Source: Nitrospira sp. (GTDB lineage: Bacteria; Nitrospirota; Nitrospiria; Nitrospirales; Nitrospiraceae). Taken from it: 64,000 nt of DNA. Location of the stretch: NCBI GenBank assembly GCA_035968315.1, contig JAVYIN010000006.1, positions 1-64,000 on the forward strand, given 5' to 3'. Shown here piece after piece: positions 1 to 64,000 of this stretch. How positions within the stretch are numbered: position 1 is the first letter of the stretch; each line of letters begins with the position of its first letter. The translations under genes and the position numbers were made by a program. Below the pieces are notes generated by a model. The model did no database searches. It was not told where the DNA came from and saw only the letters and a list, made by a program, of their open reading frames with translations.

Positions 1-140
1 TACGGCACATACTTCGCCATGCCGCGATCGGCGCAAATCTTCGTCAACGACGCCGTCAGCGTCGTCTTGCCATGGTCCACGTGCCCGATCGTCCCAATGT
101 TTACGTGCGGCTTCTTCCGCTCAAATTTCGCCTTCGCCAT
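1..140 (-). CDS. tuf: Elongation factor Tu, N-terminal part (runs off window)
   Basis: EF-Tu brings aminoacyl-tRNA to the ribosome as a GTPase. Only the first 46 codons are visible. The start ATG at 140-138 follows a purine-rich GGAGACGAGG stretch. The peptide begins [19 protein letters not shown] and continues into the P-loop GHVDHGKT, which is diagnostic. It lies 95 bases downstream of tRNA-Thr on the same strand, the same tRNA-tuf order as in E. coli tufB. The gene is cut only by the window edge. Confidence 0.97.
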
Positions 141-235
141 AACCTCGTCTCCTTACGTCAAATAACAACGCCGACACCTGCCACCCCCGTGGCCGAGAAC
201 CGCCGAAAGGGCTCCGGATCGGGACCAGCGTAACA

Positions 236-311
236 TGGAGCCCACGACGCGGATCGAACGCGTGACCTCGTCCTTACCAAGGACGTGCTCTGCCAACTGA
301 GCTACGTGGGC
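236..311 (-). tRNA. tRNA-Thr (anticodon GGT)
   Basis: 76 nt cloverleaf with encoded CCA. The acceptor GCCCACG pairs with CGTGGGC, the anticodon loop is TTGGTAA, and the T-loop is TTCGATC. It is third in a Tyr-Gly-Thr-tuf series on the minus strand. Confidence 0.97.
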
Positions 312-351
312 CTTCCCCTTCATCTCACGACACCCGACGCACACATCTCGA

Positions 352-426
352 TGGAGCGGGCGATGGGATTTGAACCCACGACAGCCAGCTTGGAAGGCTG
401 GAACTCTACCACTGAGCTACGCCCGC
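352..426 (-). tRNA. tRNA-Gly (anticodon TCC)
   Basis: 75 nt cloverleaf with encoded CCA. The acceptor GCGGGCG pairs with CGCCCGC, the anticodon stem is CCAGC/GCTGG around loop CTTCCAA, and the T-loop is TTCAAAT. It lies 40 nt upstream of tRNA-Thr in the same orientation. Confidence 0.97.
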
Positions 427-513
427 CCTAGTTCCCCTGAAAGTTCACCGCCATCCGATTATCACAACCCGCGCACATCTCGCGTTACACCCAACACCAT
501 ATTCAATTCAAAA

Positions 514-599
514 TGGTGGGCAGGCAAGGATTCGAACCTTGGAAGACATAAGCCAGCAGATTTACAGTCTGCCCCCTTTGGCCGCTTGGGTACCTGCCC
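514..599 (-). tRNA. tRNA-Tyr (anticodon GTA)
   Basis: 86 nt with the long variable arm of class II tRNAs. The acceptor GGGCAGG pairs with CCTGCCC, the anticodon loop is CTGTAAA, and CCA is encoded. It is the first tRNA of the Tyr-Gly-Thr-tuf cluster. The 223 bases between it and the next gene show no ORF I trust, and I could not settle on a promoter there. Confidence 0.96.
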
Positions 600-822
600 A
601 TCCTCCGCCCCTGCTGATCCACTCACTCCAAACCCATCACAAAACCAGCAGACTTTTCCACAATAACCAGGCACGAAAAACTAGAGTAAGCCTGTCCGCA
701 CACAGCTCTCTCCCCTCTTCTTCAAAAGAGGAACGGCTGATCTGGCGAACCAGGCTAGTTTAGGAAACGCTCGATTCTATTGACGAAGTCATGCGAAGTC
801 AAGAGGAGAATGGGGCTCACGC

Positions 823-1773
823 TTACTTTTTTCCCTCAACCAGCATGCCAGATGCGCATTGGTGTCGAGCCTGAAAATTATCGACCTGCCGCACACGCGC
901 CACCGCCTTACCAACAAATTTATCAGGCAAACCAATGACTTGATTCATCAGCCTCATCGCCTCACCGGCCGAAATGCGATCACTCGCGGCTAAAAACCGC
1001 TTCTGAGTGACTCGCCGTTCATCAGGATCTTGCGGAACATAATAGCCGCGCAGTTCTCCCGATTGCATGGCTTGCTGCAACCGCGCCATCCACTGTTCGG
1101 CCAGCTTGGGGGATCCCGCCAACAACCCGCTCCCCTTTTTTTCAATCTCAAGCTGATTCCAAATAGCCCATCCGACAAAGACCGCCCAGGTTTCATTCAG
1201 CGCTTCCCAGGCCTCAGGATCGGACAGGTATCGCACCTCCGTTTCCCGGCTCCGCTGAACCACCGGGGTAATGGCAACTTCCCGATAGCGACAGATCTGG
1301 AGGGCCCGAGCGAAGGCCAAGAGATCCTCGGCTGAAGCCCCTGCCACAGATGACACCGTCTCTTCACGCGACTCCAGAAAGTCCATATAGGCGTGGAACA
1401 GCTCGTGGTAGAGCACCTCCAGCTCTTTGGAGGTCATGTTCTTGAGCGACCGCAGATCCCGGCCAGCCGCATGGAAAGACAAACTTCGGTTCAGCACCAT
1501 GCGGTGCTCGCCCGGATGGTACTCCGCGGCATACGCGCGGAGATCGTCGAATTCAAAATGGACAAAGTCCGGGGGCATCGCCTTCAGAAAGCCAACCGGC
1601 AAATGCAGGCCTTCCGCGCCACTGATCAACTGCCCCCACATACGGCCCGCGGCCGCATCCCCGCTTCGCTCCTCTGCCAGAGCCGCCCAAGCAGAGCACA
1701 GGGCCAACGTGACCAGCAGCGCGGCAACCGCAATCTTCGAGGCTATAGAAGTCCCGTGCCCGCGCATCGTCAT
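823..1773 (-). CDS. Secreted protein with zincin-like HExxH motif
   Basis: 316 aa from the chosen ATG at 1773; a longer frame to 1875 would overlap the helicase gene and put residues before the signal peptide. The N-terminus MTMRGHGTSIASK plus a hydrophobic stretch ending near LAEE looks like a Sec signal. Residues about 123-127 read HELFH, followed by AYMDFLESREE, which fits a zinc metallopeptidase-type helix. I cannot point to the third metal ligand with certainty. No family name is recognised and the peptidase function is inferred from the motif only. No clear Shine-Dalgarno sequence is visible. It follows the helicase gene by 40 bases and may share its transcript. Confidence 0.72.
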   Translation of the reverse strand: MTMRGHGTSIASKIAVAALLVTLALCSAWAALAEERSGDAAAGRMWGQLISGAEGLHLPVGFLKAMPPDFVHFEFDDLRAYAAEYHPGEHRMVLNRSLSFHAAGRDLRSLKNMTSKELEVLYHELFHAYMDFLESREETVSSVAGASAEDLLAFARALQICRYREVAITPVVQRSRETEVRYLSDPEAWEALNETWAVFVGWAIWNQLEIEKKGSGLLAGSPKLAEQWMARLQQAMQSGELRGYYVPQDPDERRVTQKRFLAASDRISAGEAMRLMNQVIGLPDKFVGKAVARVRQVDNFQARHQCASGMLVEGKK

Positions 1774-1813
1774 GATGAAAAAAAGAGAAGATACTTCGAG
1801 GAACGCCCACCAC

Positions 1814-3841
1814 TTAATAATCAGAGTCCCGATAGCTGCCCCAATCGCCCCGTCCGCCCTCCTCGACCAGCGCAAGCGTGTCGAAAAGATCCGATGGAAC
1901 GTGATCGAGAAAACGGGACGGCTTCGACAGCAACATCCCGCTGGTCTTGTCGTACACGTTGATCGGGTACGTGAGGAAGAGGTGGCGTTTCGCCCTCGTC
2001 ACCGACACATAAAATAACCGCCGCTCTTCCTCCAGATCCTCATCCGCCACGAAGGAATACACCGACGGAAACTTCCCGTCCACCACCCAGATCACAAACA
2101 CTGCTTGCCACTCCAGCCCCTTGGCGGAGTGAATCGTGGAGAGCACCAGCCGCTCATCGTCACGGTCCGGGGCTTCGACATCCGCCGCGCTGCCGTCCGG
2201 CGGCTCCAATGCGAGGTCCGCCAGAAACGCATCCACCGCCGGGTACCCTTCCGCGATGGTGTGAAGATGATCGAGATCCCGCGTGCGCTTGGGGTAATCG
2301 TCGTACTGCTCCTTCAGAAGGGGCAGATAATATTCATAGATATGATTCACCTGTTCGGCGGGCGAGCGATCGTCGGCCCCCGAGAGACTCTCCAGCGTAT
2401 TCGCCAGATTCTTGAGCCCAGGCCCAGACCGGCCGCTCACCCCGCGTAACACATCGAACGGCTGACCGGTTTTCACAATCGCCGCCAGCAGGTCATGCGC
2501 CTTCTTCGGCCCCACGCCCTCGACCAGCATCAAGACCCGATTCCAGCTCACCGTATCCAGCGGATTGGCGATCACCCGCACATGCGCGAGCAGATCCTTC
2601 ACATGCGCCGTCTCGATAAATTTGACGCCCCCGCGCTTGATGAAGGGCAGGCCCTTGCGCGACAACTCGATTTCCAGATCGAACGAATGGAAGCTGGAGC
2701 GGAACAGCACCGCCACTTCACTGAGCGGCACGCCCTCTTCGCGCAACTCCAGAATCTTCTGGGCGATAAACCGCGACTGCGCATTCTCCCCCGCCGCCTC
2801 GACCAGCGAGGGCAACGGCCCGTCGATCTTCCGCGTGAAGAGCCGCTTGGTGTATTTCTCCGCCGCTTCCTCAATGATGCAGTTCGCCAAATTGAGAATC
2901 GGCTGTGTGCTGCGGTAGTTCTCTTCCAGCTTATACATCTGCGTGCCGGGGAAGAGCTGCGGGAACTCCATAATATTTTTGAACGTCGCCCCGCGAAACG
3001 CATAGATCGACTGCGAATCGTCGCCGACCACCATCACATTATTATGCGACGCCGCCAGCTTCCGAACGACCTCGGCCTGCAACCGGTTCGTATCCTGGTA
3101 CTCATCGACAAGAATATAGCGGTACTGCCGCGAGATCGTCGCCCGCGCCGACTCATCCATCAGCAAGAGCTGGCGCAGCATCACCAGCAGATCATCATAA
3201 TCCAGAAGCTGCTTCTGCCGCTTCGCCGCCTGATAGGCATGCTTCAGACGGCTCAGGTCATCCATATGGTCGCCGAAGTGGCTGAACTCTTCGAGGATGA
3301 TCTCTTCCAGCGAGCGGAGCGTGTTCTCGCTCTTGCTGATCATCTCCATGATCGTGCCCTTGCGGGGGAAGCGCTTATCTTTCTCATTCAATCCAAGCTG
3401 CGAGCGAACCAGCGCGATCAAATCCTCCGCATCGCCGCGATCCAGAATCGTGAACCCCGGCTCCACGCCGATCGACCGGCCATAACGGCGCAGCAAGAGA
3501 TTGGCGACAGAGTGGAAGGTCCCCCCGCACACCCGCTCGCTGCGCGCGCCGATCAGTTCGCCGGCCCGCTGCAACATTTCCTGCGCCGATTTGCGGGTGA
3601 ACGTGAGGAGGAGAATATTCGACGGATCGACACCCGAGTCGATCAAATAAGCCACGCGATACACCAGCGTGCGCGTCTTACCGCTCCCTGCCCCGGCGAT
3701 CACCAGCGACGGACCTTCACCTGCCGTGACCGCGGCCAACTGCTGCTGGTTCAACGCCGCGGCATAGTCGATCGACAGCTTGCGCGGCGCAGCTTCATCA
3801 TCGGAGCGCTTCAGGACATAGGTTTTAATTTCTCGTTCCAT
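1814..3841 (-). CDS. ATP-dependent DNA helicase, UvrD/PcrA/Rep family
   Basis: 675 aa superfamily 1A helicase that unwinds DNA 3'-5' in repair or replication restart. The motifs come in the expected order: Walker A AGAGSGKTRTL (about residues 49-59), LLTFTRKSAQEM, the DEXX-type box LVDEYQDTN, VVGDDSQSIYAFRGA, LEENYRST, then STIHSAKGLEWQAVF and RRLFYVSVTRAKRHL. The length is slightly short of classic UvrD (about 720), and the end after motif VI lacks a long tail. The start ATG at 3841 is supported by a divergent promoter just upstream. It could be PcrA, Rep or UvrD; the sequence alone does not separate them. Confidence 0.95.
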   Translation of the reverse strand: MEREIKTYVLKRSDDEAAPRKLSIDYAAALNQQQLAAVTAGEGPSLVIAGAGSGKTRTLVYRVAYLIDSGVDPSNILLLTFTRKSAQEMLQRAGELIGARSERVCGGTFHSVANLLLRRYGRSIGVEPGFTILDRGDAEDLIALVRSQLGLNEKDKRFPRKGTIMEMISKSENTLRSLEEIILEEFSHFGDHMDDLSRLKHAYQAAKRQKQLLDYDDLLVMLRQLLLMDESARATISRQYRYILVDEYQDTNRLQAEVVRKLAASHNNVMVVGDDSQSIYAFRGATFKNIMEFPQLFPGTQMYKLEENYRSTQPILNLANCIIEEAAEKYTKRLFTRKIDGPLPSLVEAAGENAQSRFIAQKILELREEGVPLSEVAVLFRSSFHSFDLEIELSRKGLPFIKRGGVKFIETAHVKDLLAHVRVIANPLDTVSWNRVLMLVEGVGPKKAHDLLAAIVKTGQPFDVLRGVSGRSGPGLKNLANTLESLSGADDRSPAEQVNHIYEYYLPLLKEQYDDYPKRTRDLDHLHTIAEGYPAVDAFLADLALEPPDGSAADVEAPDRDDERLVLSTIHSAKGLEWQAVFVIWVVDGKFPSVYSFVADEDLEEERRLFYVSVTRAKRHLFLTYPINVYDKTSGMLLSKPSRFLDHVPSDLFDTLALVEEGGRGDWGSYRDSDY

Positions 3842-3890
3842 GGACCTGAGGGGGAGAGAGGTTGAAGAGCCGCCGATCAGACGGTCCGGC

Positions 3891-3920
3891 TGTATAACAT
3901 ACCACTAAACCCCTTCTCAA
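3891..3920 (-). promoter_or_regulatory. Candidate sigma-70 promoter of the helicase gene
   Basis: On the minus strand TTGAGA (3920-3915), an 18-base spacer and TATACA (3896-3891) lie about 50 bases upstream of the helicase ATG. Four or five of six consensus bases match in each box. Confidence 0.5.
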
Positions 3921-3958
3921 CGAGCCCGCCTCACAGGGACGTCCATGAAACCACCCCT

Positions 3959-3987
3959 TTCATCCCCAAACATCCCTCCGCTATAAT
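3959..3987 (+). promoter_or_regulatory. Candidate sigma-70 promoter of the 4012 gene
   Basis: A perfect -10 TATAAT at 3982-3987 follows a weak -35 TTCATC at 3959-3964 with a 17-base spacer. Transcription would start near 3994 and leave a short leader containing the CAGGAG ribosome site of the next gene. It diverges from the helicase promoter. Confidence 0.55.
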
Positions 3988-4011
3988 CGCGCTCCTTGAA
4001 CAGGAGCACCT

Positions 4012-4860
4012 ATGGGAACCGCCAATAAAGAATACCAAGCACAACTTCGCCAGCTCGCCGAACTCATGCTCGCCGTCTCGGGGGAGTCCGTCTCCATGAT
4101 GAAACGCAGCGCCCCCGCGGAGGCGATGAAGCTGAAGCGGCAGGATGAATGGGGCATCTACCTCGAGTTTCTGAAAATCATGTTCAACGTGACGGACCGG
4201 CTCTCGGCCCTGCACATCCCGATCAAGGACCAGCTGGACTTCATGAACGGGCTCGAGGATGCGGTGACCACCCAGCTCAAGACCGTGCTCGAACCGGCGT
4301 TCGGCAACAACGCGGACCAGATGGAAATCATGCTGACCATCGGCAACGCCGTGGCGGAAAGCCGTGACACCTACGAGAAGTACAAATTCCTGATCACCGA
4401 AGACTCCAAGACCAAGCACGAGATGTTCCAGACGTTTTCCGAACGGGTGGCGGAGCTCCTCGGCACCCCGCAAAACGGCCAGGTCATCGCGGCGGCGACC
4501 CTCTGCGCGAGCGCCATCATCCCGGCCATCAGTGCCGTGCTCCAGGGCCAGGCGCCTCCAGCCGCCGCACCCTCCACTCCGATCCAGCAGCCTGTTGCCG
4601 CCACCGCACAGAGGGAGCCGGCCAAGAAGGGTCCGACGGGCCAGGACATCAAGCTTGTGAGCCTCATGTCCACCGTCACCGGCGAGGAAGTGGAAACCCG
4701 CTGGGGCCTCCACCCGCGCTTTCGCCAGGATCTGTCACCCAGCGAACTGCAGCAACTCACGAAACTGCTGAACCGAGTGGCGAAAATCCTTGGCGAACGC
4801 TACGCCGCCGTGGCATTCTCCGAAGAGTGGAGTTCATGGCATAAGGCCGGACACGCCTGA
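4012..4860 (+). CDS. Hypothetical helical protein
   Basis: 282 aa, cytoplasmic, with no signal peptide or membrane segment. The first 180 residues are predicted largely helical by eye (QLRQLAELMLAVSGES, EDAVTTQLKTVLEPAF). A proline/alanine-rich linker at about 182-210 follows, then a second small domain (about 215-275) rich in charged residues that ends WSSWHKAGHA. A CAGGAG ribosome site precedes the ATG, with a consensus TATAAT upstream. I do not recognise the family. It stands alone between the divergent helicase and glgP, and its codon use looks like its neighbours. Confidence 0.85.
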   Translation: MGTANKEYQAQLRQLAELMLAVSGESVSMMKRSAPAEAMKLKRQDEWGIYLEFLKIMFNVTDRLSALHIPIKDQLDFMNGLEDAVTTQLKTVLEPAFGNNADQMEIMLTIGNAVAESRDTYEKYKFLITEDSKTKHEMFQTFSERVAELLGTPQNGQVIAAATLCASAIIPAISAVLQGQAPPAAAPSTPIQQPVAATAQREPAKKGPTGQDIKLVSLMSTVTGEEVETRWGLHPRFRQDLSPSELQQLTKLLNRVAKILGERYAAVAFSEEWSSWHKAGHA

Positions 4861-4937
4861 CCGCGTTTCGCCAGCATCGGCACACTCCATTCCACTATTC
4901 GTAACGCTTGCACCCTGCTGCTCGAAAAGGAGCCCGT

Positions 4938-7097
4938 GTGGATACTGCTGAGTCCTCCAATCCTGCGCCGAAACACCTGCCGCTCAGCCTGATCCGCCTG
5001 GCCGAGCTGTCGCAAAATCTCTGGTGGAGCTGGAAACTGGAGGCCCGGCAGCTCTTCGAGCTGATCGATCCCACGCTCTGGTACTTCACCCATCACAACC
5101 CTGTCCGCCTGCTCGCGGAAGTGACGCCGGAACGGCTTCAGGCACTGGCCCAAGATCCGACCTTCCTCCGGCAATACTCGGCCGTGATGAAAACCTTCGA
5201 CGAATACCGCCAGGGACAGGGAACCTGGTTCGGCAAGGCCTATGGCCAGCCCCAAACTCCTTCCATCGCGTACTTTTCAGCCGAGTTCGGCTTGCACATC
5301 TCTATCCCGATTTATAGCGGTGGCCTCGGCATTCTCGCGGGCGACCACTGCAAGGAAGCCAGCGACCTCGGTGTGCCGCTCGTCGGCATCGGGTTCATGT
5401 ACCCGCAGGGCTATTTCCGCCAGCGGATCACGCCCGAAGGATGGCAGGAAGCCGCCTACGCGCCGTTTAACCGGGAAGAATCGCCCATTCGCCCGGCGCT
5501 CACTCCCTCCGGCGCCCCCTGCAAAATCTCCGTGGTCATGGGCCATCGGACCGTCGCCGCACAGGTGTGGAAAGTCGATGTCGGCCGCGTCGCATTGTAT
5601 CTCCTCGATACCGATGTGCCGGAAAACAGCCCGGAGAACCGGGCCCTCTCGGCGCGTCTCTACGGCGGCGATCAGGAAATCCGCCTGTGCCAGGAAATCC
5701 TGCTCGGCATCGGCGGAGTCCGCATGCTCAGAGAGTTGGGCATGGCCCCCACCGTGTTCCATGCAAACGAGGGGCATTCGGCCTTTCTGACGCTCGAACG
5801 CATTCGCGAATTCGTCCAGAAGGGCTCGACCCACGCCGAGGCCAGCGAACTCGTGCGCCAAAGCACCGTCTTCACCACGCACACCCCCGTTCCGGCCGGC
5901 CACGATGTCTTCCCGCATCATCTGATGGATCGCTACTTCGCCGGCTATTGGGAGCAGCTCGGACTCAGCCGCGATGAATTTCTTCGTTTGGGGGACACCC
6001 CGGATTCGGGCGGGCAGGGATTCAACATGACCGCCCTCGCCATTCGCCAGGCCGCCCATATCAATGGCGTCAGCCGAGAACATGGCCAGGTCTCCCGCCA
6101 CATGTGGCAGCATATGTGGCCGGGACTGGCGGCCGATCTCGTCCCGATTCGGAGCGTGACCAACGGCATCCATGCGCCGACCTGGATCGGACCGGAGATG
6201 AGCCAGCTCTACAGCAAGTTTCTCGGACCGGACTGGGCCGAGCGCTGCGACGACCAGGCCCTGTGGCAACGCGTGCGCGATATTCCTGATCACGAACTCT
6301 GGGCGGTGCGGAAACTCATGACCCGCAAGCTGATGCGCTTCATCCGGGAGCGCGCCAGGACGGGCTGGATTCACGGCCAGCTCCAGCCCTCGCAGGTCAT
6401 TGCCCGAGGGACGTTGCTCGATCCGGAAGCGCTCACCCTGGGCTTTGCCCGCCGCTTTGCCACCTATAAACGGGCCACGCTCCTCTTCCGTGACCTGGAG
6501 CGGCTCAAGCGGCTCTTGCAGAATCACTGGCGGCCGGTGCAGCTGGTGTTCGCCGGCAAGGCGCATCCCGCCGACGAGCCGGGACGCTACTTCATTCATG
6601 AAGTCGTGAACTTCTGCCACGATCACAAGCTCGGCGGCCACATCGCCTTCCTCGAAGACTACGACATGCACATGGCCAAGTTCCTCGTGCAGGGAGTCGA
6701 TGTGTGGCTCAATACTCCCCGCTTCCCGCTGGAAGCCAGCGGCACCAGCGGCATGAAGGCGGCGCTGAACGGCGTCATCAATTGCAGCGTGCTCGATGGC
6801 TGGTGGAAAGAAGGGTACAACGGGGCGAACGGCTGGGGCATTGACCCGCTGCCGCCATCGGACGACCACCAGCAGCAGGACGAACATGACGCCGAAGAAC
6901 TCTACCGGCTACTCGAAGAAGAAGTGGTGCCGCTCTACTACCAGCGCGATCTCGATGGCACCCCGCGCGGGTGGCTGCAGATGGTGAAAGAATGCATCCG
7001 AACCGTGGCCCCGCAATTCTGCACCAAGCGCATGGTCAAGGACTACGTCGGCACCATGTACAGTGGGGCCTCGGCACGCACCCCCCGCTCGTGGTAA
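4938..7097 (+). CDS. glgP: Alpha-glucan (glycogen) phosphorylase, GT35
   Basis: 719 aa enzyme releasing glucose-1-phosphate from glycogen or maltodextrin with pyridoxal phosphate. It is the shorter bacterial alpha-glucan phosphorylase type, with YFSAEFGLHISIPIYSGGLG near the N-terminus and VFHANEGHSAF in the middle. FARRFATYKRATL and LEASGTSGMKAALNGV follow, the last holding the PLP-binding lysine, then DGWWKEGYNGANGWGI. I chose GTG at 4938 because AAGGAG lies 5 bases before it; the upstream TTG at 4908 has no ribosome site. MalQ further along (24.5 kb) would supply the debranching and transfer partner. No allosteric extension is seen. Confidence 0.95.
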   Translation: MDTAESSNPAPKHLPLSLIRLAELSQNLWWSWKLEARQLFELIDPTLWYFTHHNPVRLLAEVTPERLQALAQDPTFLRQYSAVMKTFDEYRQGQGTWFGKAYGQPQTPSIAYFSAEFGLHISIPIYSGGLGILAGDHCKEASDLGVPLVGIGFMYPQGYFRQRITPEGWQEAAYAPFNREESPIRPALTPSGAPCKISVVMGHRTVAAQVWKVDVGRVALYLLDTDVPENSPENRALSARLYGGDQEIRLCQEILLGIGGVRMLRELGMAPTVFHANEGHSAFLTLERIREFVQKGSTHAEASELVRQSTVFTTHTPVPAGHDVFPHHLMDRYFAGYWEQLGLSRDEFLRLGDTPDSGGQGFNMTALAIRQAAHINGVSREHGQVSRHMWQHMWPGLAADLVPIRSVTNGIHAPTWIGPEMSQLYSKFLGPDWAERCDDQALWQRVRDIPDHELWAVRKLMTRKLMRFIRERARTGWIHGQLQPSQVIARGTLLDPEALTLGFARRFATYKRATLLFRDLERLKRLLQNHWRPVQLVFAGKAHPADEPGRYFIHEVVNFCHDHKLGGHIAFLEDYDMHMAKFLVQGVDVWLNTPRFPLEASGTSGMKAALNGVINCSVLDGWWKEGYNGANGWGIDPLPPSDDHQQQDEHDAEELYRLLEEEVVPLYYQRDLDGTPRGWLQMVKECIRTVAPQFCTKRMVKDYVGTMYSGASARTPRSW

Positions 7098-7105
7098 GGT
7101 CCGGT

Positions 7106-8473
7106 ATGCGGGACGGTTCACCACACACGACCAGAACCTCTCTTGTGGCAGGCCTGGCCGTCGCCCTGGTCCTGACATTCGGGACAGGCCTGGCGGCCGC
7201 CGCCTCAGCGTCAGAAAAGGAAGCGGCCGCCCACTTCAAGTCCGGAGACTATCCCGCCGTCGTCAAACTCTTTCAGGACCTTCCGGCGGACGCCATCCCC
7301 TCGAAAGAACTCCTCCGGCTCTCACTGCAGAGCTACGTGAAGCTTGGACGCGGCGAAGACGCCCTCAAGCTCTATGCACGCATGAAAACCGCTGGGCAAC
7401 CCGATGACGTGAGCCTCCTCCGTCCGCTGGCCCTCAGTCTCATTACCAGCCGTGTGCGCGACTCCAAAGAGCATGTGCGCATTGCCGCCTACACGGTGCT
7501 TGCGGAGCTCGGCTTGCCGGAGACCGCATCGGTGCTGGAAGACGGCCTGCTGGACTCCTCCATCCTCGTGCGCGCCCGCGCAGCGGAAGCCATCGGGAAA
7601 GCGGGGCTGGCCGCGAAATCGGGCGCGCTGAAGCGCGCCCTCACCGACGAAGCCCCCAGTGTCCGCATCGCGGCCATGAATGCGCTGGGCGATGCCCGCG
7701 TCGCGGACATCAAACCGCATCTGATCCATATCGGCCGCACCGAAGAAGGCGCTGAGGCCATCTTCGCCTATGCCGCGCTCTATAAACTGGGACAAACCGA
7801 TACCCTGATCGACATCACGAATGCAGCCACCCTCCCGGATGCGGAAGTGCGCATGGCGGCACTCGGCGTCCTTGGCCGGCTGAAACGGCCCGCGAGCCTG
7901 GCCGTCTTGAGCCAGGCCGTCTATGATCCCAACCCGTCCGTCCGCGCCTTCGCCGCAGGAGCGCTCGGAGAGTTCGGATCGCCCGGCGGTGTGGCGCCGC
8001 TGACGCATGCGTTGGGCGATGACATGGCCATGGTCCGGGGGGTCGCGGCAGGGAGCCTGGGCCGGCTGGGCCTTAAAGAAAACCGACCCTTGCTGCAAGC
8101 CCTCACGACCGATCCCAGCATCCAGGTCCGGGCCAGCGCAGCGGAAAGCCTCTTGCGCCTGGGCGACACGTCGGTGCTGCTCTTGGCGGCGGATCTCGCC
8201 CGCAATCCCGATCCATCGATCCGTGGCGCGGCCGCGCAAGCCCTCAGCGCGACCTCGGACAAACAGGCACTCTCCGTCCTGCAAGCGCTGCTGCAAGACC
8301 AGCAACCCCTGCCGCGCCTGATGGCCGCCAAGGCGCTCGGAAAAGTCTCCGGGCCGGTCATTCCGATTTTGTTGAAAGGCCTGCAAGACTCTGACGAGGC
8401 CGTGCGGATAGCCGCCGCCGGCAGCCTCTTGCGGCAGACGACCCGCGCCACGCAATCGGCGCGCCATCCGTAA
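7106..8473 (+). CDS. Exported HEAT-repeat protein with N-terminal TPR-like part
   Basis: 455 aa. ATG 7106 is chosen because the frame upstream lies inside glgP; AAGG lies 7 bases ahead. A signal peptide (about residues 14-36, LVAGLAVALVLTFGTGLAAA) is followed by a short helical repeat segment. About ten HEAT/PBS-type repeats follow, of the pattern DPNPSVRAFAAGALGEFG and DDMAMVRGVAAGSLGRLG. It is likely a periplasmic or membrane-bound protein scaffold, and the function is unknown. It is probably co-transcribed with the next gene (14 bases apart). A second HEAT protein is encoded convergently at 8981-9814. Confidence 0.88.
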   Translation: MRDGSPHTTRTSLVAGLAVALVLTFGTGLAAAASASEKEAAAHFKSGDYPAVVKLFQDLPADAIPSKELLRLSLQSYVKLGRGEDALKLYARMKTAGQPDDVSLLRPLALSLITSRVRDSKEHVRIAAYTVLAELGLPETASVLEDGLLDSSILVRARAAEAIGKAGLAAKSGALKRALTDEAPSVRIAAMNALGDARVADIKPHLIHIGRTEEGAEAIFAYAALYKLGQTDTLIDITNAATLPDAEVRMAALGVLGRLKRPASLAVLSQAVYDPNPSVRAFAAGALGEFGSPGGVAPLTHALGDDMAMVRGVAAGSLGRLGLKENRPLLQALTTDPSIQVRASAAESLLRLGDTSVLLLAADLARNPDPSIRGAAAQALSATSDKQALSVLQALLQDQQPLPRLMAAKALGKVSGPVIPILLKGLQDSDEAVRIAAAGSLLRQTTRATQSARHP

Positions 8474-8487
8474 GAACCGGAGAACGT

Positions 8488-8976
8488 ATGTTCAAATTTC
8501 TGATGATGCTGATCCTGCTCGCGGCGTCGTTTGGCGCGGGGTATTATTTCGGGCAACGGCCTGTCGGCACCCTTCAACAAACCGTTTCCCATCTTTCCGA
8601 ACGGTGGACGGTCTCCCAGAAAACCATTGCCGAACTCCAGCAATCAATCAAAAATCTCTCGCACAATGTCGTGGATACGACGATCGGAATCGAACGGGAC
8701 CTTCGACGCCGGCAAGGCCTCGTCGAAGCCAAGTCCCACCTCGTACAGGCGAAAATTCAAGTCCTCGACCGGAACTTTGGGGCTGCGGCCAAGGAACTGG
8801 CCCAGGCTGGAGACGCGCTCGAACAAGCGGTGAAAGAGGAGCAAGCGGATAGCGAGATGCGCGGCCTTGCCGCCAAAATGAAAGCGCTACGTGGAGACGT
8901 CACGAAGGGGCAACTGATCCCGATGAAGAAACTGGATGAGCTGCAGCAGGCGCTCGACCGGCAGCTTAATAAATAG
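8488..8976 (+). CDS. Membrane-anchored coiled-coil protein
   Basis: 162 aa. One N-terminal transmembrane segment (FLMMLILLAASFGAGYYFG) is followed by a long helical, charged region (about 30-160) with heptad-like spacing, such as VEAKSHLVQAKIQVLDRN and KELAQAGDALEQAVKEE. Most of it should lie in the periplasm. The ATG follows GGAGAACGT. It sits 14 bases behind the exported HEAT protein, which suggests the two work together at the envelope. No family is recognised. Confidence 0.85.
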   Translation: MFKFLMMLILLAASFGAGYYFGQRPVGTLQQTVSHLSERWTVSQKTIAELQQSIKNLSHNVVDTTIGIERDLRRRQGLVEAKSHLVQAKIQVLDRNFGAAAKELAQAGDALEQAVKEEQADSEMRGLAAKMKALRGDVTKGQLIPMKKLDELQQALDRQLNK

Positions 8977-8980
8977 CAGA

Positions 8981-9814
8981 CTAGGCGTTCGCCGGCTGGG
9001 ACACCGGGGCCTTCTTCCACTTCGCCAGAATCCGCTCGATACGCATCTTCACGACCATATCCGGATCCTTGAGCATCGGCTTGATCGCCTCGCGCCCCCG
9101 CTCGTCGCCGATCGATTCGAGCGCCGCCGCTGCCGTCAGGCGCGTGAACCAATCTTTATCTTGCAACATGGCGATCAACGGATCGATGGCCTCAGCGCTC
9201 TTGATCCGGCCAAGGCCCAAGACGGCCTGCTGGCGGACCATTTCGTCCTTATCCTTCAGCGCCGCGACCAGCTTGGGCACCGACGGCGCGCCGAGCTCGA
9301 CCAAGGCATTGATGGCATCGTCTTTAAACTCGTCGTTCTTGAGCTGCTGCATGAGCGGGTCCAGGACGCGTTCGTCGCGGATTTTGCCCAACGCCCCGAT
9401 CGCATACTTGCGCACATCCCAGTCACGCAACAACTTGAGCAAGGTGTCGACGGCCGGAGAACCGACCTGCCCGAGCGCCTCAATGGCGACTTCGCGGACC
9501 TGCCAGTCTCCGTCACGCAGCGCGCGAGCCAACGGCTCCACGCAGCGCTCATCGCCCATTTCCCCCAGTGTAATGACCGCTTCCCGGCGCACGACCCAGT
9601 CCGGATCGCTGAGCAGATCGATTTGGATTTCGATCTCATCCTTGACCCGCTCTTCTTCGAGCGCCACCGTGTCGGTTGCCGTGGCTGCCGCCTCCGCGCC
9701 CACAGGGGCCTCGCCGAGCGCCAGCGCGTCGGCCACCTGATCGGTCAATTCATCACTCGCAGGAGTGGCTGAAGAAGGATTGGCTGTATGGGAATCGTCG
9801 CCTTGGTGTTCCAT
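8981..9814 (-). CDS. HEAT-repeat protein (cytoplasmic)
   Basis: 277 aa. An acidic Ala-rich N-terminal region (about 1-50) is followed by six or seven HEAT repeats, for example DPDWVVRREAVITLGEMGDE, DGDWQVREVAIEALGQVGSP and DKDWFTRLTAAAALESIG. There is no signal peptide. PBS-lyase-like HEAT repeats usually mediate protein contacts; no enzyme motif is present. It ends 4 bases from the end of the convergent coiled-coil gene. The small basic gene at 9837-10040 lies just upstream on the same strand. Confidence 0.88.
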   Translation of the reverse strand: MEHQGDDSHTANPSSATPASDELTDQVADALALGEAPVGAEAAATATDTVALEEERVKDEIEIQIDLLSDPDWVVRREAVITLGEMGDERCVEPLARALRDGDWQVREVAIEALGQVGSPAVDTLLKLLRDWDVRKYAIGALGKIRDERVLDPLMQQLKNDEFKDDAINALVELGAPSVPKLVAALKDKDEMVRQQAVLGLGRIKSAEAIDPLIAMLQDKDWFTRLTAAAALESIGDERGREAIKPMLKDPDMVVKMRIERILAKWKKAPVSQPANA

Positions 9815-9836
9815 CGTACGTCCTGCTCAAGAATGA

Positions 9837-10040
9837 CTATGCTGAGGCCTTCGCGTCGCCCTTGCTTCCGGCTGCGTGCTTTTTCCGCAATGCGAGCGCG
9901 CGCCGACGGCGCTGTTCCCGCTTCAGACGCTTGCGCAACGCCCGCACGGCGGCATCGCCGCTGGCCTTGTCCTTGCCGGTCGTGCTGAGCTTCTTTTTCA
10001 ATCTGGTTTCATCGGACTCTGCTGCGGTTTTCTTCGCCAT
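9837..10040 (-). CDS. Small, strongly basic hypothetical protein
   Basis: 67 aa, roughly one third Lys/Arg, with the core RALRKRLKREQRRRRALALR. The composition suggests nucleic-acid or ribosome binding, but no domain is recognised. ATG 10040 is preceded by a purine-rich AAGGAGT stretch, a good ribosome site. It lies 22 bases upstream of the HEAT gene and probably shares a transcript with it. Confidence 0.65.
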   Translation of the reverse strand: MAKKTAAESDETRLKKKLSTTGKDKASGDAAVRALRKRLKREQRRRRALALRKKHAAGSKGDAKASA

Positions 10041-10143
10041 ACCGTCTGACTCCTTGTAATCGAATCGATACTGGTTGAGGGCTCCACCATCTGAACGTGG
10101 GCGACCCAGTGTAGAGGAGTGGTTCCGGTACTGTCAACCGCGG

Positions 10144-10812
10144 CTAGCCAAGAATCAATGTGACGTTTTCCGTGTGGGCGGTATGGTCGGCAGCCAGCAT
10201 CGATCCCACCCGCCGGAGACGACGCTGCAAGAGGATATCCGTGGGGGGCAGCCGATGGACCGGCGTCATGGTGGGGTCCGCATGGGCCAGCACCGAGACC
10301 GGCAGAACCCGCAACTCCGGCTGATTGAGACGATGCACACTCAACAGGGGAGAGGTGGACTGCGCCGACTCTTCCGCTGCCAGCATGAAGTCCGGCCGGC
10401 GATCCCCGATCACCTCAAGCTGAATCACAGACAGGCCCCCAGCAACCATGCCCAAACGATCCGCCGCCGCCAGAGACAGATCGAGAATGCGCCCGTTCAC
10501 ATAGGGGCCCCGATCGTTGATGCGGACCCGCACATGCTTGCCGTTGGTCAAATTGGTGACCCGAATCATGCTCCCGAGAGGCAGGGTCCGGTGAGCCGCC
10601 GTCAGGGCGCCCATGTCGAAAATCTCCCCGTTCGCAGCCTGTTTCCCATGAAACTGCTCCCCGTACCAGGACGCAATGCCCCGCTCCTTGATCCCGACGT
10701 CCAGCTGCGACTCCCCTTTGGGAACCCACGAACAGGCTCCCAGGGAAAGACAGCAGAGTGCGGCAATCAGGTGATACATCCGTCTGCGTGTTTGTAGGAC
10801 TCGATTCATCAT
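10144..10812 (-). CDS. rlpA: RlpA-like septal lytic transglycosylase lipoprotein
   Basis: 222 aa. RlpA proteins cut denuded glycan strands at the septum. A lipoprotein signal ends in LSLGAC (lipobox). The double-psi beta-barrel follows with the typical GIASWYGEQFHGKQAANGE, AAHRTLPLGSMIRVTNL and VRINDRGPYVNGRILDLS. There is no SPOR domain; the last 80 residues are unlike the family core. I chose ATG 10812 because GGAGG lies 9 bases upstream; the frame extends to 10857 without a ribosome site. Confidence 0.93.
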   Translation of the reverse strand: MMNRVLQTRRRMYHLIAALCCLSLGACSWVPKGESQLDVGIKERGIASWYGEQFHGKQAANGEIFDMGALTAAHRTLPLGSMIRVTNLTNGKHVRVRINDRGPYVNGRILDLSLAAADRLGMVAGGLSVIQLEVIGDRRPDFMLAAEESAQSTSPLLSVHRLNQPELRVLPVSVLAHADPTMTPVHRLPPTDILLQRRLRRVGSMLAADHTAHTENVTLILG

Positions 10813-10994
10813 CACGTTCATCCTCCGCTGCAGGCTGAACCAACCATTCACGATCACAGCCTACGGGAGGCCGGGAGGTCCCAACAATACCGACTGCGTA
10901 GCCTCTTCCCCTACCTTCGTATGAAGATAAAACACCTCAGCCGAAGTACAATAATGAACAAGTTAGGCGCACGACAGGGGTAAAGAGTCTTGCC

Positions 10995-11023
10995 TATATA
11001 ATGGAGAAGACGCGGAGAGTCAA
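10995..11023 (-). promoter_or_regulatory. Candidate sigma-70 promoter upstream of rlpA
   Basis: On the minus strand TTGACT (11023-11018), a 17-base spacer and TATATA (11000-10995). It lies about 180 bases ahead of the rlpA start, so the leader would be long. The rest of the interval 10813-11110 shows no gene. Confidence 0.5.
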
Positions 11024-11110
11024 CCGACAAGAACGAGCACTATGGTGCTGAAAATGGATTGCGGCGGCCGAAGGAGGCGGGATGCGCGATTCCCGCCTCC
11101 CTGGCAATCG

Positions 11111-11737
11111 CTACCGGAAGCGCAGTCCAGCCCCATCGAATTTGGTCTGCCCCACGAACTTTTCAAAGTTCCGTTCCAGCACTTCGCTGAGGATCTCTTC
11201 GCCATCTTCAGGGCCGTACCAAAATACCGTATAGGTGCCGGTATGGCTGGTCGTGCTGGTCAAAGAGCTTCGGTCCGCTTGATTGACGGCATGGATCGTC
11301 ACTTTGTTTTTTGCGGCGATGTCCGTGGATCCCAACGCCCCATGGGCATCAGCCGAGAGGTCCTGAATCTTGCCCGAGATCACCACATCGGCCCCGCTGA
11401 CCTCACCGGGAGAAGCGGCATAATACGCCCGCCACCCTTTGCGGGTCAGATACTCGGCCAAGGCTTTGGCCGTGGCCTCCCCCACCGTCCCGTTCTTGAC
11501 TGAATAGGGCTCGTCCGTGCCCCAGAATGAGTGCCGGTTCCCGAGCTTGGTCCGATCAGACCGGTCATCCTGAAAGGGGGTCACGGCCACCTTGCCCCCA
11601 CTGGCGGGAACCGACCCGACCGGTGTAGCCGGAGGCTTGATGCCCACATTGATCGGCACCGCATCGCCCTTGCTTGCACATCCGTTTAACCAGACCGCCG
11701 TACCCAGCAGAACCGTTCCCCACATGGCGTGTTTCAC
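11111..11737 (-). CDS. Putative outer-membrane lipoprotein
   Basis: 208 aa with signal and lipobox LNGCAS. The mature part has a segment VAVTPFQDDRSDRTKLGNR followed by YSVKNGTVGEATAKALAEYL, a layout seen in YajG-like and other lipoproteins with an ABC-type-component fold; I call this only a resemblance. The start codon is GTG at 11737 with AGGAGG eight bases ahead. It is transcribed alone, divergently from the Gld-type ABC operon. Confidence 0.85.
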   Translation of the reverse strand: MKHAMWGTVLLGTAVWLNGCASKGDAVPINVGIKPPATPVGSVPASGGKVAVTPFQDDRSDRTKLGNRHSFWGTDEPYSVKNGTVGEATAKALAEYLTRKGWRAYYAASPGEVSGADVVISGKIQDLSADAHGALGSTDIAAKNKVTIHAVNQADRSSLTSTTSHTGTYTVFWYGPEDGEEILSEVLERNFEKFVGQTKFDGAGLRFR

Positions 11738-11900
11738 AGGCGCCTCCTCCTCACAAAATAAATCAGATCACAGTATGGTAAAAGGCCCGTTCGAGCTCTC
11801 CGTAAGATCAAGCGCGAAAAACTGTAGCAGGACACCCCGTCCCTGTAAAGTTCGCCACGATCAATCCGACCTCACCAGGCAAGGCCAACTCCAGGCCGTA

Positions 11901-11929
11901 TTGACTGAATCCCCCGGACTCAGTAAGAT
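11901..11929 (+). promoter_or_regulatory. Candidate sigma-70 promoter of the Gld-type ABC operon
   Basis: TTGACT (11901-11906), a 17-base spacer and TAAGAT (11924-11929), about 64 bases ahead of the ABC ATPase start. Confidence 0.55.
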
Positions 11930-11992
11930 CCAACACGGGAACGTTCACTAACTGCCAAACCCCGCAGCGTTGATCGCACAACCATCACATCC

Positions 11993-12982
11993 ATGATCGA
12001 AGTTCACAACATTACCAAGCGGTATGGGAATATCACGGCCATCGACCGGGTCACGTTTTCCGTGGCCAAGGGCGAAGTGTTGGCCTTTCTCGGCCCCAAT
12101 GGCGCCGGTAAAACGACCACCATGCGCATCCTCACCTGCTTTATGCCGGCCACGGAAGGCACGGCGCGGGTGGCGGGATTCGATTGCGCCGATCAGCCAA
12201 TGGACGTCAAACGGAGTATCGGCTACGTGCCGGAGACCCCGCCGGTCTACCAGGAATTCACCGTTTCCGAATACCTCACCTTTGTGGGCAATCTGCGCGG
12301 CATGACGGGGAAGGCCCTGACCGCCGGCATTGACCGGTCCATCGAAAAACTGGCCCTGGGAAATGTCCGCCACCGCCTGATCGGCAACCTGTCCCGCGGC
12401 TACCGGCAGCGTGTCGGCCTCGCGCAGGCCGTCTTGCACGATCCGCCCGTGCTGATCCTCGACGAGCCGACGGTCGGACTCGACCCGAAACAAATCATCG
12501 AAATCCGTGAATTGATCAAGAGCCTCGCCGGCTCCCATTCGGTGATTCTCAGCACGCACATCCTGCCCGAGGCGACCGCCGTCTGCCAGCGCGTCGTCAT
12601 CATCAGCGGCGGCCGAATCGTCGCCGAAGATACGCCCGACCAGCTCTCGGCCCGGCTGCGGCATTCGGAAAAGATTTCCGTCACCATTAAAAATCCTCCG
12701 GACGATTGCCTGGCCGCGCTGCAGACGATCCCGGGCATTCTCCATGTCTTCCCCGCGCAGCCGGCCGGCACCTTTCTCTTAGAATGTGCGCTGGGCGAGG
12801 ACAAGCGCGACGAGATCGCCCGCTTTATCATTGCGCATCAGTGGGGGCTCCTCGAATTGCGAACCATTTCCATGACACTCGAGGACGTCTTCCTCCAACT
12901 CACCAGGCATGAAGAAGGCCTCTCAGATCCGGCCCAGCTCGTGACCGAGCAGCCCGGCGCCGTGCAGGAGGCCGCCTCATGA
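11993..12982 (+). CDS. ABC transporter ATP-binding protein, Gld/Nos type
   Basis: 329 aa ATPase of an export ABC system. Walker A is GPNGAGKTTTM (about 35-45), the signature is NLSRGYRQRVGLAQA, Walker B is VLILDEPTVGLDP, and the H-loop is ILSTHILPE. A C-terminal extension (about 220-310) is the regulatory domain usual in this group. It overlaps the permease by ATGA and heads a four-gene unit with the permease, a GldG-like protein and a DUF4340-type protein. This set occurs in gliding Bacteroidetes but also widely elsewhere, so motility is not implied. Confidence 0.94.
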   Translation: MIEVHNITKRYGNITAIDRVTFSVAKGEVLAFLGPNGAGKTTTMRILTCFMPATEGTARVAGFDCADQPMDVKRSIGYVPETPPVYQEFTVSEYLTFVGNLRGMTGKALTAGIDRSIEKLALGNVRHRLIGNLSRGYRQRVGLAQAVLHDPPVLILDEPTVGLDPKQIIEIRELIKSLAGSHSVILSTHILPEATAVCQRVVIISGGRIVAEDTPDQLSARLRHSEKISVTIKNPPDDCLAALQTIPGILHVFPAQPAGTFLLECALGEDKRDEIARFIIAHQWGLLELRTISMTLEDVFLQLTRHEEGLSDPAQLVTEQPGAVQEAAS

Positions 12983-13749
12983 CCCCCGTCCAAGCGGTGA
13001 TCGCCAAGGAGCTGCGCGGCTACTTCGTCTCCCCGATCGTCTACGTGGTGGGCGCCATCTTTCTGTTGATCTTCGGGCTCTTGTCGTACCTCTACGTCGT
13101 CTTTGCCGGCTATCAGGCCATCCAGCTCATGCAGATGCAGGGCGGGCAGGCGCAGCTGAACTTGAACGATCTCGTGTTCCGCAACCTCTTCGCCAGCATG
13201 CGCTTCGTTCTGCTGATCATATTGCCGATCCTGACCATGCGCCTGTTTGCCGAAGAACGGAAATTGCGCACGTTTGAATTTCTCATGACCTCCCCCATCG
13301 GCATCAATGAGATCGTGGCCGGCAAGTTTGTCAGTGTCTTCCTGGTCTTCCTGGGCCTCCTCGGCTTGACCGGACTGGTCCCAACGACCCTGATGCTCTT
13401 CAGCGATTTCGACTGGAACCCCATCTGGACCGGCTATCTCGGCATGGCCTTGCTCGGCGCCCTGTTTCTCTCCGTCGGCCTCCTGGCCTCCGCGATGACG
13501 GAAAATCAGATCGTGGCGGCCTTCCTGAGTTTCGGCATGCTCCTGATCATCTGGCTGATTTCCGGCCTGGGCACGCTCATGGGCGACACCACGCTCGGAC
13601 AAGTGATCTCCTACGTGTCGTTCATGGAGCATTACGACCGCCTCGTGCGCGGCCTGATCGACACCAAGGATCTGGTCTATTTCTTCAGTAGCCTCGTGCT
13701 CATGCTCTTTCTGACCCACCGGGTGGTGGAATCGTCGCGGTGGAAATGA
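12979..13749 (+). CDS. ABC transporter permease, GldF-like
   Basis: 256 aa integral membrane protein with about six transmembrane segments. It starts MTPVQAVIAKELRGYFVSPI, the usual beginning of ABC-2 type permeases with a cytoplasmic helix. The motif FAEERKLRTFEFLMTSPI after the second membrane helix is typical of GldF-like subunits. It overlaps the ATPase gene by 4 bases and the next gene likewise, so translation is coupled. The substrate is unknown. Confidence 0.92.
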   Translation: MTPVQAVIAKELRGYFVSPIVYVVGAIFLLIFGLLSYLYVVFAGYQAIQLMQMQGGQAQLNLNDLVFRNLFASMRFVLLIILPILTMRLFAEERKLRTFEFLMTSPIGINEIVAGKFVSVFLVFLGLLGLTGLVPTTLMLFSDFDWNPIWTGYLGMALLGALFLSVGLLASAMTENQIVAAFLSFGMLLIIWLISGLGTLMGDTTLGQVISYVSFMEHYDRLVRGLIDTKDLVYFFSSLVLMLFLTHRVVESSRWK

Positions 13750-15269
13750 GACTCAAAACCCTGCCGCTCGGCATCATCGGAATCCTGCTCTCAGTCGCCG
13801 GCCTCGTGGGCTACAGCCTCAGGCCCGACTGGCTCTGGCCTGTCACCATCGCTGAAGGACTGGGGCTGCTCTGCCTGATGCTGTTCTTCATCTTCCACTT
13901 CGAAGCCGTGAAAGCCTTTTCCGCGCGCCGCTCCACCCACATGGGCGCCAATAGCATCCTGATGATCCTGCTCGTCGTGGCCATTCTGGTGATCGTGAAC
14001 TTCCTGGCCTCGCGGCACTCGATGCGCTGGGACCTGTCGGAGAACCAGAACTTCACCCTGGCGCCCCAAACCCACCGCGTGCTGCGCAACCTGCCGCACG
14101 ACGTCAAAGTGACGGTCTTCACGCGGGAAAAAGACCCGGGCTATCAAGGCTACAAAGAACGGCTGGAAAGTTATCGCCAGGCCGCGACGAAACTGACCGT
14201 CGAATTCGTCGATCCCGAGCGGCAGCCGAAGATCGCGCAGAACTACGGCATCTTCCGGACCGATACCGCCGTGTTCGAGAGCAACGGCCAGACCATCCGC
14301 GTCACCTCTCCCTCGGAAGTCGAACTCACCGGCGCGCTGCTACGCATTTCCAAAGACGCCAAGAAGCGCATCGTCTTCCTTGAAGGCCATAGCGAGCGCA
14401 GCTTGGAAGACAAAGAACGGAACGGGCTCTCGTCGGCGAAAGAGGCGCTGATCAAGCAGGGCTATGAAATCGCCACAGTCTCGCTTCTCAAGGAAACGGC
14501 CGTGCCGGAGAACACGTCAGTACTCGTGATTGCGGGGCCTCAGCGCCAAGTGACCAAGGACGAGCAGGACCGGATTCAAGCTTATGTCGACAAGGGCGGC
14601 CATCTGCTCTTGATGGTGGATCCCGATACCCAGACGGAGTTGGGACCGCTGCTCGCGCATTACGGCCTGGGGCTCGGCCCCGGCGTGCTCGTAGACCTGC
14701 AAGACCGGCTGGCGCAGGGCGACCTGACCGCGTTATTGGTCCGCACGTTTACAGAACATGACATCACCCAGGACCTAACCTCTGCGGTGCTCTTTCCCCT
14801 GTCCCGCCACCTGACCTTCGACGAGCAGGCCGGCAAGGATTGGGATTACGTGCCGCTGGCCAGAACCTCGCCGAACAGCTGGGCTGAAACGAATCTGCAG
14901 GGCCGTGTCGTCAGCCTCAACGAGGGGGAAGATATTAAAGGACCGTTGCCCATGGCGGCGGCGCTCGCGCCGAAGAAGGAACCGGAAGAGGGGAAGCCCA
15001 GACCGACGCTCGTCGTCGTCGGCAATTCCGCGTTCGCCACGAACGCGTTCTTCAACTTCCCCGGCAACAGCGACTTTTTCCTGCGCACCGCCGGCTGGCT
15101 GGCCGAAGAACGGGATCTCATTTCCATTGCGCCCAAGGAACCGGCGCTCCGGCCCTTCATCCCCAATCCCACGCAAGAACGGACACTGCTGTACATTCAG
15201 GTCCTCTTCCTTCCGATCATGACCTTCGTGACCGGCATCATGGTCTGGAGAAAACGCCGCCGTTTGTAA
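13746..15269 (+). CDS. GldG-like ABC auxiliary protein
   Basis: 507 aa. Two or three N-terminal membrane helices (about 1-85) are followed by a large periplasmic part beginning DLSENQNFTLAPQTHRVL and holding an ABC-auxiliary (GldG) domain with RIVFLEGHSERSL. A single C-terminal helix ends WRKRRRL. I chose ATG 13746, which overlaps the permease stop as ATGA; GTG 13740 is possible. It would act as the extracytoplasmic partner of the GldF-like permease. Confidence 0.9.
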   Translation: MRLKTLPLGIIGILLSVAGLVGYSLRPDWLWPVTIAEGLGLLCLMLFFIFHFEAVKAFSARRSTHMGANSILMILLVVAILVIVNFLASRHSMRWDLSENQNFTLAPQTHRVLRNLPHDVKVTVFTREKDPGYQGYKERLESYRQAATKLTVEFVDPERQPKIAQNYGIFRTDTAVFESNGQTIRVTSPSEVELTGALLRISKDAKKRIVFLEGHSERSLEDKERNGLSSAKEALIKQGYEIATVSLLKETAVPENTSVLVIAGPQRQVTKDEQDRIQAYVDKGGHLLLMVDPDTQTELGPLLAHYGLGLGPGVLVDLQDRLAQGDLTALLVRTFTEHDITQDLTSAVLFPLSRHLTFDEQAGKDWDYVPLARTSPNSWAETNLQGRVVSLNEGEDIKGPLPMAAALAPKKEPEEGKPRPTLVVVGNSAFATNAFFNFPGNSDFFLRTAGWLAEERDLISIAPKEPALRPFIPNPTQERTLLYIQVLFLPIMTFVTGIMVWRKRRRL

Positions 15270-15275
15270 CACGTT

Positions 15276-16655
15276 ATGCGCTACTGGCCGACGATACTAC
15301 TGCTGGGCATTCTCGCAGGCTTGGGAGGCTACCTCTATTGGGTCGAACTCCCGGCCAAGCAGACTGAGGAGAAACACGCCGTCGAGCAGCAGGCCCTGCT
15401 GTCCCTCCCCGAATCCGATATCACCGGACTCAGCGTCACCACCCCCCAAGGCACCGTGGAGATGAAGCGGAGCGACGCGGGGGTCTGGATGATTGTGGCC
15501 CCGCTCCAGACGGAAGCCGACGCGCGCGAGGTGCAGGCCATGGTCCGCGCCCTGGTGACGGGGAAAATCCTCCGCACGATCGAAGAGAAGCCCGGCGCGC
15601 TTGCGCCGTTCGGCCTGGAACAGCCAGTGACGACCATCACCGTCACCGCCGGCGCCCAGCAGGACACCCTGGCCATCGGGGACAACGGCCCCCTCTCCTC
15701 CACGCTCTACGTGCTGCGCCAATCCACCCACAGCGTGGTCCTCACCGACCTCACCACGAAGAGCTTTGTGAACAAAACCTTGCTCACCTTCCGCCGGAAA
15801 GACCTCTTGCACTTTGTGCAGGCCGACCTCGAACGCGTACGCCTCACGTACCCGACGACCGAGATCGTCCTCTACAACATGTCGAAGGACAAACCGAAAC
15901 CCAACTGGAAAATCCGCTACCCCATCGAAGCCGAAGCGGATCAAATCGAAGTCCGGTCGCTCCTGTTTAAACTGGAAGACCTCAAGGCCCTCGGCATGAT
16001 CGATCCCGGCCCCGAACGGGACGCCATCACCAAGACCTTGACCAATCCGCAATTAAAGATCGCGCTGCACACCGCCGAGGGCGATCAAACCGTGAAGCTC
16101 TACCAGCCGGACCCGGACAGCGGCGAAGCCTTTGCCGAAACCAGCCCAAGCGCCCCGCTCTATCGCATCAATCCCTTGGTCATCAAAGATCTCGCGCGCG
16201 ACCTGTTCGCGCTCCAGGACAAACGGCTCCTGGGCGTCGCGCCCGACGACATCGCCATGCTCTCCGTGAAGACGCGCGACAAGCACTATGTGCTGATCAA
16301 CGAAAACGGCGAATGGGTGCTGGAAGACCGGCCCACGGACAAACTCAGCCAGGAAGCGGCCAACCTCTTCGTCAGCCGCGTCGCCAATCTGCCCGCCGAA
16401 GAACGGGTCATCAAACAAGCCGGCCCGCTGGCGCCCTACGGGCTGGTCGCCCCCACCGCGGAATTTGTGGCGACAGGACGAGACGGAAAAATCGCCGGAC
16501 GGCTGACGCTGGGCAGCCAGGTCAACAACCTCGTCTATGCCACAGGGGAACGCCTCCAGGGCGTCTTCCAAGTCCGCCCCGATCTGCTCAGCCAGATCCC
16601 CTCCAAGAACGAACTCTTGGCCGCTCAAAAAGAACCGGGCGCCGGCACACCATAA
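15276..16655 (+). CDS. DUF4340-type membrane-anchored protein
   Basis: 459 aa. One N-terminal transmembrane segment (about 4-24) is followed by repeated beta-rich units, each with a phrase like SDITGLSVTTPQGTVEMKR or GVWMIVAPLQTEADAREV. This is the pattern of DUF4340 proteins that follow GldG in many genomes. It starts 6 bases behind the gldG-like stop and closes the operon. Its role in the exporter is not established. Confidence 0.85.
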   Translation: MRYWPTILLLGILAGLGGYLYWVELPAKQTEEKHAVEQQALLSLPESDITGLSVTTPQGTVEMKRSDAGVWMIVAPLQTEADAREVQAMVRALVTGKILRTIEEKPGALAPFGLEQPVTTITVTAGAQQDTLAIGDNGPLSSTLYVLRQSTHSVVLTDLTTKSFVNKTLLTFRRKDLLHFVQADLERVRLTYPTTEIVLYNMSKDKPKPNWKIRYPIEAEADQIEVRSLLFKLEDLKALGMIDPGPERDAITKTLTNPQLKIALHTAEGDQTVKLYQPDPDSGEAFAETSPSAPLYRINPLVIKDLARDLFALQDKRLLGVAPDDIAMLSVKTRDKHYVLINENGEWVLEDRPTDKLSQEAANLFVSRVANLPAEERVIKQAGPLAPYGLVAPTAEFVATGRDGKIAGRLTLGSQVNNLVYATGERLQGVFQVRPDLLSQIPSKNELLAAQKEPGAGTP

Positions 16656-16737
16656 CCGCGCCAACGGCCCAATCCTCACTCCCTGACACTCGCCTCACTA
16701 GGGACAATCCTCCCTACCGGCCCAGGCAAAAGGCTGT

Positions 16738-16757
16738 ATGGACACGTCCATGTTTTT
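16738..16757 (+). terminator. Possible terminator of the ABC operon
   Basis: The short inverted repeat ATGGA/TCCAT with loop CACG is followed by G and five T. It lies 83 bases after the DUF4340 stop. The stem is short, so it is weak. Confidence 0.4.
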
Positions 16758-16877
16758 CCTAAAGTTTCGAACACTTACGCCGAAATAGACTTGCGCGAGA
16801 TGACTACCACTCCCAAGAAATAGACCACCACGATTCCAGCACCATTTCCACCACACAACCGACTGGACACCAGCGAC

Positions 16878-18374
16878 ATGAACCACAAAAGCAAGATTGT
16901 TCCCATCAATGCCCCCAGAGACTTTGCGATCAACGAACTCTTCTTTTCCACGACCGACCGCAAGGGCATCATCGCCTCCGGCAATGCGGTCTTCTCCCGC
17001 GTCAGCCACTATCCAATCAAGGAGATGCTCGGCAAGCCGCATAACCTCATCCGGCACCCGGATATGCCGCGGGCCGTCTTCAAGCTGCTCTGGGACTACC
17101 TCCTCGCAGGCAAGCCGATCGCCGCTTATGTCAAGAACATGGCCTCAGACGGACGCTACTATTGGGTGCTTGCGCTTGCCGCGCCGGTTGAAGACGGCGG
17201 CTTCCTCTCCGTGCGGTTCAAGCCGTCGAGCGAGCTGTTTACCATCGTTTCGGAAGTCTATGCCGAATTGCGCGCCATCGAACAGGCCCACGAAGACCGG
17301 GGCGATGGCCCCAAGGCCGGCATGCAGGCAGCCGAAGCCCGGCTGGGCGAAATCCTCCAAGCCAAGGGATTCGCCGACTACGATGCCTTCATGCAAGCGA
17401 TGCTCCTGCAGGAACTGAAGAGCCGCGACGGCATCCTCGCGCATGAGCACCTTGCCATGTTTCCCACGCTGCCGCCGCACCGCGCCGACGAAGGGGACCT
17501 CGGCGCCGTGCTGCGCGAGCTATATCGCGAGTCGCAACAGGTGTACGGACAGATCAACGGCCTGTATACCCAGCTCGATCAATATGCCCGGCTCAACGAG
17601 CAGCTCAGTGCCCGCTCACAAGCCATTCTCAAACTGACCGGTGAGTTCCGGCTCATCTGCCTCAATCTGACCGTCACATCAAGCCGATTGGGCGACACCG
17701 GCCATACCCTGAGCGTCATCTCCACGCACCTGGGCGAAGCCTCCTCGCGGGTCGCCGACATCGTCGCCCAACTCACCACACAGGTGGGCAAGATGTCGCG
17801 CTGGCTGGGAGCAACTATCTTCTGCCTCGGATGGGCCCGCCTGCAGTTCGAAATGGTGATCGTCTACTATCACGAAATCCTGGGCCTGCTCGCCGAGCGC
17901 GGCGGCCAGATGGCGGCCGCCTCGGAACTGGGCAGGCTGGCCGATCTGCGCTATGCCTTTTGCCAGACGATCGAGCGGACGGACGAATCGCTCCAGGGGC
18001 TGGCAAAAGAACTGAACGGCCTCTCCGTCGAGATCGAGGAGCTGCGCAAAGCCATGTTGTCGCTCCAGGTCACCTACGTCGGAGGCCGGGTCGAAGCCTC
18101 GCGCCTGACCGAAAACGGCATCTTCGCCTCGATCTTCGAAGACGTCCGAAAACACATCGAAGAGACCAAAGGGGAACTCGCGGGCTTCAGCCACGTCATC
18201 GAGGTGCTGGACACCCTAGCGCAGCAGACCCCGCAGATCATGCGCACCGTGTCCAACGCGGCAGACCACATGAAACGCGACCAGGAAAAGCTGGCCGGCT
18301 GCGTCCCCCACGATGCAGCCGCACCAGGCACCTCAGTCCCTTCGGCAAACGCCGAACAGCCACAAGCCGCATAA
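16878..18374 (+). CDS. Aer-type PAS domain protein without MCP signalling tip
   Basis: 498 aa. Residues about 15-125 form a PAS domain of the FAD-binding Aer kind. HNLIRHPDMPRAVFKLLW and AYVKNMASDGRYYWVLA match the Aer redox-sensor pattern (RHPDMP, the tryptophan, VKN, YYWV). The remaining 370 residues are helical, with some methyl-acceptor-like spacing (SSRVADIVAQLTTQVGKM). I do not see the conserved MCP hairpin tip, a HAMP domain or a kinase. It may sense redox or oxygen and bind a partner. A perfect hairpin follows the stop. Confidence 0.8.
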   Translation: MNHKSKIVPINAPRDFAINELFFSTTDRKGIIASGNAVFSRVSHYPIKEMLGKPHNLIRHPDMPRAVFKLLWDYLLAGKPIAAYVKNMASDGRYYWVLALAAPVEDGGFLSVRFKPSSELFTIVSEVYAELRAIEQAHEDRGDGPKAGMQAAEARLGEILQAKGFADYDAFMQAMLLQELKSRDGILAHEHLAMFPTLPPHRADEGDLGAVLRELYRESQQVYGQINGLYTQLDQYARLNEQLSARSQAILKLTGEFRLICLNLTVTSSRLGDTGHTLSVISTHLGEASSRVADIVAQLTTQVGKMSRWLGATIFCLGWARLQFEMVIVYYHEILGLLAERGGQMAAASELGRLADLRYAFCQTIERTDESLQGLAKELNGLSVEIEELRKAMLSLQVTYVGGRVEASRLTENGIFASIFEDVRKHIEETKGELAGFSHVIEVLDTLAQQTPQIMRTVSNAADHMKRDQEKLAGCVPHDAAAPGTSVPSANAEQPQAA

Positions 18375-18382
18375 ACCGTCGA

Positions 18383-18409
18383 GGCGGCGCGGATTACCTC
18401 CGCGCCGCC
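18383..18409 (+). terminator. Perfect 11-bp hairpin after the PAS gene
   Basis: GGCGGCGCGGA and its exact complement enclose the loop TTACC, 8 bases behind the stop. There is no T-run, so it is either a bidirectional transcript stabiliser or a weak terminator shared with the convergent hepT gene. Confidence 0.6.
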
Positions 18410-18450
18410 AACTCGCCTAGCCGTCATTTCAGTAGAACCGCGCTACAGCC

Positions 18451-18786
18451 CTAGGGGTTCAGCATTTTTCGCACTTCTTGATCGAGTGCTGGCACTTTAT
18501 TTTGGATGATATCCCAGACGATCTCCGCATCGAGACCGAAATATTCATGAATCAGAATATCTCGAAGGCCGGCTATTTTCTTCCAGTCCGGCACAGGGTG
18601 TTTTGCGCGAAGTTCCGGAGGGAGTTTTTTGACAGCTTCCCCAATCACTTCAAGATTCCGAACGACCGCATCAAGAGTTTTCTCATCCTCAAGAAACGCC
18701 GATTTGGAAAGGCCGGCGGTATATGCCGTGATCTTTCGCGTGGAATCGAGAATGTCTTCCAGGTAGACCCTAGAATCCCGGGGCAT
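18451..18786 (-). CDS. hepT: HepT-like toxin (DUF86 family)
   Basis: 111 aa all-helical HEPN protein. The catalytic-type motif RDILIHEY (R-x4-H-x-Y, about residues 72-79) is intact. The preceding VVRNLEVIGEAVKKLPPE is typical of the family. In known pairs HepT is an RNase-like toxin neutralised by MntA-mediated AMPylation of the tyrosine in this motif. It overlaps the upstream antitoxin gene by 17 bases. HepT and MntA are therefore an intact-looking toxin-antitoxin module next to a tRNA gene. Confidence 0.92.
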   Translation of the reverse strand: MPRDSRVYLEDILDSTRKITAYTAGLSKSAFLEDEKTLDAVVRNLEVIGEAVKKLPPELRAKHPVPDWKKIAGLRDILIHEYFGLDAEIVWDIIQNKVPALDQEVRKMLNP

Positions 18787-19069
18787 ACACGGTTTCTCGC
18801 TGGATGATCGGCAGGAGTCGCGGCTTGATGGAGCGGAGGGTCACCAGATCCACGCGGGACTGGAAGAGTTCTTCGAGAAAACTCTTGAGATCCATATAGA
18901 GGTCGAAAGATGTGTCTGAAAACTCGACAACAAAATCGAGATCGCTCTCCTCGGTGGCTTCGCCCCGCGCACAGGATCCGAACAGACCGAGCCGGCGCAC
19001 GCCGAGCTTTCTCAGGGCCGCCTGATTCTGCTCAATGAGGCTGAGAACATCTTCTCGATTCTTCATCAT
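18770..19069 (-). CDS. mntA: MntA-like nucleotidyltransferase antitoxin
   Basis: 99 aa from ATG 19069. The minimal nucleotidyltransferase motif GLFGSCARGEATEESDLDFV has GS-x10-DxD spacing. It would AMPylate HepT. The frame continues to an ATG at 19096 without a ribosome site. It overlaps hepT by 17 bases, so the two are translated together. Confidence 0.9.
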   Translation of the reverse strand: MMKNREDVLSLIEQNQAALRKLGVRRLGLFGSCARGEATEESDLDFVVEFSDTSFDLYMDLKSFLEELFQSRVDLVTLRSIKPRLLPIIQRETVYAPGF

Positions 19070-19109
19070 TGCCTGCTTTCCCGACGATTCTAGCATAGGT
19101 CTGCCCGGC

Positions 19110-19165
19110 AGACGCTAGCAGACTGTTGAAAAATCCGCCAGCGGCGCTCTCGCCGCTGCTCGCCT
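19110..19165 (-). repeat. Fragment of a dispersed palindromic repeat
   Basis: Read on the minus strand, the core GAGCGCCGCTGGCGGATTTT then TCAACAGTCTGCTAG matches the right arm of the long element at 51094-51215 and the copy at 24510-24550. Confidence 0.6.
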
Positions 19166-19193
19166 AGACATTTGTCCGCCCTTTCAGTATCGT
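19165..19193 (+). promoter_or_regulatory. Candidate promoter of tRNA-Arg
   Basis: TAGACA (19165-19170), a 17-base spacer and TATCGT (19188-19193), ten bases ahead of the tRNA 5' end. Confidence 0.5.
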
Positions 19194-19202
19194 AGGTCCC
19201 AC

Positions 19203-19279
19203 GCCCCCGTAGCTCAGTTGGATAGAGCAGCGGTTTCCTAAACCGTAGGTCGTACGTTCAATTCGTATCGGGGGCACCA
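19203..19279 (+). tRNA. tRNA-Arg (anticodon CCT)
   Basis: 77 nt with encoded CCA. The acceptor GCCCCCG pairs with CGGGGGC, the anticodon loop is TTCCTAA, and the T-loop is TTCAATT. A CGCAC-TTC-GTGCG hairpin (19283-19295) with a T-run about 15 bases later probably ends the transcript. Confidence 0.96.
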
Positions 19280-19454
19280 AACCGCACTTCGTGCGTTCCG
19301 CTGGCCTCTTTTTCTGTTTATCGTCATCATAGCCAGCGGATAGACACCTCCACCATCCTCTCCGTAGACACTTTGCTCTCGCAGATCACTCCGTCAAAAT
19401 CACTCGTTTCCTTGCCAGGTTGCACCCCCTGGGCTAGACTTTTTTCATTCACCT

Positions 19455-20927
19455 ATGGCACGTCCACGAGCCGCAGACAGCCCCCGCGCCAAATCGAAAT
19501 CCGCGCTGATCGATGAGATCTCCCGTGGCATTGCGAAGTTTTCTGACATCCTCGCGACGATCGACGACTGCAACAAGGACGGGTTTCCCTACCGGGATGG
19601 CACCAGAGCCAAGGCCGAGCTACAACTGAGGGAAACGATTCGGCGGATCTTTGGGGAGCGGTCACCGGAATTTCAGGCGCACCGGAATCACAAGCTCCAT
19701 ATCTCAAACCCGGCGGAAACCAAGCACAGCATCGAGTTGATCAAATCGCTCATCGAGTCATTGGAGCAGAAAAAACTGGAGCTGCAAGGAGCCGCCCCGC
19801 CTCCGGCGCCAGAGCCAGCAGCCGCCCCCGCTCAGACCAAACCGCAGATGACGTTAGTGCCTCCCGCGCCAGCCCCCTTGGCCCCGGTCACGGACAGCGA
19901 GCCGGCCGCTGCGGAGACCGTGCCACCTATTCCATCGGCCGCCACGCCGATACAGACGCATTCCGCCCCAACGCCGGCACCTGCTCCGGCGCAAATAGAT
20001 CCATCGCCGTTATGGAAAGACCCTCCACCACTTCCGGCTCCGATGCCGGCCGCCCCGGCTTCTATCTCTGCGGCCCATCTGAGCACAGCACCAATTCACG
20101 AGGTCTCGCCGGCGACACAGCCCCTTGCGCCCTTGCCCGAGGCACAACCAGCTCCGGCCGCCACGCCGCCCCCCGTACCAGCGGCCACTCATCCATCGGA
20201 GCCGATAGCGGCATTCACCCCCATCTGGGAAACCATGCCTCCCAAGAAGGCCGGCCCGGACACAGCCCCGGTCAATCCTGAGCCACCGGCTCAACCGGCA
20301 TCCCCTCAGAAGACGCCTGCCAATCCGGCCTGGGCCAGCGAGACTGCTACCATTGCGCGTCCCTTGACTCAGACCGAACCACCGCCCGCGCCGCCGAGTC
20401 TGCCTGAGCGGGCCCCAGCGCCCGCTCCCATCGCCATGCCATCTGCCACCAGCAGCCTCCAGCCGGACGCCGATCCGCTCGACGCGCTCCGCAAAGTCTG
20501 CATGCGCTTTCACGCCGTCGCCCGGCAACTGCGGCTGCGAAAAGATTATCGAACGACACTGGAGGTGGAAGACGACTACGATTTGCAAGACCTGCTCTGC
20601 GCCCTGCTCAGATTGGAATTTGACGAGGTCGGATCTGACGAATGGACGCCGCCCTATGCCGCAGGGTCTCCTCGCACCGCCTTCCTGATCGACAAGGACC
20701 GGGTGGCCGTCATCGCGAAAAAAACGCGGTCCGGCCTGACGCCCAAAGAGCTGGCGGAGCAAGTCGCCGCCGACACGGAGCGGTATGCCGCGCGAACCCA
20801 CTGCGCCACCCTGTTCTGCTTTATTTACGATCCGGAGGGACGCATCGGAAGTCCGAAGCGGCTTGAAACGGACCTAACCAGCGTGAGCGACGCCTTCACG
20901 GTAGAAGTCCTCATCGCGCCAAAGTGA
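19455..20927 (+). CDS. Protein with long Pro/Ala linker and degenerate DpnII/MboI-like nuclease domain
   Basis: 490 aa. The N-terminal domain (about 15-112) is helical: IDEISRGIAKFSDILATID, then KAELQLRETIRRIFGE. A proline/alanine-rich linker (about 115-340) follows. The C-terminal domain (about 345-488) carries EVEDDYDLQDLLCALLRLEF, EEWTPxYA-like text, KKTRSGLTPKE and FCFIYDPEGRIGSPKRLE. I recall these from the DpnII/MboI-type PD-(D/E)xK fold. At the sites where that family has Asp and Glu, this protein has Ala409 and Ile420; Lys422 remains. It is therefore probably catalytically inactive, which is my inference from memory. It is followed 4 bases later by a RAM-domain gene. Confidence 0.8.
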   Translation: MARPRAADSPRAKSKSALIDEISRGIAKFSDILATIDDCNKDGFPYRDGTRAKAELQLRETIRRIFGERSPEFQAHRNHKLHISNPAETKHSIELIKSLIESLEQKKLELQGAAPPPAPEPAAAPAQTKPQMTLVPPAPAPLAPVTDSEPAAAETVPPIPSAATPIQTHSAPTPAPAPAQIDPSPLWKDPPPLPAPMPAAPASISAAHLSTAPIHEVSPATQPLAPLPEAQPAPAATPPPVPAATHPSEPIAAFTPIWETMPPKKAGPDTAPVNPEPPAQPASPQKTPANPAWASETATIARPLTQTEPPPAPPSLPERAPAPAPIAMPSATSSLQPDADPLDALRKVCMRFHAVARQLRLRKDYRTTLEVEDDYDLQDLLCALLRLEFDEVGSDEWTPPYAAGSPRTAFLIDKDRVAVIAKKTRSGLTPKELAEQVAADTERYAARTHCATLFCFIYDPEGRIGSPKRLETDLTSVSDAFTVEVLIAPK

Positions 20928-20931
20928 GACC

Positions 20932-21336
20932 ATGACCAAAAAACCAAAATCCCGCACAACGGCCTCAGCCAGCGCCGCTCCCGTGTTGACAGGCCCGCCG
21001 CAAGTTCGCTACGTTGCCCCGCAAGCCGCTACACCGGCGGTGCCGTTCACGATTCATGCGCCTGCTTCCGGAGAGAAACTGATGTCCGATCGTGCCTATA
21101 TCATGATCAATGTGATGCCTGGCCTCACCTCCAGCGTCGTGAAGGCCCTGCGGTTGATCCAGGAGATTAAGACCATCGATCCCTGCTGGGGGAAACCCGA
21201 CATCATCGCCGTCGCGGATGTGCCCGATCAGGATGCGCTGACGCAATTGGTCTTGAGCCGGATTCACGCCATCGAAGGCGTGACGCAAACCGACACGCAT
21301 CTCGTCTACCGCCCGACAGGAAGCCCGAACACATGA
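20932..21336 (+). CDS. Stand-alone Lrp/AsnC ligand-binding (RAM) domain protein
   Basis: 134 aa. A flexible Ser/Pro/Ala N-terminus (about 1-50) is followed by a RAM-type alpha-beta domain: AYIMINVMPGLTSSVVKALR, IDPCWGKPDIIAVADVPDQD and VTQTDTHLVYR. No helix-turn-helix is present, so it cannot bind DNA as Lrp does. It sits between the degenerate nuclease gene (4-base gap) and a lipoprotein gene with which it overlaps by 4 bases. Single RAM-domain proteins are usually small-molecule sensors; the ligand is unknown. Confidence 0.88.
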   Translation: MTKKPKSRTTASASAAPVLTGPPQVRYVAPQAATPAVPFTIHAPASGEKLMSDRAYIMINVMPGLTSSVVKALRLIQEIKTIDPCWGKPDIIAVADVPDQDALTQLVLSRIHAIEGVTQTDTHLVYRPTGSPNT

Positions 21337-21773
21337 GTGCACGGATAGGATTTGTTCTCGCCGCATCCCTGCTCACGCTGAGCTGCAGTGCCGCGCTGCA
21401 CCCCCTGCAGGATGATCGTATTGAAACGCGGTTGGCCGCGCCACTCGACCAGGTCAAAGCCGCGCTCACTCAGGTGCTCACTGAAGACGGATATGATGTG
21501 GACTGGAGTGACGAACAGACCCTGACTACCGGCTACCGCAAAGAAATACACGGCCCCTGGAACTGGCTCTATCGCTGGCGGTTGGGCACCATCAAGAGCC
21601 GGGTGCAGGCCACCATCGCCGCGGAGACCGACCACGGCACGAGATTGAATCTGGAAGTGCTCTCCGAAGGAAAAGACGGAATCTTGACCAGCTGGGAAGA
21701 CGTCCCGAGCGCCCTTCCGCAAAGCGCGGACAATCAAGTGCGGCGGCTCAAGAACGCCCTGAAGCTATTATAA
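21333..21773 (+). CDS. Small putative lipoprotein
   Basis: 146 aa. The signal with lipobox LLTLSCSAAL places Cys near residue 18. The mature part has LDQVKAALTQVLTEDGYDVD, then YRKEIHGPWNWLYRWRLGTI, a layout seen in outer-membrane assembly-type or NlpC/BamC-like lipoproteins, but I cannot assign a family. The ATG overlaps the RAM gene stop. It is last in a three-gene unit and faces the convergent NtrC-type gene 3 bases away. Confidence 0.82.
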   Translation: MSARIGFVLAASLLTLSCSAALHPLQDDRIETRLAAPLDQVKAALTQVLTEDGYDVDWSDEQTLTTGYRKEIHGPWNWLYRWRLGTIKSRVQATIAAETDHGTRLNLEVLSEGKDGILTSWEDVPSALPQSADNQVRRLKNALKLL

Positions 21774-21776
21774 CCC

Positions 21777-23198
21777 TTACGCCGTGTCTTTCTCCGCGCC
21801 GTCCGGCTCATCGCCCAGATCAAGCCCGAACCGCTCCGCCATTCGATACAGCGTCCGCCGGTCAATCCCGAGGATTTTCGCTGCCTTCACCTTGTTTCCC
21901 TTGGTTTCTTTCAGCACCCGCACCAAATGGCGTTTCTCCACTTCTTCCAGCGTCAGACAGACGTCCTCTCCCTCATGGCCGGCCGCCGGCTTGCTCTCCG
22001 CCGGCTGTCCCGCACTCTGCCGGATCGATTCCGGCAAATCATCCGGCGTCAGCAGCGGGCCATGGCTGAGCGACACCGCGCGCTCGATCGCGTTCTCCAA
22101 TTCCCGCACATTCCCGGGCCACCGGTACTGCTTCAGCAGCGCGATCGTCTCCGGGAGAAATCCGCGCACCGCCAAAGGCCCACCGGCCGCGCACTTCTGG
22201 AGAAAGTGGTGGGCCAGCATCGGGATATCCTCTTTTCGATCGATCAGCGACGGCAGCGTAATTTTCACCACGGCCAGCCGGTAGTACAGATCGTCCCGGA
22301 ACTTGCCATCCTTGACGAATTGCTCCAAGTCCCGATTGGTGGCGGCAATGATCCGCACATCGACTTTGGCCGAGGCCGTGCTCCCGACCCGCCGCACCTC
22401 GTGGTCCTGCATCACGCGCAACAGCTTCACCTGCAAGGCCATGCCGAGTTCGCCGATCTCGTCGAGAAAAAGCGTGCCGCCGTTCGCCGCTTCGAACAAG
22501 CCGGCCTTCATCCCGACGGCGCCGGTAAACGCGCCCTTCTCATGCCCGAACATTTCCGACTCCAGCAGCGCATCCGGCAAGGCCCCGCAATTGACCGGGA
22601 TGAACGGTTTGTCGCGGCGCGGGCTGTTCGCGTGAATCGCCCGGGCAATCAGCTCCTTGCCCGTCCCGCTTTCTCCTTGCAGCAGCACCGTGCTCTTGCT
22701 TTCGGACACCCGCGCGACCAGCTTATAGACATCGAGCATCGCCGGGCTGCTGCCCACGAGCGGAGACCATTCGTCTTTCCCCTTCAGCTCCTCGCGAAAC
22801 CGCGCGTTCTCCCGCACCAGGCGGCAGTGATCCAGCGCGCGCTGCACGACGAGCTTGATTTCTTCCTTGCGAAACGGTTTGGCCAGATAATCGAACGCCC
22901 CCTGCTTGATGCCCTCGATCGCCCCTTCCAACGATCCGAACGCGGTAAGCAGCACGATGGACGTATCCGGGCTGAACTGCTTGAACTCCCGCAACACGGT
23001 CAATCCATCGACCGCGCCCATGCGAATATCCGTGAGGACGAGGTCGATCTTCCCTTGTTTCCCGCGGCTGATCACATCGGCGCCATTCGCAAAGGCCTCG
23101 ACGTCGTACCCTTCTTTCTTCAGCGCGTCGGCCAGCAGTTCGCGCGCCACCGCGTCATCGTCTACCACCAGAATCTTCGCTGCGACTGCCGCCATCAT
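21777..23198 (-). CDS. Sigma-54-dependent response regulator, NtrC family
   Basis: 473 aa activator of sigma-54 RNA polymerase. The receiver domain has DDD at 13-15 and phospho-acceptor Asp57 in LTDIRM. The AAA+ domain has Walker A GESGTGKE (175-182) and the sigma-54 contact GAFTGA (222-227). A Fis-type helix-turn-helix lies at the end (GNKVKAAKILGIDRRTLYRM). All parts are complete. Its partner kinase is encoded 6 bases upstream. It is the only sigma-54 activator in the window and so a candidate, no more, for the sigma-54 promoters at 38-53 kb. Confidence 0.96.
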   Translation of the reverse strand: MMAAVAAKILVVDDDAVARELLADALKKEGYDVEAFANGADVISRGKQGKIDLVLTDIRMGAVDGLTVLREFKQFSPDTSIVLLTAFGSLEGAIEGIKQGAFDYLAKPFRKEEIKLVVQRALDHCRLVRENARFREELKGKDEWSPLVGSSPAMLDVYKLVARVSESKSTVLLQGESGTGKELIARAIHANSPRRDKPFIPVNCGALPDALLESEMFGHEKGAFTGAVGMKAGLFEAANGGTLFLDEIGELGMALQVKLLRVMQDHEVRRVGSTASAKVDVRIIAATNRDLEQFVKDGKFRDDLYYRLAVVKITLPSLIDRKEDIPMLAHHFLQKCAAGGPLAVRGFLPETIALLKQYRWPGNVRELENAIERAVSLSHGPLLTPDDLPESIRQSAGQPAESKPAAGHEGEDVCLTLEEVEKRHLVRVLKETKGNKVKAAKILGIDRRTLYRMAERFGLDLGDEPDGAEKDTA

Positions 23199-23204
23199 GC
23201 ACTC

Positions 23205-24359
23205 CTATGCCGTTGAGACCGCCACGGAACTCGACCCCGGCAACGATATCATAACCGTCGTGCCTTTCCCCACTGCGCTCTCCAAGGTCAGCGTCCCGCC
23301 ATGCGCCTCCACCGTCTCCCGGCTGAGAAACAATCCGAGGCCCGTGCCCGTGCCGATGGCTTTCGTGGTGAAAAATGGGGTAAAGGCCTTTTCGAGATCG
23401 GCCTCCGGCATGCCGCAACCAGTATCGCGCACGGCAACCGTCACCATCGTCGTGACCGGCGCCTGTGCCACACGCTGCCCCACATCCGCCTCATCCGGCA
23501 ATGCGGGCCTGGCCGATGCCGCCACCGTCACCGTGCCGCCTTCCCCCGTCGCCGCCAGCGCATTGGCCAGCACATTGACCAGCACCTGATGCAGCTTCTC
23601 CGCATCGGCCCAGACCATCGGCATCGCCTGCGCCACATCGACGCGCAGGGTCACACCCTTGGCCTGGAAGGCCGGCTCCATGAGCGCCGCCACAGGACTC
23701 ACGACGCGATCGACCGGCTGCCAGATCGGATCAGGTTTCCGCTGGCGCGTCGAGGACAGCAGATCCTGAATAATCCGCACCACCCGAGCCAGCTGCCCGT
23801 CGATCACCTCGATCCGCTTCTTCATGTCCGGCGTCACACTGGGCTCCTCAGCCAGCGCCTGCACATGCCAGGCGATGGAATGCAGCGGCGTGCCCACCTC
23901 ATGCGCGACCGAGGCAACCATCTGCCCCACCGCCGCCAATCGCTCGGACCGGTTGAGTTGATCTTTGACTTCGGCCAATTGCGCATTCGCCCGCAGCAGG
24001 CTTTCGGTCTCACGCGCCAACGCCGCGCGCGCCGCCTCTTCCCGTGCTTTCCGTTCCTCCCAGCTCATCCCGAAATAGGCCACGATCAGCAAAACCCCCG
24101 CCACCACCGACCGGTTGATGACCGCCGCCTGGAACCGGCCCGGTTTCGTGGGCTGCAACAAGCCGGCATAGGTGGCCACGATGCAGGCCAGCACGGTCAC
24201 CAGCATCAAGCGGCGGTTCCGGAGAATGGCCACCAGGAGAATCGGCAGCACATAGCCATAGGCGCCGACCACGTTGGCCGGCGCAAACTCCTCGACAATG
24301 AGAATGATGAGAAAGCAGGCGGCCGCAATGCTCAGCACCAATCGGTTGCGGATATTCAT
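23205..24359 (-). CDS. Membrane sensor histidine kinase
   Basis: 384 aa from ATG 24359. Three or four N-terminal membrane helices (about 8-95) are joined to a helical linker. The H-box VASVAHEVGTPLHSIAWH has His153. The ATPase domain shows the N-box VLANALAATG, DTGCGMP and FTPFFTTKAIGTGTGLGL. No extracellular sensor domain is present, so the signal may be membrane-derived. It pairs with the downstream NtrC-type regulator. The start at 24386 is possible but less likely. Confidence 0.94.
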   Translation of the reverse strand: MNIRNRLVLSIAAACFLIILIVEEFAPANVVGAYGYVLPILLVAILRNRRLMLVTVLACIVATYAGLLQPTKPGRFQAAVINRSVVAGVLLIVAYFGMSWEERKAREEAARAALARETESLLRANAQLAEVKDQLNRSERLAAVGQMVASVAHEVGTPLHSIAWHVQALAEEPSVTPDMKKRIEVIDGQLARVVRIIQDLLSSTRQRKPDPIWQPVDRVVSPVAALMEPAFQAKGVTLRVDVAQAMPMVWADAEKLHQVLVNVLANALAATGEGGTVTVAASARPALPDEADVGQRVAQAPVTTMVTVAVRDTGCGMPEADLEKAFTPFFTTKAIGTGTGLGLFLSRETVEAHGGTLTLESAVGKGTTVMISLPGSSSVAVSTA

Positions 24360-24509
24360 CGTAACCCACTCACTCCGGTGCGGCACACGAGGATGGACGA
24401 ACCACGGAAAACGGCACTTGCAGTACCGCGACCGTTGTACAGAGATAGCAGGTTATAGAAAAACTGAGCGGCACACAAGAATTCAATATGCGGCCCCAAC
24501 AAGGCCATA

Positions 24510-24550
24510 GCCTCGAACGCCGCTGGCGGGCTTTTTCAGCCTCCGACTAG
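24510..24550 (+). repeat. Fragment of the dispersed palindromic repeat
   Basis: The core CTCGAACGCCGCTGGCGGGC then TTTTTCAGCCTCCGACTAG resembles the right arm of the element at 51094-51215 and the fragment at 19110-19165. It ends 4 bases before the malQ stop and could act as a terminator (CGCC/GGCG stem then T5). Confidence 0.6.
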
Positions 24551-24553
24551 TAC

Positions 24554-26806
24554 TTACACAAGTGGACGGACAGCGCGCAACTGGGCGGCAAGCGATGTGA
24601 AGCGGGAATCCCGCAGGAGATCCTCGACTGAACAATCCAACTTCCGGGACCAATTGGGATGCTGATCAACGGTCCCCGGCACATTCGTTTGCTCGCGCGC
24701 GCCGATCACATCCTCCAGATTGGCCAGCACCAACCAGGCCGGTGTGCGCGCCAGATACAGGTGAATGGCCTCCGCCAGCTCCGGCGTCATGATGGGACTA
24801 TGGATGGGATCATCGGACAGTCCGTCCGGCAACAGCCCCTCGGCCTTCAAGGCCGCCAGCAGCCGGACCTTGTCGACTTGCCGCTCCGCCAGCACCGCGC
24901 GCCTGGCCTCGTCATTGGGAAACAGCCCCAGCTTCGCGCGCGTGTCAATATCGGCCCCTTCCCAATAGCCGCTCAGGGTCGGCAGGTCGTGCGTCGTCAC
25001 CACCGCGAGCGCTTGGGCCGGATACGAATCCGGCGGCTTGAAGCTGCCATCCCCATTCCGTTCGAAGTACAACACGCGGTACGAGAGCACCCCGGCCGCC
25101 GTCAAACGCGCCCGCACCCAATCGGGCACGGTGCCCAAATCCTCGCCGACCACCACCGCCTTGGCCCTGACGCTTTCCAGCGCCAGAATGGCCAGCACAT
25201 CGTCTGCCGGATAATGGACATAGGTCCCCTTGGACGCGGGCATGCCCCGAGGAATCCAGAAGAGGCGGAACAACGCCATGACATGATCGATGCGAACGGC
25301 GCCGCCGTAGCGGAGATTATGGCGCAGCAGCTCGATGAGATACTGGTACCCGCTCGCCCGAAGCCGCAGAGGGTCAGCGGGGGCCAGGCCCCAATTCTGC
25401 CCCTCCGGCGCGAAGGCGTCGGGGGGCGCCCCGCAATCCGCCTTGAGGGCCAGCACCGCCTGAAACCGCCAGCCGTCCGCCCCATACCGGTCGCTGCCCA
25501 AGGCGAGATCATGATAGAACCCGATCGGCATGCCCGCGTCGCCGGTCTGCCGGCGCAAACCCGACAACTGCTCGGCCACCAACCACTGCACATATTGAAA
25601 GTACCGCACTCTTTTCATATGGCGGCGCTTGAACTCGGCAACGGCGCTGGACGCCGGCGTCCGGTATTGCTCCGGCCAATCGGCCCACACGGCCGAGCGC
25701 GATTGCACAAACTGGCGCTCGTCCTCCAGCGCCTGGAACAAGGCATACTGCAACAGCGGCTCGCCTTCGCGCTGGACAAACGAATGAAAAAACCACCCGC
25801 GCGCCGTCTTCGGCTGCAGATCCGGCTCCGCGCCATCGAAATTGTCACGGAGAAAGGCCCGGTAGCAGAGATCCAGCACACTGCGTTTGGCAGCCGCCAC
25901 CGCCTCATACGCGACGAACTCACTCTTCCGGGTGGCCTCCACCTGCGCGCGGAACGACGGATCGGCCAGCCGCTTCTGCACCTCCGGAGCCGTTGCGCAC
26001 TCCGCGACCTGTTCAAGATCGAGATAGAGCTCGTTCAGGTACAGACGGCTATTCGGGGAATAGGGGCTGATATGGTAGGGAGTCGTATTCTTCAAGGCGT
26101 GGAGGGGATTGAGCCCCAGCAGGCCGCACCCGAGGGTCTTGCCAGCCCACTCCACCACGGCGGACAAATCGCGGAAATCTCCGATACCCCAATTGCGTTC
26201 ACTCCTGAGCGAATACAGTTGCAGCGCGAGCCCCCAGAGACGCGCCCCCGACTGCACCGTCTCCGGCACATAACACCGGTCTGGCGCGACAATGATCCGG
26301 AATTGCGCTTCCGCGACCGACGCCCCGCCTTGCACCCAGACCTTCGTCTCGTAATAGCCGATCGGCAAATCGTCCGGCAGCGGAAATGTCAGCCGGACAT
26401 ACCGGGCATTCGCGACAATCCGGGTCTCTTCAATCGGCAGGCCGGGCCCCTCCTGCCGCTCATGCCGTTTTTCTCCATTTTCCGCATACAACACCCAGTG
26501 CACTTGGAGGCGCGCATCATCCTGAGACTCGCACCGGACATGGAGCGGCCACAGGCCGGGCGGCTGGCCGACACGCAGCACGCGCACCGGATCGCACCCC
26601 TGCACCCAGGGACGATTGTCCCACGCATCCAGTTCTTCAACCAGCGCCCCGCGATCGGCAACACGAAACCCCATGGCCGACAGAATGGCCCGCCGGGTTT
26701 CATCGGTCGTGACGTGGCGCGTGCCGGCGATGTCGTGGTATTCGGCGGCGATGCCCGCCCGTTCAGCTAGCAGGGAAAGCAGTTCGGCTTCCGGCTGGTT
26801 GTACAT
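24554..26806 (-). CDS. malQ: 4-alpha-glucanotransferase (amylomaltase), GH77
   Basis: 750 aa. It moves alpha-1,4-glucan segments between chains in glycogen and maltodextrin use. GH77 features: WGIGDFRDLSAVVEWAG, GLNPLHALK, the nucleophile Asp in VRIDHVMALFRLFWIPRG, acid/base Glu in VVGEDLGTVPDWVR, and the third acid in TTHDLPTLSGYWEG. The N-terminal 160 residues form the extra carbohydrate-binding-like domain of the long bacterial type. It works with GlgP encoded at 4.9 kb, though the two are far apart. No clear ribosome site or start other than ATG 26806 was preferred. Confidence 0.95.
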   Translation of the reverse strand: MYNQPEAELLSLLAERAGIAAEYHDIAGTRHVTTDETRRAILSAMGFRVADRGALVEELDAWDNRPWVQGCDPVRVLRVGQPPGLWPLHVRCESQDDARLQVHWVLYAENGEKRHERQEGPGLPIEETRIVANARYVRLTFPLPDDLPIGYYETKVWVQGGASVAEAQFRIIVAPDRCYVPETVQSGARLWGLALQLYSLRSERNWGIGDFRDLSAVVEWAGKTLGCGLLGLNPLHALKNTTPYHISPYSPNSRLYLNELYLDLEQVAECATAPEVQKRLADPSFRAQVEATRKSEFVAYEAVAAAKRSVLDLCYRAFLRDNFDGAEPDLQPKTARGWFFHSFVQREGEPLLQYALFQALEDERQFVQSRSAVWADWPEQYRTPASSAVAEFKRRHMKRVRYFQYVQWLVAEQLSGLRRQTGDAGMPIGFYHDLALGSDRYGADGWRFQAVLALKADCGAPPDAFAPEGQNWGLAPADPLRLRASGYQYLIELLRHNLRYGGAVRIDHVMALFRLFWIPRGMPASKGTYVHYPADDVLAILALESVRAKAVVVGEDLGTVPDWVRARLTAAGVLSYRVLYFERNGDGSFKPPDSYPAQALAVVTTHDLPTLSGYWEGADIDTRAKLGLFPNDEARRAVLAERQVDKVRLLAALKAEGLLPDGLSDDPIHSPIMTPELAEAIHLYLARTPAWLVLANLEDVIGAREQTNVPGTVDQHPNWSRKLDCSVEDLLRDSRFTSLAAQLRAVRPLV

Positions 26807-26970
26807 GGAGGCCTAGTCTGAGTGAAGATCCCCATCGAGTCAAGCTATCCTGTTGTTTCCGTATGGTATTTCAGACGGCCGGCATCCGGCCTGCCGCCCC
26901 CCTCTGCGTCTGAACAATGAGAGGAGCGCGGCAGGTGGAGCGCGTGACGACGCGCCGGGAAAGGGCCCCG

Positions 26971-27828
26971 TTACCGGACCACGAGCACGGAACAGGAGCT
27001 GTGCTGCACCACCCGAGTGGACACGCTCCCCAGCAACACCCGCCCGATGGCGCCAAGCCCCTTCGCACCGGTCACGATCAGATCAGCCTTATGTTGTTTG
27101 GCCACCTTCAGAATTTCATCGGCCGGCTTGCCGAGCTTCGGCGCTTCCAGCACTTGGAACCCGGCCTTCGCCAGCTTGTCGGCATAGCGCTGCACAATCG
27201 CCTTCCCCGCATCGCGCACTTCCGGATACTTAAGAAAGGGCATGGCATGCACCACCACGACCTGCACCGGCTCCTCTTCCGGCCCGTTCATTTGCGGCGC
27301 CACATTCCGGATGAGGAACCGCACCGCCTTGTCTGACGCGGGCGACCCGTCGATTGCCAGCACGATTTGCTTGAGCGGGCGAGCCGCCTCTTTCACCACG
27401 AGCACGGAACAGGCCGCATGATGAATCGCATGGGTCGAGATACTACCCAACATGAACCGGTCCAGCGCATCCAACCCACGCGAGCCGACCGCCAGCATCC
27501 CCACGCCCCTGGCCGCATGCTTCACAAGAGTCGGCGCGACCGCTCCGCGCTCGACCGTGACCGTGCCGCTCAACCCCAGCGACGACAGCAGCGCGCTCGA
27601 TTCCTTCTTGGCGGATTTCGCGCCGTCTTCCATGCGTTTGATTTCCTGCTGAATATAACGCTCGGTCCCGGCCACCACCGGCTGAATCATAAACGGCGCC
27701 CGGAGCGCGGCGACATCGACCACATGCAGCACACGCACCACCGGCTTCACGGTCAGAGGAAACTGCCCCACCCATTCGATCGCCCATCGCCCGTACTTCG
27801 ATCCATCGGTGGCCACAAGCACTTTCAT
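26971..27828 (-). CDS. Universal stress protein, two Usp domains
   Basis: 285 aa from ATG 27828, chosen because GGAGG lies 4-5 bases ahead. Two tandem UspA folds (about 1-145 and 146-285) each end in the ATP-site pattern G-2x-G-9x-G-S/T: GSRGLDALDRFMLGS and GAKGLGAIGRVLLGS. It is last of a long minus-strand gene series, 22 bases behind pfkB. The Usp-PfkB pairing is the one seen in the mycobacterial dormancy regulon (Rv2028c-Rv2029c, from memory). Confidence 0.95.
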   Translation of the reverse strand: MKVLVATDGSKYGRWAIEWVGQFPLTVKPVVRVLHVVDVAALRAPFMIQPVVAGTERYIQQEIKRMEDGAKSAKKESSALLSSLGLSGTVTVERGAVAPTLVKHAARGVGMLAVGSRGLDALDRFMLGSISTHAIHHAACSVLVVKEAARPLKQIVLAIDGSPASDKAVRFLIRNVAPQMNGPEEEPVQVVVVHAMPFLKYPEVRDAGKAIVQRYADKLAKAGFQVLEAPKLGKPADEILKVAKQHKADLIVTGAKGLGAIGRVLLGSVSTRVVQHSSCSVLVVR

Positions 27829-27850
27829 AAAGCCTCCATCACCAACCAGG

Positions 27851-28780
27851 TTAACACGACATGACTGTGATCTTTGAGAGGAGCCGGCGGACATCCTTGA
27901 CGCGGCAGAGCTGGTTGCCCGGCGCCAGCGTCGCCGCGGTGCCCGCCGCCGTCGCCAAGCGCACACAATCCTTCAGCCCCTTGCCCGCCGCATGGGCCAT
28001 GACAAAGCCCGCCACGGTCGAATCGCCCGCGCCGACGGTGCTGCGAACCGTCACGACCGGAGGGACCGCGCGATACCGCTCCTGCGGGCCGACGAGCACC
28101 ACGCCTTTCGCGCCGCGAGACACCAGCACCACCTCGACTCCGCTGCGCTGCACCCGCCCGGCCACGCGGAGCAAATCGGATTCCGACCGGAGCGGCTTGC
28201 CGGTCAACCGCTGCAGTTCTTTCACATTGGGCTTGATCGCAAACGGTTTGGCCCGCAATCCGGCTTTGAGGCACGGCCCATCCGCATCCAGCACCGCGCG
28301 CGCGCCATGCGACTGCACCACCTCGATAATCCGCCGGTAGGCATCGGAGGGCACCCCGACCGGAAGACTCCCGCTTACTACCACATAGGCATCCCGAAGA
28401 TCGAGCAGCGTCAGATGGGTCAGGAAGGCGTCCCATTCAACCCGCGTCACCACCGGCCCTCGTGAGTTCAGCATGGTCTGGGTCCGAGCACGCTGCGTCG
28501 ACACGATAATATTGCGCCGCGTCTCCTGGGCGATCGGGGTGAAATAACAGGTCACCCCTTCGGCCTTGAGCAGATCCACCATCACCTGGCCGGTATGCCC
28601 GCCGATGAAACCCAGCGCCATGCTGTCGCCGCCCAAGTGCCGGATGGCGCGGGACACATCGATGCCCTTTCCGCCCGCATAGAGGCATTCGCGCGTCACG
28701 CGATTCGCGTCATCGACACGCAATTCCTCGACATCGAGAAAATGATCCAGAGCCGGATTCAGTGTAATGGTATAAATCAT
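27851..28780 (-). CDS. PfkB-family sugar kinase (6-phosphofructokinase II or 1-phosphofructokinase type)
   Basis: 309 aa ribokinase-fold enzyme. The N-terminal ITLNPALDHFLDVEEL, the PfkB signature AGGKGIDVSRAIRHLGG, and the C-terminal signature STVGAGDSTVAGF with the catalytic Asp are all present. It phosphorylates a sugar phosphate, most likely fructose-6-phosphate, which would feed glycogen-derived sugar into glycolysis. It lies 53 bases downstream of focA and 22 ahead of the tandem Usp gene. The exact substrate cannot be told from sequence. Confidence 0.93.
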   Translation of the reverse strand: MIYTITLNPALDHFLDVEELRVDDANRVTRECLYAGGKGIDVSRAIRHLGGDSMALGFIGGHTGQVMVDLLKAEGVTCYFTPIAQETRRNIIVSTQRARTQTMLNSRGPVVTRVEWDAFLTHLTLLDLRDAYVVVSGSLPVGVPSDAYRRIIEVVQSHGARAVLDADGPCLKAGLRAKPFAIKPNVKELQRLTGKPLRSESDLLRVAGRVQRSGVEVVLVSRGAKGVVLVGPQERYRAVPPVVTVRSTVGAGDSTVAGFVMAHAAGKGLKDCVRLATAAGTAATLAPGNQLCRVKDVRRLLSKITVMSC

Positions 28781-28833
28781 CGGCGATCATGCGACCGGAA
28801 CAGACAGACGAGTTCGTGGCGCCACGCGTTGTG

Positions 28834-28861
28834 CTAGCCTCTCGCCTCAGGCCCCTTGCCT
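28834..28861 (+). repeat. Heptamer array, 4 units (YNNGCCN orientation)
   Basis: Four consecutive 7-bp units from CTAGCCT (28834) to CTTGCCT (ends 28861). The first unit holds the focA stop codon, read on the minus strand. No inverted partner is seen nearby. Confidence 0.75.
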
Positions 28862-29682
28862 TCCCCCCGAAGATACACGAACCAATAGACCAGCGCTACG
28901 AGCCCGGTCCCGCCGATCAGATTCCCGGCCGTCACAAGGCCCAGATTCACCAGCGCACCGGACCAGGAGATGGCCTCGGCGCCGGACGCCGTCAAGGCGA
29001 TCCCCAGCGGAAGAAAAAACATGTTGGCCACGGAATGTTCGAACCCGCAGGCGACGAAGGCGCTGATCGGAAACACGATCGCCAGAATTTTGTCCGTGAC
29101 GCTCCGCGCCGCCATGCAGAGCCACACGGCCAGACAGACCAGCACATTGCAGAGCACGCCCCGCGCGAGGACCGAGACCGGATCGAGCGAGACCTTCGCC
29201 CGCGCAATCCGGATCATGGTCTCTCCGACCGTGCCCTCACCGAATGTGTGCACCCCGGCCAACAGCACCAGCAGCACCGTGCCCAGCGCGCCGGCCACAT
29301 TCCCCAGATACACCAAGCCCCAGTTGCGCAGCACCTGCCGCGTCGTCACCCGGCCGGCCGCCCAGGCCATCGCCATCAAATTATTCCCCGTGAACAGTTC
29401 GGCTCCCCCGACCACCACCAGGATCAGCCCGAGGCTGAACGTGATGCCGCCGGCAAGACGAACCAATCCGAAATGTCCGGCCTGGTTCGGCCCGGCCGTG
29501 ATCGTGACGGTGTAGAACAGGCCTCCCAGCGCGATAAACGCGCCGGCCAGCACCGCCAGCGCCACGAGTGTGGCCGCAGAAGCCGTGGCCTTCGCGACAC
29601 CCACGTCACGCACCCGTGCCGCCACCTGCGCGGGGGCGTAGGCATCGGTCAGCGGCGTGGCGTTCGGTGGAATATCTATCAT
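28834..29682 (-). CDS. focA: Formate/nitrite channel, FocA/NirC family
   Basis: 282 aa with six membrane helices. The FNT hallmarks LFTGNNLM, and the pore-histidine segment CGFEHSVANMFFLPLG, are present. Its position 6 bases behind the formate dehydrogenase gene makes formate the likely substrate; nitrite is the alternative, as the family transports both. The C-terminal residues GKGPEARG and the stop are written by a 7-bp repeat array. It starts at ATG 29682. Confidence 0.93.
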   Translation of the reverse strand: MIDIPPNATPLTDAYAPAQVAARVRDVGVAKATASAATLVALAVLAGAFIALGGLFYTVTITAGPNQAGHFGLVRLAGGITFSLGLILVVVGGAELFTGNNLMAMAWAAGRVTTRQVLRNWGLVYLGNVAGALGTVLLVLLAGVHTFGEGTVGETMIRIARAKVSLDPVSVLARGVLCNVLVCLAVWLCMAARSVTDKILAIVFPISAFVACGFEHSVANMFFLPLGIALTASGAEAISWSGALVNLGLVTAGNLIGGTGLVALVYWFVYLRGEGKGPEARG

Positions 29683-29688
29683 CGACGA

Positions 29689-32523
29689 TTATGAAATCAG
29701 GCGTATATGAACCGCGGCCAGTTCGGACTCGTCCTCGGCATCGAGTTCTTCCCGATCGAAGGGGGCAACGCGCACGACCGATACTTTATATTCCGGACAT
29801 TGCGACCGCTCATCGGCGCTCGACGAAAGGAGCACATTCACCTCGCTGGCCGGGAAATGAAAGCTGGTGAAGAGCTGTCCGGCCTGCACCCGCTCGCTGA
29901 CCACCAGCGGCAAGACCGCGCTGCCTCTCGGACTGACCAGCCTGACGAGATCCCCGTCCGCCATCCCAAGCCTGGCCGCATCATCCGGGTGCATTTCCAA
30001 GGCATCACCATCCACCACCTTGAGAATGTCTGTCCGTCTCGTCTGCGCGCCGCAATTGTAATGTTGCAGAATCCGCCCGGTGACCAGGGTAAAGGGATAC
30101 TCCTCCGTCGGCGATTCTCCCGGCGGCAAGTAGTCCACCCCCACGAATTGCGCCCTGCCTTTGGGAAAGGTCTCGCGATGCATGAGCGCCGTCCCGGCAT
30201 GCCCCGAAGCCGGCACCGGCCATTGCACGCCTGACGGCGACTCCAGCCGGTCATAGGACACGCCCGCAAACATCGGCGTGAGCCTGGCAATCTCCTCCAT
30301 AATCTCGGAGGGATGGCGATAGGCCATCGGATAGCCCATGCGAGTCGCCACCTCGCAGACCACTTGCCAATCCGGGAGAATGCCGTTCGGCGGATCGACC
30401 GCTTTCCTGATCCGCTGGATGCGCCGTTCGAGATTCGTGAAGGTGCCGTCTTTTTCCAAAAACGAGGCGCCGGGCAGCACGAGGTGGGCAAACTTCGCCG
30501 TTTCACTCAAGAAGAGATCCTGCACGACGAGAAACCCCACGCGCCTCAATGCCTCGTGCACCTTCTTCAAATTGGGATCAGTCTGGGCCACGTCATAGCC
30601 AATGATCCACAAGCCCTGTAACCGGCCGGCCAGCGCCGCGTCCCACATATCAGGCGTCTTCATCCCCCGCTTCGTCGGCAAGGGACGGCCGGTGACCTGC
30701 TGATGCAGCGCCCCCAGCGTCGGATCGTCCAGCGGCTGATAGCCGGCAAAATACGTCGGCAGACAGCCCACGTCCGACGCGCCCTGCACATTGTTCTGGC
30801 CGCGCAGCGGATTGATGCCGGTCCCGGGCCGGCCGATATTCCCCGTCGCCAGCGCCAGGTCCACCAGGGCGATGACGCCGTGAGTCCCCCAGCGATGCTC
30901 CGTCATGCCCAGGCCGTGCACACAGAGCGAGGCGCCGCTCGCCGCATAGCGCCGGGCGGCCTCGCGAATGAGGTCCGCGGAGACGCCGGTGATCTGCTCC
31001 GCCCATTCCGGCGTGCAGGGCTCGACCGTCTTCAGCCACTCGTCGATCCCTTCGGTCCGAGACTCGATAAACTGCCGGTCAAGCAACCCCTCTTTCGCCA
31101 TGACATGGGCCATCCCGTTCAACAGGGCCACGTTCGTGCCGGGCCTCAGGGCCAGATGCAGCGTCGCCAGCCGCGCCAGTTCCGTCCGCCGGGGATCAAT
31201 GACGATCAGCGGCACGCCGCGCCGGTGCGCCCGTTTGATGCGCGCGCCGACGACGGGGTGCGACTCGGTCGGATTCGCGCCCACCACCATGATCAACTGG
31301 GCCTGATCGAGATCCTCGATCGAGTTCGTCGCGGCCGACGCGCCCAGCGTTTCCATCATGCCGGTGACCGTCGCACTGTGGCAGACCCGCGCGCAATTAT
31401 CGATGTGGTTGGTCCCCATCACACAGCGGATAAATTTGCCAAAGAGATAATTTTCTTCATTCGTCCCGCGGCTGGAGGACACCACCGCCAGCGCATCGGG
31501 CCCCTGCTCCGTCTTGATCCGCGTGAACTCCTGGGCGATCCGGTCCAGGGCCGCCTCCCAGGAAATCTTCTGCCACTCGTGCCCGTTGCGCAGCAGCGGC
31601 ATCGTCAGCCGATCCGGCGCATCGATATAGGTCCAGCCAAACCGCCCCTTCATGCAGGCATGCCCTTCATTGGCAGGGCCATCATCGGCCGGCACCATTG
31701 TGACCACTTCCCCGTCGCGCACCCCGGCATCGAAGGCGCAGCCGACGCCACAGTAGGCACAGGTCGTACGGACAACCTGTGTCGGACTGCCCAATTGCAC
31801 CCGCCGCTTCTCGACCAGCGCACCGGTCGGACATTCCTTCACACAGGCGCCGCACGACACGCAGTTCGACTCGGCAAACCCCTCGGCTGACGGCTCATGG
31901 CCGATGGCTGAGAGCCCAGCTCCTCCGGCAGCCGGTCTGGACTCAAATCCACGGCCGAGCATCGTCAGCGCATTGGTGCCCTGGATTTCGTCACAGGCGC
32001 GCACACAGCGCGCGCAGGAAATGCAGATGGTGTTATCGAACACGAAAAAGGGATTGGAGCGGTCCTGCACATCGGCCCGGACGGCCGGCTGGCGATACCG
32101 GACCCGCTCAAGCCCCACCGATTGAGCCAATGCTTGCACAGCGGGAGACAAGGTCCCATCGGCCGGCTGCTCAGACAGCAGGAGTTCCACCACATTCCGG
32201 CGCAGCTGAGTCAGCCGATCCGTCTGCGTCCGCACCACCATGCCGTCCTGCACCGGTGTCGTGCAGGACGCCGGCGTCCCCTTCTGCCCCTCCACCTCGC
32301 AGACGCAGAGGCGGCAGGACCCGAATGGCTTGAGATGGTCGGAAGCACAGAGGCCCGGCATGGCCACACCCGCCCGTTTGGCCGCCGTGAAGACCGTGTC
32401 GCCTTCCATGGCGGTCACACGCCGGCCATCAATGGTCAGCGCCACCTCTGACAGGCGCGCGGCGCGAGGCACGAGGCCTGAGGAAGGACTCCGGAGTTCT
32501 GATTCGTTCTTCATCGTCGCCAC
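29689..32523 (-). CDS. fdhF: Formate dehydrogenase catalytic subunit (NAD-linked, Mo/W)
   Basis: 944 aa molybdopterin enzyme oxidising formate to CO2. In order: plant-type 2Fe-2S (Cys59, 70, 73, 87), a NuoG-type segment, two ferredoxin 4Fe-4S clusters (Cys167/170/173/177 and 221/224/227/231), the Mo-domain cluster CAYCGVGC with Cys290, and active-site Cys381-His382 in ARVCHSATVTG. The metal ligand codon is TGC, so it is cysteine, not selenocysteine. The rest is the molybdopterin and dinucleotide-binding part. Two 7-bp repeat arrays lie in frame (residues about 15-24 and 205-214). fdhD and fdsD are not in the window. Start 32523; ATG 32514 is possible. Confidence 0.94.
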   Translation of the reverse strand: MATMKNESELRSPSSGLVPRAARLSEVALTIDGRRVTAMEGDTVFTAAKRAGVAMPGLCASDHLKPFGSCRLCVCEVEGQKGTPASCTTPVQDGMVVRTQTDRLTQLRRNVVELLLSEQPADGTLSPAVQALAQSVGLERVRYRQPAVRADVQDRSNPFFVFDNTICISCARCVRACDEIQGTNALTMLGRGFESRPAAGGAGLSAIGHEPSAEGFAESNCVSCGACVKECPTGALVEKRRVQLGSPTQVVRTTCAYCGVGCAFDAGVRDGEVVTMVPADDGPANEGHACMKGRFGWTYIDAPDRLTMPLLRNGHEWQKISWEAALDRIAQEFTRIKTEQGPDALAVVSSSRGTNEENYLFGKFIRCVMGTNHIDNCARVCHSATVTGMMETLGASAATNSIEDLDQAQLIMVVGANPTESHPVVGARIKRAHRRGVPLIVIDPRRTELARLATLHLALRPGTNVALLNGMAHVMAKEGLLDRQFIESRTEGIDEWLKTVEPCTPEWAEQITGVSADLIREAARRYAASGASLCVHGLGMTEHRWGTHGVIALVDLALATGNIGRPGTGINPLRGQNNVQGASDVGCLPTYFAGYQPLDDPTLGALHQQVTGRPLPTKRGMKTPDMWDAALAGRLQGLWIIGYDVAQTDPNLKKVHEALRRVGFLVVQDLFLSETAKFAHLVLPGASFLEKDGTFTNLERRIQRIRKAVDPPNGILPDWQVVCEVATRMGYPMAYRHPSEIMEEIARLTPMFAGVSYDRLESPSGVQWPVPASGHAGTALMHRETFPKGRAQFVGVDYLPPGESPTEEYPFTLVTGRILQHYNCGAQTRRTDILKVVDGDALEMHPDDAARLGMADGDLVRLVSPRGSAVLPLVVSERVQAGQLFTSFHFPASEVNVLLSSSADERSQCPEYKVSVVRVAPFDREELDAEDESELAAVHIRLIS
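31884..31911 (+). repeat. Heptamer array inside fdhF, 4 units
   Basis: Four 7-bp units of the form YGGCNNA, from CGGCTGA (31884) to TGGCTGA (ends 31911). They encode about residues 205-214 of FdhF, between the two ferredoxin clusters, where related proteins in memory have a shorter link. Confidence 0.6.
32453..32480 (+). repeat. Heptamer array in the 5' part of fdhF, 4 units (NGGCNNR orientation)
   Basis: Four units from AGGCGCG (32453) to AGGCCTG (ends 32480), coding for about residues 15-24. It is the left half of an inverted pair with 32523-32550; the 42-base centre holds ACTCCGGAGT and the fdhF start. Confidence 0.7.
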
Positions 32524-32550
32524 TCGCCCCTAGCCTCTGGCCCCTCGCCT
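32523..32550 (+). repeat. Heptamer array at the fdsB stop, 4 units (YNNGCCN orientation)
   Basis: Four units from CTCGCCC (32523) to CTCGCCT (ends 32550). The second unit, CTAGCCT, gives the TAG stop of fdsB on the minus strand. Confidence 0.75.
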
Positions 32551-34023
32551 GAATTCTTCCGGGAATTGCGCCATCGCCGACAAGACCGGATAGGGCGCCC
32601 GTGCGCCAAGACCGCACAGGCTCGTCGCCTTCATCGTGTCGCCCAATTCGGCCAAGAGGGCCAGCTCCGCTGCCGTCGCCCGCCCTTGCTGAATAGATTC
32701 AAGAATTTCACGCGCCCGCAGAGACCCTACTCGGCAGGGCACACACTTCCCGCAGGACTCGTCTGCCACAAAGGCCATGAGATGGCGCGAGAGCTCCAGC
32801 ATATCCGTCTCGTCGTCGTAGACCACGATCCCGCCATGCCCCAGAATCGCGTCGGCCTTCGCGAAGGCCTCGAAACAGATCGGAATATCCAGCTGCGCCT
32901 CGGTGAACAGGCTGCCCAGCGGCCCGCCGACCTGCACCGCTTTCATTCGCGCGCCATCCGCCATGCCTTGGCCGAACTGATCAAGCACCTCGCGCAACGT
33001 GAGTCCGAAAGGCACCTCGATCAGTCCCGGCTGCTTCACCCGCCCGCCGAGTTGGAGCACGGCGGTGCCGCGCGACCCCTCCGTGCCAAGCGACGCATGC
33101 CAGGCGCCGCCCCGCGCGAGGATAGTGGGCACGATGGCGAAGGTGAGCACGTTGCTCACGATGGTCGGCTTGCCATACAGACCGGATTGCGCCGGGTGAG
33201 GCGGGCGCGCGCGCACGACTCCGCGCCGGCCTTCGAGGGATTCCAGCAACGCCGTTTCCTCGCCACAGACATACGAACCGGCACCGGATACCACGTCGAT
33301 GGGAAAGGGCCGTCCATCGGACTCCAGCAGACCGGCGGCGTCCGCCGCATGAATCGCCTCACGCAGGCTGGCCGCCGCGGCCGGATATTCCTGGCGGCAG
33401 TACACATACCCAGCCTCAGCCCCGATGGCTCTGGCGCAAATCAACAGCCCTTCGATCAAGCGGAAGGGATCGCCTTCCATCACCATCCGGTCGCAATAGG
33501 TTCCGGCATCCCCTTCGTCGGCATTGGCCACGACATATTTCCGGTCCGCCGGCGTGGTTGCCGCGACCTCCCATTTCTTCCAGACCGGGAACGCCGCGCC
33601 CCCCCGGCCACGCAGCCGGGAGCGCTTCATCTCTTCGATAATCGCCGCCGGACTCATCCGCCTCGCCGCGCGCAGGCCGGACCATCCGCCCTGGGCCTCA
33701 TAGGCATCGAGCGCCAAGGGCTCCGTGAGGCCGAAATGGGCAAAGGTGTGCCGCGTTTGTCCCGTCAAAAATGGGATGGCCGACAGGGGAGTGCCCCCGA
33801 CACCCGCAAGGATCTTGGGCAAGTCGTCAGGCGTGGCGCGGCACCAGGCCACCCGCCCGTCAGGCCCATCGCGCTCGACGATCGGCTCCAGAAAAAACGC
33901 GCCCCGCGACGAGGTGCGGACAAGGCACACGTCAGGCCGATGCTGCCAGGCCTCGGTGAGACGCCGCGCCCCCGCCGCGAGCGACGAGGTATCGTTGGAC
34001 AGATAGAGCCTCACGGGATTCAT
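32530..34023 (-). CDS. fdsB: Formate dehydrogenase NADH-binding flavoprotein subunit (NuoF-like)
   Basis: 497 aa. It carries the FMN and NAD site and passes electrons to NAD+. An N-terminal thioredoxin-like part (about 1-110) is followed by RLRGRGGAAFPVWKKW (FMN/NAD glycine-rich loop) and VANADEGDAGTYCDR. The SLBB region and the 4Fe-4S site CGKCVPCRVG with a later Cys in TSLCGLG come next. I chose ATG 34023, which overlaps the fdsG stop by ATGA; the frame upstream is non-family sequence. The last residues are encoded by repeat units. Confidence 0.93.
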   Translation of the reverse strand: MNPVRLYLSNDTSSLAAGARRLTEAWQHRPDVCLVRTSSRGAFFLEPIVERDGPDGRVAWCRATPDDLPKILAGVGGTPLSAIPFLTGQTRHTFAHFGLTEPLALDAYEAQGGWSGLRAARRMSPAAIIEEMKRSRLRGRGGAAFPVWKKWEVAATTPADRKYVVANADEGDAGTYCDRMVMEGDPFRLIEGLLICARAIGAEAGYVYCRQEYPAAAASLREAIHAADAAGLLESDGRPFPIDVVSGAGSYVCGEETALLESLEGRRGVVRARPPHPAQSGLYGKPTIVSNVLTFAIVPTILARGGAWHASLGTEGSRGTAVLQLGGRVKQPGLIEVPFGLTLREVLDQFGQGMADGARMKAVQVGGPLGSLFTEAQLDIPICFEAFAKADAILGHGGIVVYDDETDMLELSRHLMAFVADESCGKCVPCRVGSLRAREILESIQQGRATAAELALLAELGDTMKATSLCGLGARAPYPVLSAMAQFPEEFRRGARG

Positions 34024-34484
34024 CGATACCGCTCCAACAGGTTGGCCACATCTTCCGGCGCCACACGGCCGTGCAACTCGCCGTCGATTCGCACGCTGGG
34101 CGGCACGGCACAGTTCCCGACACACGATATCGGCTCGAGCGTAAACCGTCCGTCGGGCGTCGTCTGGCCCAGATCAATCCCCAGGCACGCGCGGATCGCC
34201 TGCAACACCCGGCCGCACCGGTTGGCGAAACAAGACTCGCCCTGACACACCTGAATGCGATGCCGGCCGGATGGGGACGTCTTGAGGGACGGATAATAGG
34301 ACAGCACCCCGGCCACATCGGCCTCGGTCACCCCCTGCGCATGCGCGATGGCTGGAATCAGCCCGGGATCGACCGAGCCGTACCGGTCCTGCACGGCGTG
34401 GAGCACCTGAAGAATATTCGGCGGCAGGCCTGACGCGGGGCGCACGCGGGCTAATAGGTCATCGAGATCGTTCGGCGGGAGCAT
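34020..34484 (-). CDS. fdsG: Formate dehydrogenase gamma subunit, NuoE-like 2Fe-2S protein
   Basis: 154 aa from ATG 34484. The thioredoxin-like 2Fe-2S fold has ligands Cys80 and Cys85 (C-x4-C) and Cys121 and Cys125 (C-x3-C). Family text: LSYYPSLKTSPSGRHRIQVC and ISCVGNCAVPP. It forms the diaphorase part with FdsB. It overlaps the upstream 463-residue gene by 26 bases and fdsB by 4 bases, so all are co-translated. Confidence 0.92.
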   Translation of the reverse strand: MLPPNDLDDLLARVRPASGLPPNILQVLHAVQDRYGSVDPGLIPAIAHAQGVTEADVAGVLSYYPSLKTSPSGRHRIQVCQGESCFANRCGRVLQAIRACLGIDLGQTTPDGRFTLEPISCVGNCAVPPSVRIDGELHGRVAPEDVANLLERYR

Positions 34485-35850
34485 CTTCACGGCGTACCTC
34501 TTCGAGCCCAACATGCCCGCGCAGCACGTTATAGTCAAATGCCGGCTTGCCGATCCGCCGCCACCCGAGATCGGACCGTTCCATCTCATCGATCACGCGG
34601 CCGACGTGTTCGCGGCCGGCCGGAGTCGTCGCGGCATGGCGCGGCGTCTTCCCGCCCAGCACCGGCGCCTCCCGGTCGCTCCAATCCAGATAGGCGGTTT
34701 CCAGAAACGCGTGCAACAGGGCTTCATCCTGGTCCGGCGTGACCACGACCTGCACCGGCTGATCGGCATTGAGTTCATCCGCGCTCAAACGGTGCGGCGC
34801 CGGGTCGGTCGCCTCTCCGCGGAAATGGAGCGAGAACCCGAACGCCGCCGCCAGCTGATGCTTAAGCGCGTCGAGCCGTTCGCGAGAATCGGCCTCCACC
34901 CAGAGTTGCGTCGGCGTCAGTGTGAACCGCGCCACGACGCTCCCTTGATCCTCCGCGGAGGCGCCACGCAGAATCCACCGCAGTGTTTCCCCTGACCCGC
35001 CCGGCGGATCGGCGTCCATCCCTTCAAACCCGGCCAGCCGGTCACGGAGAAGGGCCAATTCGCGATGTTCGTACAGCGCCAGCGCGTAGAGATGCCGCGC
35101 GCCATCCGCCGTGCCATAGCGGATATCCGCCACCACCTTGAGCAGCGTCCCCAGGCGCATCTGCGCGTAGATCCACAGCAACATGTGGCCGAAGCGTTTG
35201 GCAAATTCATGCCAATCGCCCAGTTCGAATGAGCCGGCATTGATTTCCATCTCGCGGCGATAGCCGTTCACCGCCTCCAAGAGTATCCGCCCTTCCGCCG
35301 CTGTCAGCAGTAACGCGCATCCGCCAATCACCACGTCATTCGTCTCGGGATCGCCTGGCATCTGCACGAAGCGCGTCAGCAACACCTGCCCCGGCTGCAC
35401 CGGCTGAGAAATATCGCCTCCGCGCACCTGATAGACACGGCGATCGCCCAGCGAGCGGCAGGCGAAGACCGTATTCGGCGTCTCAGACGGAACAATCTCA
35501 GTCAGATCCAAATACGAATGTTTGAGGGGATCCATCCAGGCCCGCTCTTCCTCCGGAATATGTTCGGTGATCACATCCCGGAGCTGCTCGATCAGCGTGA
35601 GCTGCCCGTCTTGCGGATAATAATCGGCATAGACCGTCCACGCCGCCAACTCCACTTCCTGCGCGTAGGGCGGAAGCGGCGCAACGCCCCCTCCCTCAAC
35701 ATAGGGCCGCAACGCCTGGCGCAAGGCCAGATCCCGCTGCGCCTGAAACATCGGCGAAAGGGAGAGGGCTTCGAGCCGGGCGATCAGCCCGTCCAGCCCG
35801 GGAGGCAAGGGCGCCCAGAGGCCGGCTGCCGATTCATTCGCGAGCTTCAT
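34459..35850 (-). CDS. Unknown protein in the formate dehydrogenase operon, MbcA/ParS-like C-terminus
   Basis: 463 aa with no signal peptide. The N-terminal 110 residues have LAAWTVYADYYPQDGQLTLI and EERAWMDPLKHSYLDLTEIV. A beta-rich middle follows (VFACRSLGDRRVYQVRGGD, TRFVQMPGDPETNDVVIGG). The last 70 residues, with AYLDWSDREAPVLGGKTPRH, resemble the toxin-binding end of MbcA/ParS-type antitoxins. I do not recognise the whole protein. It overlaps fdsG by 26 bases and the DUF2934 gene by 17, which ties it to formate dehydrogenase maturation or control. Nothing in it looks like FdhD, MobA or an iron-sulphur protein. Confidence 0.82.
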   Translation of the reverse strand: MKLANESAAGLWAPLPPGLDGLIARLEALSLSPMFQAQRDLALRQALRPYVEGGGVAPLPPYAQEVELAAWTVYADYYPQDGQLTLIEQLRDVITEHIPEEERAWMDPLKHSYLDLTEIVPSETPNTVFACRSLGDRRVYQVRGGDISQPVQPGQVLLTRFVQMPGDPETNDVVIGGCALLLTAAEGRILLEAVNGYRREMEINAGSFELGDWHEFAKRFGHMLLWIYAQMRLGTLLKVVADIRYGTADGARHLYALALYEHRELALLRDRLAGFEGMDADPPGGSGETLRWILRGASAEDQGSVVARFTLTPTQLWVEADSRERLDALKHQLAAAFGFSLHFRGEATDPAPHRLSADELNADQPVQVVVTPDQDEALLHAFLETAYLDWSDREAPVLGGKTPRHAATTPAGREHVGRVIDEMERSDLGWRRIGKPAFDYNVLRGHVGLEEVRREDAPAERSR

Positions 35851-36058
35851 GAATTTCTTCCATCACGATGGCTTCGGCATCGAGCCAATCTTCCAGATCG
35901 CGTCCCGCCCGGCGCCCGCGTTCCTCCCACAGTTCATAGGCCTTCTGGGCAATGCGATCCCGCATCCCATCGGGCAATTCAATCGGCTTCCCCGCGCCCG
36001 GCCTCCGTGCCGCCCTCGCCGCAGACGAGCCGCTCTGTTTTTTCGCCATCGCTGTCAT
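35834..36058 (-). CDS. DUF2934 family small protein
   Basis: 74 aa from ATG 36058, with AAGGAGG six bases ahead. The N-terminal MTAMAKKQSGSSAARAARRP is basic and disordered. The DUF2934 core follows: IAQKAYELWEERGRRAGRD, then LEDWLDAEAIVMEEI. Function unknown; these proteins are common in Nitrospira and Acidobacteria. It overlaps the 463-residue gene by 17 bases and follows a Usp gene by 31 bases. Confidence 0.88.
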   Translation of the reverse strand: MTAMAKKQSGSSAARAARRPGAGKPIELPDGMRDRIAQKAYELWEERGRRAGRDLEDWLDAEAIVMEEIHEARE

Positions 36059-36089
36059 GAGACACCTCCTTGTGGCACATTCCAACCGC

Positions 36090-37046
36090 TCACGATGACA
36101 CGGGAATCACGCGGCGATGACCGGCCGCATATTTCGGACTGCGCACGGTCATGACAGGGCAACGCGATTGCCGCAGCACGGCTTCGGTCACACTGCCGCT
36201 CAGCAGATGGGACAAGCCCCGGCGGCCATGCGTGCCCATCACGATGACATCCGCCGGCAGCGTCCGGGCGCTGTCCAGAATGGAATCGGCGGGAAGCCCT
36301 CCCCGCACATGCGAATCGGCGGCAATCTTCGCCCCGGCCAGCGCCTCCACAAAACCGGCCAGCCGCTGCGTCACCCGCGCGCGCATCTCTTCCCGCTTGG
36401 GCTCATGCGACAGCGTAAAGTCCAGCCCATAGGAAATCGGTTCCAGCACGTGAAGCAGCGACAGCGATGCCCCCGACCGCTGCGCCAGCCACGCCGCATA
36501 CTCCAGCGCCTCGAGCGAACAATCGGAGAAATCCACCGGAACCAGAATCCGGCGCACACTGACTCCGGCACAAGGATGAGGATCGACGAGAGTCCCGTCG
36601 GACAGTTCCGCCCGCACCGCCAGAACCGGACAGGAGGCCGACCGGATCACCCGCTCCGCCGTACTGCCCAGCAGCACGTGGGCCAGCCCCGTCTTGCCCT
36701 TGGTCCCCATCACAATCACGTCCGCATCCTCCGCACGGGCGGCGCCCAGAATTTCTTCGCTGGGAATCCCTGTGGCCATCCTCGTCTGCACGGCGATCCC
36801 GCGCGCGGCAGCCCGCTCGGTCAGAGCGGCCAGCTCCTTCTTCGCCGACTTCATCAGCTCGTCCAAGTACAAGCGGTTGACCTCATACTCCGGATTCATA
36901 CCCGGTTGAAATTCCAGCACCGTCACCACCGTCAGCGAGGCCCGCCAGGTGGAGGCCAGACACAGGGCATACGCCTCCGCCTGAGCAGCCCAAGGCGAGA
37001 AATCGGTCGCAAACACAATATGCGGCCGTTCGATATCTGTGCTCAC
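36090..37046 (-). CDS. Universal stress protein, two Usp domains
   Basis: 318 aa. The start codon is GTG at 37046, overlapping the cupredoxin stop. Two UspA folds: VFATDFSPWAAQAEAYAL with GTKGKTGLAHVLLGS, and LVPVDFSDCSLEALEYAAWL with GTHGRRGLSHLLSGS. Both ATP-type glycine motifs are intact. The neighbours are a cupredoxin, a DUF2934 protein and the formate dehydrogenase genes downstream. Confidence 0.95.
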   Translation of the reverse strand: MSTDIERPHIVFATDFSPWAAQAEAYALCLASTWRASLTVVTVLEFQPGMNPEYEVNRLYLDELMKSAKKELAALTERAAARGIAVQTRMATGIPSEEILGAARAEDADVIVMGTKGKTGLAHVLLGSTAERVIRSASCPVLAVRAELSDGTLVDPHPCAGVSVRRILVPVDFSDCSLEALEYAAWLAQRSGASLSLLHVLEPISYGLDFTLSHEPKREEMRARVTQRLAGFVEALAGAKIAADSHVRGGLPADSILDSARTLPADVIVMGTHGRRGLSHLLSGSVTEAVLRQSRCPVMTVRSPKYAAGHRRVIPVSS

Positions 37047-37468
37047 ACTGCCTCCACATTCAATAACAATAACTCGCCCGTCATGTTGGGATGAATGGAG
37101 CAGCGGAACTCATGGCGGCCGGGACGGGACATGTTGAACCGGATCGCCGCGTCCCGCTTCGCATCGAGAAACACCCCCCCCACCCCTCGCCCATAGACCA
37201 CCACGCCCTCCCGTTCCACTTGCGCGGGAATCCCTTCAAACATCGTCGAGCCGAAATCATGGCGTTCGGCATCCTCGTTTTTGACCTTGATCACGGTCGG
37301 AACCCCGAGCCGGAGCGTCCCCTGCTTCGTCATAAACTTAAAATCCTTGATCGTCACCTCGACCACCTGCTCCGACTGTGACCAGAGCGGCAGATCCACC
37401 CCGCCCCATAAGGCCCAGGTCACGCTCACAACGATGACCCAACCCAGCGAATGACGCCCTTGTTTCAT
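37043..37468 (-). CDS. Exported cupredoxin (type-1 copper protein)
   Basis: 141 aa from the second ATG (37468; AAGGAGG five bases ahead). An N-terminal signal or anchor (about 8-32) is followed by a cupredoxin fold with likely copper ligands His70 (in ERHDF), Cys123, His126 and Met129 (in FRCSIHPNM). It is a small periplasmic electron carrier; its partner could be a terminal oxidase or nitrite-oxidation chain, which is inference. It overlaps the downstream Usp gene. Confidence 0.9.
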   Translation of the reverse strand: MKQGRHSLGWVIVVSVTWALWGGVDLPLWSQSEQVVEVTIKDFKFMTKQGTLRLGVPTVIKVKNEDAERHDFGSTMFEGIPAQVEREGVVVYGRGVGGVFLDAKRDAAIRFNMSRPGRHEFRCSIHPNMTGELLLLNVEAV

Positions 37469-37505
37469 CATGGCCTCCTTATTCTCCCTGCCTCATGCCC
37501 GTCCT

Positions 37506-37988
37506 TCAGGGCCGTGCCTTGACCGGCAACGGCACCGTCAGCACCGGGCAACCGGCTGTTCGCACGACTTTCTCTGCGGTACTGCCGAAGAAAATCTTAT
37601 CGACGCTGCCCGACCGCCCTCCATAACTGCCCATCACCACCAGATCGACCTTTTCCACCCGCGCCAGTTTGGCAATCTCGACGAACGGCACTCCTTCCAA
37701 TACCACCCGCTTCATCGCAATCCCTTTGGCCGCATCCGATTCCAGCAGTCGCCGAACATGGAGACGGGCATAGTGGCGAAGCCGGCGCTTTTGCGCCGCG
37801 GCATCGGACGGCACCGCCAGCAAGCCCAGCTTGTTGAGGGTCTCCACGGCGCCCATATCGATCACATGCGCCACCAACACCTTGGCCTCACAGAGGCGAG
37901 CGAGATCACAGGCCACACGAAACGCCTCTTCCGAGCAGGGCGAAAAATCGACCGGAACCAAAAGGGATGAGAACGGTGCGCCATACAT
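37506..37988 (-). CDS. Universal stress protein, single Usp domain
   Basis: 160 aa from ATG 37988 (GGGGAG five bases ahead). UspA fold: LVPVDFSPCSEEAFRVACDL at the start and GSYGGRSGSVDKIFFGS near the end. It is the first gene of a minus-strand series (Usp, cupredoxin, Usp, DUF2934, unknown, formate dehydrogenase, FocA, PfkB, Usp). A sigma-54 element lies 18 bases before the ATG, unusually close. Confidence 0.93.
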   Translation of the reverse strand: MYGAPFSSLLVPVDFSPCSEEAFRVACDLARLCEAKVLVAHVIDMGAVETLNKLGLLAVPSDAAAQKRRLRHYARLHVRRLLESDAAKGIAMKRVVLEGVPFVEIAKLARVEKVDLVVMGSYGGRSGSVDKIFFGSTAEKVVRTAGCPVLTVPLPVKARP

Positions 37989-38005
37989 AGTCACTCCCCA
38001 TCATC

Positions 38006-38020
38006 GCAAGGGCAGTGCCA
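38006..38020 (-). promoter_or_regulatory. Sigma-54 promoter element, minus strand
   Basis: TGGCAC at 38020-38015, five bases, then TTGC at 38009-38006, perfect spacing. Transcription start would be near 37994, inside or next to the Usp ribosome site, so either the transcript is nearly leaderless or the match is fortuitous. Confidence 0.6.
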
Positions 38021-38134
38021 CGGCATGAGAACCTGATCGGTAGCGGATGATCCCGCATAGACCCGGCAGTTTATGTCTTTCTCATCCTGCCATCAGCCAT
38101 ACGCCATCCGTTCTTCAGCTCAATTGGGGGAGCC

Positions 38135-38166
38135 CTGCTACAGTGGAGAATCGCGGCCTGTAGCAG
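38135..38166. promoter_or_regulatory. Perfect 9-bp inverted repeat between divergent operons
   Basis: CTGCTACAG (38135-38143), 14 bases, CTGTAGCAG (38158-38166). It lies in the 313-base gene-free interval 37989-38301, flanked by two sigma-54 elements, so it is a candidate activator-binding site; nothing else recognisable fills the interval. Confidence 0.5.
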
Positions 38167-38259
38167 AAGGCGACAGGACGCGTGAGGAGTGCCGCGCAAG
38201 AGACGCAAAAAACCCATTGTGTTGTGCTCTTCATCCCTTACCTAACCAGACACAAGACC

Positions 38260-38273
38260 GGCACTGGACTTGC
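38260..38273 (+). promoter_or_regulatory. Sigma-54 promoter element, plus strand
   Basis: GGCAC (38260-38264), five bases, TTGC (38270-38273), then T. GG and GC are ten bases apart as required. It lies about 29 bases upstream of the small membrane protein gene, ahead of a four-gene unit. Confidence 0.75.
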
Positions 38274-38301
38274 TCACCTAACACAATAAGGGGAGTAGAA
38301 C

Positions 38302-38397
38302 ATGACGCGCACCCAATGGCTGCTGATAGGAGCGATCGGACTCGGATTCGCGATCGGGATCTATCTCCTGTTCTTTTGCCCGACGGACTGTCGCTAA
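38302..38397 (+). CDS. 31-residue single-helix membrane protein
   Basis: A short gene whose ATG follows AAGGGGAG. The product is one hydrophobic helix (QWLLIGAIGLGFAIGIYLLF) flanked by a short basic start MTRT and a Cys-rich end CPTDCR with two Cys. It lies between a sigma-54 element and a tandem Usp gene (12 bases ahead), so it is probably translated from the same transcript. It is below the length many gene finders accept. Function unknown. Confidence 0.75.
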   Translation: MTRTQWLLIGAIGLGFAIGIYLLFFCPTDCR

Positions 38398-38409
38398 GAG
38401 AGGCTCCTT

Positions 38410-39273
38410 ATGAAAGTGCTGCTGGCTGTCGATGGGTCGGACCAATCGTACGAGGCGGTGCGGGCGCTGGCCTATCTCTCCCGCGCCGAGGAGCTGCACG
38501 TTCTGCATGTATTAGACGTGCCTACACCGGCCTATCCGATGATGGTGCCGGAAGTCGCCCAGGAGTTGTACGCCACGGTCGAGCAAACCATGCGGGAAGA
38601 CGGCAACCGGCTGTTGGATCGGATCGTCTCGCTCCTGCCGATGGAGACCGGTCCCGCGACCAAACAACTGGCGATCGGCTCCCCCGCCGACCGGATCGTG
38701 GACTATGCCGCCACGCATCAGATCGATCTCGTCCTCGTCGGGGCGCGGGGCCTCGGCCCGATCAAGGAACGGTTGATGGGAAGCGTGTCCCACCGGGTCC
38801 TGACGTTTTCGCCTTGTGCCACGCTCATTCTGCCCTGCTTCATGAAAGCCCTGAAGCATGTCCTGCTCCCCTTGCAGGGCTCCCAGGACGCGGAGCGCGC
38901 CTTGCTGTTCTTGCGGCATAAACCATTTCGTGAATCGGTGCCGATCACCCTTCTGACCGTGCTCCCGCAGACCACGCCGCCCTGGCCGGTGGATGCTGCG
39001 GCGGCGAAGCAATTGGAGAGCCAGTCGCTCACAAGCGCCGAGGCCTTCACTCAGACCGTCGCCTCCCAACTGGCCCAGATGGGATACCCCGTTCAGAGCA
39101 AGGCGGTGCTGGGCGCGCCCGTGGAAGCCATTCTCCGGGAAGCCGTAGCGCTACAGGCCGATCTGGTGATGATGGGCTCCCGCGGCAGACACGGACTGAC
39201 CCGCATGGTGCTGGGCAGCGTGTCGCACGCCGTGCTTCATCATGCTCCGTGCCCCCTGTTGGTGTTTCACTGA
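38410..39273 (+). CDS. Universal stress protein, two Usp domains
   Basis: 287 aa. MKVLLAVDGSDQSYEAVRAL opens the first domain and GARGLGPIKERLMGS closes it. The second has VLLPLQGSQDAERALLFLRH and GSRGRHGLTRMVLGS. It is second in a sigma-54-preceded unit: small membrane protein, Usp, FmdB-type zinc ribbon, cytochrome c. A GAGG ribosome site precedes ATG 38410. Confidence 0.95.
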   Translation: MKVLLAVDGSDQSYEAVRALAYLSRAEELHVLHVLDVPTPAYPMMVPEVAQELYATVEQTMREDGNRLLDRIVSLLPMETGPATKQLAIGSPADRIVDYAATHQIDLVLVGARGLGPIKERLMGSVSHRVLTFSPCATLILPCFMKALKHVLLPLQGSQDAERALLFLRHKPFRESVPITLLTVLPQTTPPWPVDAAAAKQLESQSLTSAEAFTQTVASQLAQMGYPVQSKAVLGAPVEAILREAVALQADLVMMGSRGRHGLTRMVLGSVSHAVLHHAPCPLLVFH

Positions 39274-39285
39274 GGAGGGTCTGTG

Positions 39286-39453
39286 ATGACGCCGATGTAC
39301 GACTACACATGCCTGGACTGCGGCAAGGAATCGCTGATCGTCGTGACGCTGAAAGAACACGAACAAGGCGGTCTGCAGTGTCCGAAGTGCGGCAGCACCA
39401 ATCTGAAACAGATCTTCACCTCCTTTATCGCTCACACCACCAAGAAGAGTTGA
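39286..39453 (+). CDS. FmdB-type zinc ribbon protein
   Basis: 55 aa, start ATG 39286 behind GAGGAGG. Two CxxC knuckles, CLDC and CPKC, separated by 20 residues, form a zinc ribbon (MYDYTCLDCGKESLIVV and GGLQCPKCGSTNLKQIF) of the FmdB/regulatory-protein family. It is part of the Usp-cytochrome unit (12 and 2 base gaps). Possible role in regulation or metal handling; not established. Confidence 0.9.
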   Translation: MTPMYDYTCLDCGKESLIVVTLKEHEQGGLQCPKCGSTNLKQIFTSFIAHTTKKS

Positions 39454-39455
39454 TC

Positions 39456-39818
39456 ATGCGCCTGATGCCCTACATGCTCGCAATCGCCCTTTGGGGAATC
39501 GTCTTGATGCCGGGGTACACGGCAGCAGAGGACTTTCCCGCCGACATGGACAGAGGGAAAGCCATCTACCAGCGGCACTGCGCGGCCTGTCACGGCCCCA
39601 GCGGATGGGGAGACGGGCCATCGGCCGCCGCACTCAAGGTCGCCCCCGCGAACTTCCAGCGGTTCCGGTCGTTCTTGAAATCGGATGAGGAATTGCTGCG
39701 CACCATCGAACACGGCGTTGTCTTCAGTCCCATGCACGCCTGGAGAGGGCAGCTCACCGACGGCGAAATGCAGGACGTCCTCGCCTACATTCGCCTCCTC
39801 TCACAGCAGGGACGCTGA
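39456..39818 (+). CDS. Periplasmic c-type cytochrome
   Basis: 120 aa from ATG 39456. A signal (about 1-24, ending TAAE) is followed by a single heme site CAACH (Cys42, Cys45, His46) and axial Met93 in FSPMHAW. It is a small mono-heme electron carrier. It starts 2 bases behind the zinc ribbon stop. A stem (CTCGG/CCGAG) about 50 bases after the stop may end the transcript. Confidence 0.93.
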   Translation: MRLMPYMLAIALWGIVLMPGYTAAEDFPADMDRGKAIYQRHCAACHGPSGWGDGPSAAALKVAPANFQRFRSFLKSDEELLRTIEHGVVFSPMHAWRGQLTDGEMQDVLAYIRLLSQQGR

Positions 39819-39929
39819 GGCACCGTGCGATTGAGTGATCTCGTGTATCGGTGAAATGCCAAACCCGGAGAACTCGGGAAACTCCGAGCCCCGCAATCGC
39901 CACACCGCCATATTGCACGTTATACTTGC

Positions 39930-40511
39930 ATGATCGCCCTCACCCCTCACGATGCCCTGCTGATTGCCGATATCCAGAACGACTTCCTGCCCGGCGGCGC
40001 CCTCGGGATCAGCGGCGGAGACGCCATCATTCCCACCCTGCTGACCTACATGCGCCGGTTCCAGGCTCGGGGTCTCCCTGTGTTTCTGACACGCGATTGG
40101 CACCCGCCCAATCATTGTTCGTTTCAGGCGCAGGGAGGGCTGTGGCCCGTGCACTGCGTGGCCGGTTCGCCCGGCTCGCTGCCGCCACCAACCTTCGATG
40201 CGCCCGTATCAGCCGTCATGATCTACAAAGCCATCGACGCCAGCCGCGAGGCCTACTCGGCGTTTCAGGAGACCCCGCTGCACCGCCACCTCCAGGCCAT
40301 CGGCGTGCGGCGGCTCTTCATCGGCGGCCTGGCAACCGATTATTGCGTGCTGAACACGGTGAAAGACGCCAGGAGATTGGGCTATGACGTGTGCTTGCTG
40401 ACAGACGGCATCAAGGCGGTGAACCTCCAGCAAGAGGACGGCCGTCATGCCGAAGAGGAGATGATCCGTCTGGGAGCGGCGCCGGTCCGGGTGGAGATGC
40501 TGGCCGCATGA
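39930..40511 (+). CDS. pncA: Nicotinamidase (isochorismatase family)
   Basis: 193 aa. It deamidates nicotinamide to nicotinate. The catalytic triad is Asp14 (in IADIQNDF), Lys100 and Cys139 (in GLATDYCVLNT). Metal ligands Asp56, His58 and His75 match PncA. The ATG has no ribosome site and the region just upstream holds TATACT. It overlaps the pncB start by ATGA. Together they recycle NAD precursors. Confidence 0.92.
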   Translation: MIALTPHDALLIADIQNDFLPGGALGISGGDAIIPTLLTYMRRFQARGLPVFLTRDWHPPNHCSFQAQGGLWPVHCVAGSPGSLPPPTFDAPVSAVMIYKAIDASREAYSAFQETPLHRHLQAIGVRRLFIGGLATDYCVLNTVKDARRLGYDVCLLTDGIKAVNLQQEDGRHAEEEMIRLGAAPVRVEMLAA

Positions 40512-41842
40512 ACCCCTCAACCAGCGCACTGATGACCGATCTGTACCAGCTCACCATGGCGCAGGCCTACCATGACCAGCACATGCAGGAGACGGCGGTG
40601 TTCGAGTTCTTCGTCCGCAAACTGCCTCCCCACCGGAACTTCCTGGTCGCCGCCGGTCTCGAGCAGGTTCTGGACTTTCTCTCGGAATTGCAGGTCACGC
40701 CGGAAGAACTCTCCTGGCTGAAACAGACGGGACGGTTCAGCGCGGGCCTCCTGCGCTACCTGGAAACGCTGCGCTTCACCGGCGATGTGGAGGCCATGCC
40801 GGAAGGAACGGTCTTCTTCCCGCAGGAGCCGGTTCTCCGGATCGTCGCGCCGCTGCCGCAGGCACAGCTCATCGAGACCCGCGTCATGAATCTTCTGAAC
40901 TTCCAAACCATGATCGCCTCGAAAGCCGCACGGTCAGTGCTGATCTCGGAGGGAAAACCGCTCATCGACTTTGGCCTGCGGCGGGCGCATGGCGCCGAAG
41001 CCGGCCTGTTCGCGGCACGGGCCAGCTATCTGGCCGGCTTCTCCGGCACCGCGACCGTCCTGGCGGGCATGGCCTTTGACATCCCCCTCTACGGCACCAT
41101 GGCCCATTCCTTCGTACAGGCGCACCGGGATGAAACGCTCGCCTTCGAGCACTTTGCTCACGCCCAGCCGGACAATGTCGTCCTCCTCATCGACACCTAT
41201 GACACGGAAGCCGCCGCGCACAAAGTCGTGGCATTGGCGCCCGTACTCACATCCAAGGGCATCACAGTGAAAGGCGTCCGATTAGACAGCGGAGACCTGG
41301 CCAACCATGCCAGGAAGGTTCGCCGCATTCTTGACGAGGGAGGCTTGCCTCACGCACAGATCCTCGCCAGCGGCAATCTCGACGAATATCGCGTGAAAGC
41401 ATTGATCGGCACCCGTGCGCCGATCGACGGCTTTGCCGTCGGGACGGCCATGACCACCTCCGCCGACGCCCCTTCACTGGACTGCGCCTACAAACTCCAG
41501 GAATATGCCAGCCGCCCCTGCCGCAAACGCTCGGAAGGCAAAGCCACCTGGCCGGGCCGCAAGCAGGTCTACCGCCACTGCCGTCACGATGGCGGATGGG
41601 AATACGATCTAGTCACCACACTGGAGGACAAGGCCGAAGGCGTCCCGCTGCTTCAGCCTGTGATGACAGCAGGCCGCCGCCTCGCGCCCGCGCCCGCATT
41701 GGCCGGCATCCGCCAACGGGTGGCGGCACAACTCGCGCAACTCCCCGCTCCGCTCACAACTCTGGAGGAGGCCCCGTCCTACGAGGTGCGGATCTCGCCG
41801 CAGTTACAGGAACTTGCCGGAACCGTGGACCGTTCTCTCTAA
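40508..41842 (+). CDS. pncB: Nicotinate phosphoribosyltransferase
   Basis: 444 aa from ATG 40508, which overlaps the pncA stop. NAPRTase family: LMTDLYQLTMAQAYHDQHM near the start, RRAHGAEAGLFAARASYL in the middle and GVRLDSGDLANHARKVRR later. It makes nicotinate mononucleotide from nicotinate. The pair completes NAD salvage. In Mycobacterium a pncB copy belongs to the dormancy regulon (from memory). Confidence 0.94.
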   Translation: MNPSTSALMTDLYQLTMAQAYHDQHMQETAVFEFFVRKLPPHRNFLVAAGLEQVLDFLSELQVTPEELSWLKQTGRFSAGLLRYLETLRFTGDVEAMPEGTVFFPQEPVLRIVAPLPQAQLIETRVMNLLNFQTMIASKAARSVLISEGKPLIDFGLRRAHGAEAGLFAARASYLAGFSGTATVLAGMAFDIPLYGTMAHSFVQAHRDETLAFEHFAHAQPDNVVLLIDTYDTEAAAHKVVALAPVLTSKGITVKGVRLDSGDLANHARKVRRILDEGGLPHAQILASGNLDEYRVKALIGTRAPIDGFAVGTAMTTSADAPSLDCAYKLQEYASRPCRKRSEGKATWPGRKQVYRHCRHDGGWEYDLVTTLEDKAEGVPLLQPVMTAGRRLAPAPALAGIRQRVAAQLAQLPAPLTTLEEAPSYEVRISPQLQELAGTVDRSL

Positions 41843-41892
41843 ATATGGCATGGTCACGCACCGATGAATTTCACTTCTCAAGGAGACACCAG

Positions 41893-43323
41893 ATGACGCA
41901 AGCCAGTTCACGTGCGGCTATCCTCCAGACCCTGCTGATTCTCGGGCTGACCATCGGCTCCGGCGGCATTACTCACGCCGGACAAACCCATCCGGCCGCC
42001 ACCCATGCGGGACCTTGCAGCAGTCCATATAAGCACAAACCCGTTCCGGCCAAGACCTTGCGCGCGCTCCTCGGATCACATGGGCAATGGCTGGAGCAAC
42101 GAAACAACCAAGACTATCACCGCGCCGACCTCTGCCAAGCCGGCCTGCACCAGGCGGCATTGACCGGGGCCGATCTGGAGCGAGCCCAGCTCGAAGGGGC
42201 GAATCTCCGGCAAGCCAAACTCTCTCAGAGCAACCTGAGCCAGGCCAGTCTGGCCGGAGCCGATCTGACCGGCGCCATTTTGGAAGACGGCAATCTCTCC
42301 GGGGCCGACCTCCGGCATGCCCGGTTGTCCGGAGCAACCCTGCTCCGTGCAATCGGCGACGAAGCCGCGCTCTACGACGCCACCTTGGCCGGCGCCCGCA
42401 TGGCAGAGTCCACGTTCGAGCGCGCCCATTTCGAAGGCGCCGACCTCTCCTCCGCCGATCTAACCGACGCCAACTTCGTGGACAGTTATTTCTATGGCGC
42501 CACCCTGCAGCGCGCGACCCTCGTGGGAACCGATCTGATGGGAGCCGATCTGCGCCGCACCATCCTCACCAACGCCAACATGACCCAGGCCAATCTCCAA
42601 GGCGCCTTGCTCGACAGTGCGCGGCTCGACCAGGCTCGCCTGATCGAAGCCGACCTGGAAAGCGCCTACCTGGATGAAGCGAATTTGCGCGAGGCGAATC
42701 TGCGAGAAGCCATCCTGCGCGGAGCGGATATGCGCTACACCAACCTACAGAAAGCGAGTGTGCAGCAAGCCGATTTGGAAGGGGCCAACATGGAAGGGGC
42801 ACGGCTGGTCAACACCAATCTACAGTCGGCCAAGCTCCGGATGGCCATTCTCTATCACGCCCACCTCGATGGAGCCGACTTCCGTGACGCGCACTTGTAC
42901 CGGGCGGTCTTGATCGGAGCACGGGGATCACGCCCCAACTTCTCGCAAGCCGATCTCTCTGAAGTCTATGCGCCGAAAGCGTCCCTCCGGCAGGCGCAAT
43001 TCAGCGACGCCAATCTGGAATCGGCCAATTTCGTCGCCGCGAATCTGAGCGGCTCGAATTTCACCCGCGCCAATCTGGCGCACGCCAATCTCCAGGACGC
43101 CAGCCTCCAGGATGCGGCGCTGGCCGGAGCCGATCTAACCGGCGCCAGGCTGGAGGCCGCAGACCTGTATCGCGCAAACTTGCGGGGCGCAACACTGACC
43201 TCCGTGACCGGACTGACACAGGCCCAACTCGACCGCGCCTGTGTCGATGAACAGACCCTCTTGCCGCAGGAATTGAGCCGTCCGGCTCCCTGCACCACTC
43301 TTAAGAAAGAAAGCACGCGATGA
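41893..43323 (+). CDS. Exported pentapeptide-repeat protein
   Basis: 476 aa from ATG 41893, AAGGAG eight bases ahead. Signal peptide (about 8-30), then a short helical region, then about 75 five-residue repeats of the A(D/N)LxX type from about residue 70 to 455 (for example SGADLRHARLSGATLLRAIG). This predicts a right-handed beta-helix of about 18 coils in the periplasm or on the surface. It ends by overlapping the hydrolase gene. Function unknown; some members mimic DNA, others are structural. Confidence 0.9.
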   Translation: MTQASSRAAILQTLLILGLTIGSGGITHAGQTHPAATHAGPCSSPYKHKPVPAKTLRALLGSHGQWLEQRNNQDYHRADLCQAGLHQAALTGADLERAQLEGANLRQAKLSQSNLSQASLAGADLTGAILEDGNLSGADLRHARLSGATLLRAIGDEAALYDATLAGARMAESTFERAHFEGADLSSADLTDANFVDSYFYGATLQRATLVGTDLMGADLRRTILTNANMTQANLQGALLDSARLDQARLIEADLESAYLDEANLREANLREAILRGADMRYTNLQKASVQQADLEGANMEGARLVNTNLQSAKLRMAILYHAHLDGADFRDAHLYRAVLIGARGSRPNFSQADLSEVYAPKASLRQAQFSDANLESANFVAANLSGSNFTRANLAHANLQDASLQDAALAGADLTGARLEAADLYRANLRGATLTSVTGLTQAQLDRACVDEQTLLPQELSRPAPCTTLKKESTR

Positions 43324-43982
43324 CCGCTCCACACGAACATGCCGTACGGATCCTGCGAGGCCGGGTCTCTCTTGAGGGAGTACTCGGGCTTCCAGACCAT
43401 CCGCACGGCGTGGTCGTGTTTGCGCACGGGAGCGGCAGCGGCCGGTTCAGCCCGCGCAACAACTTCGTCGCCCGCCATCTCCAGCGGCACGGCCTCGCCA
43501 CCCTGCTGCTCGACTTACTGACGCCGGACGAAGCGGACGATCGGAGCAAAGTCTTCGATATCGATCTGCTGGCCGACCGGTTGTTGCTGGCCAAAGCCTG
43601 GCTGGCAGAAGAGGCTCGCACGAAGGACCTGGGGATCGGCTACTTCGGGGCCAGCACCGGAGCCGGCGCGGCGCTGCAAGCCGCGGCGAGAGATCCCTCG
43701 AACATCCACGCCGTGGTCTCCCGAGGCGGACGGCCCGACTTGGCCGAACCCTATCTCGCAGCAGTCACCGCGCCGACGCTCCTCATTGTCGGCGGTTGGG
43801 ACGAACCGGTGATTGAGATGAACCAATCCGCCTACGAACTGCTCACCTGCGAAAAGAAGCTCATCATCGTCTCCGGCGCGACGCACCTCTTCGAAGAGCC
43901 CGGCACGCTGGAGCAAGTGGCGGAACATGCGGAGAAATGGTTTGGGCGGTATCTTCCACGAGAAGGGGCAACGGCGAGATAG
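43320..43982 (+). CDS. Alpha/beta hydrolase, dienelactone-hydrolase-like
   Basis: 220 aa. The nucleophile Ser112 is in GASTGAGAALQ, the acid is Asp161 (GGWDEPV) and the base His189 (SGATHLFEEPG), a complete triad. The oxyanion part is VVVFAHGSGSGRFSPRN. It overlaps the pentapeptide gene by 4 bases. A relative in Mycobacterium (Rv0571c) joins such a domain to a phosphoribosyltransferase beside pncB2, which is recalled and not checked. It ends 7 bases from the convergent kinase gene. Confidence 0.9.
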   Translation: MTAPHEHAVRILRGRVSLEGVLGLPDHPHGVVVFAHGSGSGRFSPRNNFVARHLQRHGLATLLLDLLTPDEADDRSKVFDIDLLADRLLLAKAWLAEEARTKDLGIGYFGASTGAGAALQAAARDPSNIHAVVSRGGRPDLAEPYLAAVTAPTLLIVGGWDEPVIEMNQSAYELLTCEKKLIIVSGATHLFEEPGTLEQVAEHAEKWFGRYLPREGATAR

Positions 43983-43989
43983 CGACGTC

Positions 43990-44523
43990 TCACCTACTCA
44001 AAAACTTCCCCTGCACCATCTTCAAGATCATCTCCGCGGCTTCATTCGCCGGGACCTTCGTCGTATCGATGGTGAGGTCGGGATGGAGGGGGACTTCGTA
44101 GGGTTCTTGCAACCCTGGGACGGTGAGGGATTCTCCGCGCTGCCCGCGCTGGTAGGTGCCTTTGTAGTCGCGCTGCATGCAGGTTTCGAGCGGACAGACG
44201 ACGGCCACCTCGACAAACCGCTGGATCATGCTGCGGCCGAAATCGCGATAGGCCCGTCTGGTGGCCGTCGCATCGAAGATGACCGTCACGCCATGGGCCA
44301 CGAGCTTCGCCCCCATGAAGGCCATGGCGCGATAGAAGAGATCCCGCTCCGCTTCCGAATAGGTGGCCGTCGGCGTCAGCACGCGCCGCACGTCATCCGA
44401 CTCCAACACCTCCACCGATAATCCGAGCGCTTCCAGCCTCGGCCGCAATTCACGCACGATGCTGCTCTTGCCCGACGCGGGCAGGCCGGTGAGCCAGATG
44501 GCAAACGGCTGATGTCGTGTCAT
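43990..44523 (-). CDS. cysC: Adenylyl-sulfate kinase-like protein
   Basis: 177 aa P-loop kinase. Walker A is GLPASGKSS (about 13-21). LESDDVRRVLTPTATYSEA and DATATRRAYRDFGR follow, then ETCMQRDYKGTYQRGQRG. The family converts adenylylsulfate to PAPS; stand-alone CysC in Nitrospira is plausible, but another small-molecule kinase function is possible. A heptamer array lies 14 bases before its start. Confidence 0.88.
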   Translation of the reverse strand: MTRHQPFAIWLTGLPASGKSSIVRELRPRLEALGLSVEVLESDDVRRVLTPTATYSEAERDLFYRAMAFMGAKLVAHGVTVIFDATATRRAYRDFGRSMIQRFVEVAVVCPLETCMQRDYKGTYQRGQRGESLTVPGLQEPYEVPLHPDLTIDTTKVPANEAAEMILKMVQGKFLSR

Positions 44524-44536
44524 TTCATGACCCGCC

Positions 44537-44564
44537 TGGCTAGAGGTGCGCGGCTAGGGGCTAG
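44537..44564 (+). repeat. Heptamer array, 4 units (NGGCNNR orientation)
   Basis: Four units from TGGCTAG (44537) to GGGCTAG (ends 44564). Left half of an inverted pair with 44584-44611; the 19-base centre is AT-rich. Confidence 0.75.
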
Positions 44565-44583
44565 GGATATCGTTAATTTCACG

Positions 44584-44611
44584 CTCGCCACGTGCCTCTT
44601 GCCTCACACCT
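44584..44611 (+). repeat. Heptamer array, 4 units (YNNGCCN orientation)
   Basis: Four units from CTCGCCA (44584) to CACACCT (ends 44611). The stop of the phosphotransferase gene falls within it. Confidence 0.7.
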
Positions 44612-45728
44612 GCCGCGATGCGGCACAATACTCATTCACCTTCGACGGGTCGAACCGCGGGGCTGCCAGCACGTTGTCCATGAATGTAAAGATCGTACGG
44701 CGAACCTGGATCGGCAATTTCGGATACCAGACGGGGCTGGCCAGCACCAAGCCGCGAAACGCGAAAAATGGCGCGGCGCAGGCGGTGATCTCTTCGTCCT
44801 TGCTCGCCTCCTCATACGTATCCCAGAACAAGCGAAAGAGCACCTCAAACGGCCCCTGCATCTTCCCCCAGCGGCAGAGCGAGTAAAAGAGATAGTTCAC
44901 GGTCATCGACGTCACATCGTCGGCCGGCTCGCCCCACTCTCCGCGCGAGCGATCGAGCACCGCAAAGTTCACGCCCTTTTGAAAGAGCACGTTCCAGGGA
45001 TGGAAATCGCCATGCACCTGCGACAATCGGCGAGCCTTCCCACGCAGACGCCAACGCCAGCGGTTGCAGGATTCCTCGACCGACCGCAACACGTCTTCCG
45101 TGATAAAGCCGAATCGCTTGGGGTAACTGTCGGTCAAGCCCATGATGCATTCGCCGTGACCGAGCAACTCACGGAGACGGCGGCGATACAGATCGGCATC
45201 CCGCTTCTTGCGCGCATGGATCTGGGCGAGATACTGCGCAAGTGCCACGGTGCGCTCCCGATCCAGCTTGCGCAGCGCCCTGCCCTTGGCAAGCCGTTCA
45301 AGATCGAGATGATAACTCGCGCCCTCCGTCCATTGGTTCAGGACGAAAAACTCCCGCGCCCCTGCCACCGAGAGCAATTCGTGCCGGCCGGTGAACGCGC
45401 CCACGTCGAGGGCCTTCACATGGCGGGGAAGCCGGCCATAGGACTCGTAATCCCACAACATGGCCTGCGCGCGATCAGCCATGTGCTCATGCCCGAAGGG
45501 CCCGGGCTTCATCGTCTCAAGCACCGCCGACTGCAAGCGGGGTCCGACACGGAACGTGACCTTAACTGGCGTCCCATAGCCATATTGTTTCTGGGCCCCC
45601 TTCGAGCTGGCCTTGCCGATCACCTCGCAGGACACCAGCGCGACCTCAGGGCCGAAACGGGTCTGGAGGTACCGCTCAAGGGACCGTCTCTTCAACGCCG
45701 GCATGTTAGATCTTTGCACGCAAGTCAT
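44604..45728 (-). CDS. Phosphotransferase, APH/choline-kinase-like fold
   Basis: 374 aa. The catalytic loop VHGDFHPWNVLF has the HGDxHxxN pattern. The metal-binding site reads LDRSRGEWGEPADDV, where most relatives have DFG/DFD after the Asp. An N-terminal kinase-like lobe is less conserved. The substrate is unknown (small-molecule or glycan phosphorylation). It lies 80 bases upstream of the cysC-like gene on the same strand. In Mycobacterium such a domain is fused to a P-loop kinase (Rv2004c, from memory). ATG 45728 is used; ATG 45704 is possible. Confidence 0.82.
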   Translation of the reverse strand: MTCVQRSNMPALKRRSLERYLQTRFGPEVALVSCEVIGKASSKGAQKQYGYGTPVKVTFRVGPRLQSAVLETMKPGPFGHEHMADRAQAMLWDYESYGRLPRHVKALDVGAFTGRHELLSVAGAREFFVLNQWTEGASYHLDLERLAKGRALRKLDRERTVALAQYLAQIHARKKRDADLYRRRLRELLGHGECIMGLTDSYPKRFGFITEDVLRSVEESCNRWRWRLRGKARRLSQVHGDFHPWNVLFQKGVNFAVLDRSRGEWGEPADDVTSMTVNYLFYSLCRWGKMQGPFEVLFRLFWDTYEEASKDEEITACAAPFFAFRGLVLASPVWYPKLPIQVRRTIFTFMDNVLAAPRFDPSKVNEYCAASRQV

Positions 45729-45743
45729 GTTCCTAGGCAGGCC

Positions 45744-45771
45744 AGGCGAGGAGCACGAGGCGAGGGGCGAG
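45744..45771 (+). repeat. Heptamer array, 4 units (NGGCNNR orientation)
   Basis: Four units from AGGCGAG (45744) to GGGCGAG (ends 45771), with a degenerate fifth. It is paired with 45815-45842; the centre holds the palindrome AAATTC-TTCTA-GAATTT. Confidence 0.72.
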
Positions 45772-45814
45772 AGGGGGGAAAGAAATTCTTCTAGAATTTG
45801 CCTTCTCCGTACCT

Positions 45815-45842
45815 CTCGCCTCTAGCCCCACCCCCCGTGCCC
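45815..45842 (+). repeat. Heptamer array, about 4-5 units (YNNGCCN orientation)
   Basis: Units from CTCGCCT (45815) through CGTGCCC (ends 45842), with one C-run unit and a possible extra unit CGTACCT just before. Confidence 0.65.
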
Positions 45843-45910
45843 CTGTACGACTGGCGCATTGAGCTTCAGTCACCGAAAGATCTCTGGGGCGAAATGCGTC
45901 ACTGAGCCGC

Positions 45911-45938
45911 AGGCAAGAGGCACTGGGCCAGTGGCAAG
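45911..45938 (+). repeat. Heptamer array, 4 units (NGGCNNR orientation)
   Basis: Four units from AGGCAAG (45911) to TGGCAAG (ends 45938), left half of a third inverted pair in the 331-base gene-free interval 45729-46059. Confidence 0.7.
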
Positions 45939-45951
45939 AGGTCAGAATCTT

Positions 45952-45986
45952 CACGCCCCAAGCCCCTTGCCTCGCGCCTCTCGCCT
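45952..45986 (+). repeat. Heptamer array, 5 units (YNNGCCN orientation)
   Basis: Five units from CACGCCC (45952) to CTCGCCT (ends 45986), ending 12 bases ahead of the sigma-54 element of the hpf-csd gene. Confidence 0.72.
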
Positions 45987-45998
45987 TCCGCTATGGCA

Positions 45999-46012
45999 GG
46001 CACATCGCTTGC
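45999..46012 (+). promoter_or_regulatory. Sigma-54 promoter element
   Basis: GGCAC (45999-46003), five bases, TTGC (46009-46012), then T. The start site would be near 46024, giving a leader of about 36 bases with the TAGGAGG ribosome site of the HPF-CSD gene. Confidence 0.78.
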
Positions 46013-46059
46013 TGATCTTAGGGCGTGGAAGAAACTCGTGGCCAGATAGGAGGAACCAG

Positions 46060-46614
46060 ATGGATCTCAAAATCGAAAGCCGCAATATCGAAATGACCCC
46101 GCGATGGAAGACCGAAATCGAAGCCCGCATGGCAGACCTGCAACGCAACCACGACGATCTGACCCATGGGCGCGTCACGCTCACGAAAAACCGCCATCAC
46201 AAGAAACTCGACAACGTGGCCGAAGCGCTCGTGCTCGTAACCCTTCCAGGCCGCCAGACGTTGACGGCCCGTAAGGAAGACAAGACCTTCGAAGAAGCGA
46301 TCAGGGCCGCCTTCCAAGCCGTCGCGATCGAACTCCGCAAGTCTCGTGAGAAACAAGCCCACACCGAGATACGCACAGAGCCCATCCCTCCCGAACGCGG
46401 GGTGATCTGCAAGCTCTTCCTGCAAGAGGGCTACGGCTTCATCCTCCAAGACGGAGGCGGAGAAGTGTACTTTCATGAGCATGCGCTGCAAGGCCTGACC
46501 TTCGAGCAGCTGGAGGACGGGATGGAAGTCGTCTTCAACCTTGAGCAAGGCAAAAAAGGCCCGCAAGCCACCGTCGTCACCCTTCCACCTCCCATGGCAG
46601 CCAAAGGCCAATAA
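46060..46614 (+). CDS. Ribosome hibernation factor domain fused to cold-shock domain
   Basis: 184 aa. Residues 1-100 form an HPF/RaiA-type domain (LKIESRNIEMTPRWKTEIEA). Residues about 112-184 are a cold-shock RNA-binding domain with EGYGFI (123-128) and VYFH (136-139). HPF proteins occupy the decoding site in stalled ribosomes; the cold-shock part may hold RNA. The start has TAGGAGG seven bases ahead and a sigma-54 element 48 bases before it. The Lon-type protease begins directly after its stop. Confidence 0.92.
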   Translation: MDLKIESRNIEMTPRWKTEIEARMADLQRNHDDLTHGRVTLTKNRHHKKLDNVAEALVLVTLPGRQTLTARKEDKTFEEAIRAAFQAVAIELRKSREKQAHTEIRTEPIPPERGVICKLFLQEGYGFILQDGGGEVYFHEHALQGLTFEQLEDGMEVVFNLEQGKKGPQATVVTLPPPMAAKGQ

Positions 46615-49038
46615 ATGACCACGGACAAATTCAAAGTGCCGGTATCGATGCTCTCTCCCCTGATCGATCCCGGCCACTTCGGTTTCGAGGACACGGGCGA
46701 GTTGGAGCCCCTCACCGAAATCATTGGGCAGGAACGGGCAGTCGAAGCCCTGGAATTCGGCCTGCACATGAAGAGCCCCGGATTCAACCTCTATGTGTCT
46801 GGCCCTACAGGCACCGGTAAAGGCACGCTCGTTCGCCAAATGGTGAAACGCATGGCGCAGGGCGCGCCGGCTCCTTCCGACTGGTGCTATGTGAACAATT
46901 TCCAAGATCCCTCGCGCCCCTCCTGCCTCGCACTGCCGGCCGGGCAAGGCGCCTCGTTCAAGCGGGAAATGGCCGCATTCATCGACGGACTGCGGCGGGA
47001 TATTCCGCTGGCGTTTGACAGCAAGAAATACCTCGATGCCAAAGCCAAGCTGCACGACGAGATCGAATCGAAGAAGAAAGCGCACTTTCGCGAATTGACG
47101 GACCTGAGCCAGAAACAGGGGTTCGTCTTTGAGGAAACTCCGGTCGGCTTCGGCATTGTCCCGCTCAAAGCGGGCCATCCCATGACGGACGAGGAAATGG
47201 AGGCGATGACCGACCAGGAGCAGCAGGAGCTGACGGAGCGGCGCAAGGTGCTCGAAGGCGAAATCCGCGAATTTCACGTCCGCATCCATGCGCTGGATAA
47301 AGAGGCCGAGCACCAGCAGCGCCACCTCGACCGCCAGGTCGTGACCAATGTCTTGGAAGGCCGCTACGAAACGTTGCGGCGGACCTACCAGGATCTGGCG
47401 GCCGCCGCCGCGTATTTAGAGCGGGTGCAGCAGGACATCGTCCACCACTACAAAGACTTCCTCCCGCAGGAAGGACCGCATCTCCCCCTTCCCGGCTTGG
47501 AACCCCGCCGGCCCGACATGACGCGCTATCTCGTCAACCTCATTGTCGAGCACGATCCGATGGGGGGCGCGCCGGTCATCGACGAATCGCATCCGACCTA
47601 TACCAACTTGATCGGCAAAATCGAACGGCGGGCGCACCTGGGCGTCATGTATACCGACTTTACCGAGATTCGCGCGGGCGCGGTCCTCATGGCGAACGGC
47701 GGCTACTTGATCGTGAACGCCATGGATGCGCTCCGCCAGCCGTTCTCCTGGGACGCCTTGAAGCGGGTGATCAAGACCGGTGAAGTCAAGATTGAAGACC
47801 CCGGCGAGTTCTATGGCTTCTCGACCGCGGGGCTCAGACCCGAGCCGATCCCCGTCAATGTGAAAGTCATCATGGTCGGCCCTCCGATGGTCTACCACCT
47901 GCTCCAGGCCTATGAAGAAGACTTCGGCAAGCTCTTCAAGGTGAAGGCGGATTTCGACACCGAAGTGGTCCGCAGCGAGCGGCAGGACAGGCAATATGCC
48001 CGGTTCATCGCCAAGATCTGCCGTGAAGAGGGGCTGCCGCACTTCGGCGCGGATGCCGTCGCGGAAGTCATCCGGCAAGGATTCCGGTTCGCCGACCGGC
48101 ACGACCGGCTGTCGCTGCGGTTCAGCCTGGTCAGCGATCTCATCCGCGAAGCCGGCTACTGGGCCAGAAAAGAAAACCATTCGTTTGTGACCCGGGGGGA
48201 CGTCGACGCCGCGGTCACGCACAAACGCCACCGCTCCAATCTGGCTGAGCACTGGATCCAGGATGACATCAAAGAAGGCACCCTGATGGTCGCGCTCGAC
48301 GGCGAGGTCGTCGGCCAGGTGAACGGACTCTCCGTCCACCAACTCGGCGACTACGCGTTTGGACGGCCCACCCGCATCACGGCCCGCACCTATGTGGGCA
48401 CCAAAGGCGTCATCGACATTCAGCGGGAAGCCGAATTGGCCGGCCACATCCACAGCAAAGGGGTCATGACCCTGGCCGGCTATCTGGCCGGCAAGTTTGC
48501 CGGGCTGCATCCTTTCGCCATGAGCGCCTCGCTTACCTTCGAGCAAACCTACTCTGAGATCGAAGGAGACAGCGCGGCCGTCGCTGAGCTCACGGCGATT
48601 CTGTCGAGCCTGGCCGACCTGCCAATCCGCCAATGGCTGGCCGTCACCGGTTCCGTCAATCAATTGGGCGAAGTGCAGCCCATCGGCGGCGTAAACGAAA
48701 AGATTGAAGGGTTCTTCGAGTCCTGCTCGCGGCGCGGCCTCACGGGCAAGCAGGGCGTGATCATCCCAGCCCGCAACACGAAGCACCTGGCCATTCGCCG
48801 CGATGTGGTGGAGGCGGTGGAGTCCGGGCACTTTGCGGTCTATGCGGTGAATACCGTGGAAGAGGCCCTGGAACTGCTCACCGGCGTCCCGGCCGGCGAA
48901 CGCGCCATCGACGGGGAATATCCGCTCGATACGGTCTTCGGCCGTGCCGCTCAACGGCTCGCCGAGATGGCGCAGGCGGTTGCCGAATGGGGGGAAGGAG
49001 AAGAACGGACCGGCGGGCATATCATCACCGAGCCATGA
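46615..49038 (+). CDS. Lon-type AAA+ protease (LonB/AAA_32-like)
   Basis: 807 aa. Walker A is GPTGTGKGT (63-71), followed by a long helical insert (about 130-290) and the AAA+ core around LMANGGYLIVNAMDALRQP. The C-terminal serine protease has Ser653 (IEGDSAAVAEL) and Lys696 (GGVNEKIEGFF), 43 residues apart as in E. coli Lon (679 and 722). It degrades damaged or regulatory proteins. It starts at the base after the HPF-CSD stop and shares its sigma-54 promoter. No Lon N-terminal domain is seen. Confidence 0.93.
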   Translation: MTTDKFKVPVSMLSPLIDPGHFGFEDTGELEPLTEIIGQERAVEALEFGLHMKSPGFNLYVSGPTGTGKGTLVRQMVKRMAQGAPAPSDWCYVNNFQDPSRPSCLALPAGQGASFKREMAAFIDGLRRDIPLAFDSKKYLDAKAKLHDEIESKKKAHFRELTDLSQKQGFVFEETPVGFGIVPLKAGHPMTDEEMEAMTDQEQQELTERRKVLEGEIREFHVRIHALDKEAEHQQRHLDRQVVTNVLEGRYETLRRTYQDLAAAAAYLERVQQDIVHHYKDFLPQEGPHLPLPGLEPRRPDMTRYLVNLIVEHDPMGGAPVIDESHPTYTNLIGKIERRAHLGVMYTDFTEIRAGAVLMANGGYLIVNAMDALRQPFSWDALKRVIKTGEVKIEDPGEFYGFSTAGLRPEPIPVNVKVIMVGPPMVYHLLQAYEEDFGKLFKVKADFDTEVVRSERQDRQYARFIAKICREEGLPHFGADAVAEVIRQGFRFADRHDRLSLRFSLVSDLIREAGYWARKENHSFVTRGDVDAAVTHKRHRSNLAEHWIQDDIKEGTLMVALDGEVVGQVNGLSVHQLGDYAFGRPTRITARTYVGTKGVIDIQREAELAGHIHSKGVMTLAGYLAGKFAGLHPFAMSASLTFEQTYSEIEGDSAAVAELTAILSSLADLPIRQWLAVTGSVNQLGEVQPIGGVNEKIEGFFESCSRRGLTGKQGVIIPARNTKHLAIRRDVVEAVESGHFAVYAVNTVEEALELLTGVPAGERAIDGEYPLDTVFGRAAQRLAEMAQAVAEWGEGEERTGGHIITEP

Positions 49039-49059
49039 AACCGGCACGGCGCCCAAATC

Positions 49060-49458
49060 CTAGAACCGTCCATCTATTTTATTCGCCGTCAATTGCGCAC
49101 TGATCGCGTCGAGCAATTCCCGCGGGCTGAATGGTTTTCTGAGCGTCTGGTCGGCCCCGAGGTCCGTGGCGACATCGAGCGCGTCCCACTCGCCTGTTCC
49201 GCCGGACATCGCGATGATCTTGCTGGCAGGCTGGGACGCGCGCAGACGAGGAATCAATTCCAAGCCGTCCATGCCAGGCATATAGACGTCCACGAGAATC
49301 AAATCCACCGCATGATGCAGCAAGAGATTCAGGGCATGCTGCCCATGCTCGGCCGTCAGGACATGATACCCAACGGCTTCCAGTGCGGTCCGGAAGAGCA
49401 TCCGAATTTGCGCTTCATCGTCGATCACGAGCAGAGTGCGAGGAGCCGTCTCAGTCAT
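49060..49458 (-). CDS. Single-domain response regulator (CheY-like)
   Basis: 132 aa receiver domain only. Acidic pocket DDE at 13-15, phospho-Asp57 in LVDVYMPGMDG, and Lys near the end in TLRKPFS. There is no output domain. It is closely related to the next regulator (49697-50086): Asp57, LGADQTLRKPFS and LGANQTLRKPCS agree, so the two are likely duplicates. It probably acts through protein contacts. It lies convergent to the Lon gene. Confidence 0.92.
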   Translation of the reverse strand: MTETAPRTLLVIDDEAQIRMLFRTALEAVGYHVLTAEHGQHALNLLLHHAVDLILVDVYMPGMDGLELIPRLRASQPASKIIAMSGGTGEWDALDVATDLGADQTLRKPFSPRELLDAISAQLTANKIDGRF

Positions 49459-49696
49459 GTTACGTAGTATGACTAGTATCGACGCAGCACGGAAAGAGCC
49501 GATTGACCCGGATTAATAGCCCTAGCCGCGAATCCCTACCAGGGAACGATGGCCTGTCAACCGTCATGGACAAGGCCACGCCCGCGCAGGGATCGCCTGC
49601 CGGACAAGCGGAATGCCGGAACCAGAACCACAGGGAGAAGACCAATGCGTGGAGAAAACATGAGACGAGAGCGTGGACGAAATGCAAAGAGCCGGA

Positions 49697-50086
49697 TCAC
49701 TCCTTCTGCGCCGCGATCAACTGGCCACGGACGGCTTCCAGCAACTCGCGGGAAGAGCACGGTTTCCTGAGCGTCTGATTGGCGCCCAGCCGCTTCGCGA
49801 CTTCAAGATAATCCCACTCCCCGACACCGCCGGACATTGCCATGATCTTGCAGGCCGCATGGGAGGCACGCAGACGCCGGATCAGCTCCAGCCCATCCAT
49901 CTCCGGCATAAAGATGTCGACCACAACGAGATCCACCGCCTGAGCCTGGAATAGTTCCACGCCCTCTAGCCCGCCTCCGGCAACCAAAACCCGGTACCCA
50001 GCCTCTTCGAGGGTCGCCTGGAACAGCGCCCGCGTGTGCGCGTCATCATCGATCACGAGCACCGTATGACAGGCCCCCTCTTCCAT
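49697..50086 (-). CDS. Single-domain response regulator, paralog of 49060 gene
   Basis: 129 aa from ATG 50086. DDD at 13-15, phospho-Asp57 in VVDIFMPEMDG, Lys in TLRKPCSSRELLEAV. The sequence matches the neighbour at 49060 along its length, so it is a duplication. The long frame upstream (to 50344) does not resemble a receiver and is not included. The 238 bases between the pair show no gene; I see only a perfect TTGACA at 49560-49555 with a poor -10. Confidence 0.9.
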   Translation of the reverse strand: MEEGACHTVLVIDDDAHTRALFQATLEEAGYRVLVAGGGLEGVELFQAQAVDLVVVDIFMPEMDGLELIRRLRASHAACKIMAMSGGVGEWDYLEVAKRLGANQTLRKPCSSRELLEAVRGQLIAAQKE

Positions 50087-50225
50087 GGCACACAGTATGC
50101 CAGGAGCCGAAATGGGCGCCCAGAGCCAAATGGCGGGAATCAATCGTCGCAGCCATACCGCCTTCCACGGTAGGTCTCTCCAGCCCCTGTCCTCGCTCAT
50201 CCGGCTGCCCGTCATCACACGGGTT

Positions 50226-51038
50226 CTACGGCTCGCTCGCCGGCGCTGCGCCTGTGATGTGGACCACCGGCCCCCGCGGAAGCATGACCGCCTCGGCGGC
50301 CTCGGCCTCACCGCCAAGCACCCACTCGTACAACCGTCTCGCATCGTTCAGCTCCGGATCTTTCGGAACCCCATACTGCTCCTGCTGCATCGGTTCATCG
50401 TAGAGCCCGATGCAGCCGTGCGAGGCGGGATAGCCAGGCAGATCCCGCCCGTGAATCCAGTAGGACACCCCTTCCCGGTTGATGTAAAACCGGAGTGCGT
50501 GGTGCATCGGGTAGGGCCGATCCGTGCCCTCGATCGTATAGCGATTGGATTGATGGGTCCGGCGTGCCGCCGTCAGGCGAAATATGCCGGCCGGGGTTTC
50601 ATTGTGCCCGTTGCCGGATGCGATGGGGAGGGCAAATCGCAGCGCGCCATACTCATAGGCGCCGAGAAACTGTTCCGTGAGGTCGATCAGCACGAACTGC
50701 TCGTCCTGCTCCGCGGCGGAATAGAGTACCGGCAGCGGGGTAAACGCGGCCACCTCCTCGATCCGCCTGGGGATTTTGAGCGCCACGCCGGCGCGCGCGT
50801 GCCGCCGGTCGATCCGGTTGAACCGGGCCACATCGTTCCAACGATCGCCAAACAGACTTTCCAGGGTTTCACCCGGCCGCAAGGTCCGGCAGTCCCACTC
50901 GACTGTCGAATCGCTCGGATAGACGAGGGCGCACGGGCCTGGATGCTTCTTAAGAGGTTCCGCTTGAGCGATCTCGGGAGAACCGAATAGCCCTGCGATC
51001 AGAGCCAGAGTCGTGACAATACTCCTCCACAGGAACAC
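50226..51038 (-). CDS. L,D-transpeptidase (YkuD family)
   Basis: 270 aa with start uncertain; GTG 51038 is used because a signal peptide follows at once (VTTLALIAGLFGSPEIAQA). The YkuD motif YWIHGRDLPGYPASHGCIGL holds the catalytic Cys and His. LysM-like text, RPGETLESLFGDRWNDVARF, lies ahead. It crosslinks peptidoglycan or anchors proteins. A large palindromic repeat lies upstream, and the frame continuing through it is spurious. Confidence 0.87.
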   Translation of the reverse strand: MFLWRSIVTTLALIAGLFGSPEIAQAEPLKKHPGPCALVYPSDSTVEWDCRTLRPGETLESLFGDRWNDVARFNRIDRRHARAGVALKIPRRIEEVAAFTPLPVLYSAAEQDEQFVLIDLTEQFLGAYEYGALRFALPIASGNGHNETPAGIFRLTAARRTHQSNRYTIEGTDRPYPMHHALRFYINREGVSYWIHGRDLPGYPASHGCIGLYDEPMQQEQYGVPKDPELNDARRLYEWVLGGEAEAAEAVMLPRGPVVHITGAAPASEP

Positions 51039-51093
51039 GCGGCCAGATAGATTCAGTGCAAACCTGAGAATGCAAAAGAAACCGGCCTTCCAC

Positions 51094-51215
51094 GGCTGGT
51101 CAACATGATCGCCAGCAAGGCCGCAGCCGAAGAAAGCACCGGAGGCGTACCCTCTCGGGTACGTTGAGGATGCTTTCGAGGCGAGAACGCCGCTGACGGT
51201 CATGTTCAGCAGCCG
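51094..51215. repeat. Long palindromic repeat element (about 122 bp)
   Basis: Terminal arms GGCTGGTCAACATGATCG (from 51094) and, inverted, GGCTGCTGAACATGACCG (ending near 51215) enclose an inner hairpin GTACCC-TCTC-GGGTAC (about 51147-51162). Fragments of the right arm occur at 19110-19165 and 24510-24550. It looks like a non-coding dispersed element; it is not an IS. Confidence 0.72.
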
Positions 51216-51216
51216 G

Positions 51217-51651
51217 CTAGGACCAATGCTGCAACGCTTTCGTATACCCAAACAGCAGATCCCGCCGGGCGAGAACGCCCACCAGCTTGCTGTTCCGCAC
51301 CACTGGTACACGCGTGAGATAGCGATCCTGGAAGAGATCGGCCACTTGGACGAGAGTTTGATCTTCCGTCACGGTCACGGGATGAGCCGACATGATTTCC
51401 GTGGCCAGGATCTTCCGCAAGTCCCGCCCCTCGATCATGGCCTGGAGCAGGTCGTATTCGCTGACAATACCAACAAGGGTCCCCTCCTCGTCCACCACCG
51501 GCAGGCTGCCGAAATTGCGATGGGTCATTAAATGGGCCATCGTCGACGCATCGGTGCGCGGCGTGATGCGCGTCACCGCGTCCTGCATCAACTGCCCGAC
51601 GGTCAGGGTCTTGGGATCGCACGGGGCCAAGAAATATTCTGTTTGTCGCAT
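51217..51651 (-). CDS. CBS-domain protein
   Basis: 144 aa from ATG 51651 (GGGAG five bases ahead). Two CBS domains in tandem: VGQLMQDAVTRITPRTDAST, PVVDEEGTLVGIVSEYDLL, then MSAHPVTVTEDQTLVQVADL and PVVRNSKLVGVLARRDLL. It is a cytoplasmic nucleotide-binding pair such as Hrp1 of Mycobacterium. The partner CBS gene is just upstream (10 bases), so they form a pair. Likely in the sigma-54 unit starting at 52699. Confidence 0.93.
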   Translation of the reverse strand: MRQTEYFLAPCDPKTLTVGQLMQDAVTRITPRTDASTMAHLMTHRNFGSLPVVDEEGTLVGIVSEYDLLQAMIEGRDLRKILATEIMSAHPVTVTEDQTLVQVADLFQDRYLTRVPVVRNSKLVGVLARRDLLFGYTKALQHWS

Positions 51652-51661
51652 GGCCGCTCCC

Positions 51662-52117
51662 TCACTTTTTTCTACGGGTGGCACTGCCCCCTACATACAT
51701 TCGCAAAATATCGCGCCGGGCGATAATCCCCACCAGCCGGTCCTTGGCATCCACCACCGGGACCCGCACCAGATCGCTCGCCCGCAAGACATGCACCAGC
51801 GTCGCCAGCGTCGTTTCCGGACGAACGGAATAGGGGTTGGCCGTCATCACGTCCCCGGCCGTGAGTTCGCCCAGGAGACGGCCGTCGTCCATCGCCGCCA
51901 ACAGGTCATGCTCGCTGACAATTCCGATCAGCGTGCGTTGCTTATCGATCACCGGCACGGCGCCGAACCCTTCGATCATGAGCGACGCCATCACATCGCC
52001 CTTCGTTTCCAGATGGGCAAACTGGACTCGTTTTTCCATCACCTGCTTGACGGTCATGGGGCCATAGTCCGTGGCCTTTTTGGTCTTCGTGCGTCCCGTC
52101 GGTTTCTTTGTCGGCAT
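51662..52117 (-). CDS. CBS-domain protein
   Basis: 151 aa. A basic start MPTKKPTGRTKTKK is followed by two CBS domains: VKQVMEKRVQFAHLETKGDV, PVIDKQRTLIGIVSEHDLLA, VMTANPYSVRPETTLATLV and PVVDAKDRLVGIIARRDILR. It starts 60 bases after the upstream secreted protein gene ends. The two CBS genes are alike in length and order and may form a heteromer. Confidence 0.93.
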   Translation of the reverse strand: MPTKKPTGRTKTKKATDYGPMTVKQVMEKRVQFAHLETKGDVMASLMIEGFGAVPVIDKQRTLIGIVSEHDLLAAMDDGRLLGELTAGDVMTANPYSVRPETTLATLVHVLRASDLVRVPVVDAKDRLVGIIARRDILRMYVGGSATRRKK

Positions 52118-52177
52118 ACCCCCACCCCTCCTTCATCTCAATCCCATCGATGATCCCCTGGCCCCGGCGCTCCGCAC

Positions 52178-52699
52178 TCACTCCCCCGGCAATGTCCTGC
52201 CCAGCCCGCGATCTTCCTTCCACCGCACATAGACGGTCTTTTGTTTTCTCGCCTCGACCGTGAGGCCCATGAGCACTTGTTGACTGCCGCCATACGCGGC
52301 GGTCACATCATACTGCCCTGGGGCCAGATCGACAAAGAGCCACGGTCCCGCGACCTGTTCCTCAGGGATCGTCACCGCCGCTCCCCCTTTGACCGGCTGA
52401 ATCGTGACCGACACGCCGGCGAGAAAGGGCTTCCCCCCCGCCGTAAATACCAGCTTCAACGGAAACGGCGGATAGTGGGCCGCCCGTTCTTCTAGGCCAA
52501 CACCGGCGCTAAAATAGCGAACAGCCCCTGCTCGATACAGAGGAATTGTGTGCTGCAGCACCTTGCCATCGACCTGATAGGTCAACTCGATGGCTTCGCC
52601 CGACTCACTCATACGAATGGTAGGTCCTCCATCCGCTAGGCTCAGATCTCCACCCACACCCACGGCAAGCACCAGAGCACACAAGATGGCCTTCTTCAT
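52178..52699 (-). CDS. Exported hypothetical protein with Ig-like fold
   Basis: 173 aa. Signal peptide (about 1-22, KKAILCALVLAVGVGGDLSLA) and a beta-rich body with a carboxypeptidase-regulatory or Ig-like pattern: GPWLFVDLAPGQYDVTAAYG, then LMGLTVEARKQKTVYVRWKE. I do not recognise the family. It has a perfect sigma-54 element upstream and AAGGAGG ahead of ATG 52699, and it leads two CBS genes. Confidence 0.85.
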   Translation of the reverse strand: MKKAILCALVLAVGVGGDLSLADGGPTIRMSESGEAIELTYQVDGKVLQHTIPLYRAGAVRYFSAGVGLEERAAHYPPFPLKLVFTAGGKPFLAGVSVTIQPVKGGAAVTIPEEQVAGPWLFVDLAPGQYDVTAAYGGSQQVLMGLTVEARKQKTVYVRWKEDRGLGRTLPGE

Positions 52700-52727
52700 A
52701 TCTGCTCCTCCTTCTTCAAATGATCTC

Positions 52728-52742
52728 GCAAGGTAGGTGCCA
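52728..52742 (-). promoter_or_regulatory. Sigma-54 promoter element, minus strand
   Basis: TGGCAC (52742-52737), five bases, TTGC (52731-52728), a full consensus. The start site near 52716 gives a leader of about 17 bases with the AAGGAGGAG ribosome site. It drives the secreted protein and the CBS genes. The interval 52700-53022 (323 bases) holds this, the next element and otherwise nothing I recognise. Confidence 0.82.
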
Positions 52743-52955
52743 TAGGCGCGCGCTCAGATTTCTTCGTATTTTCTCGAACAACAACAGGCCTGGCACCTCG
52801 ACCGCAATAGACCCGTGAAAGACTGACGCTAATCACCACAGTCACAAATTCCCCGCTGCTGCAAAACGCCGCACCTCACAAGCAATCGGACCGCGCCCGT
52901 CCGCTATGCCCCTTAAAACAGAGGGAATCTCCCGCAATGTCTTCCAGAGATCACA

Positions 52956-52969
52956 GGCATACCCAATGC
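52956..52969 (+). promoter_or_regulatory. Weak sigma-54-like element
   Basis: AGGCAT-N5-ATGCA with GG-N10-GC spacing, start site near 52981 and about 42 bases ahead of the Usp gene. A second poor match TGGCAC-N5-CCGC lies at 52791-52805. Confidence 0.4.
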
Positions 52970-53022
52970 AGATTCGATACCTGCTAGCGTGTGATCATCC
53001 ACTGAAAGGGGAGGCATCGGCC

Positions 53023-53928
53023 ATGCGAATTCTCTGTGCGGTAGACGGGTCGGAATACTCGGAGTGGGGCGTGCAGGCTCTTGAAGCACTCGCCAGCCGG
53101 AAACCCCAGGCGGTCACGCTCCTCCATGCCGTGGATACGGTGTCTCTTCGAACCGACAAGGGAAACAATCCGGTGGCAGAACGGCGGGCCCTGGCGGCGA
53201 TGGAAAAAGCCGGAGGCCTCCTCCTCCGCGAAGCAGAGCGCGCGGCTCGTGTCGCGCTCGGACAGGCCGCCACCGCCCCCCGCACCAAGTTTCAGCGTAT
53301 CCTCGCCCACGGCGGGCTGGCGTCGACCATTGTGCGGCAGGCGCGGCGGGTGAAAGCAGACCTCATCCTCATGGGGTCGCGGGGACTGAGCGACATCCGG
53401 GGCTTTTTGCTGGGAAGCACCTCCCGGCAGGTGGCTGCGATCGCGCCCTGTCCGATTCTGGTCGTAAAACGGCCCACGCCGACATTCGGACGGGTCACGC
53501 TCGCCGTCGATCACTCAAAACATTCCCGCACCGCCGCGCGCTTCCTGCGGACACACATTCTCCCCGAAACTGCCACCGTCACCATTCTCTCGTCGGTGGA
53601 GAGTCCGGTGAGCGACTTGGCCGCGCAATACGTATCCGACTCGCAACTGGCTGCGTTGACGAAACCGGGAATGGACCGTGCCCTCACGCTGGTCAACGCG
53701 CTGCGGGAGGATTTCCTCAAAGAGGGGATTGCCGTGACGGCCGCCGTCCGGATGAACCACGTAATCGACACCATCGTGAAACAGGTGGAGGCCCACCATG
53801 ATGATCTGCTGGTCATCGGGTCGCGCGAGTTGACCAAGAGCGAGCGGCTCCACCTCGGAAGCGTCTCCGAGAGCCTGCTGCGCCATGCGCCCTGCTCGGT
53901 CCTGATCGTGAGAGGAACGCGTGCCTGA
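53023..53928 (+). CDS. Universal stress protein, two Usp domains
   Basis: 301 aa from ATG 53023 (GGGGAGG nine bases ahead). Domains: MRILCAVDGSEYSEWGVQAL with GSRGLSDIRGFLLGS, then LAVDHSKHSRTAARFLRTH with GSRELTKSERLHLGSVSE, where the second glycine of the ATP motif is missing. It overlaps the start of the P-type ATPase by 8 bases, so both are co-translated. The Usp-ATPase order is that of Rv1996-ctpF in Mycobacterium (from memory). Confidence 0.94.
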   Translation: MRILCAVDGSEYSEWGVQALEALASRKPQAVTLLHAVDTVSLRTDKGNNPVAERRALAAMEKAGGLLLREAERAARVALGQAATAPRTKFQRILAHGGLASTIVRQARRVKADLILMGSRGLSDIRGFLLGSTSRQVAAIAPCPILVVKRPTPTFGRVTLAVDHSKHSRTAARFLRTHILPETATVTILSSVESPVSDLAAQYVSDSQLAALTKPGMDRALTLVNALREDFLKEGIAVTAAVRMNHVIDTIVKQVEAHHDDLLVIGSRELTKSERLHLGSVSESLLRHAPCSVLIVRGTRA

Positions 53929-56722
53929 TTTCCGGTATCTCGACATCAACCGGCTCCCGGCCGAGGACGTGTTACGCCGCCTGGAAACCGGCACCGGCGG
54001 TCTCTCTCCTGACGAAGCTCGCCAGCGGCTGGCTCACTACGGACGGAACGTCCTGCTCGAACCGGACCGCTACTCGCTCCTCCGCGGCCTCGCCGGCCAT
54101 TTCACCCACTTCCTCGCCGTCCTGCTCTGGATCGCCGCCGGCCTTTCTTTTGCGGCCGATATGATGCGGCCGCACGAGGGCATGGCCACGCTGGGCTGGG
54201 CCATCCTCGGCGTCATCATCATCAACGCTGTGTTCGCCTTCTTGCAGGAGTACAAAGCGGAGCACGCCGTTCAGGCGCTCCGCCGCCTGCTGCCGGACAA
54301 AGCCTGGGTGGCGAGAGGCGGGCAATCCGTGGAAGTGTCACGAAATGAGATCGTGCCCGGCGACTTGCTCATCTTGGAAGAAGGCGAACGGGTGCCGGCT
54401 GACGCGCGGCTCATTGAGGCGACAGGCATGCGCGTGGACAACGCCGCCCTGACCGGAGAGTCGAAACCGAAACGCCGGACCGCCGAATCCGCGGAGGATG
54501 GGCACTGGCTCGAACTCCCGAACCTGGTCTTCGCCGGCACCACCATCCTCTCCGGGCACGGCCGCGCGGTGGTCTTCGCCACCGGGATGCGTTCGGAATT
54601 CGGCAAGATCGCCCATCTCACCACCACCGTCGAGACGAGCCTCAGTCCACTCCAGAAAGAGATCATCAAGGTCACCCGCATCGTCGCCGCCATTTCGCTG
54701 GCAATGGGAGCGACATTTTTCGGGATCGGGCTATGGACGGGCCTCGGCTTCTGGATCAGCGCCATCTTCGGCATCGGCATCATCGTCGCCAATGTACCCG
54801 AAGGCCTTCTGCCCACGGTCACCCTCTCCCTCGCCATGAGCAGCCAGCGCATGGCCAAGCGCAACGCCTTAATCAAACATTTATCCTCCGTCGAAACCCT
54901 GGGCTGCACCACGGTGATTTGCACGGACAAAACCGGCACGCTCACGGAAAACCGGATGAAGGTGGATCGATTTTATGCCGACGGGCTTGTGATCGAATCG
55001 CGAGAAGGCTGTTTCTTCACCAGAGGCCGCATGGTCAGCACCACCGACGCCGAGCAGTGGCAATCCTTCTTCGACGCGCTCCTGCATTGCCACAACGCCA
55101 AGCGGGTCCGTCGGTCCGATGGGCGATTCGTCGTCACCGGCGATCCAACGGAAGTCGCGCTCTTGGAATTTGCCGTCGAGCATGGGCTGGCCCACCGGCC
55201 GCCCTTGCGCCGCATGGGCGAGCTCGCCTTCGATGCGGACCGCAAACGCATGAGCACCCTGCACTGGTCCGAAGGCCGGCTGGTCGCCTTCACCAAAGGC
55301 GCTCCGGAATCGGTGCTGGGCCTCTGCACCCACGCCCTGATTCATGGAACGGCCGTGCCGATGACGCCCGATGAGCGCGCGCGCATTCTGAGCCAGAGCC
55401 GGTCGTTTGCGGAGCAGGCCTATCGCGTCCTCGCCGTGGCCATGCGCGATGTCGCCCACCAGCCTGAGCAGATCGAAGTGGACACGATCGAAGAGGGGCT
55501 GACATTCCTCGGACTCGTGGCCATGATGGACCCGCCCCACCGGGAAGTCCCGGATGCCATCGCCATCTGCCGGCGAGCCGGCATCCGTGTCATCATGATT
55601 ACCGGCGATCACCCGCTCACAGCGCTGGCCATTGCCCGCAAGATCGGCCTCATGCCGGACCAGGCCGCACAGCAGCCGACCGGCTTCGTCCCGGTCATCG
55701 AGGGCGCACAGCTCGACAAGATGAGCGACGACCATCTCCGCCAAATGCTGACCCCGTCTCGATCCGGAGAACTAGACCCGGTGTTCGCCCGCATGGCCCC
55801 CCGGCACAAATTGCGTGTGGTCTCGGCGCTGAAAGACATGGGCGAAGTCGTCGCCGTCACCGGAGACGGGGTGAATGATGCGCCCGCCCTCAAGAAAGCC
55901 AATATCGGCGTGGCCATGGGCATCGCCGGCACGGACGTGGCCAAAGAAACCGCGGACATCATTCTGCTGGACGACAATTTCGCCACCATCGTGAATGCCA
56001 TTGAAGAAGGGCGCACGGTCTACGAAAACATCCGCAAATTCGCCACCTATGTGCTCGTGAGTAATGTGCCTGAAGTCGTCCCCTATCTGGGGTACGGATT
56101 TTTTGGCCTGCCGTTGGCGCTCACGATCCCGCAAGTGCTCGCGGTTGACCTCGGAACCGATATGGTGCCGGCCATCGCGCTCGGGGCCGATCCCCCGCAG
56201 CCTGGCATTATGAATGTTCCCCCACGCCCACGGACTGAACGGTTGCTCACCGGGCGGCTCCTCATGAGAACCTATTTCTTCCTCGGCTTGAATTCAGCTG
56301 TGCTGGCAATGGGCGGATTCTTTCTCTATCTGTTCGCCAACGGATGGACCTGGGGAGCCCCGCTAGATTGGGCCTCTCCATTGTATAAAGAGGCGACAAC
56401 CGTGACGTTTGCCGGCATCGTTCTGGCGCAGGTCGCCAACGTCTTTGCCTGCCGATCCGATCGGCTCTCCGTGGCCCGGCTCGGATGGTTGACCAATCCG
56501 TTCATCCTGTGGGGCATTCTCACGGAACTCACCATCCTGGGACTCATCGCCTATACCCCGATTGGCAATGAGATCTTTGGCACCAGCCCCTTGCCTCTGT
56601 GGATTCTTGGACCGCTCGCGCTCGGTGCCCTGTTGCTGTTATTGGCCGAGGAAGGTCGTAAAATGGTCGTCAGCCGGTTCGTGAATAAGCCGGCCTCCGG
56701 TCCTGCGCAAGGAGAAGCCTGA
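53921..56722 (+). CDS. P-type cation ATPase resembling Na,K-ATPase (P2C-like)
   Basis: 933 aa pump. The phosphorylated residue is Asp336 in CTDKTGTLTENRM, with VTGDGVNDAPALKKANIG later. M4 reads VANVPEGLLPTVTLSL (Glu294). M5 has SNVPEVVP (Ser714, Asn715, Glu718) and M6 has DLGTD (Asp743, Asp747). These equal Na,K-ATPase residues E327, S775, N776, E779, D804 and D808 with the same spacing. In M8 a Gln is kept but the Asp926-like site appears to be Asn. The start is GTG 53921 behind GAGAGGA. It overlaps the Usp gene; the ion is inferred. Confidence 0.93.
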   Translation: MPDFRYLDINRLPAEDVLRRLETGTGGLSPDEARQRLAHYGRNVLLEPDRYSLLRGLAGHFTHFLAVLLWIAAGLSFAADMMRPHEGMATLGWAILGVIIINAVFAFLQEYKAEHAVQALRRLLPDKAWVARGGQSVEVSRNEIVPGDLLILEEGERVPADARLIEATGMRVDNAALTGESKPKRRTAESAEDGHWLELPNLVFAGTTILSGHGRAVVFATGMRSEFGKIAHLTTTVETSLSPLQKEIIKVTRIVAAISLAMGATFFGIGLWTGLGFWISAIFGIGIIVANVPEGLLPTVTLSLAMSSQRMAKRNALIKHLSSVETLGCTTVICTDKTGTLTENRMKVDRFYADGLVIESREGCFFTRGRMVSTTDAEQWQSFFDALLHCHNAKRVRRSDGRFVVTGDPTEVALLEFAVEHGLAHRPPLRRMGELAFDADRKRMSTLHWSEGRLVAFTKGAPESVLGLCTHALIHGTAVPMTPDERARILSQSRSFAEQAYRVLAVAMRDVAHQPEQIEVDTIEEGLTFLGLVAMMDPPHREVPDAIAICRRAGIRVIMITGDHPLTALAIARKIGLMPDQAAQQPTGFVPVIEGAQLDKMSDDHLRQMLTPSRSGELDPVFARMAPRHKLRVVSALKDMGEVVAVTGDGVNDAPALKKANIGVAMGIAGTDVAKETADIILLDDNFATIVNAIEEGRTVYENIRKFATYVLVSNVPEVVPYLGYGFFGLPLALTIPQVLAVDLGTDMVPAIALGADPPQPGIMNVPPRPRTERLLTGRLLMRTYFFLGLNSAVLAMGGFFLYLFANGWTWGAPLDWASPLYKEATTVTFAGIVLAQVANVFACRSDRLSVARLGWLTNPFILWGILTELTILGLIAYTPIGNEIFGTSPLPLWILGPLALGALLLLLAEEGRKMVVSRFVNKPASGPAQGEA

Positions 56723-56724
56723 CG

Positions 56725-58056
56725 ATGTCCACTACTCCAGAGGAGCCAGTCCGTCATGTGCCCGTGACAGAGGTTGTCCCCCACCATCCGGCCTCGCCTG
56801 TGGTGCATCATGATTCCGGCCCATCACCTGAGCACAGACTCCCTCCCACGATCATTCCCATCGCTGCGCGCCCGGCGCGGTCTCGCCGGCCCTGGCTCAT
56901 CGGAGGCGCGATCCTCCTGGCCATTGCCGGATGGGGCGGCTGGTACTGGTGGAACGGCGGCACCGCGCCCATTCAGTACAAGACGGCGCTGGTGGACCGG
57001 GGTCCCATCACCGCCATCGTCACCGCCACCGGCACGGTCAATCCTGTCGTGTCCGTGCTGGTCGGCAGCCAAGTGTCGGGCAAGATCGCGAAGCTCTTTG
57101 CGGATTTCAATTCGGTCGTCACACAAGGACAGGTCTTGGCCCAGATCGACCAGCAACCGTTCCAAGCCCGGGCCAGCCAAGCCCGCGCCGCCGTGAAAAG
57201 CGCCACGGGGAACCTGGCCAAGGCCAAGAACATGGCGGCACAACGCAAGCGGGAGCGCGACCGCATGGCCGCGCTCCGGCCGCAGGCCTTTGTCTCCCAG
57301 GCGGACCTCGATCTCGCCGACACCAACTACCGCGATGCCGCCGCGCAGGTGGAGATGGCACAGGCGCAACTGGACCAAGCTCAAGCGACGCTGGCTTCGG
57401 CTGAACTGGATCTCGGCTATACGACGATTGTGTCGCCGGTGAACGGCATTGTGGTCTCCCGCAACGTGGATGCCGGACAGACCGTCGCGGCGAGCTTCCA
57501 AACCCCGACACTGTTTGTCATCGCCCAAGACCTGACCCGGATGCAGGTCGATGCCAACGTCAGCGAGGCCGATATCGGCGGCGTGGCCGAAGGCAAGACG
57601 GCACACTTCCGCGTGGACGCCTATCCCAAGCAATCCTTTGATGGCACGGTCACCCAAGTGCGGAACGCGCCCGTCAGCATCCAGAACGTCGTCACCTATG
57701 ACGTCGTGATTACGGTGGACAACCGGGAGCTGAAGCTCAAACCCGGCATGACGGCCAACGTCACGATCGTGACCGCCAAGAAAGAGGATCCTCTGCGCGT
57801 GCCGAACGGAGCCCTGCGGTTCCGCATGCCGAATGTCCCCATTGACCGAAAAATCACCCAACTCTGGGTACTGGACAGCGCCGCGCCGCCGAGGCAGGCG
57901 CCGGTCGCGACCGGCATCGCCGACTCCCTCTTCACGGAAATCCTTGAAGGGCCTGTGAAGGAAGGCGACCGTGTCGTCGTCGGCATCGACACAGCGGAAG
58001 AACAGGCGCAAAAGAAGCTGCCTCCGGGATTTGAACCGGGGCGGGGAATGAGATAA
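56725..58056 (+). CDS. Periplasmic adaptor of an efflux ABC system, MacA/HlyD-type
   Basis: 443 aa. A cytoplasmic start and one membrane helix (about 54-75, WLIGGAILLAIAGWGGWYWW) are followed by a lipoyl/hairpin part (GSQVSGKIAKLFADFNSVVT, then a long coiled coil) and a beta-barrel (VVSRNVDAGQTVAASFQTPT). It is the membrane fusion partner of an outer-membrane efflux channel. GGAG lies 15 bases ahead of the ATG. A GCGGCC-AAG-GGCCGC hairpin directly after the stop may end or attenuate transcription. Confidence 0.9.
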   Translation: MSTTPEEPVRHVPVTEVVPHHPASPVVHHDSGPSPEHRLPPTIIPIAARPARSRRPWLIGGAILLAIAGWGGWYWWNGGTAPIQYKTALVDRGPITAIVTATGTVNPVVSVLVGSQVSGKIAKLFADFNSVVTQGQVLAQIDQQPFQARASQARAAVKSATGNLAKAKNMAAQRKRERDRMAALRPQAFVSQADLDLADTNYRDAAAQVEMAQAQLDQAQATLASAELDLGYTTIVSPVNGIVVSRNVDAGQTVAASFQTPTLFVIAQDLTRMQVDANVSEADIGGVAEGKTAHFRVDAYPKQSFDGTVTQVRNAPVSIQNVVTYDVVITVDNRELKLKPGMTANVTIVTAKKEDPLRVPNGALRFRMPNVPIDRKITQLWVLDSAAPPRQAPVATGIADSLFTEILEGPVKEGDRVVVGIDTAEEQAQKKLPPGFEPGRGMR

Positions 58057-58071
58057 GCGGCCAAGGGCCGC
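58057..58071 (+). terminator. Short perfect hairpin after the macA-like gene
   Basis: GCGGCC (58057-58062), loop AAG, GGCCGC (58066-58071). No T-run follows, so termination is doubtful. Confidence 0.4.
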
Positions 58072-58075
58072 CTCG

Positions 58076-58111
58076 CTGGTCCGTCTGGTCTATTTAGTCT
58101 CTCTGGTCTGT
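58076..58111 (+). repeat. Nonamer array, 4 units
   Basis: Four 9-bp units of the form CTGGTCYNT (CTGGTCCGT first, CTGGTCTGT last). It is the left part of an inverted pair between macA-like and permease genes. Confidence 0.7.
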
Positions 58112-58123
58112 CAGGGGCGACGA

Positions 58124-58183
58124 AAGACTGAATCGACCAGATGGACTGAATAGACGAAACAGACCGGAGACCAGACAGACCAA
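58124..58183 (-). repeat. Nonamer array, about 6-7 degenerate units
   Basis: The same 9-bp theme on the minus strand (GGTCTGTCT, GGTCTGTTT, AGTCCATCT and others, one unit shortened). It ends two bases before the permease ATG, so it also occupies the ribosome-binding position. Confidence 0.65.
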
Positions 58184-58185
58184 TC

Positions 58186-59418
58186 ATGTCTTTTCTGTGG
58201 CTCACCATCCTCTCCGCCCTCCGCATCCTCCGCCGCAATCCCTTGCGGGCCGGATTGACGATGCTCGGCATCATCATCGGCATCGGCGCGGTCGTGGCGA
58301 TGGTCAGTCTCGGCCAAGGGGCGACCGCCTCGGTCCAGGCTGAAATCTCGAGCCTCGGCACCAATGTGCTGATCATTGTTCCCGGCGCCACCACCGTCGG
58401 AGGCATCCGCGGCGGGCTCGGCTCCATTTCGACCCTGACGGTCGATGACGCGGACGAGATTGAGAAAAAAGTCGGAAGCGTGACCACGGTCATGTACGCC
58501 ACCCGCTCGGTCCTGCAAATCATCCGGGAAAACAAGAACTGGAACACGATCGTGCTGGGGACGACTCCGGTCTTTCCCGATATCCGGAACTGGCCCATCG
58601 CACAAGGCAACTTCTTTACCCAGTCGGATCTGGACTCCGCCGCCAAAGTCGTGGTCCTTGGAAAAACCGTCGTCCAAAACCTATTCGAGCCGGGCGAAGA
58701 AGCCGTCGGCAGCCAAATCCGGATCCGGAATGTCCCGCTCCGGGTGATCGGGGTGCTGGCCTCGAAGGGCCAGTCCATCACGGGCCAGGATCAGGATGAC
58801 TTCGTCGTGCTCCCCTTCTCAACCGCGGAGCGCAAAGTGTTTGGAACGCGGTTCCTCGGAACAGTTGGGATTATCCTGGTGGCGGCGCAGACGCGCCAGG
58901 ACATTCCGATCGTGGTGGAGGACATCAAAGACCTCTTGCGAACCAAGCATCATCTCCAGCTCTCCGACGAAGACGACTTCACCATCCGCACGATGGAAGA
59001 CATCGCCAACACGATGGCCGGCACGAGCCGGACGATGATGTTGATGCTGATGGGCATCGCCTCGATCTCGTTGATCGTCGGCGGCATCGGCATCATGAAT
59101 ATTCTGCTCGTCTCCGTCACCGAACGGACCAGGGAAATCGGCTTGCGCATGGCCGTCGGCGCGAAACGCGCGCATATCCTGCTCCAGTTTCTGGTCGAAG
59201 CGATCATCATGACCGCTATCGGCGGCGCGCTGGGGGTCGCGGCCGGCATCGGCATCGCGGGCCTGCTGACGAAGATGATCGGCTGGCCGACGATCATCAA
59301 TCCACAGGCGGTGGCCGCCGCCTTTTTCTTCTCTCTCATTGTCGGCGTGTTCTTCGGACTCTATCCGGCCAACAAGGCCTCCAAGCTCAATCCCATCGAG
59401 GCCCTGCGCTATGAATAG
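58186..59418 (+). CDS. ABC transporter permease, MacB_PCD/FtsX type
   Basis: 410 aa. Only the permease is present: an N-terminal membrane helix, a periplasmic core domain (about 45-240, SLGTNVLIIVPGATTVGG) and three C-terminal helices with RTREIGLRMAVGAKRAHIL, the FtsX-type motif. There is no ATPase domain, so it is the split MacB type and needs a separate LolD-like ATPase. No such gene is next to it, only the 9-bp repeats. No ribosome site is visible ahead of ATG 58186. Confidence 0.9.
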   Translation: MSFLWLTILSALRILRRNPLRAGLTMLGIIIGIGAVVAMVSLGQGATASVQAEISSLGTNVLIIVPGATTVGGIRGGLGSISTLTVDDADEIEKKVGSVTTVMYATRSVLQIIRENKNWNTIVLGTTPVFPDIRNWPIAQGNFFTQSDLDSAAKVVVLGKTVVQNLFEPGEEAVGSQIRIRNVPLRVIGVLASKGQSITGQDQDDFVVLPFSTAERKVFGTRFLGTVGIILVAAQTRQDIPIVVEDIKDLLRTKHHLQLSDEDDFTIRTMEDIANTMAGTSRTMMLMLMGIASISLIVGGIGIMNILLVSVTERTREIGLRMAVGAKRAHILLQFLVEAIIMTAIGGALGVAAGIGIAGLLTKMIGWPTIINPQAVAAAFFFSLIVGVFFGLYPANKASKLNPIEALRYE

Positions 59419-59433
59419 TCGAGGACCAGCCGC

Positions 59434-61959
59434 ATGACCGGCGAAGAACCGCCATTCTGGAGCACACCGGTGGAGGCGCTGCTCCGCCGTCTGCAGACAA
59501 ATCCTGACGGGCTCAGCACTGAAGAGGCACGGCAACGCCGAGCGCGCTATGTGTCCATCCGCCTCAAGCCTCGCCAGGACATTCGCCCTCTCCTGGTCTT
59601 GCTGGCCCAATTTCGAAGTCCGATTGTCCTCCTGCTCTTGTCTGCGGCAGCGGTGTCGTTTTTCCTCGCCAGCCACACCGATGCCCTGATTATCCTGACC
59701 ATCATCCTCGTCAGCGCCCTGCTGGGATTTTGGCAGGAACACGGCGCGGCCAAGGCGGTGGCCTCGTTGCTGGCCCTCGTCCGGGTCAAGACGGACGTCT
59801 GGCGGGATGGGCAACTCATCGAGGCGCCGCTCGAAGACATCGTTCCCGGCGATGTGATCAACCTGTCCGCCGGCTCCAGCATCCCCGGTGACGGGATCGT
59901 GCTCGAATCCAAGGACCTCTTCGTGGATGAAGCCGCCTTGACCGGAGAAACCTATCCGGCTGAGAAATCGGCGGCTCCGGTGTCCCCTGCAGCGCCTCTG
60001 AATCAGCGCACGAACAGTCTCTTCCTGGGAACCCATGTGGTCAGCGGCCATGCGAAAGCCCTCATCGTGCATGTGGGCAAGGACACAGAGTTCGGCCGTA
60101 TCGCCGCGCACGTGATGCTCCGGCCTCCGGAAACGGAGTTCGAACGGGGCGTGCGGCGCTTCGGATATTTGTTGCTCGAAGTCACGCTGCTGCTCGTGCT
60201 TGCCATCTTCGCCATCAACGTCTATCTGAACCGGCCGGTGCTCGATTCCTTTCTCTTTTCCATGGCCCTCGCCGTGGGCCTGACCCCACAGCTGCTGCCG
60301 GCCATCATCAGCGTGAACCTGTCGCATGGGGCGAAACGCATGGCCCGGCAGAAAGTGATCGTCAAACGCCTTGCCTCTATTGAAAACTTCGGCAGCATGA
60401 ACGTGCTCTGTTCCGACAAAACTGGCACACTCACCGAAGGCACGATGCGTCTCCATGCGGCGCTCGATCTGGACGGGCAAAAGAGCGCGCGCGTCATGCA
60501 GTACGCTTGCGTGAATGCCACCTACGAAACCGGCTTCATCAATCCGCTTGATGAAGCGATCCGAACACAATGTTCCTGCGATCTGTCCAGCTACCGAAAA
60601 CTGGACGAAGTGCCCTACGACTTCCTGCGCAAACGCCTGTCCATTCTCGCCGCCACCCCCTCAACCCATCTCCTCATTACCAAGGGCGCGGTGGAACCAT
60701 TGCTGGCCGTCTGCACGCAAGCAGAACGGCCTGACGGTACGACGGTTCCCATGGAGACCTGGAGGGAGCATATCCAGCGGCAATTCCAGGATCTGAACCG
60801 CCAGGGCCTTCGCACGCTCGGCGTCGCTGTTCGGGACATGGGGAACCAGCCACACATCGGCAAGGAAGAGGAAATACGGATGACGTTCATCGGACTGATG
60901 GTCTTCGCCGATCCAGTCAAACCGGACATGGCGGCGACCATCGCATCCCTCCGTCAGCTGGGCGTCTCCCTGAAGATCGTCACAGGCGATCACCGCCTCG
61001 TGGCCGCCCACGTCAGCGAACAGGTGCAACTGGACCATCGGCGGCTCTTGACCGGCCAGGAGCTGCGCCAAATGACCGACGAGGCCCTCATGCAGCGGGT
61101 CAACGACATCGATGTATTTGCGGAGGTGGAGCCCAATCAGAAAGATCGCATCATTCTCGCCCTGAAACATTCCGGCAACGTGGTGGGCTATATCGGCGAT
61201 GGCATCAACGACGCGCCCGCGCTCCATGCGGCGGATGTGGGCATCTCCGTGGACAGCGCCGTCGATGTGGCGAAGGACGCCGCCGACATCGTGCTGCTGG
61301 AAAAGAACCTGGCCGTCCTGGCACAAGGCGTGCGCGAAGGGCGCACCACTTTCGCCAACACGCTGAAGTATGTCTTCATGGCCACCAGCGCCAATTTCGG
61401 CAATATGTTCAGCATGGCCGGCGCCTCCCTCTTCCTGCCGTTTCTCCCCCTGCTGCCGAAGCAGATTCTGCTCACGAACGTGCTCACCGATATCCCCGAA
61501 ATGACGATCGCCACCGACCGCGTCGATCATGAACTCATCGACCGGCCGCGCCGGTGGGACATCGCGTTCATCCGGCGATTCATGCTGACCTTTGGGCTGG
61601 TCAGTTCCGTCTTCGATTATCTGACGTTCGGCGCGCTGCTCTGGATCCTCCAGGCCTCCCCCGAGCAATTTCGCACCGGCTGGTTCATCGAATCCGTGAT
61701 TTCCGCCTCAGCGATCGTCCTCGTCATTCGAACCCGCCGGCCCTTCTTGGCCAGCCGCCCCGGCCGCCCGCTCATGCTGGCCACGCTGGCCATCGCCGTC
61801 CTCACCTTGCTGTTCCCCTTCCTTCCCATCGCGCCGGCCTTCGGGCTGACTCCGATGCCACCGTCATTCCTGCTGCTCTTAGCCGCTATTCTGGCCGGCT
61901 ATGTCCTCACCGCCGAGATCGTCAAGCACCGGTTCTATGCCAGAATCCGCAACGCATAG
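59434..61959 (+). CDS. P-type ATPase of the MgtA/B (P3B-like) group
   Basis: 841 aa magnesium-transporter-like pump. The catalytic loop is CSDKTGTLTEG, hinge YIGDGINDAPALHAAD. M4 reads AVGLTPQLLPAIISVNLS, where MgtA usually has GLTPEMLPMIV; the Glu is Gln here. M5 has TSANFGNMFSMAGASL as in MgtA. About ten membrane helices. It starts 15 bases behind the permease stop, behind a GAGGACC stretch. The ion is inferred from the family (Mg2+ or similar). Confidence 0.92.
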   Translation: MTGEEPPFWSTPVEALLRRLQTNPDGLSTEEARQRRARYVSIRLKPRQDIRPLLVLLAQFRSPIVLLLLSAAAVSFFLASHTDALIILTIILVSALLGFWQEHGAAKAVASLLALVRVKTDVWRDGQLIEAPLEDIVPGDVINLSAGSSIPGDGIVLESKDLFVDEAALTGETYPAEKSAAPVSPAAPLNQRTNSLFLGTHVVSGHAKALIVHVGKDTEFGRIAAHVMLRPPETEFERGVRRFGYLLLEVTLLLVLAIFAINVYLNRPVLDSFLFSMALAVGLTPQLLPAIISVNLSHGAKRMARQKVIVKRLASIENFGSMNVLCSDKTGTLTEGTMRLHAALDLDGQKSARVMQYACVNATYETGFINPLDEAIRTQCSCDLSSYRKLDEVPYDFLRKRLSILAATPSTHLLITKGAVEPLLAVCTQAERPDGTTVPMETWREHIQRQFQDLNRQGLRTLGVAVRDMGNQPHIGKEEEIRMTFIGLMVFADPVKPDMAATIASLRQLGVSLKIVTGDHRLVAAHVSEQVQLDHRRLLTGQELRQMTDEALMQRVNDIDVFAEVEPNQKDRIILALKHSGNVVGYIGDGINDAPALHAADVGISVDSAVDVAKDAADIVLLEKNLAVLAQGVREGRTTFANTLKYVFMATSANFGNMFSMAGASLFLPFLPLLPKQILLTNVLTDIPEMTIATDRVDHELIDRPRRWDIAFIRRFMLTFGLVSSVFDYLTFGALLWILQASPEQFRTGWFIESVISASAIVLVIRTRRPFLASRPGRPLMLATLAIAVLTLLFPFLPIAPAFGLTPMPPSFLLLLAAILAGYVLTAEIVKHRFYARIRNA

Positions 61960-62012
61960 GCGCTACAGACCCGTGGCCACTATGGTAAGGTATGGGCGAA
62001 AGAGATGATCCG

Positions 62013-62960
62013 ATGACTATTCAGGCACAATTTCCCGGCGAGCAAAACACCGAGGGCGCCTTTACCAGGCAACCGGACGCGTTTCGTCACTGGGTCACCG
62101 CCGACGGCAGCTCCGGCTTTCCTGCCGCCTCAAGCCGCTACCATCTTTATGTGTCCTGGGCCTGCCCCTGGGCTCACCGAACGATCATCGTGCGCAAGCT
62201 CAAGAAGCTGGAATCTGTGATCGGCATGACCGCCGTCGATCCGATCCGTGACGAGCGGGGCTGGGCCTTTCGCGAAGGGCCAGGGCATTCACGCGATCCC
62301 ATTAACGGATTTCAGTTCTTGAGCGAGGCCTACAGCGCCACCGACCCGCAGTATAAGGGGCGCGTCACGGTCCCCGTCCTCTGGGACACCGTCACCGCAC
62401 GCATGGTCACCAATTCCGACGACGATCTCATGCGAATGTTGAACAGCGCCTTCAACCGCTTCACGGACAGCAGCCTGGACCTCTATCCCGAGCCACTCAG
62501 AAAGGACATCGACGACCTGAACGGCTTTCTGTATGAGAACGTGAACGACGGGGTCTATCGCGCAGGCTTCGCGACTTCGCAGCAGGTCTATGAGCGGGCC
62601 GTCCGCCGCCTCTTCGATGCGCTCGATCAACTGGACGCACGCCTCAAGGACCGTCGCTATTTATTTGGGGCACAGTTCGTCGAAAGCGATTGGCGGTTAT
62701 TCGTCACGCTGGTGCGGTTCGATGCGGTGTATCACGGCCACTTCAAGTGCAACCTCCGGCGGATCATCGATTACCCGAACCTCTTCGGCTATCTCAAGGA
62801 TTTGTACCAGACCAAGGGTATCGCCGAAACCGTGAACTTCGACCACATCAAACGCCACTACTACGTCACGCACGACGACATCAATCCTACCCGCATCGTG
62901 CCCCTCGGCCCCGATCAAGATCTGACCGCACCGCACGGACGCGAACGCCTCTCGTCATAG
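62013..62960 (+). CDS. Glutathionyl-hydroquinone reductase (Xi-class GST, ECM4/YqjG)
   Basis: 315 aa from ATG 62013; ATG 61992 is a possible start. The N-terminal thioredoxin fold has VSWACPWAHRTIIVRK (active Cys51). FLSEAYSATDPQYKGRVTVP and VTNSDDDLMRMLNSAF follow. The helical GST-C domain has RYLFGAQFVESDWRLFVTLV and ends KRHYYVTHDDINPTRIVPLG. It removes glutathione from quinone adducts. It stands alone behind the MgtA-like gene. The 282 bases after it hold no gene I recognise. Confidence 0.93.
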   Translation: MTIQAQFPGEQNTEGAFTRQPDAFRHWVTADGSSGFPAASSRYHLYVSWACPWAHRTIIVRKLKKLESVIGMTAVDPIRDERGWAFREGPGHSRDPINGFQFLSEAYSATDPQYKGRVTVPVLWDTVTARMVTNSDDDLMRMLNSAFNRFTDSSLDLYPEPLRKDIDDLNGFLYENVNDGVYRAGFATSQQVYERAVRRLFDALDQLDARLKDRRYLFGAQFVESDWRLFVTLVRFDAVYHGHFKCNLRRIIDYPNLFGYLKDLYQTKGIAETVNFDHIKRHYYVTHDDINPTRIVPLGPDQDLTAPHGRERLSS

Positions 62961-63242
62961 CCCGACACGTCACCGCTCCCGCTCCGTTGAAACCGGCACA
63001 TCCAACAATCCTTGCGTCCCTCCTCCATCCGTGTTAGATTGACTCCAGATCGCGTAAGACCTTCCGGTTCGGGGGCCGCAGTTCCCCGGTAGAGACCGAG
63101 TCTGACGCGATCGTGTTGTATCTGCACGCAGCGTCCTGCATCTGCTGAGCATACCCCGTAGGCATTACCGCCCATCGCTCGCTCGCACGTCCAGCCCGAC
63201 CAAGTCGTGAGGATCGTTCTACCCATTTCAAGAGGTGTGTCC

Positions 63243-64000
63243 TTGTTCTATGCATTTTCGTCAACCGTTCGAGCCTTCCTCCGCAATGCGTCGGGAAGCC
63301 TCTATCACATCATCGTCGTCGCCCTCAGTGCGGGCATTGCCCTCCTGCTCCCGGCAGGCGCCAAGCAATTCCTGGCGTTCTGGTCCCATGTGGAGCATGA
63401 CAAGCTGTCGCTCATCGCTGTGGAAATGACCGTGGCCGTCCTGATCATCGCCGGCCTCAACTACATCCATCGCAGCACCCGGGACCGGGCGCTCGCCTCC
63501 GTGGCGGCCGGTGCCGGCCTGGTCTCATTTTTCCCGCGCCGCGCACGCCGCGCCCAGCAATGCGTCGCAGAGCTGAAAGAAGAGCATGGCACCGGCCGGA
63601 CCATCAAGGTGATGGGATCCAGCGGGTGCAGCACGTTTGTCGATCATGTCGGGGACCTTGCCTCGGTGCTCGATAAATGTCTCGGCGCCCAGATTCTGCT
63701 GGTCAACCCGTATAGCGTCGAGGCCAGCCAGCGCATCCGGGCGCTCGATCATCCCGAATATACCCTGGCTGTTTTCAGGCAGGAAGTCCGGCAAAGCATC
63801 GCGCTGCTCAAACGGCTCAAAGCCATGGGGAAAGCCGTCAAGCTGAAGCTCTATGCCGACCAGCCCTTGATGAAAATGGTGATCCTCGGCGATTACCTCT
63901 GGCTGCAGCATTACCACGCCGATCTGGCCGTCGAGACCATGCCGGAGTATGTCCTGCGCCACAATCGCAAGGACCACGGTCTGTACACGCTCTACGCGCA
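63243..64000 (+). CDS. Membrane-anchored protein, C-terminal end outside window
   Basis: At least 252 aa; the frame is open to the window edge. A TTG start at 63243 has AGAGGT six bases ahead. Two N-terminal helices (about 19-40 and 57-75) precede a cytoplasmic domain starting FFPRRARRAQQCVAELKEEH. It then has MGSSGCSTFVDHVG, LVNPYSVEASQRIRAL and YADQPLMKMVILGDYLWLQH. I recall a phospholipase-D-like C-terminal fold for such text, but the HKD motif is not seen, so the assignment is open. Confidence 0.72.
   Translation, partial: MFYAFSSTVRAFLRNASGSLYHIIVVALSAGIALLLPAGAKQFLAFWSHVEHDKLSLIAVEMTVAVLIIAGLNYIHRSTRDRALASVAAGAGLVSFFPRRARRAQQCVAELKEEHGTGRTIKVMGSSGCSTFVDHVGDLASVLDKCLGAQILLVNPYSVEASQRIRALDHPEYTLAVFRQEVRQSIALLKRLKAMGKAVKLKLYADQPLMKMVILGDYLWLQHYHADLAVETMPEYVLRHNRKDHGLYTLYA

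Follow-up and report, generated by a model that had tools for sequence, protein, structure and literature searches.

The 64-kb stretch of Nitrospira DNA analysed here (hereafter the window) carries six sigma-54 promoters, designated A, B, C', C, D and D', which are arranged as three bidirectional control regions (A/B, C'/C and D/D'). Comparison with relatives makes it highly likely that these regions belong to a sigma-54 regulon, in which one regulator encoded elsewhere in the genome would probably switch on ribosome-hibernation, protease, universal-stress and ion-pump genes together.

Four of the promoters (A, B, C and D) had been recognized in a first-pass annotation by their match to GGCAC-N5-TTGC, and all four matches are indeed present, intergenic and directed towards a gene. 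That annotation put the chance expectation at 0.5 matches, whereas dinucleotide-preserving shuffles of the 64-kb window yield a mean of 0.98, with 2 of 100 shuffles reaching four. Moreover, matches with one mismatch are not in excess, either in the window (17 versus 22.4 expected) or across the 3.11-Mb genome (84 per strand, versus 89 and 91 for the reversed pattern). Because these counts lie at or below chance, we rejected the consensus by itself as proof of the claim; the exact matches are only mildly unusual by themselves, and what decides the case for the regulon is the comparison with relatives. The annotation had named a missing rpoN gene or a lack of box conservation in relatives as grounds for refutation, and neither was found. 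The GG and GC of the -24/-12 boxes lie ten bases apart at all six sites, and this GG-N10-GC spacing is kept across dozens of species while the flanks vary. The genome encodes RpoN, identified by a Sigma54_DBD match (E 1.1e-56).

All three control regions share one design, in which a tandem enhancer is flanked by two -24/-12 promoters that face outward, each at a distance of roughly 80-140 bp. The enhancer is a pair of 17-bp palindromes (TGNNGC-N5-GCNNCA) set exactly 33 bp apart, a spacing of about three helical turns. This enhancer adjoins all four of the originally named sites, and on the opposite sides of the same enhancers are two promoters that the annotation missed, C' and D', which are degenerate but conserved. 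The enhancer matrix was trained only on the HPF promoters of relatives, such that the other window regions are out of sample, and the matrix scan covered the 64-kb window, whereas genome-wide scans used fixed patterns. In the window the matrix finds three good tandems, all beside the four named sites, plus one borderline intragenic match, against 0.01 per 64 kb in random sequence. The borderline match, a weak tandem at 19954 (score 15.6) inside an ORF, was set aside as probable chance, as was a single site at 19124 without a good partner.

The same arrangement recurs throughout the genus. Upstream of the HPF-CSD gene (described below), a -24/-12 site occurs at 73 of 76 named Nitrospira loci, including that of Ca. 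N. defluvii, and is accompanied by the tandem palindromes at 65 of the 76; both elements are conserved across 17 aligned species. When 85 named tandems were examined for sigma-54 sites scoring at least 8/10, such sites were found to the right of 81, to the left of 67 and on both sides of 65, compared with 0-1 on both sides for altered control patterns. The tandem pattern is found in 32 of 33 genomes of the genus versus 2 control matches. Beside HPF genes from related families of the order, no enhancers were found (loci L099 from genome G055 and L102 from G045), and at locus L076 (G038, likewise from a related family) the sigma-54 site is also absent.

In the region at 38.0-38.3 kb, promoter A (TGGCACTGCCCTTGC, 38006..38020, minus strand) faces a universal stress protein (Usp) gene at 37506..37988, and promoter B (CGGCACTGGACTTGC, 38259..38273, plus strand) faces the opposite way; both are conserved in every one of the nine species aligned. 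With the start of transcription set 12 nt after the C of the -12 box, promoter A is predicted to start at about 37994 and leave a leader of about 6 nt, with GGGGAG upstream of the predicted start, and promoter B to start at about 38285 with a 17-nt leader that contains GGGGAG. The first enhancer palindrome (GGGGGAGCCCTGCTACA, 38126..38142) is imperfect but conserved, and lies 33 bp from its partner (TGTAGCAGAAGGCGACA, 38159..38175), which is the third best single site in the 64 kb; the tandem scores 18.0 with the same HPF-derived matrix. Behind A, on the minus strand, the Usp gene is followed by a cupredoxin-like gene (37043-37471), a double Usp (36090-37046) and the formate dehydrogenase series (28834-35850), an order kept in relatives. 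Behind B, on the plus strand, the first gene (38302..38397) encodes a 31-amino-acid protein with one predicted transmembrane stretch, whose reading frame is kept in relatives, and is followed by a double Usp (38410..39273) and a cytochrome c (39456..39818).

The region at 45.7-46.0 kb is built in the same way. Promoter C (AGGCACATCGCTTGC, 45998..46012, plus strand; predicted start about 46024, leader 36 nt) precedes a gene for an HPF (S30AE)-cold-shock-domain fusion protein (HPF-CSD, 46060..46614) and, as second gene, a LonB/LonC-like protease (46615..49038). The palindromes TGGCGCATTGAGCTTCA (45852..45868) and TGGGGCGAAATGCGTCA (45885..45901), again 33 bp apart, separate it from promoter C' (AGGAACATGACTTGC, 45720..45734, minus strand), which reads TGGAACGTGACTTGC and similar in relatives. 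The predicted start of C' at about 45708 leaves a leader of only about 4 nt before an APH-fold kinase gene (44604..45704, minus strand); if C' is its promoter, then this gene starts at 45704 rather than 45728. The ATG of the kinase divergent from HPF lies 13-14 nt after the GC of the -12 box at 40 of 56 loci.

At 52.7-53.0 kb, the palindromes TGACGCTAATCACCACA (52824..52840) and TGCTGCAAAACGCCGCA (52857..52873), spaced by 33 bp, form one of only two perfect tandem matches in the whole genome (score 19.5). Promoter D (TGGCACCTACCTTGC, 52728..52742, minus strand; predicted start about 52716, leader 17 nt) faces a 173-amino-acid protein gene (52178..52699) whose product has no Pfam match, followed on the same strand by two CBS-domain protein genes (51217-51684 and 51662-52117). 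Several relatives lack the first of these genes, and promoter D is present only in the species that keep it (3 of 9 aligned, the window included). Promoter D' (AGGCATACCCAATGC, 52955..52969, plus strand; predicted start about 52981, leader about 42 nt to the ATG at 53023) is conserved throughout the nine aligned species and precedes a double Usp (53023..53928) and a P-type cation ATPase (53921..56722). The ribosome sites that the first-pass annotation saw in three leaders are borne out for B, C and D.

The extents of the operons behind the six promoters are predicted from this arrangement. The annotation had assigned the Usp, cytochrome c, HPF-CSD plus Lon, CBS and formate dehydrogenase genes to one sigma-54 regulon for energy-limited survival. 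For all but the last of these the proposal holds, given rpoN, the conserved boxes and the shared tandem enhancer. The formate dehydrogenase genes may also belong, as suggested by their shared strand and conserved order behind A, and energy-limited survival is a putative role.

The likely activator of this regulon, and our best candidate, is an NtrC-type regulator encoded about 140 kb away (contig C6 of the same genome, G000, positions 159929-161251; hereafter the C6 regulator). Among 21 activator families it is the only one with the palindromes in its own promoter, where they occur in 23 of 24 genomes. A reciprocal matrix made from these promoter sites recovers the window tandems; the imperfect A/B palindrome scores 1.4, and the A/B tandem ranks only fifth with the reciprocal matrix, which counts against this region. 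The protein has receiver, sigma-54 AAA+ and Fis-type HTH domains (Pfam), and its gene adjoins, and is overlapped at its end by, that of a soluble PAS-HisKA-HATPase histidine kinase; a related kinase lies near the orthologue in three relatives. Its best NCBIfam models are AtoC, ZraR and NtrC, with which it shares these domains, although it falls below every curated cut-off (495/714, 455/760 and 446/559, respectively). It also differs from those activators in its loop, which reads GAFTDA or GSFTDA in place of GAFTGA in the orthologues read. Four other activators of the same genome likewise deviate from G[AS]FTGA.

Like the altered loop, two further features of the C6 regulator speak against its role as activator. 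The palindromes at its own gene are placed downstream of the promoter's sigma-54 site, a position that fits repression as much as activation. In addition, genomes lacking both HPF and CBS1 still keep the regulator and its promoter sites, and therefore presence and absence do not tie it to the regulon. A proposed co-loss of the promoter sites with the regulon fitted genome G022 but was abandoned, because the sites persist in G009, G014 and G025 although HPF and CBS1 are missing there.

It is also conceivable, although unlikely, that another activator binds the palindromes, possibly in a cascade, and that the C6 regulator is a target rather than the binder. The palindromes at its promoter could be bound by a different upstream protein, and a second activator and a CheY-like protein are encoded just downstream of it, behind a perfect sigma-54 match. 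However, in the remaining 20 activator families no palindromes occur at the activator's own gene. An activator at C5:267986-269449, once favoured for its apparent absence from the enhancer-free G022, was rejected because it has no clear orthologue in the cluster-bearing genomes G005, G008 and G017.

The first-pass annotation had instead suggested the NtrC-type protein of the window itself (21777-23198), presumably acting with the kinase at 23205-24386, which now appears improbable. This protein, which is conserved in the genus, has a complete receiver-AAA+-Fis architecture with GAFTGA intact, and its gene shares a contig with A, 15 kb away. However, in all genomes checked its promoter is devoid of enhancer palindromes (mean best score 1.2 versus 16.1), and, as a core genus protein, it occurs as often in genomes lacking the HPF gene as in those carrying it. 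Self-regulation is not universal among activators, and the lack of sites at its own promoter falls short of proof.

Still less probable is that the palindromes are operators of an unrelated regulator independent of sigma-54, with the boxes served by other activators: 17-bp palindromes are common to many regulators, and those of the C6 regulator's promoter lie downstream of its sigma-54 site, but tandem copies spaced by three helical turns, and placed upstream of sigma-54 promoters on either side at 80-140 bp, constitute the standard NtrC-type enhancer layout, and most named tandems carry boxes on both sides (65/85). Least credible of all is that a 9-base consensus has matched four times by chance in front of genes using ordinary sigma-70-type promoters, which the one-mismatch counts would allow, since the sites keep their spacing between variable flanks and every one stands beside an independently found tandem enhancer, for which altered control patterns show no equivalent.

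With the C6 regulator as activator, the regulon could operate as follows. The regulator would be phosphorylated by its kinase, bind the two palindromes as neighbouring dimers and then oligomerise. Through DNA looping it could reach RpoN-RNA polymerase waiting at either promoter and spend ATP to open it, such that a single enhancer would serve both sides. The products would include several Usp proteins, cytochrome c, HPF-CSD with the LonB-like protease, the APH-fold kinase, the CBS proteins and the Usp/P-type ATPase pair.

A related arrangement is the NmpR regulon of Myxococcus xanthus, in which an NtrC-type regulator acts at promoters that each have two tandem palindromic sites and a sigma-54 site (PMC11841059). 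In the available account, NmpR regulates itself and acts on CBS, Usp and P-type ATPase genes, with one tested target being induced by hypoxia (PMC11841059). The target types and the tandem palindromes with a sigma-54 site are common to the two systems, as are, for the C6 candidate, sites at the regulator's own promoter. They differ in operator (GCGCA-N5-TGCGC, with GCA-N5-TGC invariant, in NmpR), in spacing (14-15 bp between sites versus 33 bp centre-to-centre in Nitrospira) and in sensing, where the Nmp multi-kinase relay with a haem-binding sensor contrasts with one soluble adjoining PAS kinase; HPF and Lon are predicted targets in Nitrospira, with neither among the NmpR targets in that account (PMC11841059). 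Identity with the NmpR regulon was rejected because the operator differs. The comparison suggests that a distant phylum, using another operator, shares the sigma-54 control of Usp, CBS and ATPase genes already described in Myxococcus.

Compact, Usp-rich stress loci induced by low oxygen include the low-oxygen-activated (lxa) locus of Burkholderia cenocepacia, which belongs to a different phylum from Nitrospira. A study of Nitrospira marina, a member of the genus broadly defined, shows that its Usp proteins increase jointly with neighbouring operons when oxygen is low, and describes neither regulator nor promoter for these clusters (PMC8115632). The products of the regulon suggest a programme of shut-down and maintenance, probably in response to scarce oxygen or energy. 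That low oxygen or energy is the signal itself, as the N. marina proteomics and the NmpR parallel would have it, we consider an evenly balanced proposition.

Nitrospira are widespread nitrite oxidisers and, to our knowledge, little is known of how they control survival without oxygen or nitrite. Our analysis offers a concrete, testable circuit by naming its operator sequence, a regulator and kinase as candidates, and a set of target genes with ribosome hibernation among their functions, and the regulon could explain the joint rise of Usp clusters at low oxygen in N. marina. More tentatively, and with the balance somewhat against it, the circuit may be a genus-wide dormancy programme in which a single regulator, acting through three bidirectional enhancers, switches on ribosome hibernation (HPF-CSD), a Lon-type protease and Usp/CBS proteins according to the supply of oxygen or energy, with the kinase expressed from a conserved, nearly leaderless transcript. 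If true, this nearly leaderless sigma-54 transcript of the kinase divergent from HPF might favour its translation during ribosome hibernation.

The sigma-54 regulon seen in the window is real and has three bidirectional enhancers. The single sigma-54 regulon proposed in the first-pass annotation is upheld by conserved -24/-12 sites, by a 33-bp tandem shared beside all four of its promoters (A through D), and by the presence of RpoN, which is encoded in the genome along with about 21 proteins carrying a sigma-54 activation domain. An exact search for GGCAC-N5-TTGC recovers the four reported positions and no others in the window, where 0.98 matches are expected from dinucleotide shuffles; at least four exact matches arise in 2 of 100 shuffles. 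A consensus match alone is weak evidence, because matches with one mismatch show no excess: the window has 17 against 22.4 expected, and the 3.11-Mb genome has 84 per strand, compared with 89 and 91 when the pattern is reversed.

Alignment of the 300 bp located 5' of the HPF-CSD gene in 17 relatives and the window places a -24/-12 element in every row except L085, typically about 50-65 nt 5' of the start codon. In L085, which is the same species as L300, the true start codon lies further upstream than the tblastn-based start, and element and tandem are present there too. Upstream of the element are two conserved blocks, each a copy of the 17-bp palindrome TGNNGC-N5-GCNNCA, spaced exactly 33 bp apart in 17 of 17 promoters measured, including that of the window. 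A wider scan, in which each species was represented by a single public genome and which partly overlaps the first set in genomes, gave 78 loci, 76 of them with enough upstream sequence. A sigma-54 site (at least 8/10) precedes HPF-CSD in 73 of these 76, and site and 33-bp tandem occur together in 65, including Candidatus Nitrospira defluvii (FP929003); the examined stretch was 330 bp, and some missed tandems sit farther out (e.g. L300, L320, L325, L337). Genome G019 retains an HPF-type tandem (C6:172289-172338), and a full HPF-CSD gene was not found in that genome; the tandem perhaps still serves the divergent kinase gene.

When a matrix trained only on the relatives' HPF promoters is run across the window, the top single sites are HPF's own (45885 and 45852), followed by 38159, 19124 and 52824. 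Pairs at 33-bp spacing scoring at least 15 occur only at 45852, 52824, 38126 and, weakly, 19954, and the three good pairs coincide with the four reported sites. At the other spacings from 20 to 49, every pair found includes strong sites at 38 or 46 kb. First-order random sequence yields 0.01 pairs per 64 kb, none scoring above 17.6 (100 runs), or 0.05 per 64 kb in an earlier set of 20 runs. Two further window matches are probably due to chance: a lone palindrome at 19124-19140 (score 14.0), about 30 bp upstream of the minus-strand gene 18770-19096, and a weak tandem at 19954-20003 (score 15.6) within an ORF. The bare tandem motif, searched with its 12 fixed bases and without mismatch, is found in 32 of 33 genomes of the genus (0-8 copies each), and control matches number two in total.

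Sigma-54 boxes flank each window tandem on both sides. The four promoters first seen are all present, and two of the six, C' and D', had been missed. Promoter A (38006-38020, minus strand) precedes a Usp gene followed by cupredoxin-like and double Usp genes. The formate dehydrogenase series (NuoF-like subunit, molybdopterin subunit, formate/nitrite transporter) runs in the same direction with its order kept in relatives, and is a putative member of the A transcript. Promoter B (38259-38273, plus) precedes genes for a 31-aa small protein, a double Usp and a cytochrome c; C' (45720-45734, minus) an APH-fold kinase; and C (45998-46012, plus) HPF-CSD and a LonB/LonC-like protease. Behind D (52728-52742, minus) lie a protein without a Pfam match and two CBS proteins, and behind D' (52955-52969, plus) a double Usp and a P-type ATPase. 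A, B and D' are conserved in 9 of 9 aligned species, and D only in the three of nine that retain gene 52178-52699. Among 85 tandems in named loci, a match of at least 8/10 lies to the right of 81, to the left of 67 and on both sides of 65; four altered control patterns give 0 or 1 both-sided matches at the same tandems.

With +1 set 12 nt past the -12 C, the general sigma-54 rule, predicted leaders are 17 nt for B, 36 for C, 17 for D and about 42 for D', and about 6 and 4 nt for A and C', respectively. In other species the kinase ATG (window 45704-45734, minus strand; L300-L377) lies 13-14 nt past the -12 GC in 40 of 56 loci. The predicted C' leader at these loci is only 2-3 nt long, and the sigma-54 transcript would be conserved as a nearly leaderless one.

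The activator originally suggested, the NtrC-type protein at 21777-23198, is set aside for a better-supported candidate, the regulator at C6:159929-161251 of the host genome. The former is present almost throughout the genus, whether or not a genome has the HPF gene, and its own promoter has a mean best palindrome score of 1.2 versus 16.1 for the replacement. It belongs to a two-component pair with a histidine kinase (21777-24386, minus strand), and the regulator of this pair is 76-95% identical across nearly the whole genus. In an unbiased search of the upstream 400 bp of each activator family, only the C6 family carries the palindrome in its own promoter, at a mean best score of 16.1; among the other families with several members, the highest mean is 6.7. 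Orthologues in 23 of 24 distinct genomes score at least 11.7, the exception being G022, and two of the 23 promoters are without a good tandem at 32-33 bp. These promoters contain near-perfect palindromes, e.g. TGTCGCATAATGCGACA, mostly as a 32-bp tandem immediately downstream of the sigma-54-like TGGTCCTGCCcTTGC. A reciprocal matrix built from them, own genome excluded, ranks the window pairs at 45852 first, 52824 second and 38126 fifth, with 38159 third as a single site. Next to the regulator gene is one for a soluble PAS histidine kinase, and three relatives have a similar kinase, at 46-55% identity, close to the orthologue. Two points tell against the candidate: the contact loop of the regulator reads GAFTDA or GSFTDA, and the regulator gene and its promoter sites persist in genomes that lack HPF and CBS1. 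The C6 regulator is quite probably the activator that binds the tandems. Immediately downstream of this candidate regulator-kinase pair, a perfect TGGCACATCGCTTGC (C6:158644-158658; L121 6745-6759, minus strand) precedes genes for a CheY-like protein and a second PAS-type sigma-54 activator.

Elsewhere in the host genome, the same tandem (score 19.2) with a sigma-54 site, CGGCATTGCGATTGC, lies at C5:264025-264074 (L122 8026-8075), before a dehydrogenase, archease and RtcB gene series; control by this regulon or a related one may extend to these RNA repair genes. Tandems resembling the A/B enhancer occur at C6:138305-138354 (L120 6306; score 21.7) and C6:145789 (L120 13790; 18.2) near membrane and transporter-like genes, with only weak sigma-54 sites nearby. 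Three 33-bp tandem families recur elsewhere in the genus: one at G002:C270:8116, G005:C86:68491 and G021:C45:28404, a second at G006:C36:167845, G005:C79:19012 and G020:C220:5579, and a third at G031:C104:21203, G010:C45:70 and G003:C5:5169. Given these families, the regulon may be wider.

Searches of the open-licence literature turned up no account of a regulon of this type in Nitrospira. In Myxococcus, the NtrC-type regulator NmpR uses two tandem sites; CBS, Usp and P-type ATPase genes are under its control, and its target mxan_4236 is hypoxia-induced (PMC11841059). The NmpR operator is unlike the Nitrospira palindrome, and the Nitrospira regulon therefore resembles the NmpR system in its working, without established membership. 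Low O2 raises the levels of four UspA proteins and adjoining operons in N. marina (PMC8115632). Low oxygen or energy would be the likeliest signal for the Nitrospira regulon, a reading to which we give about an even chance.
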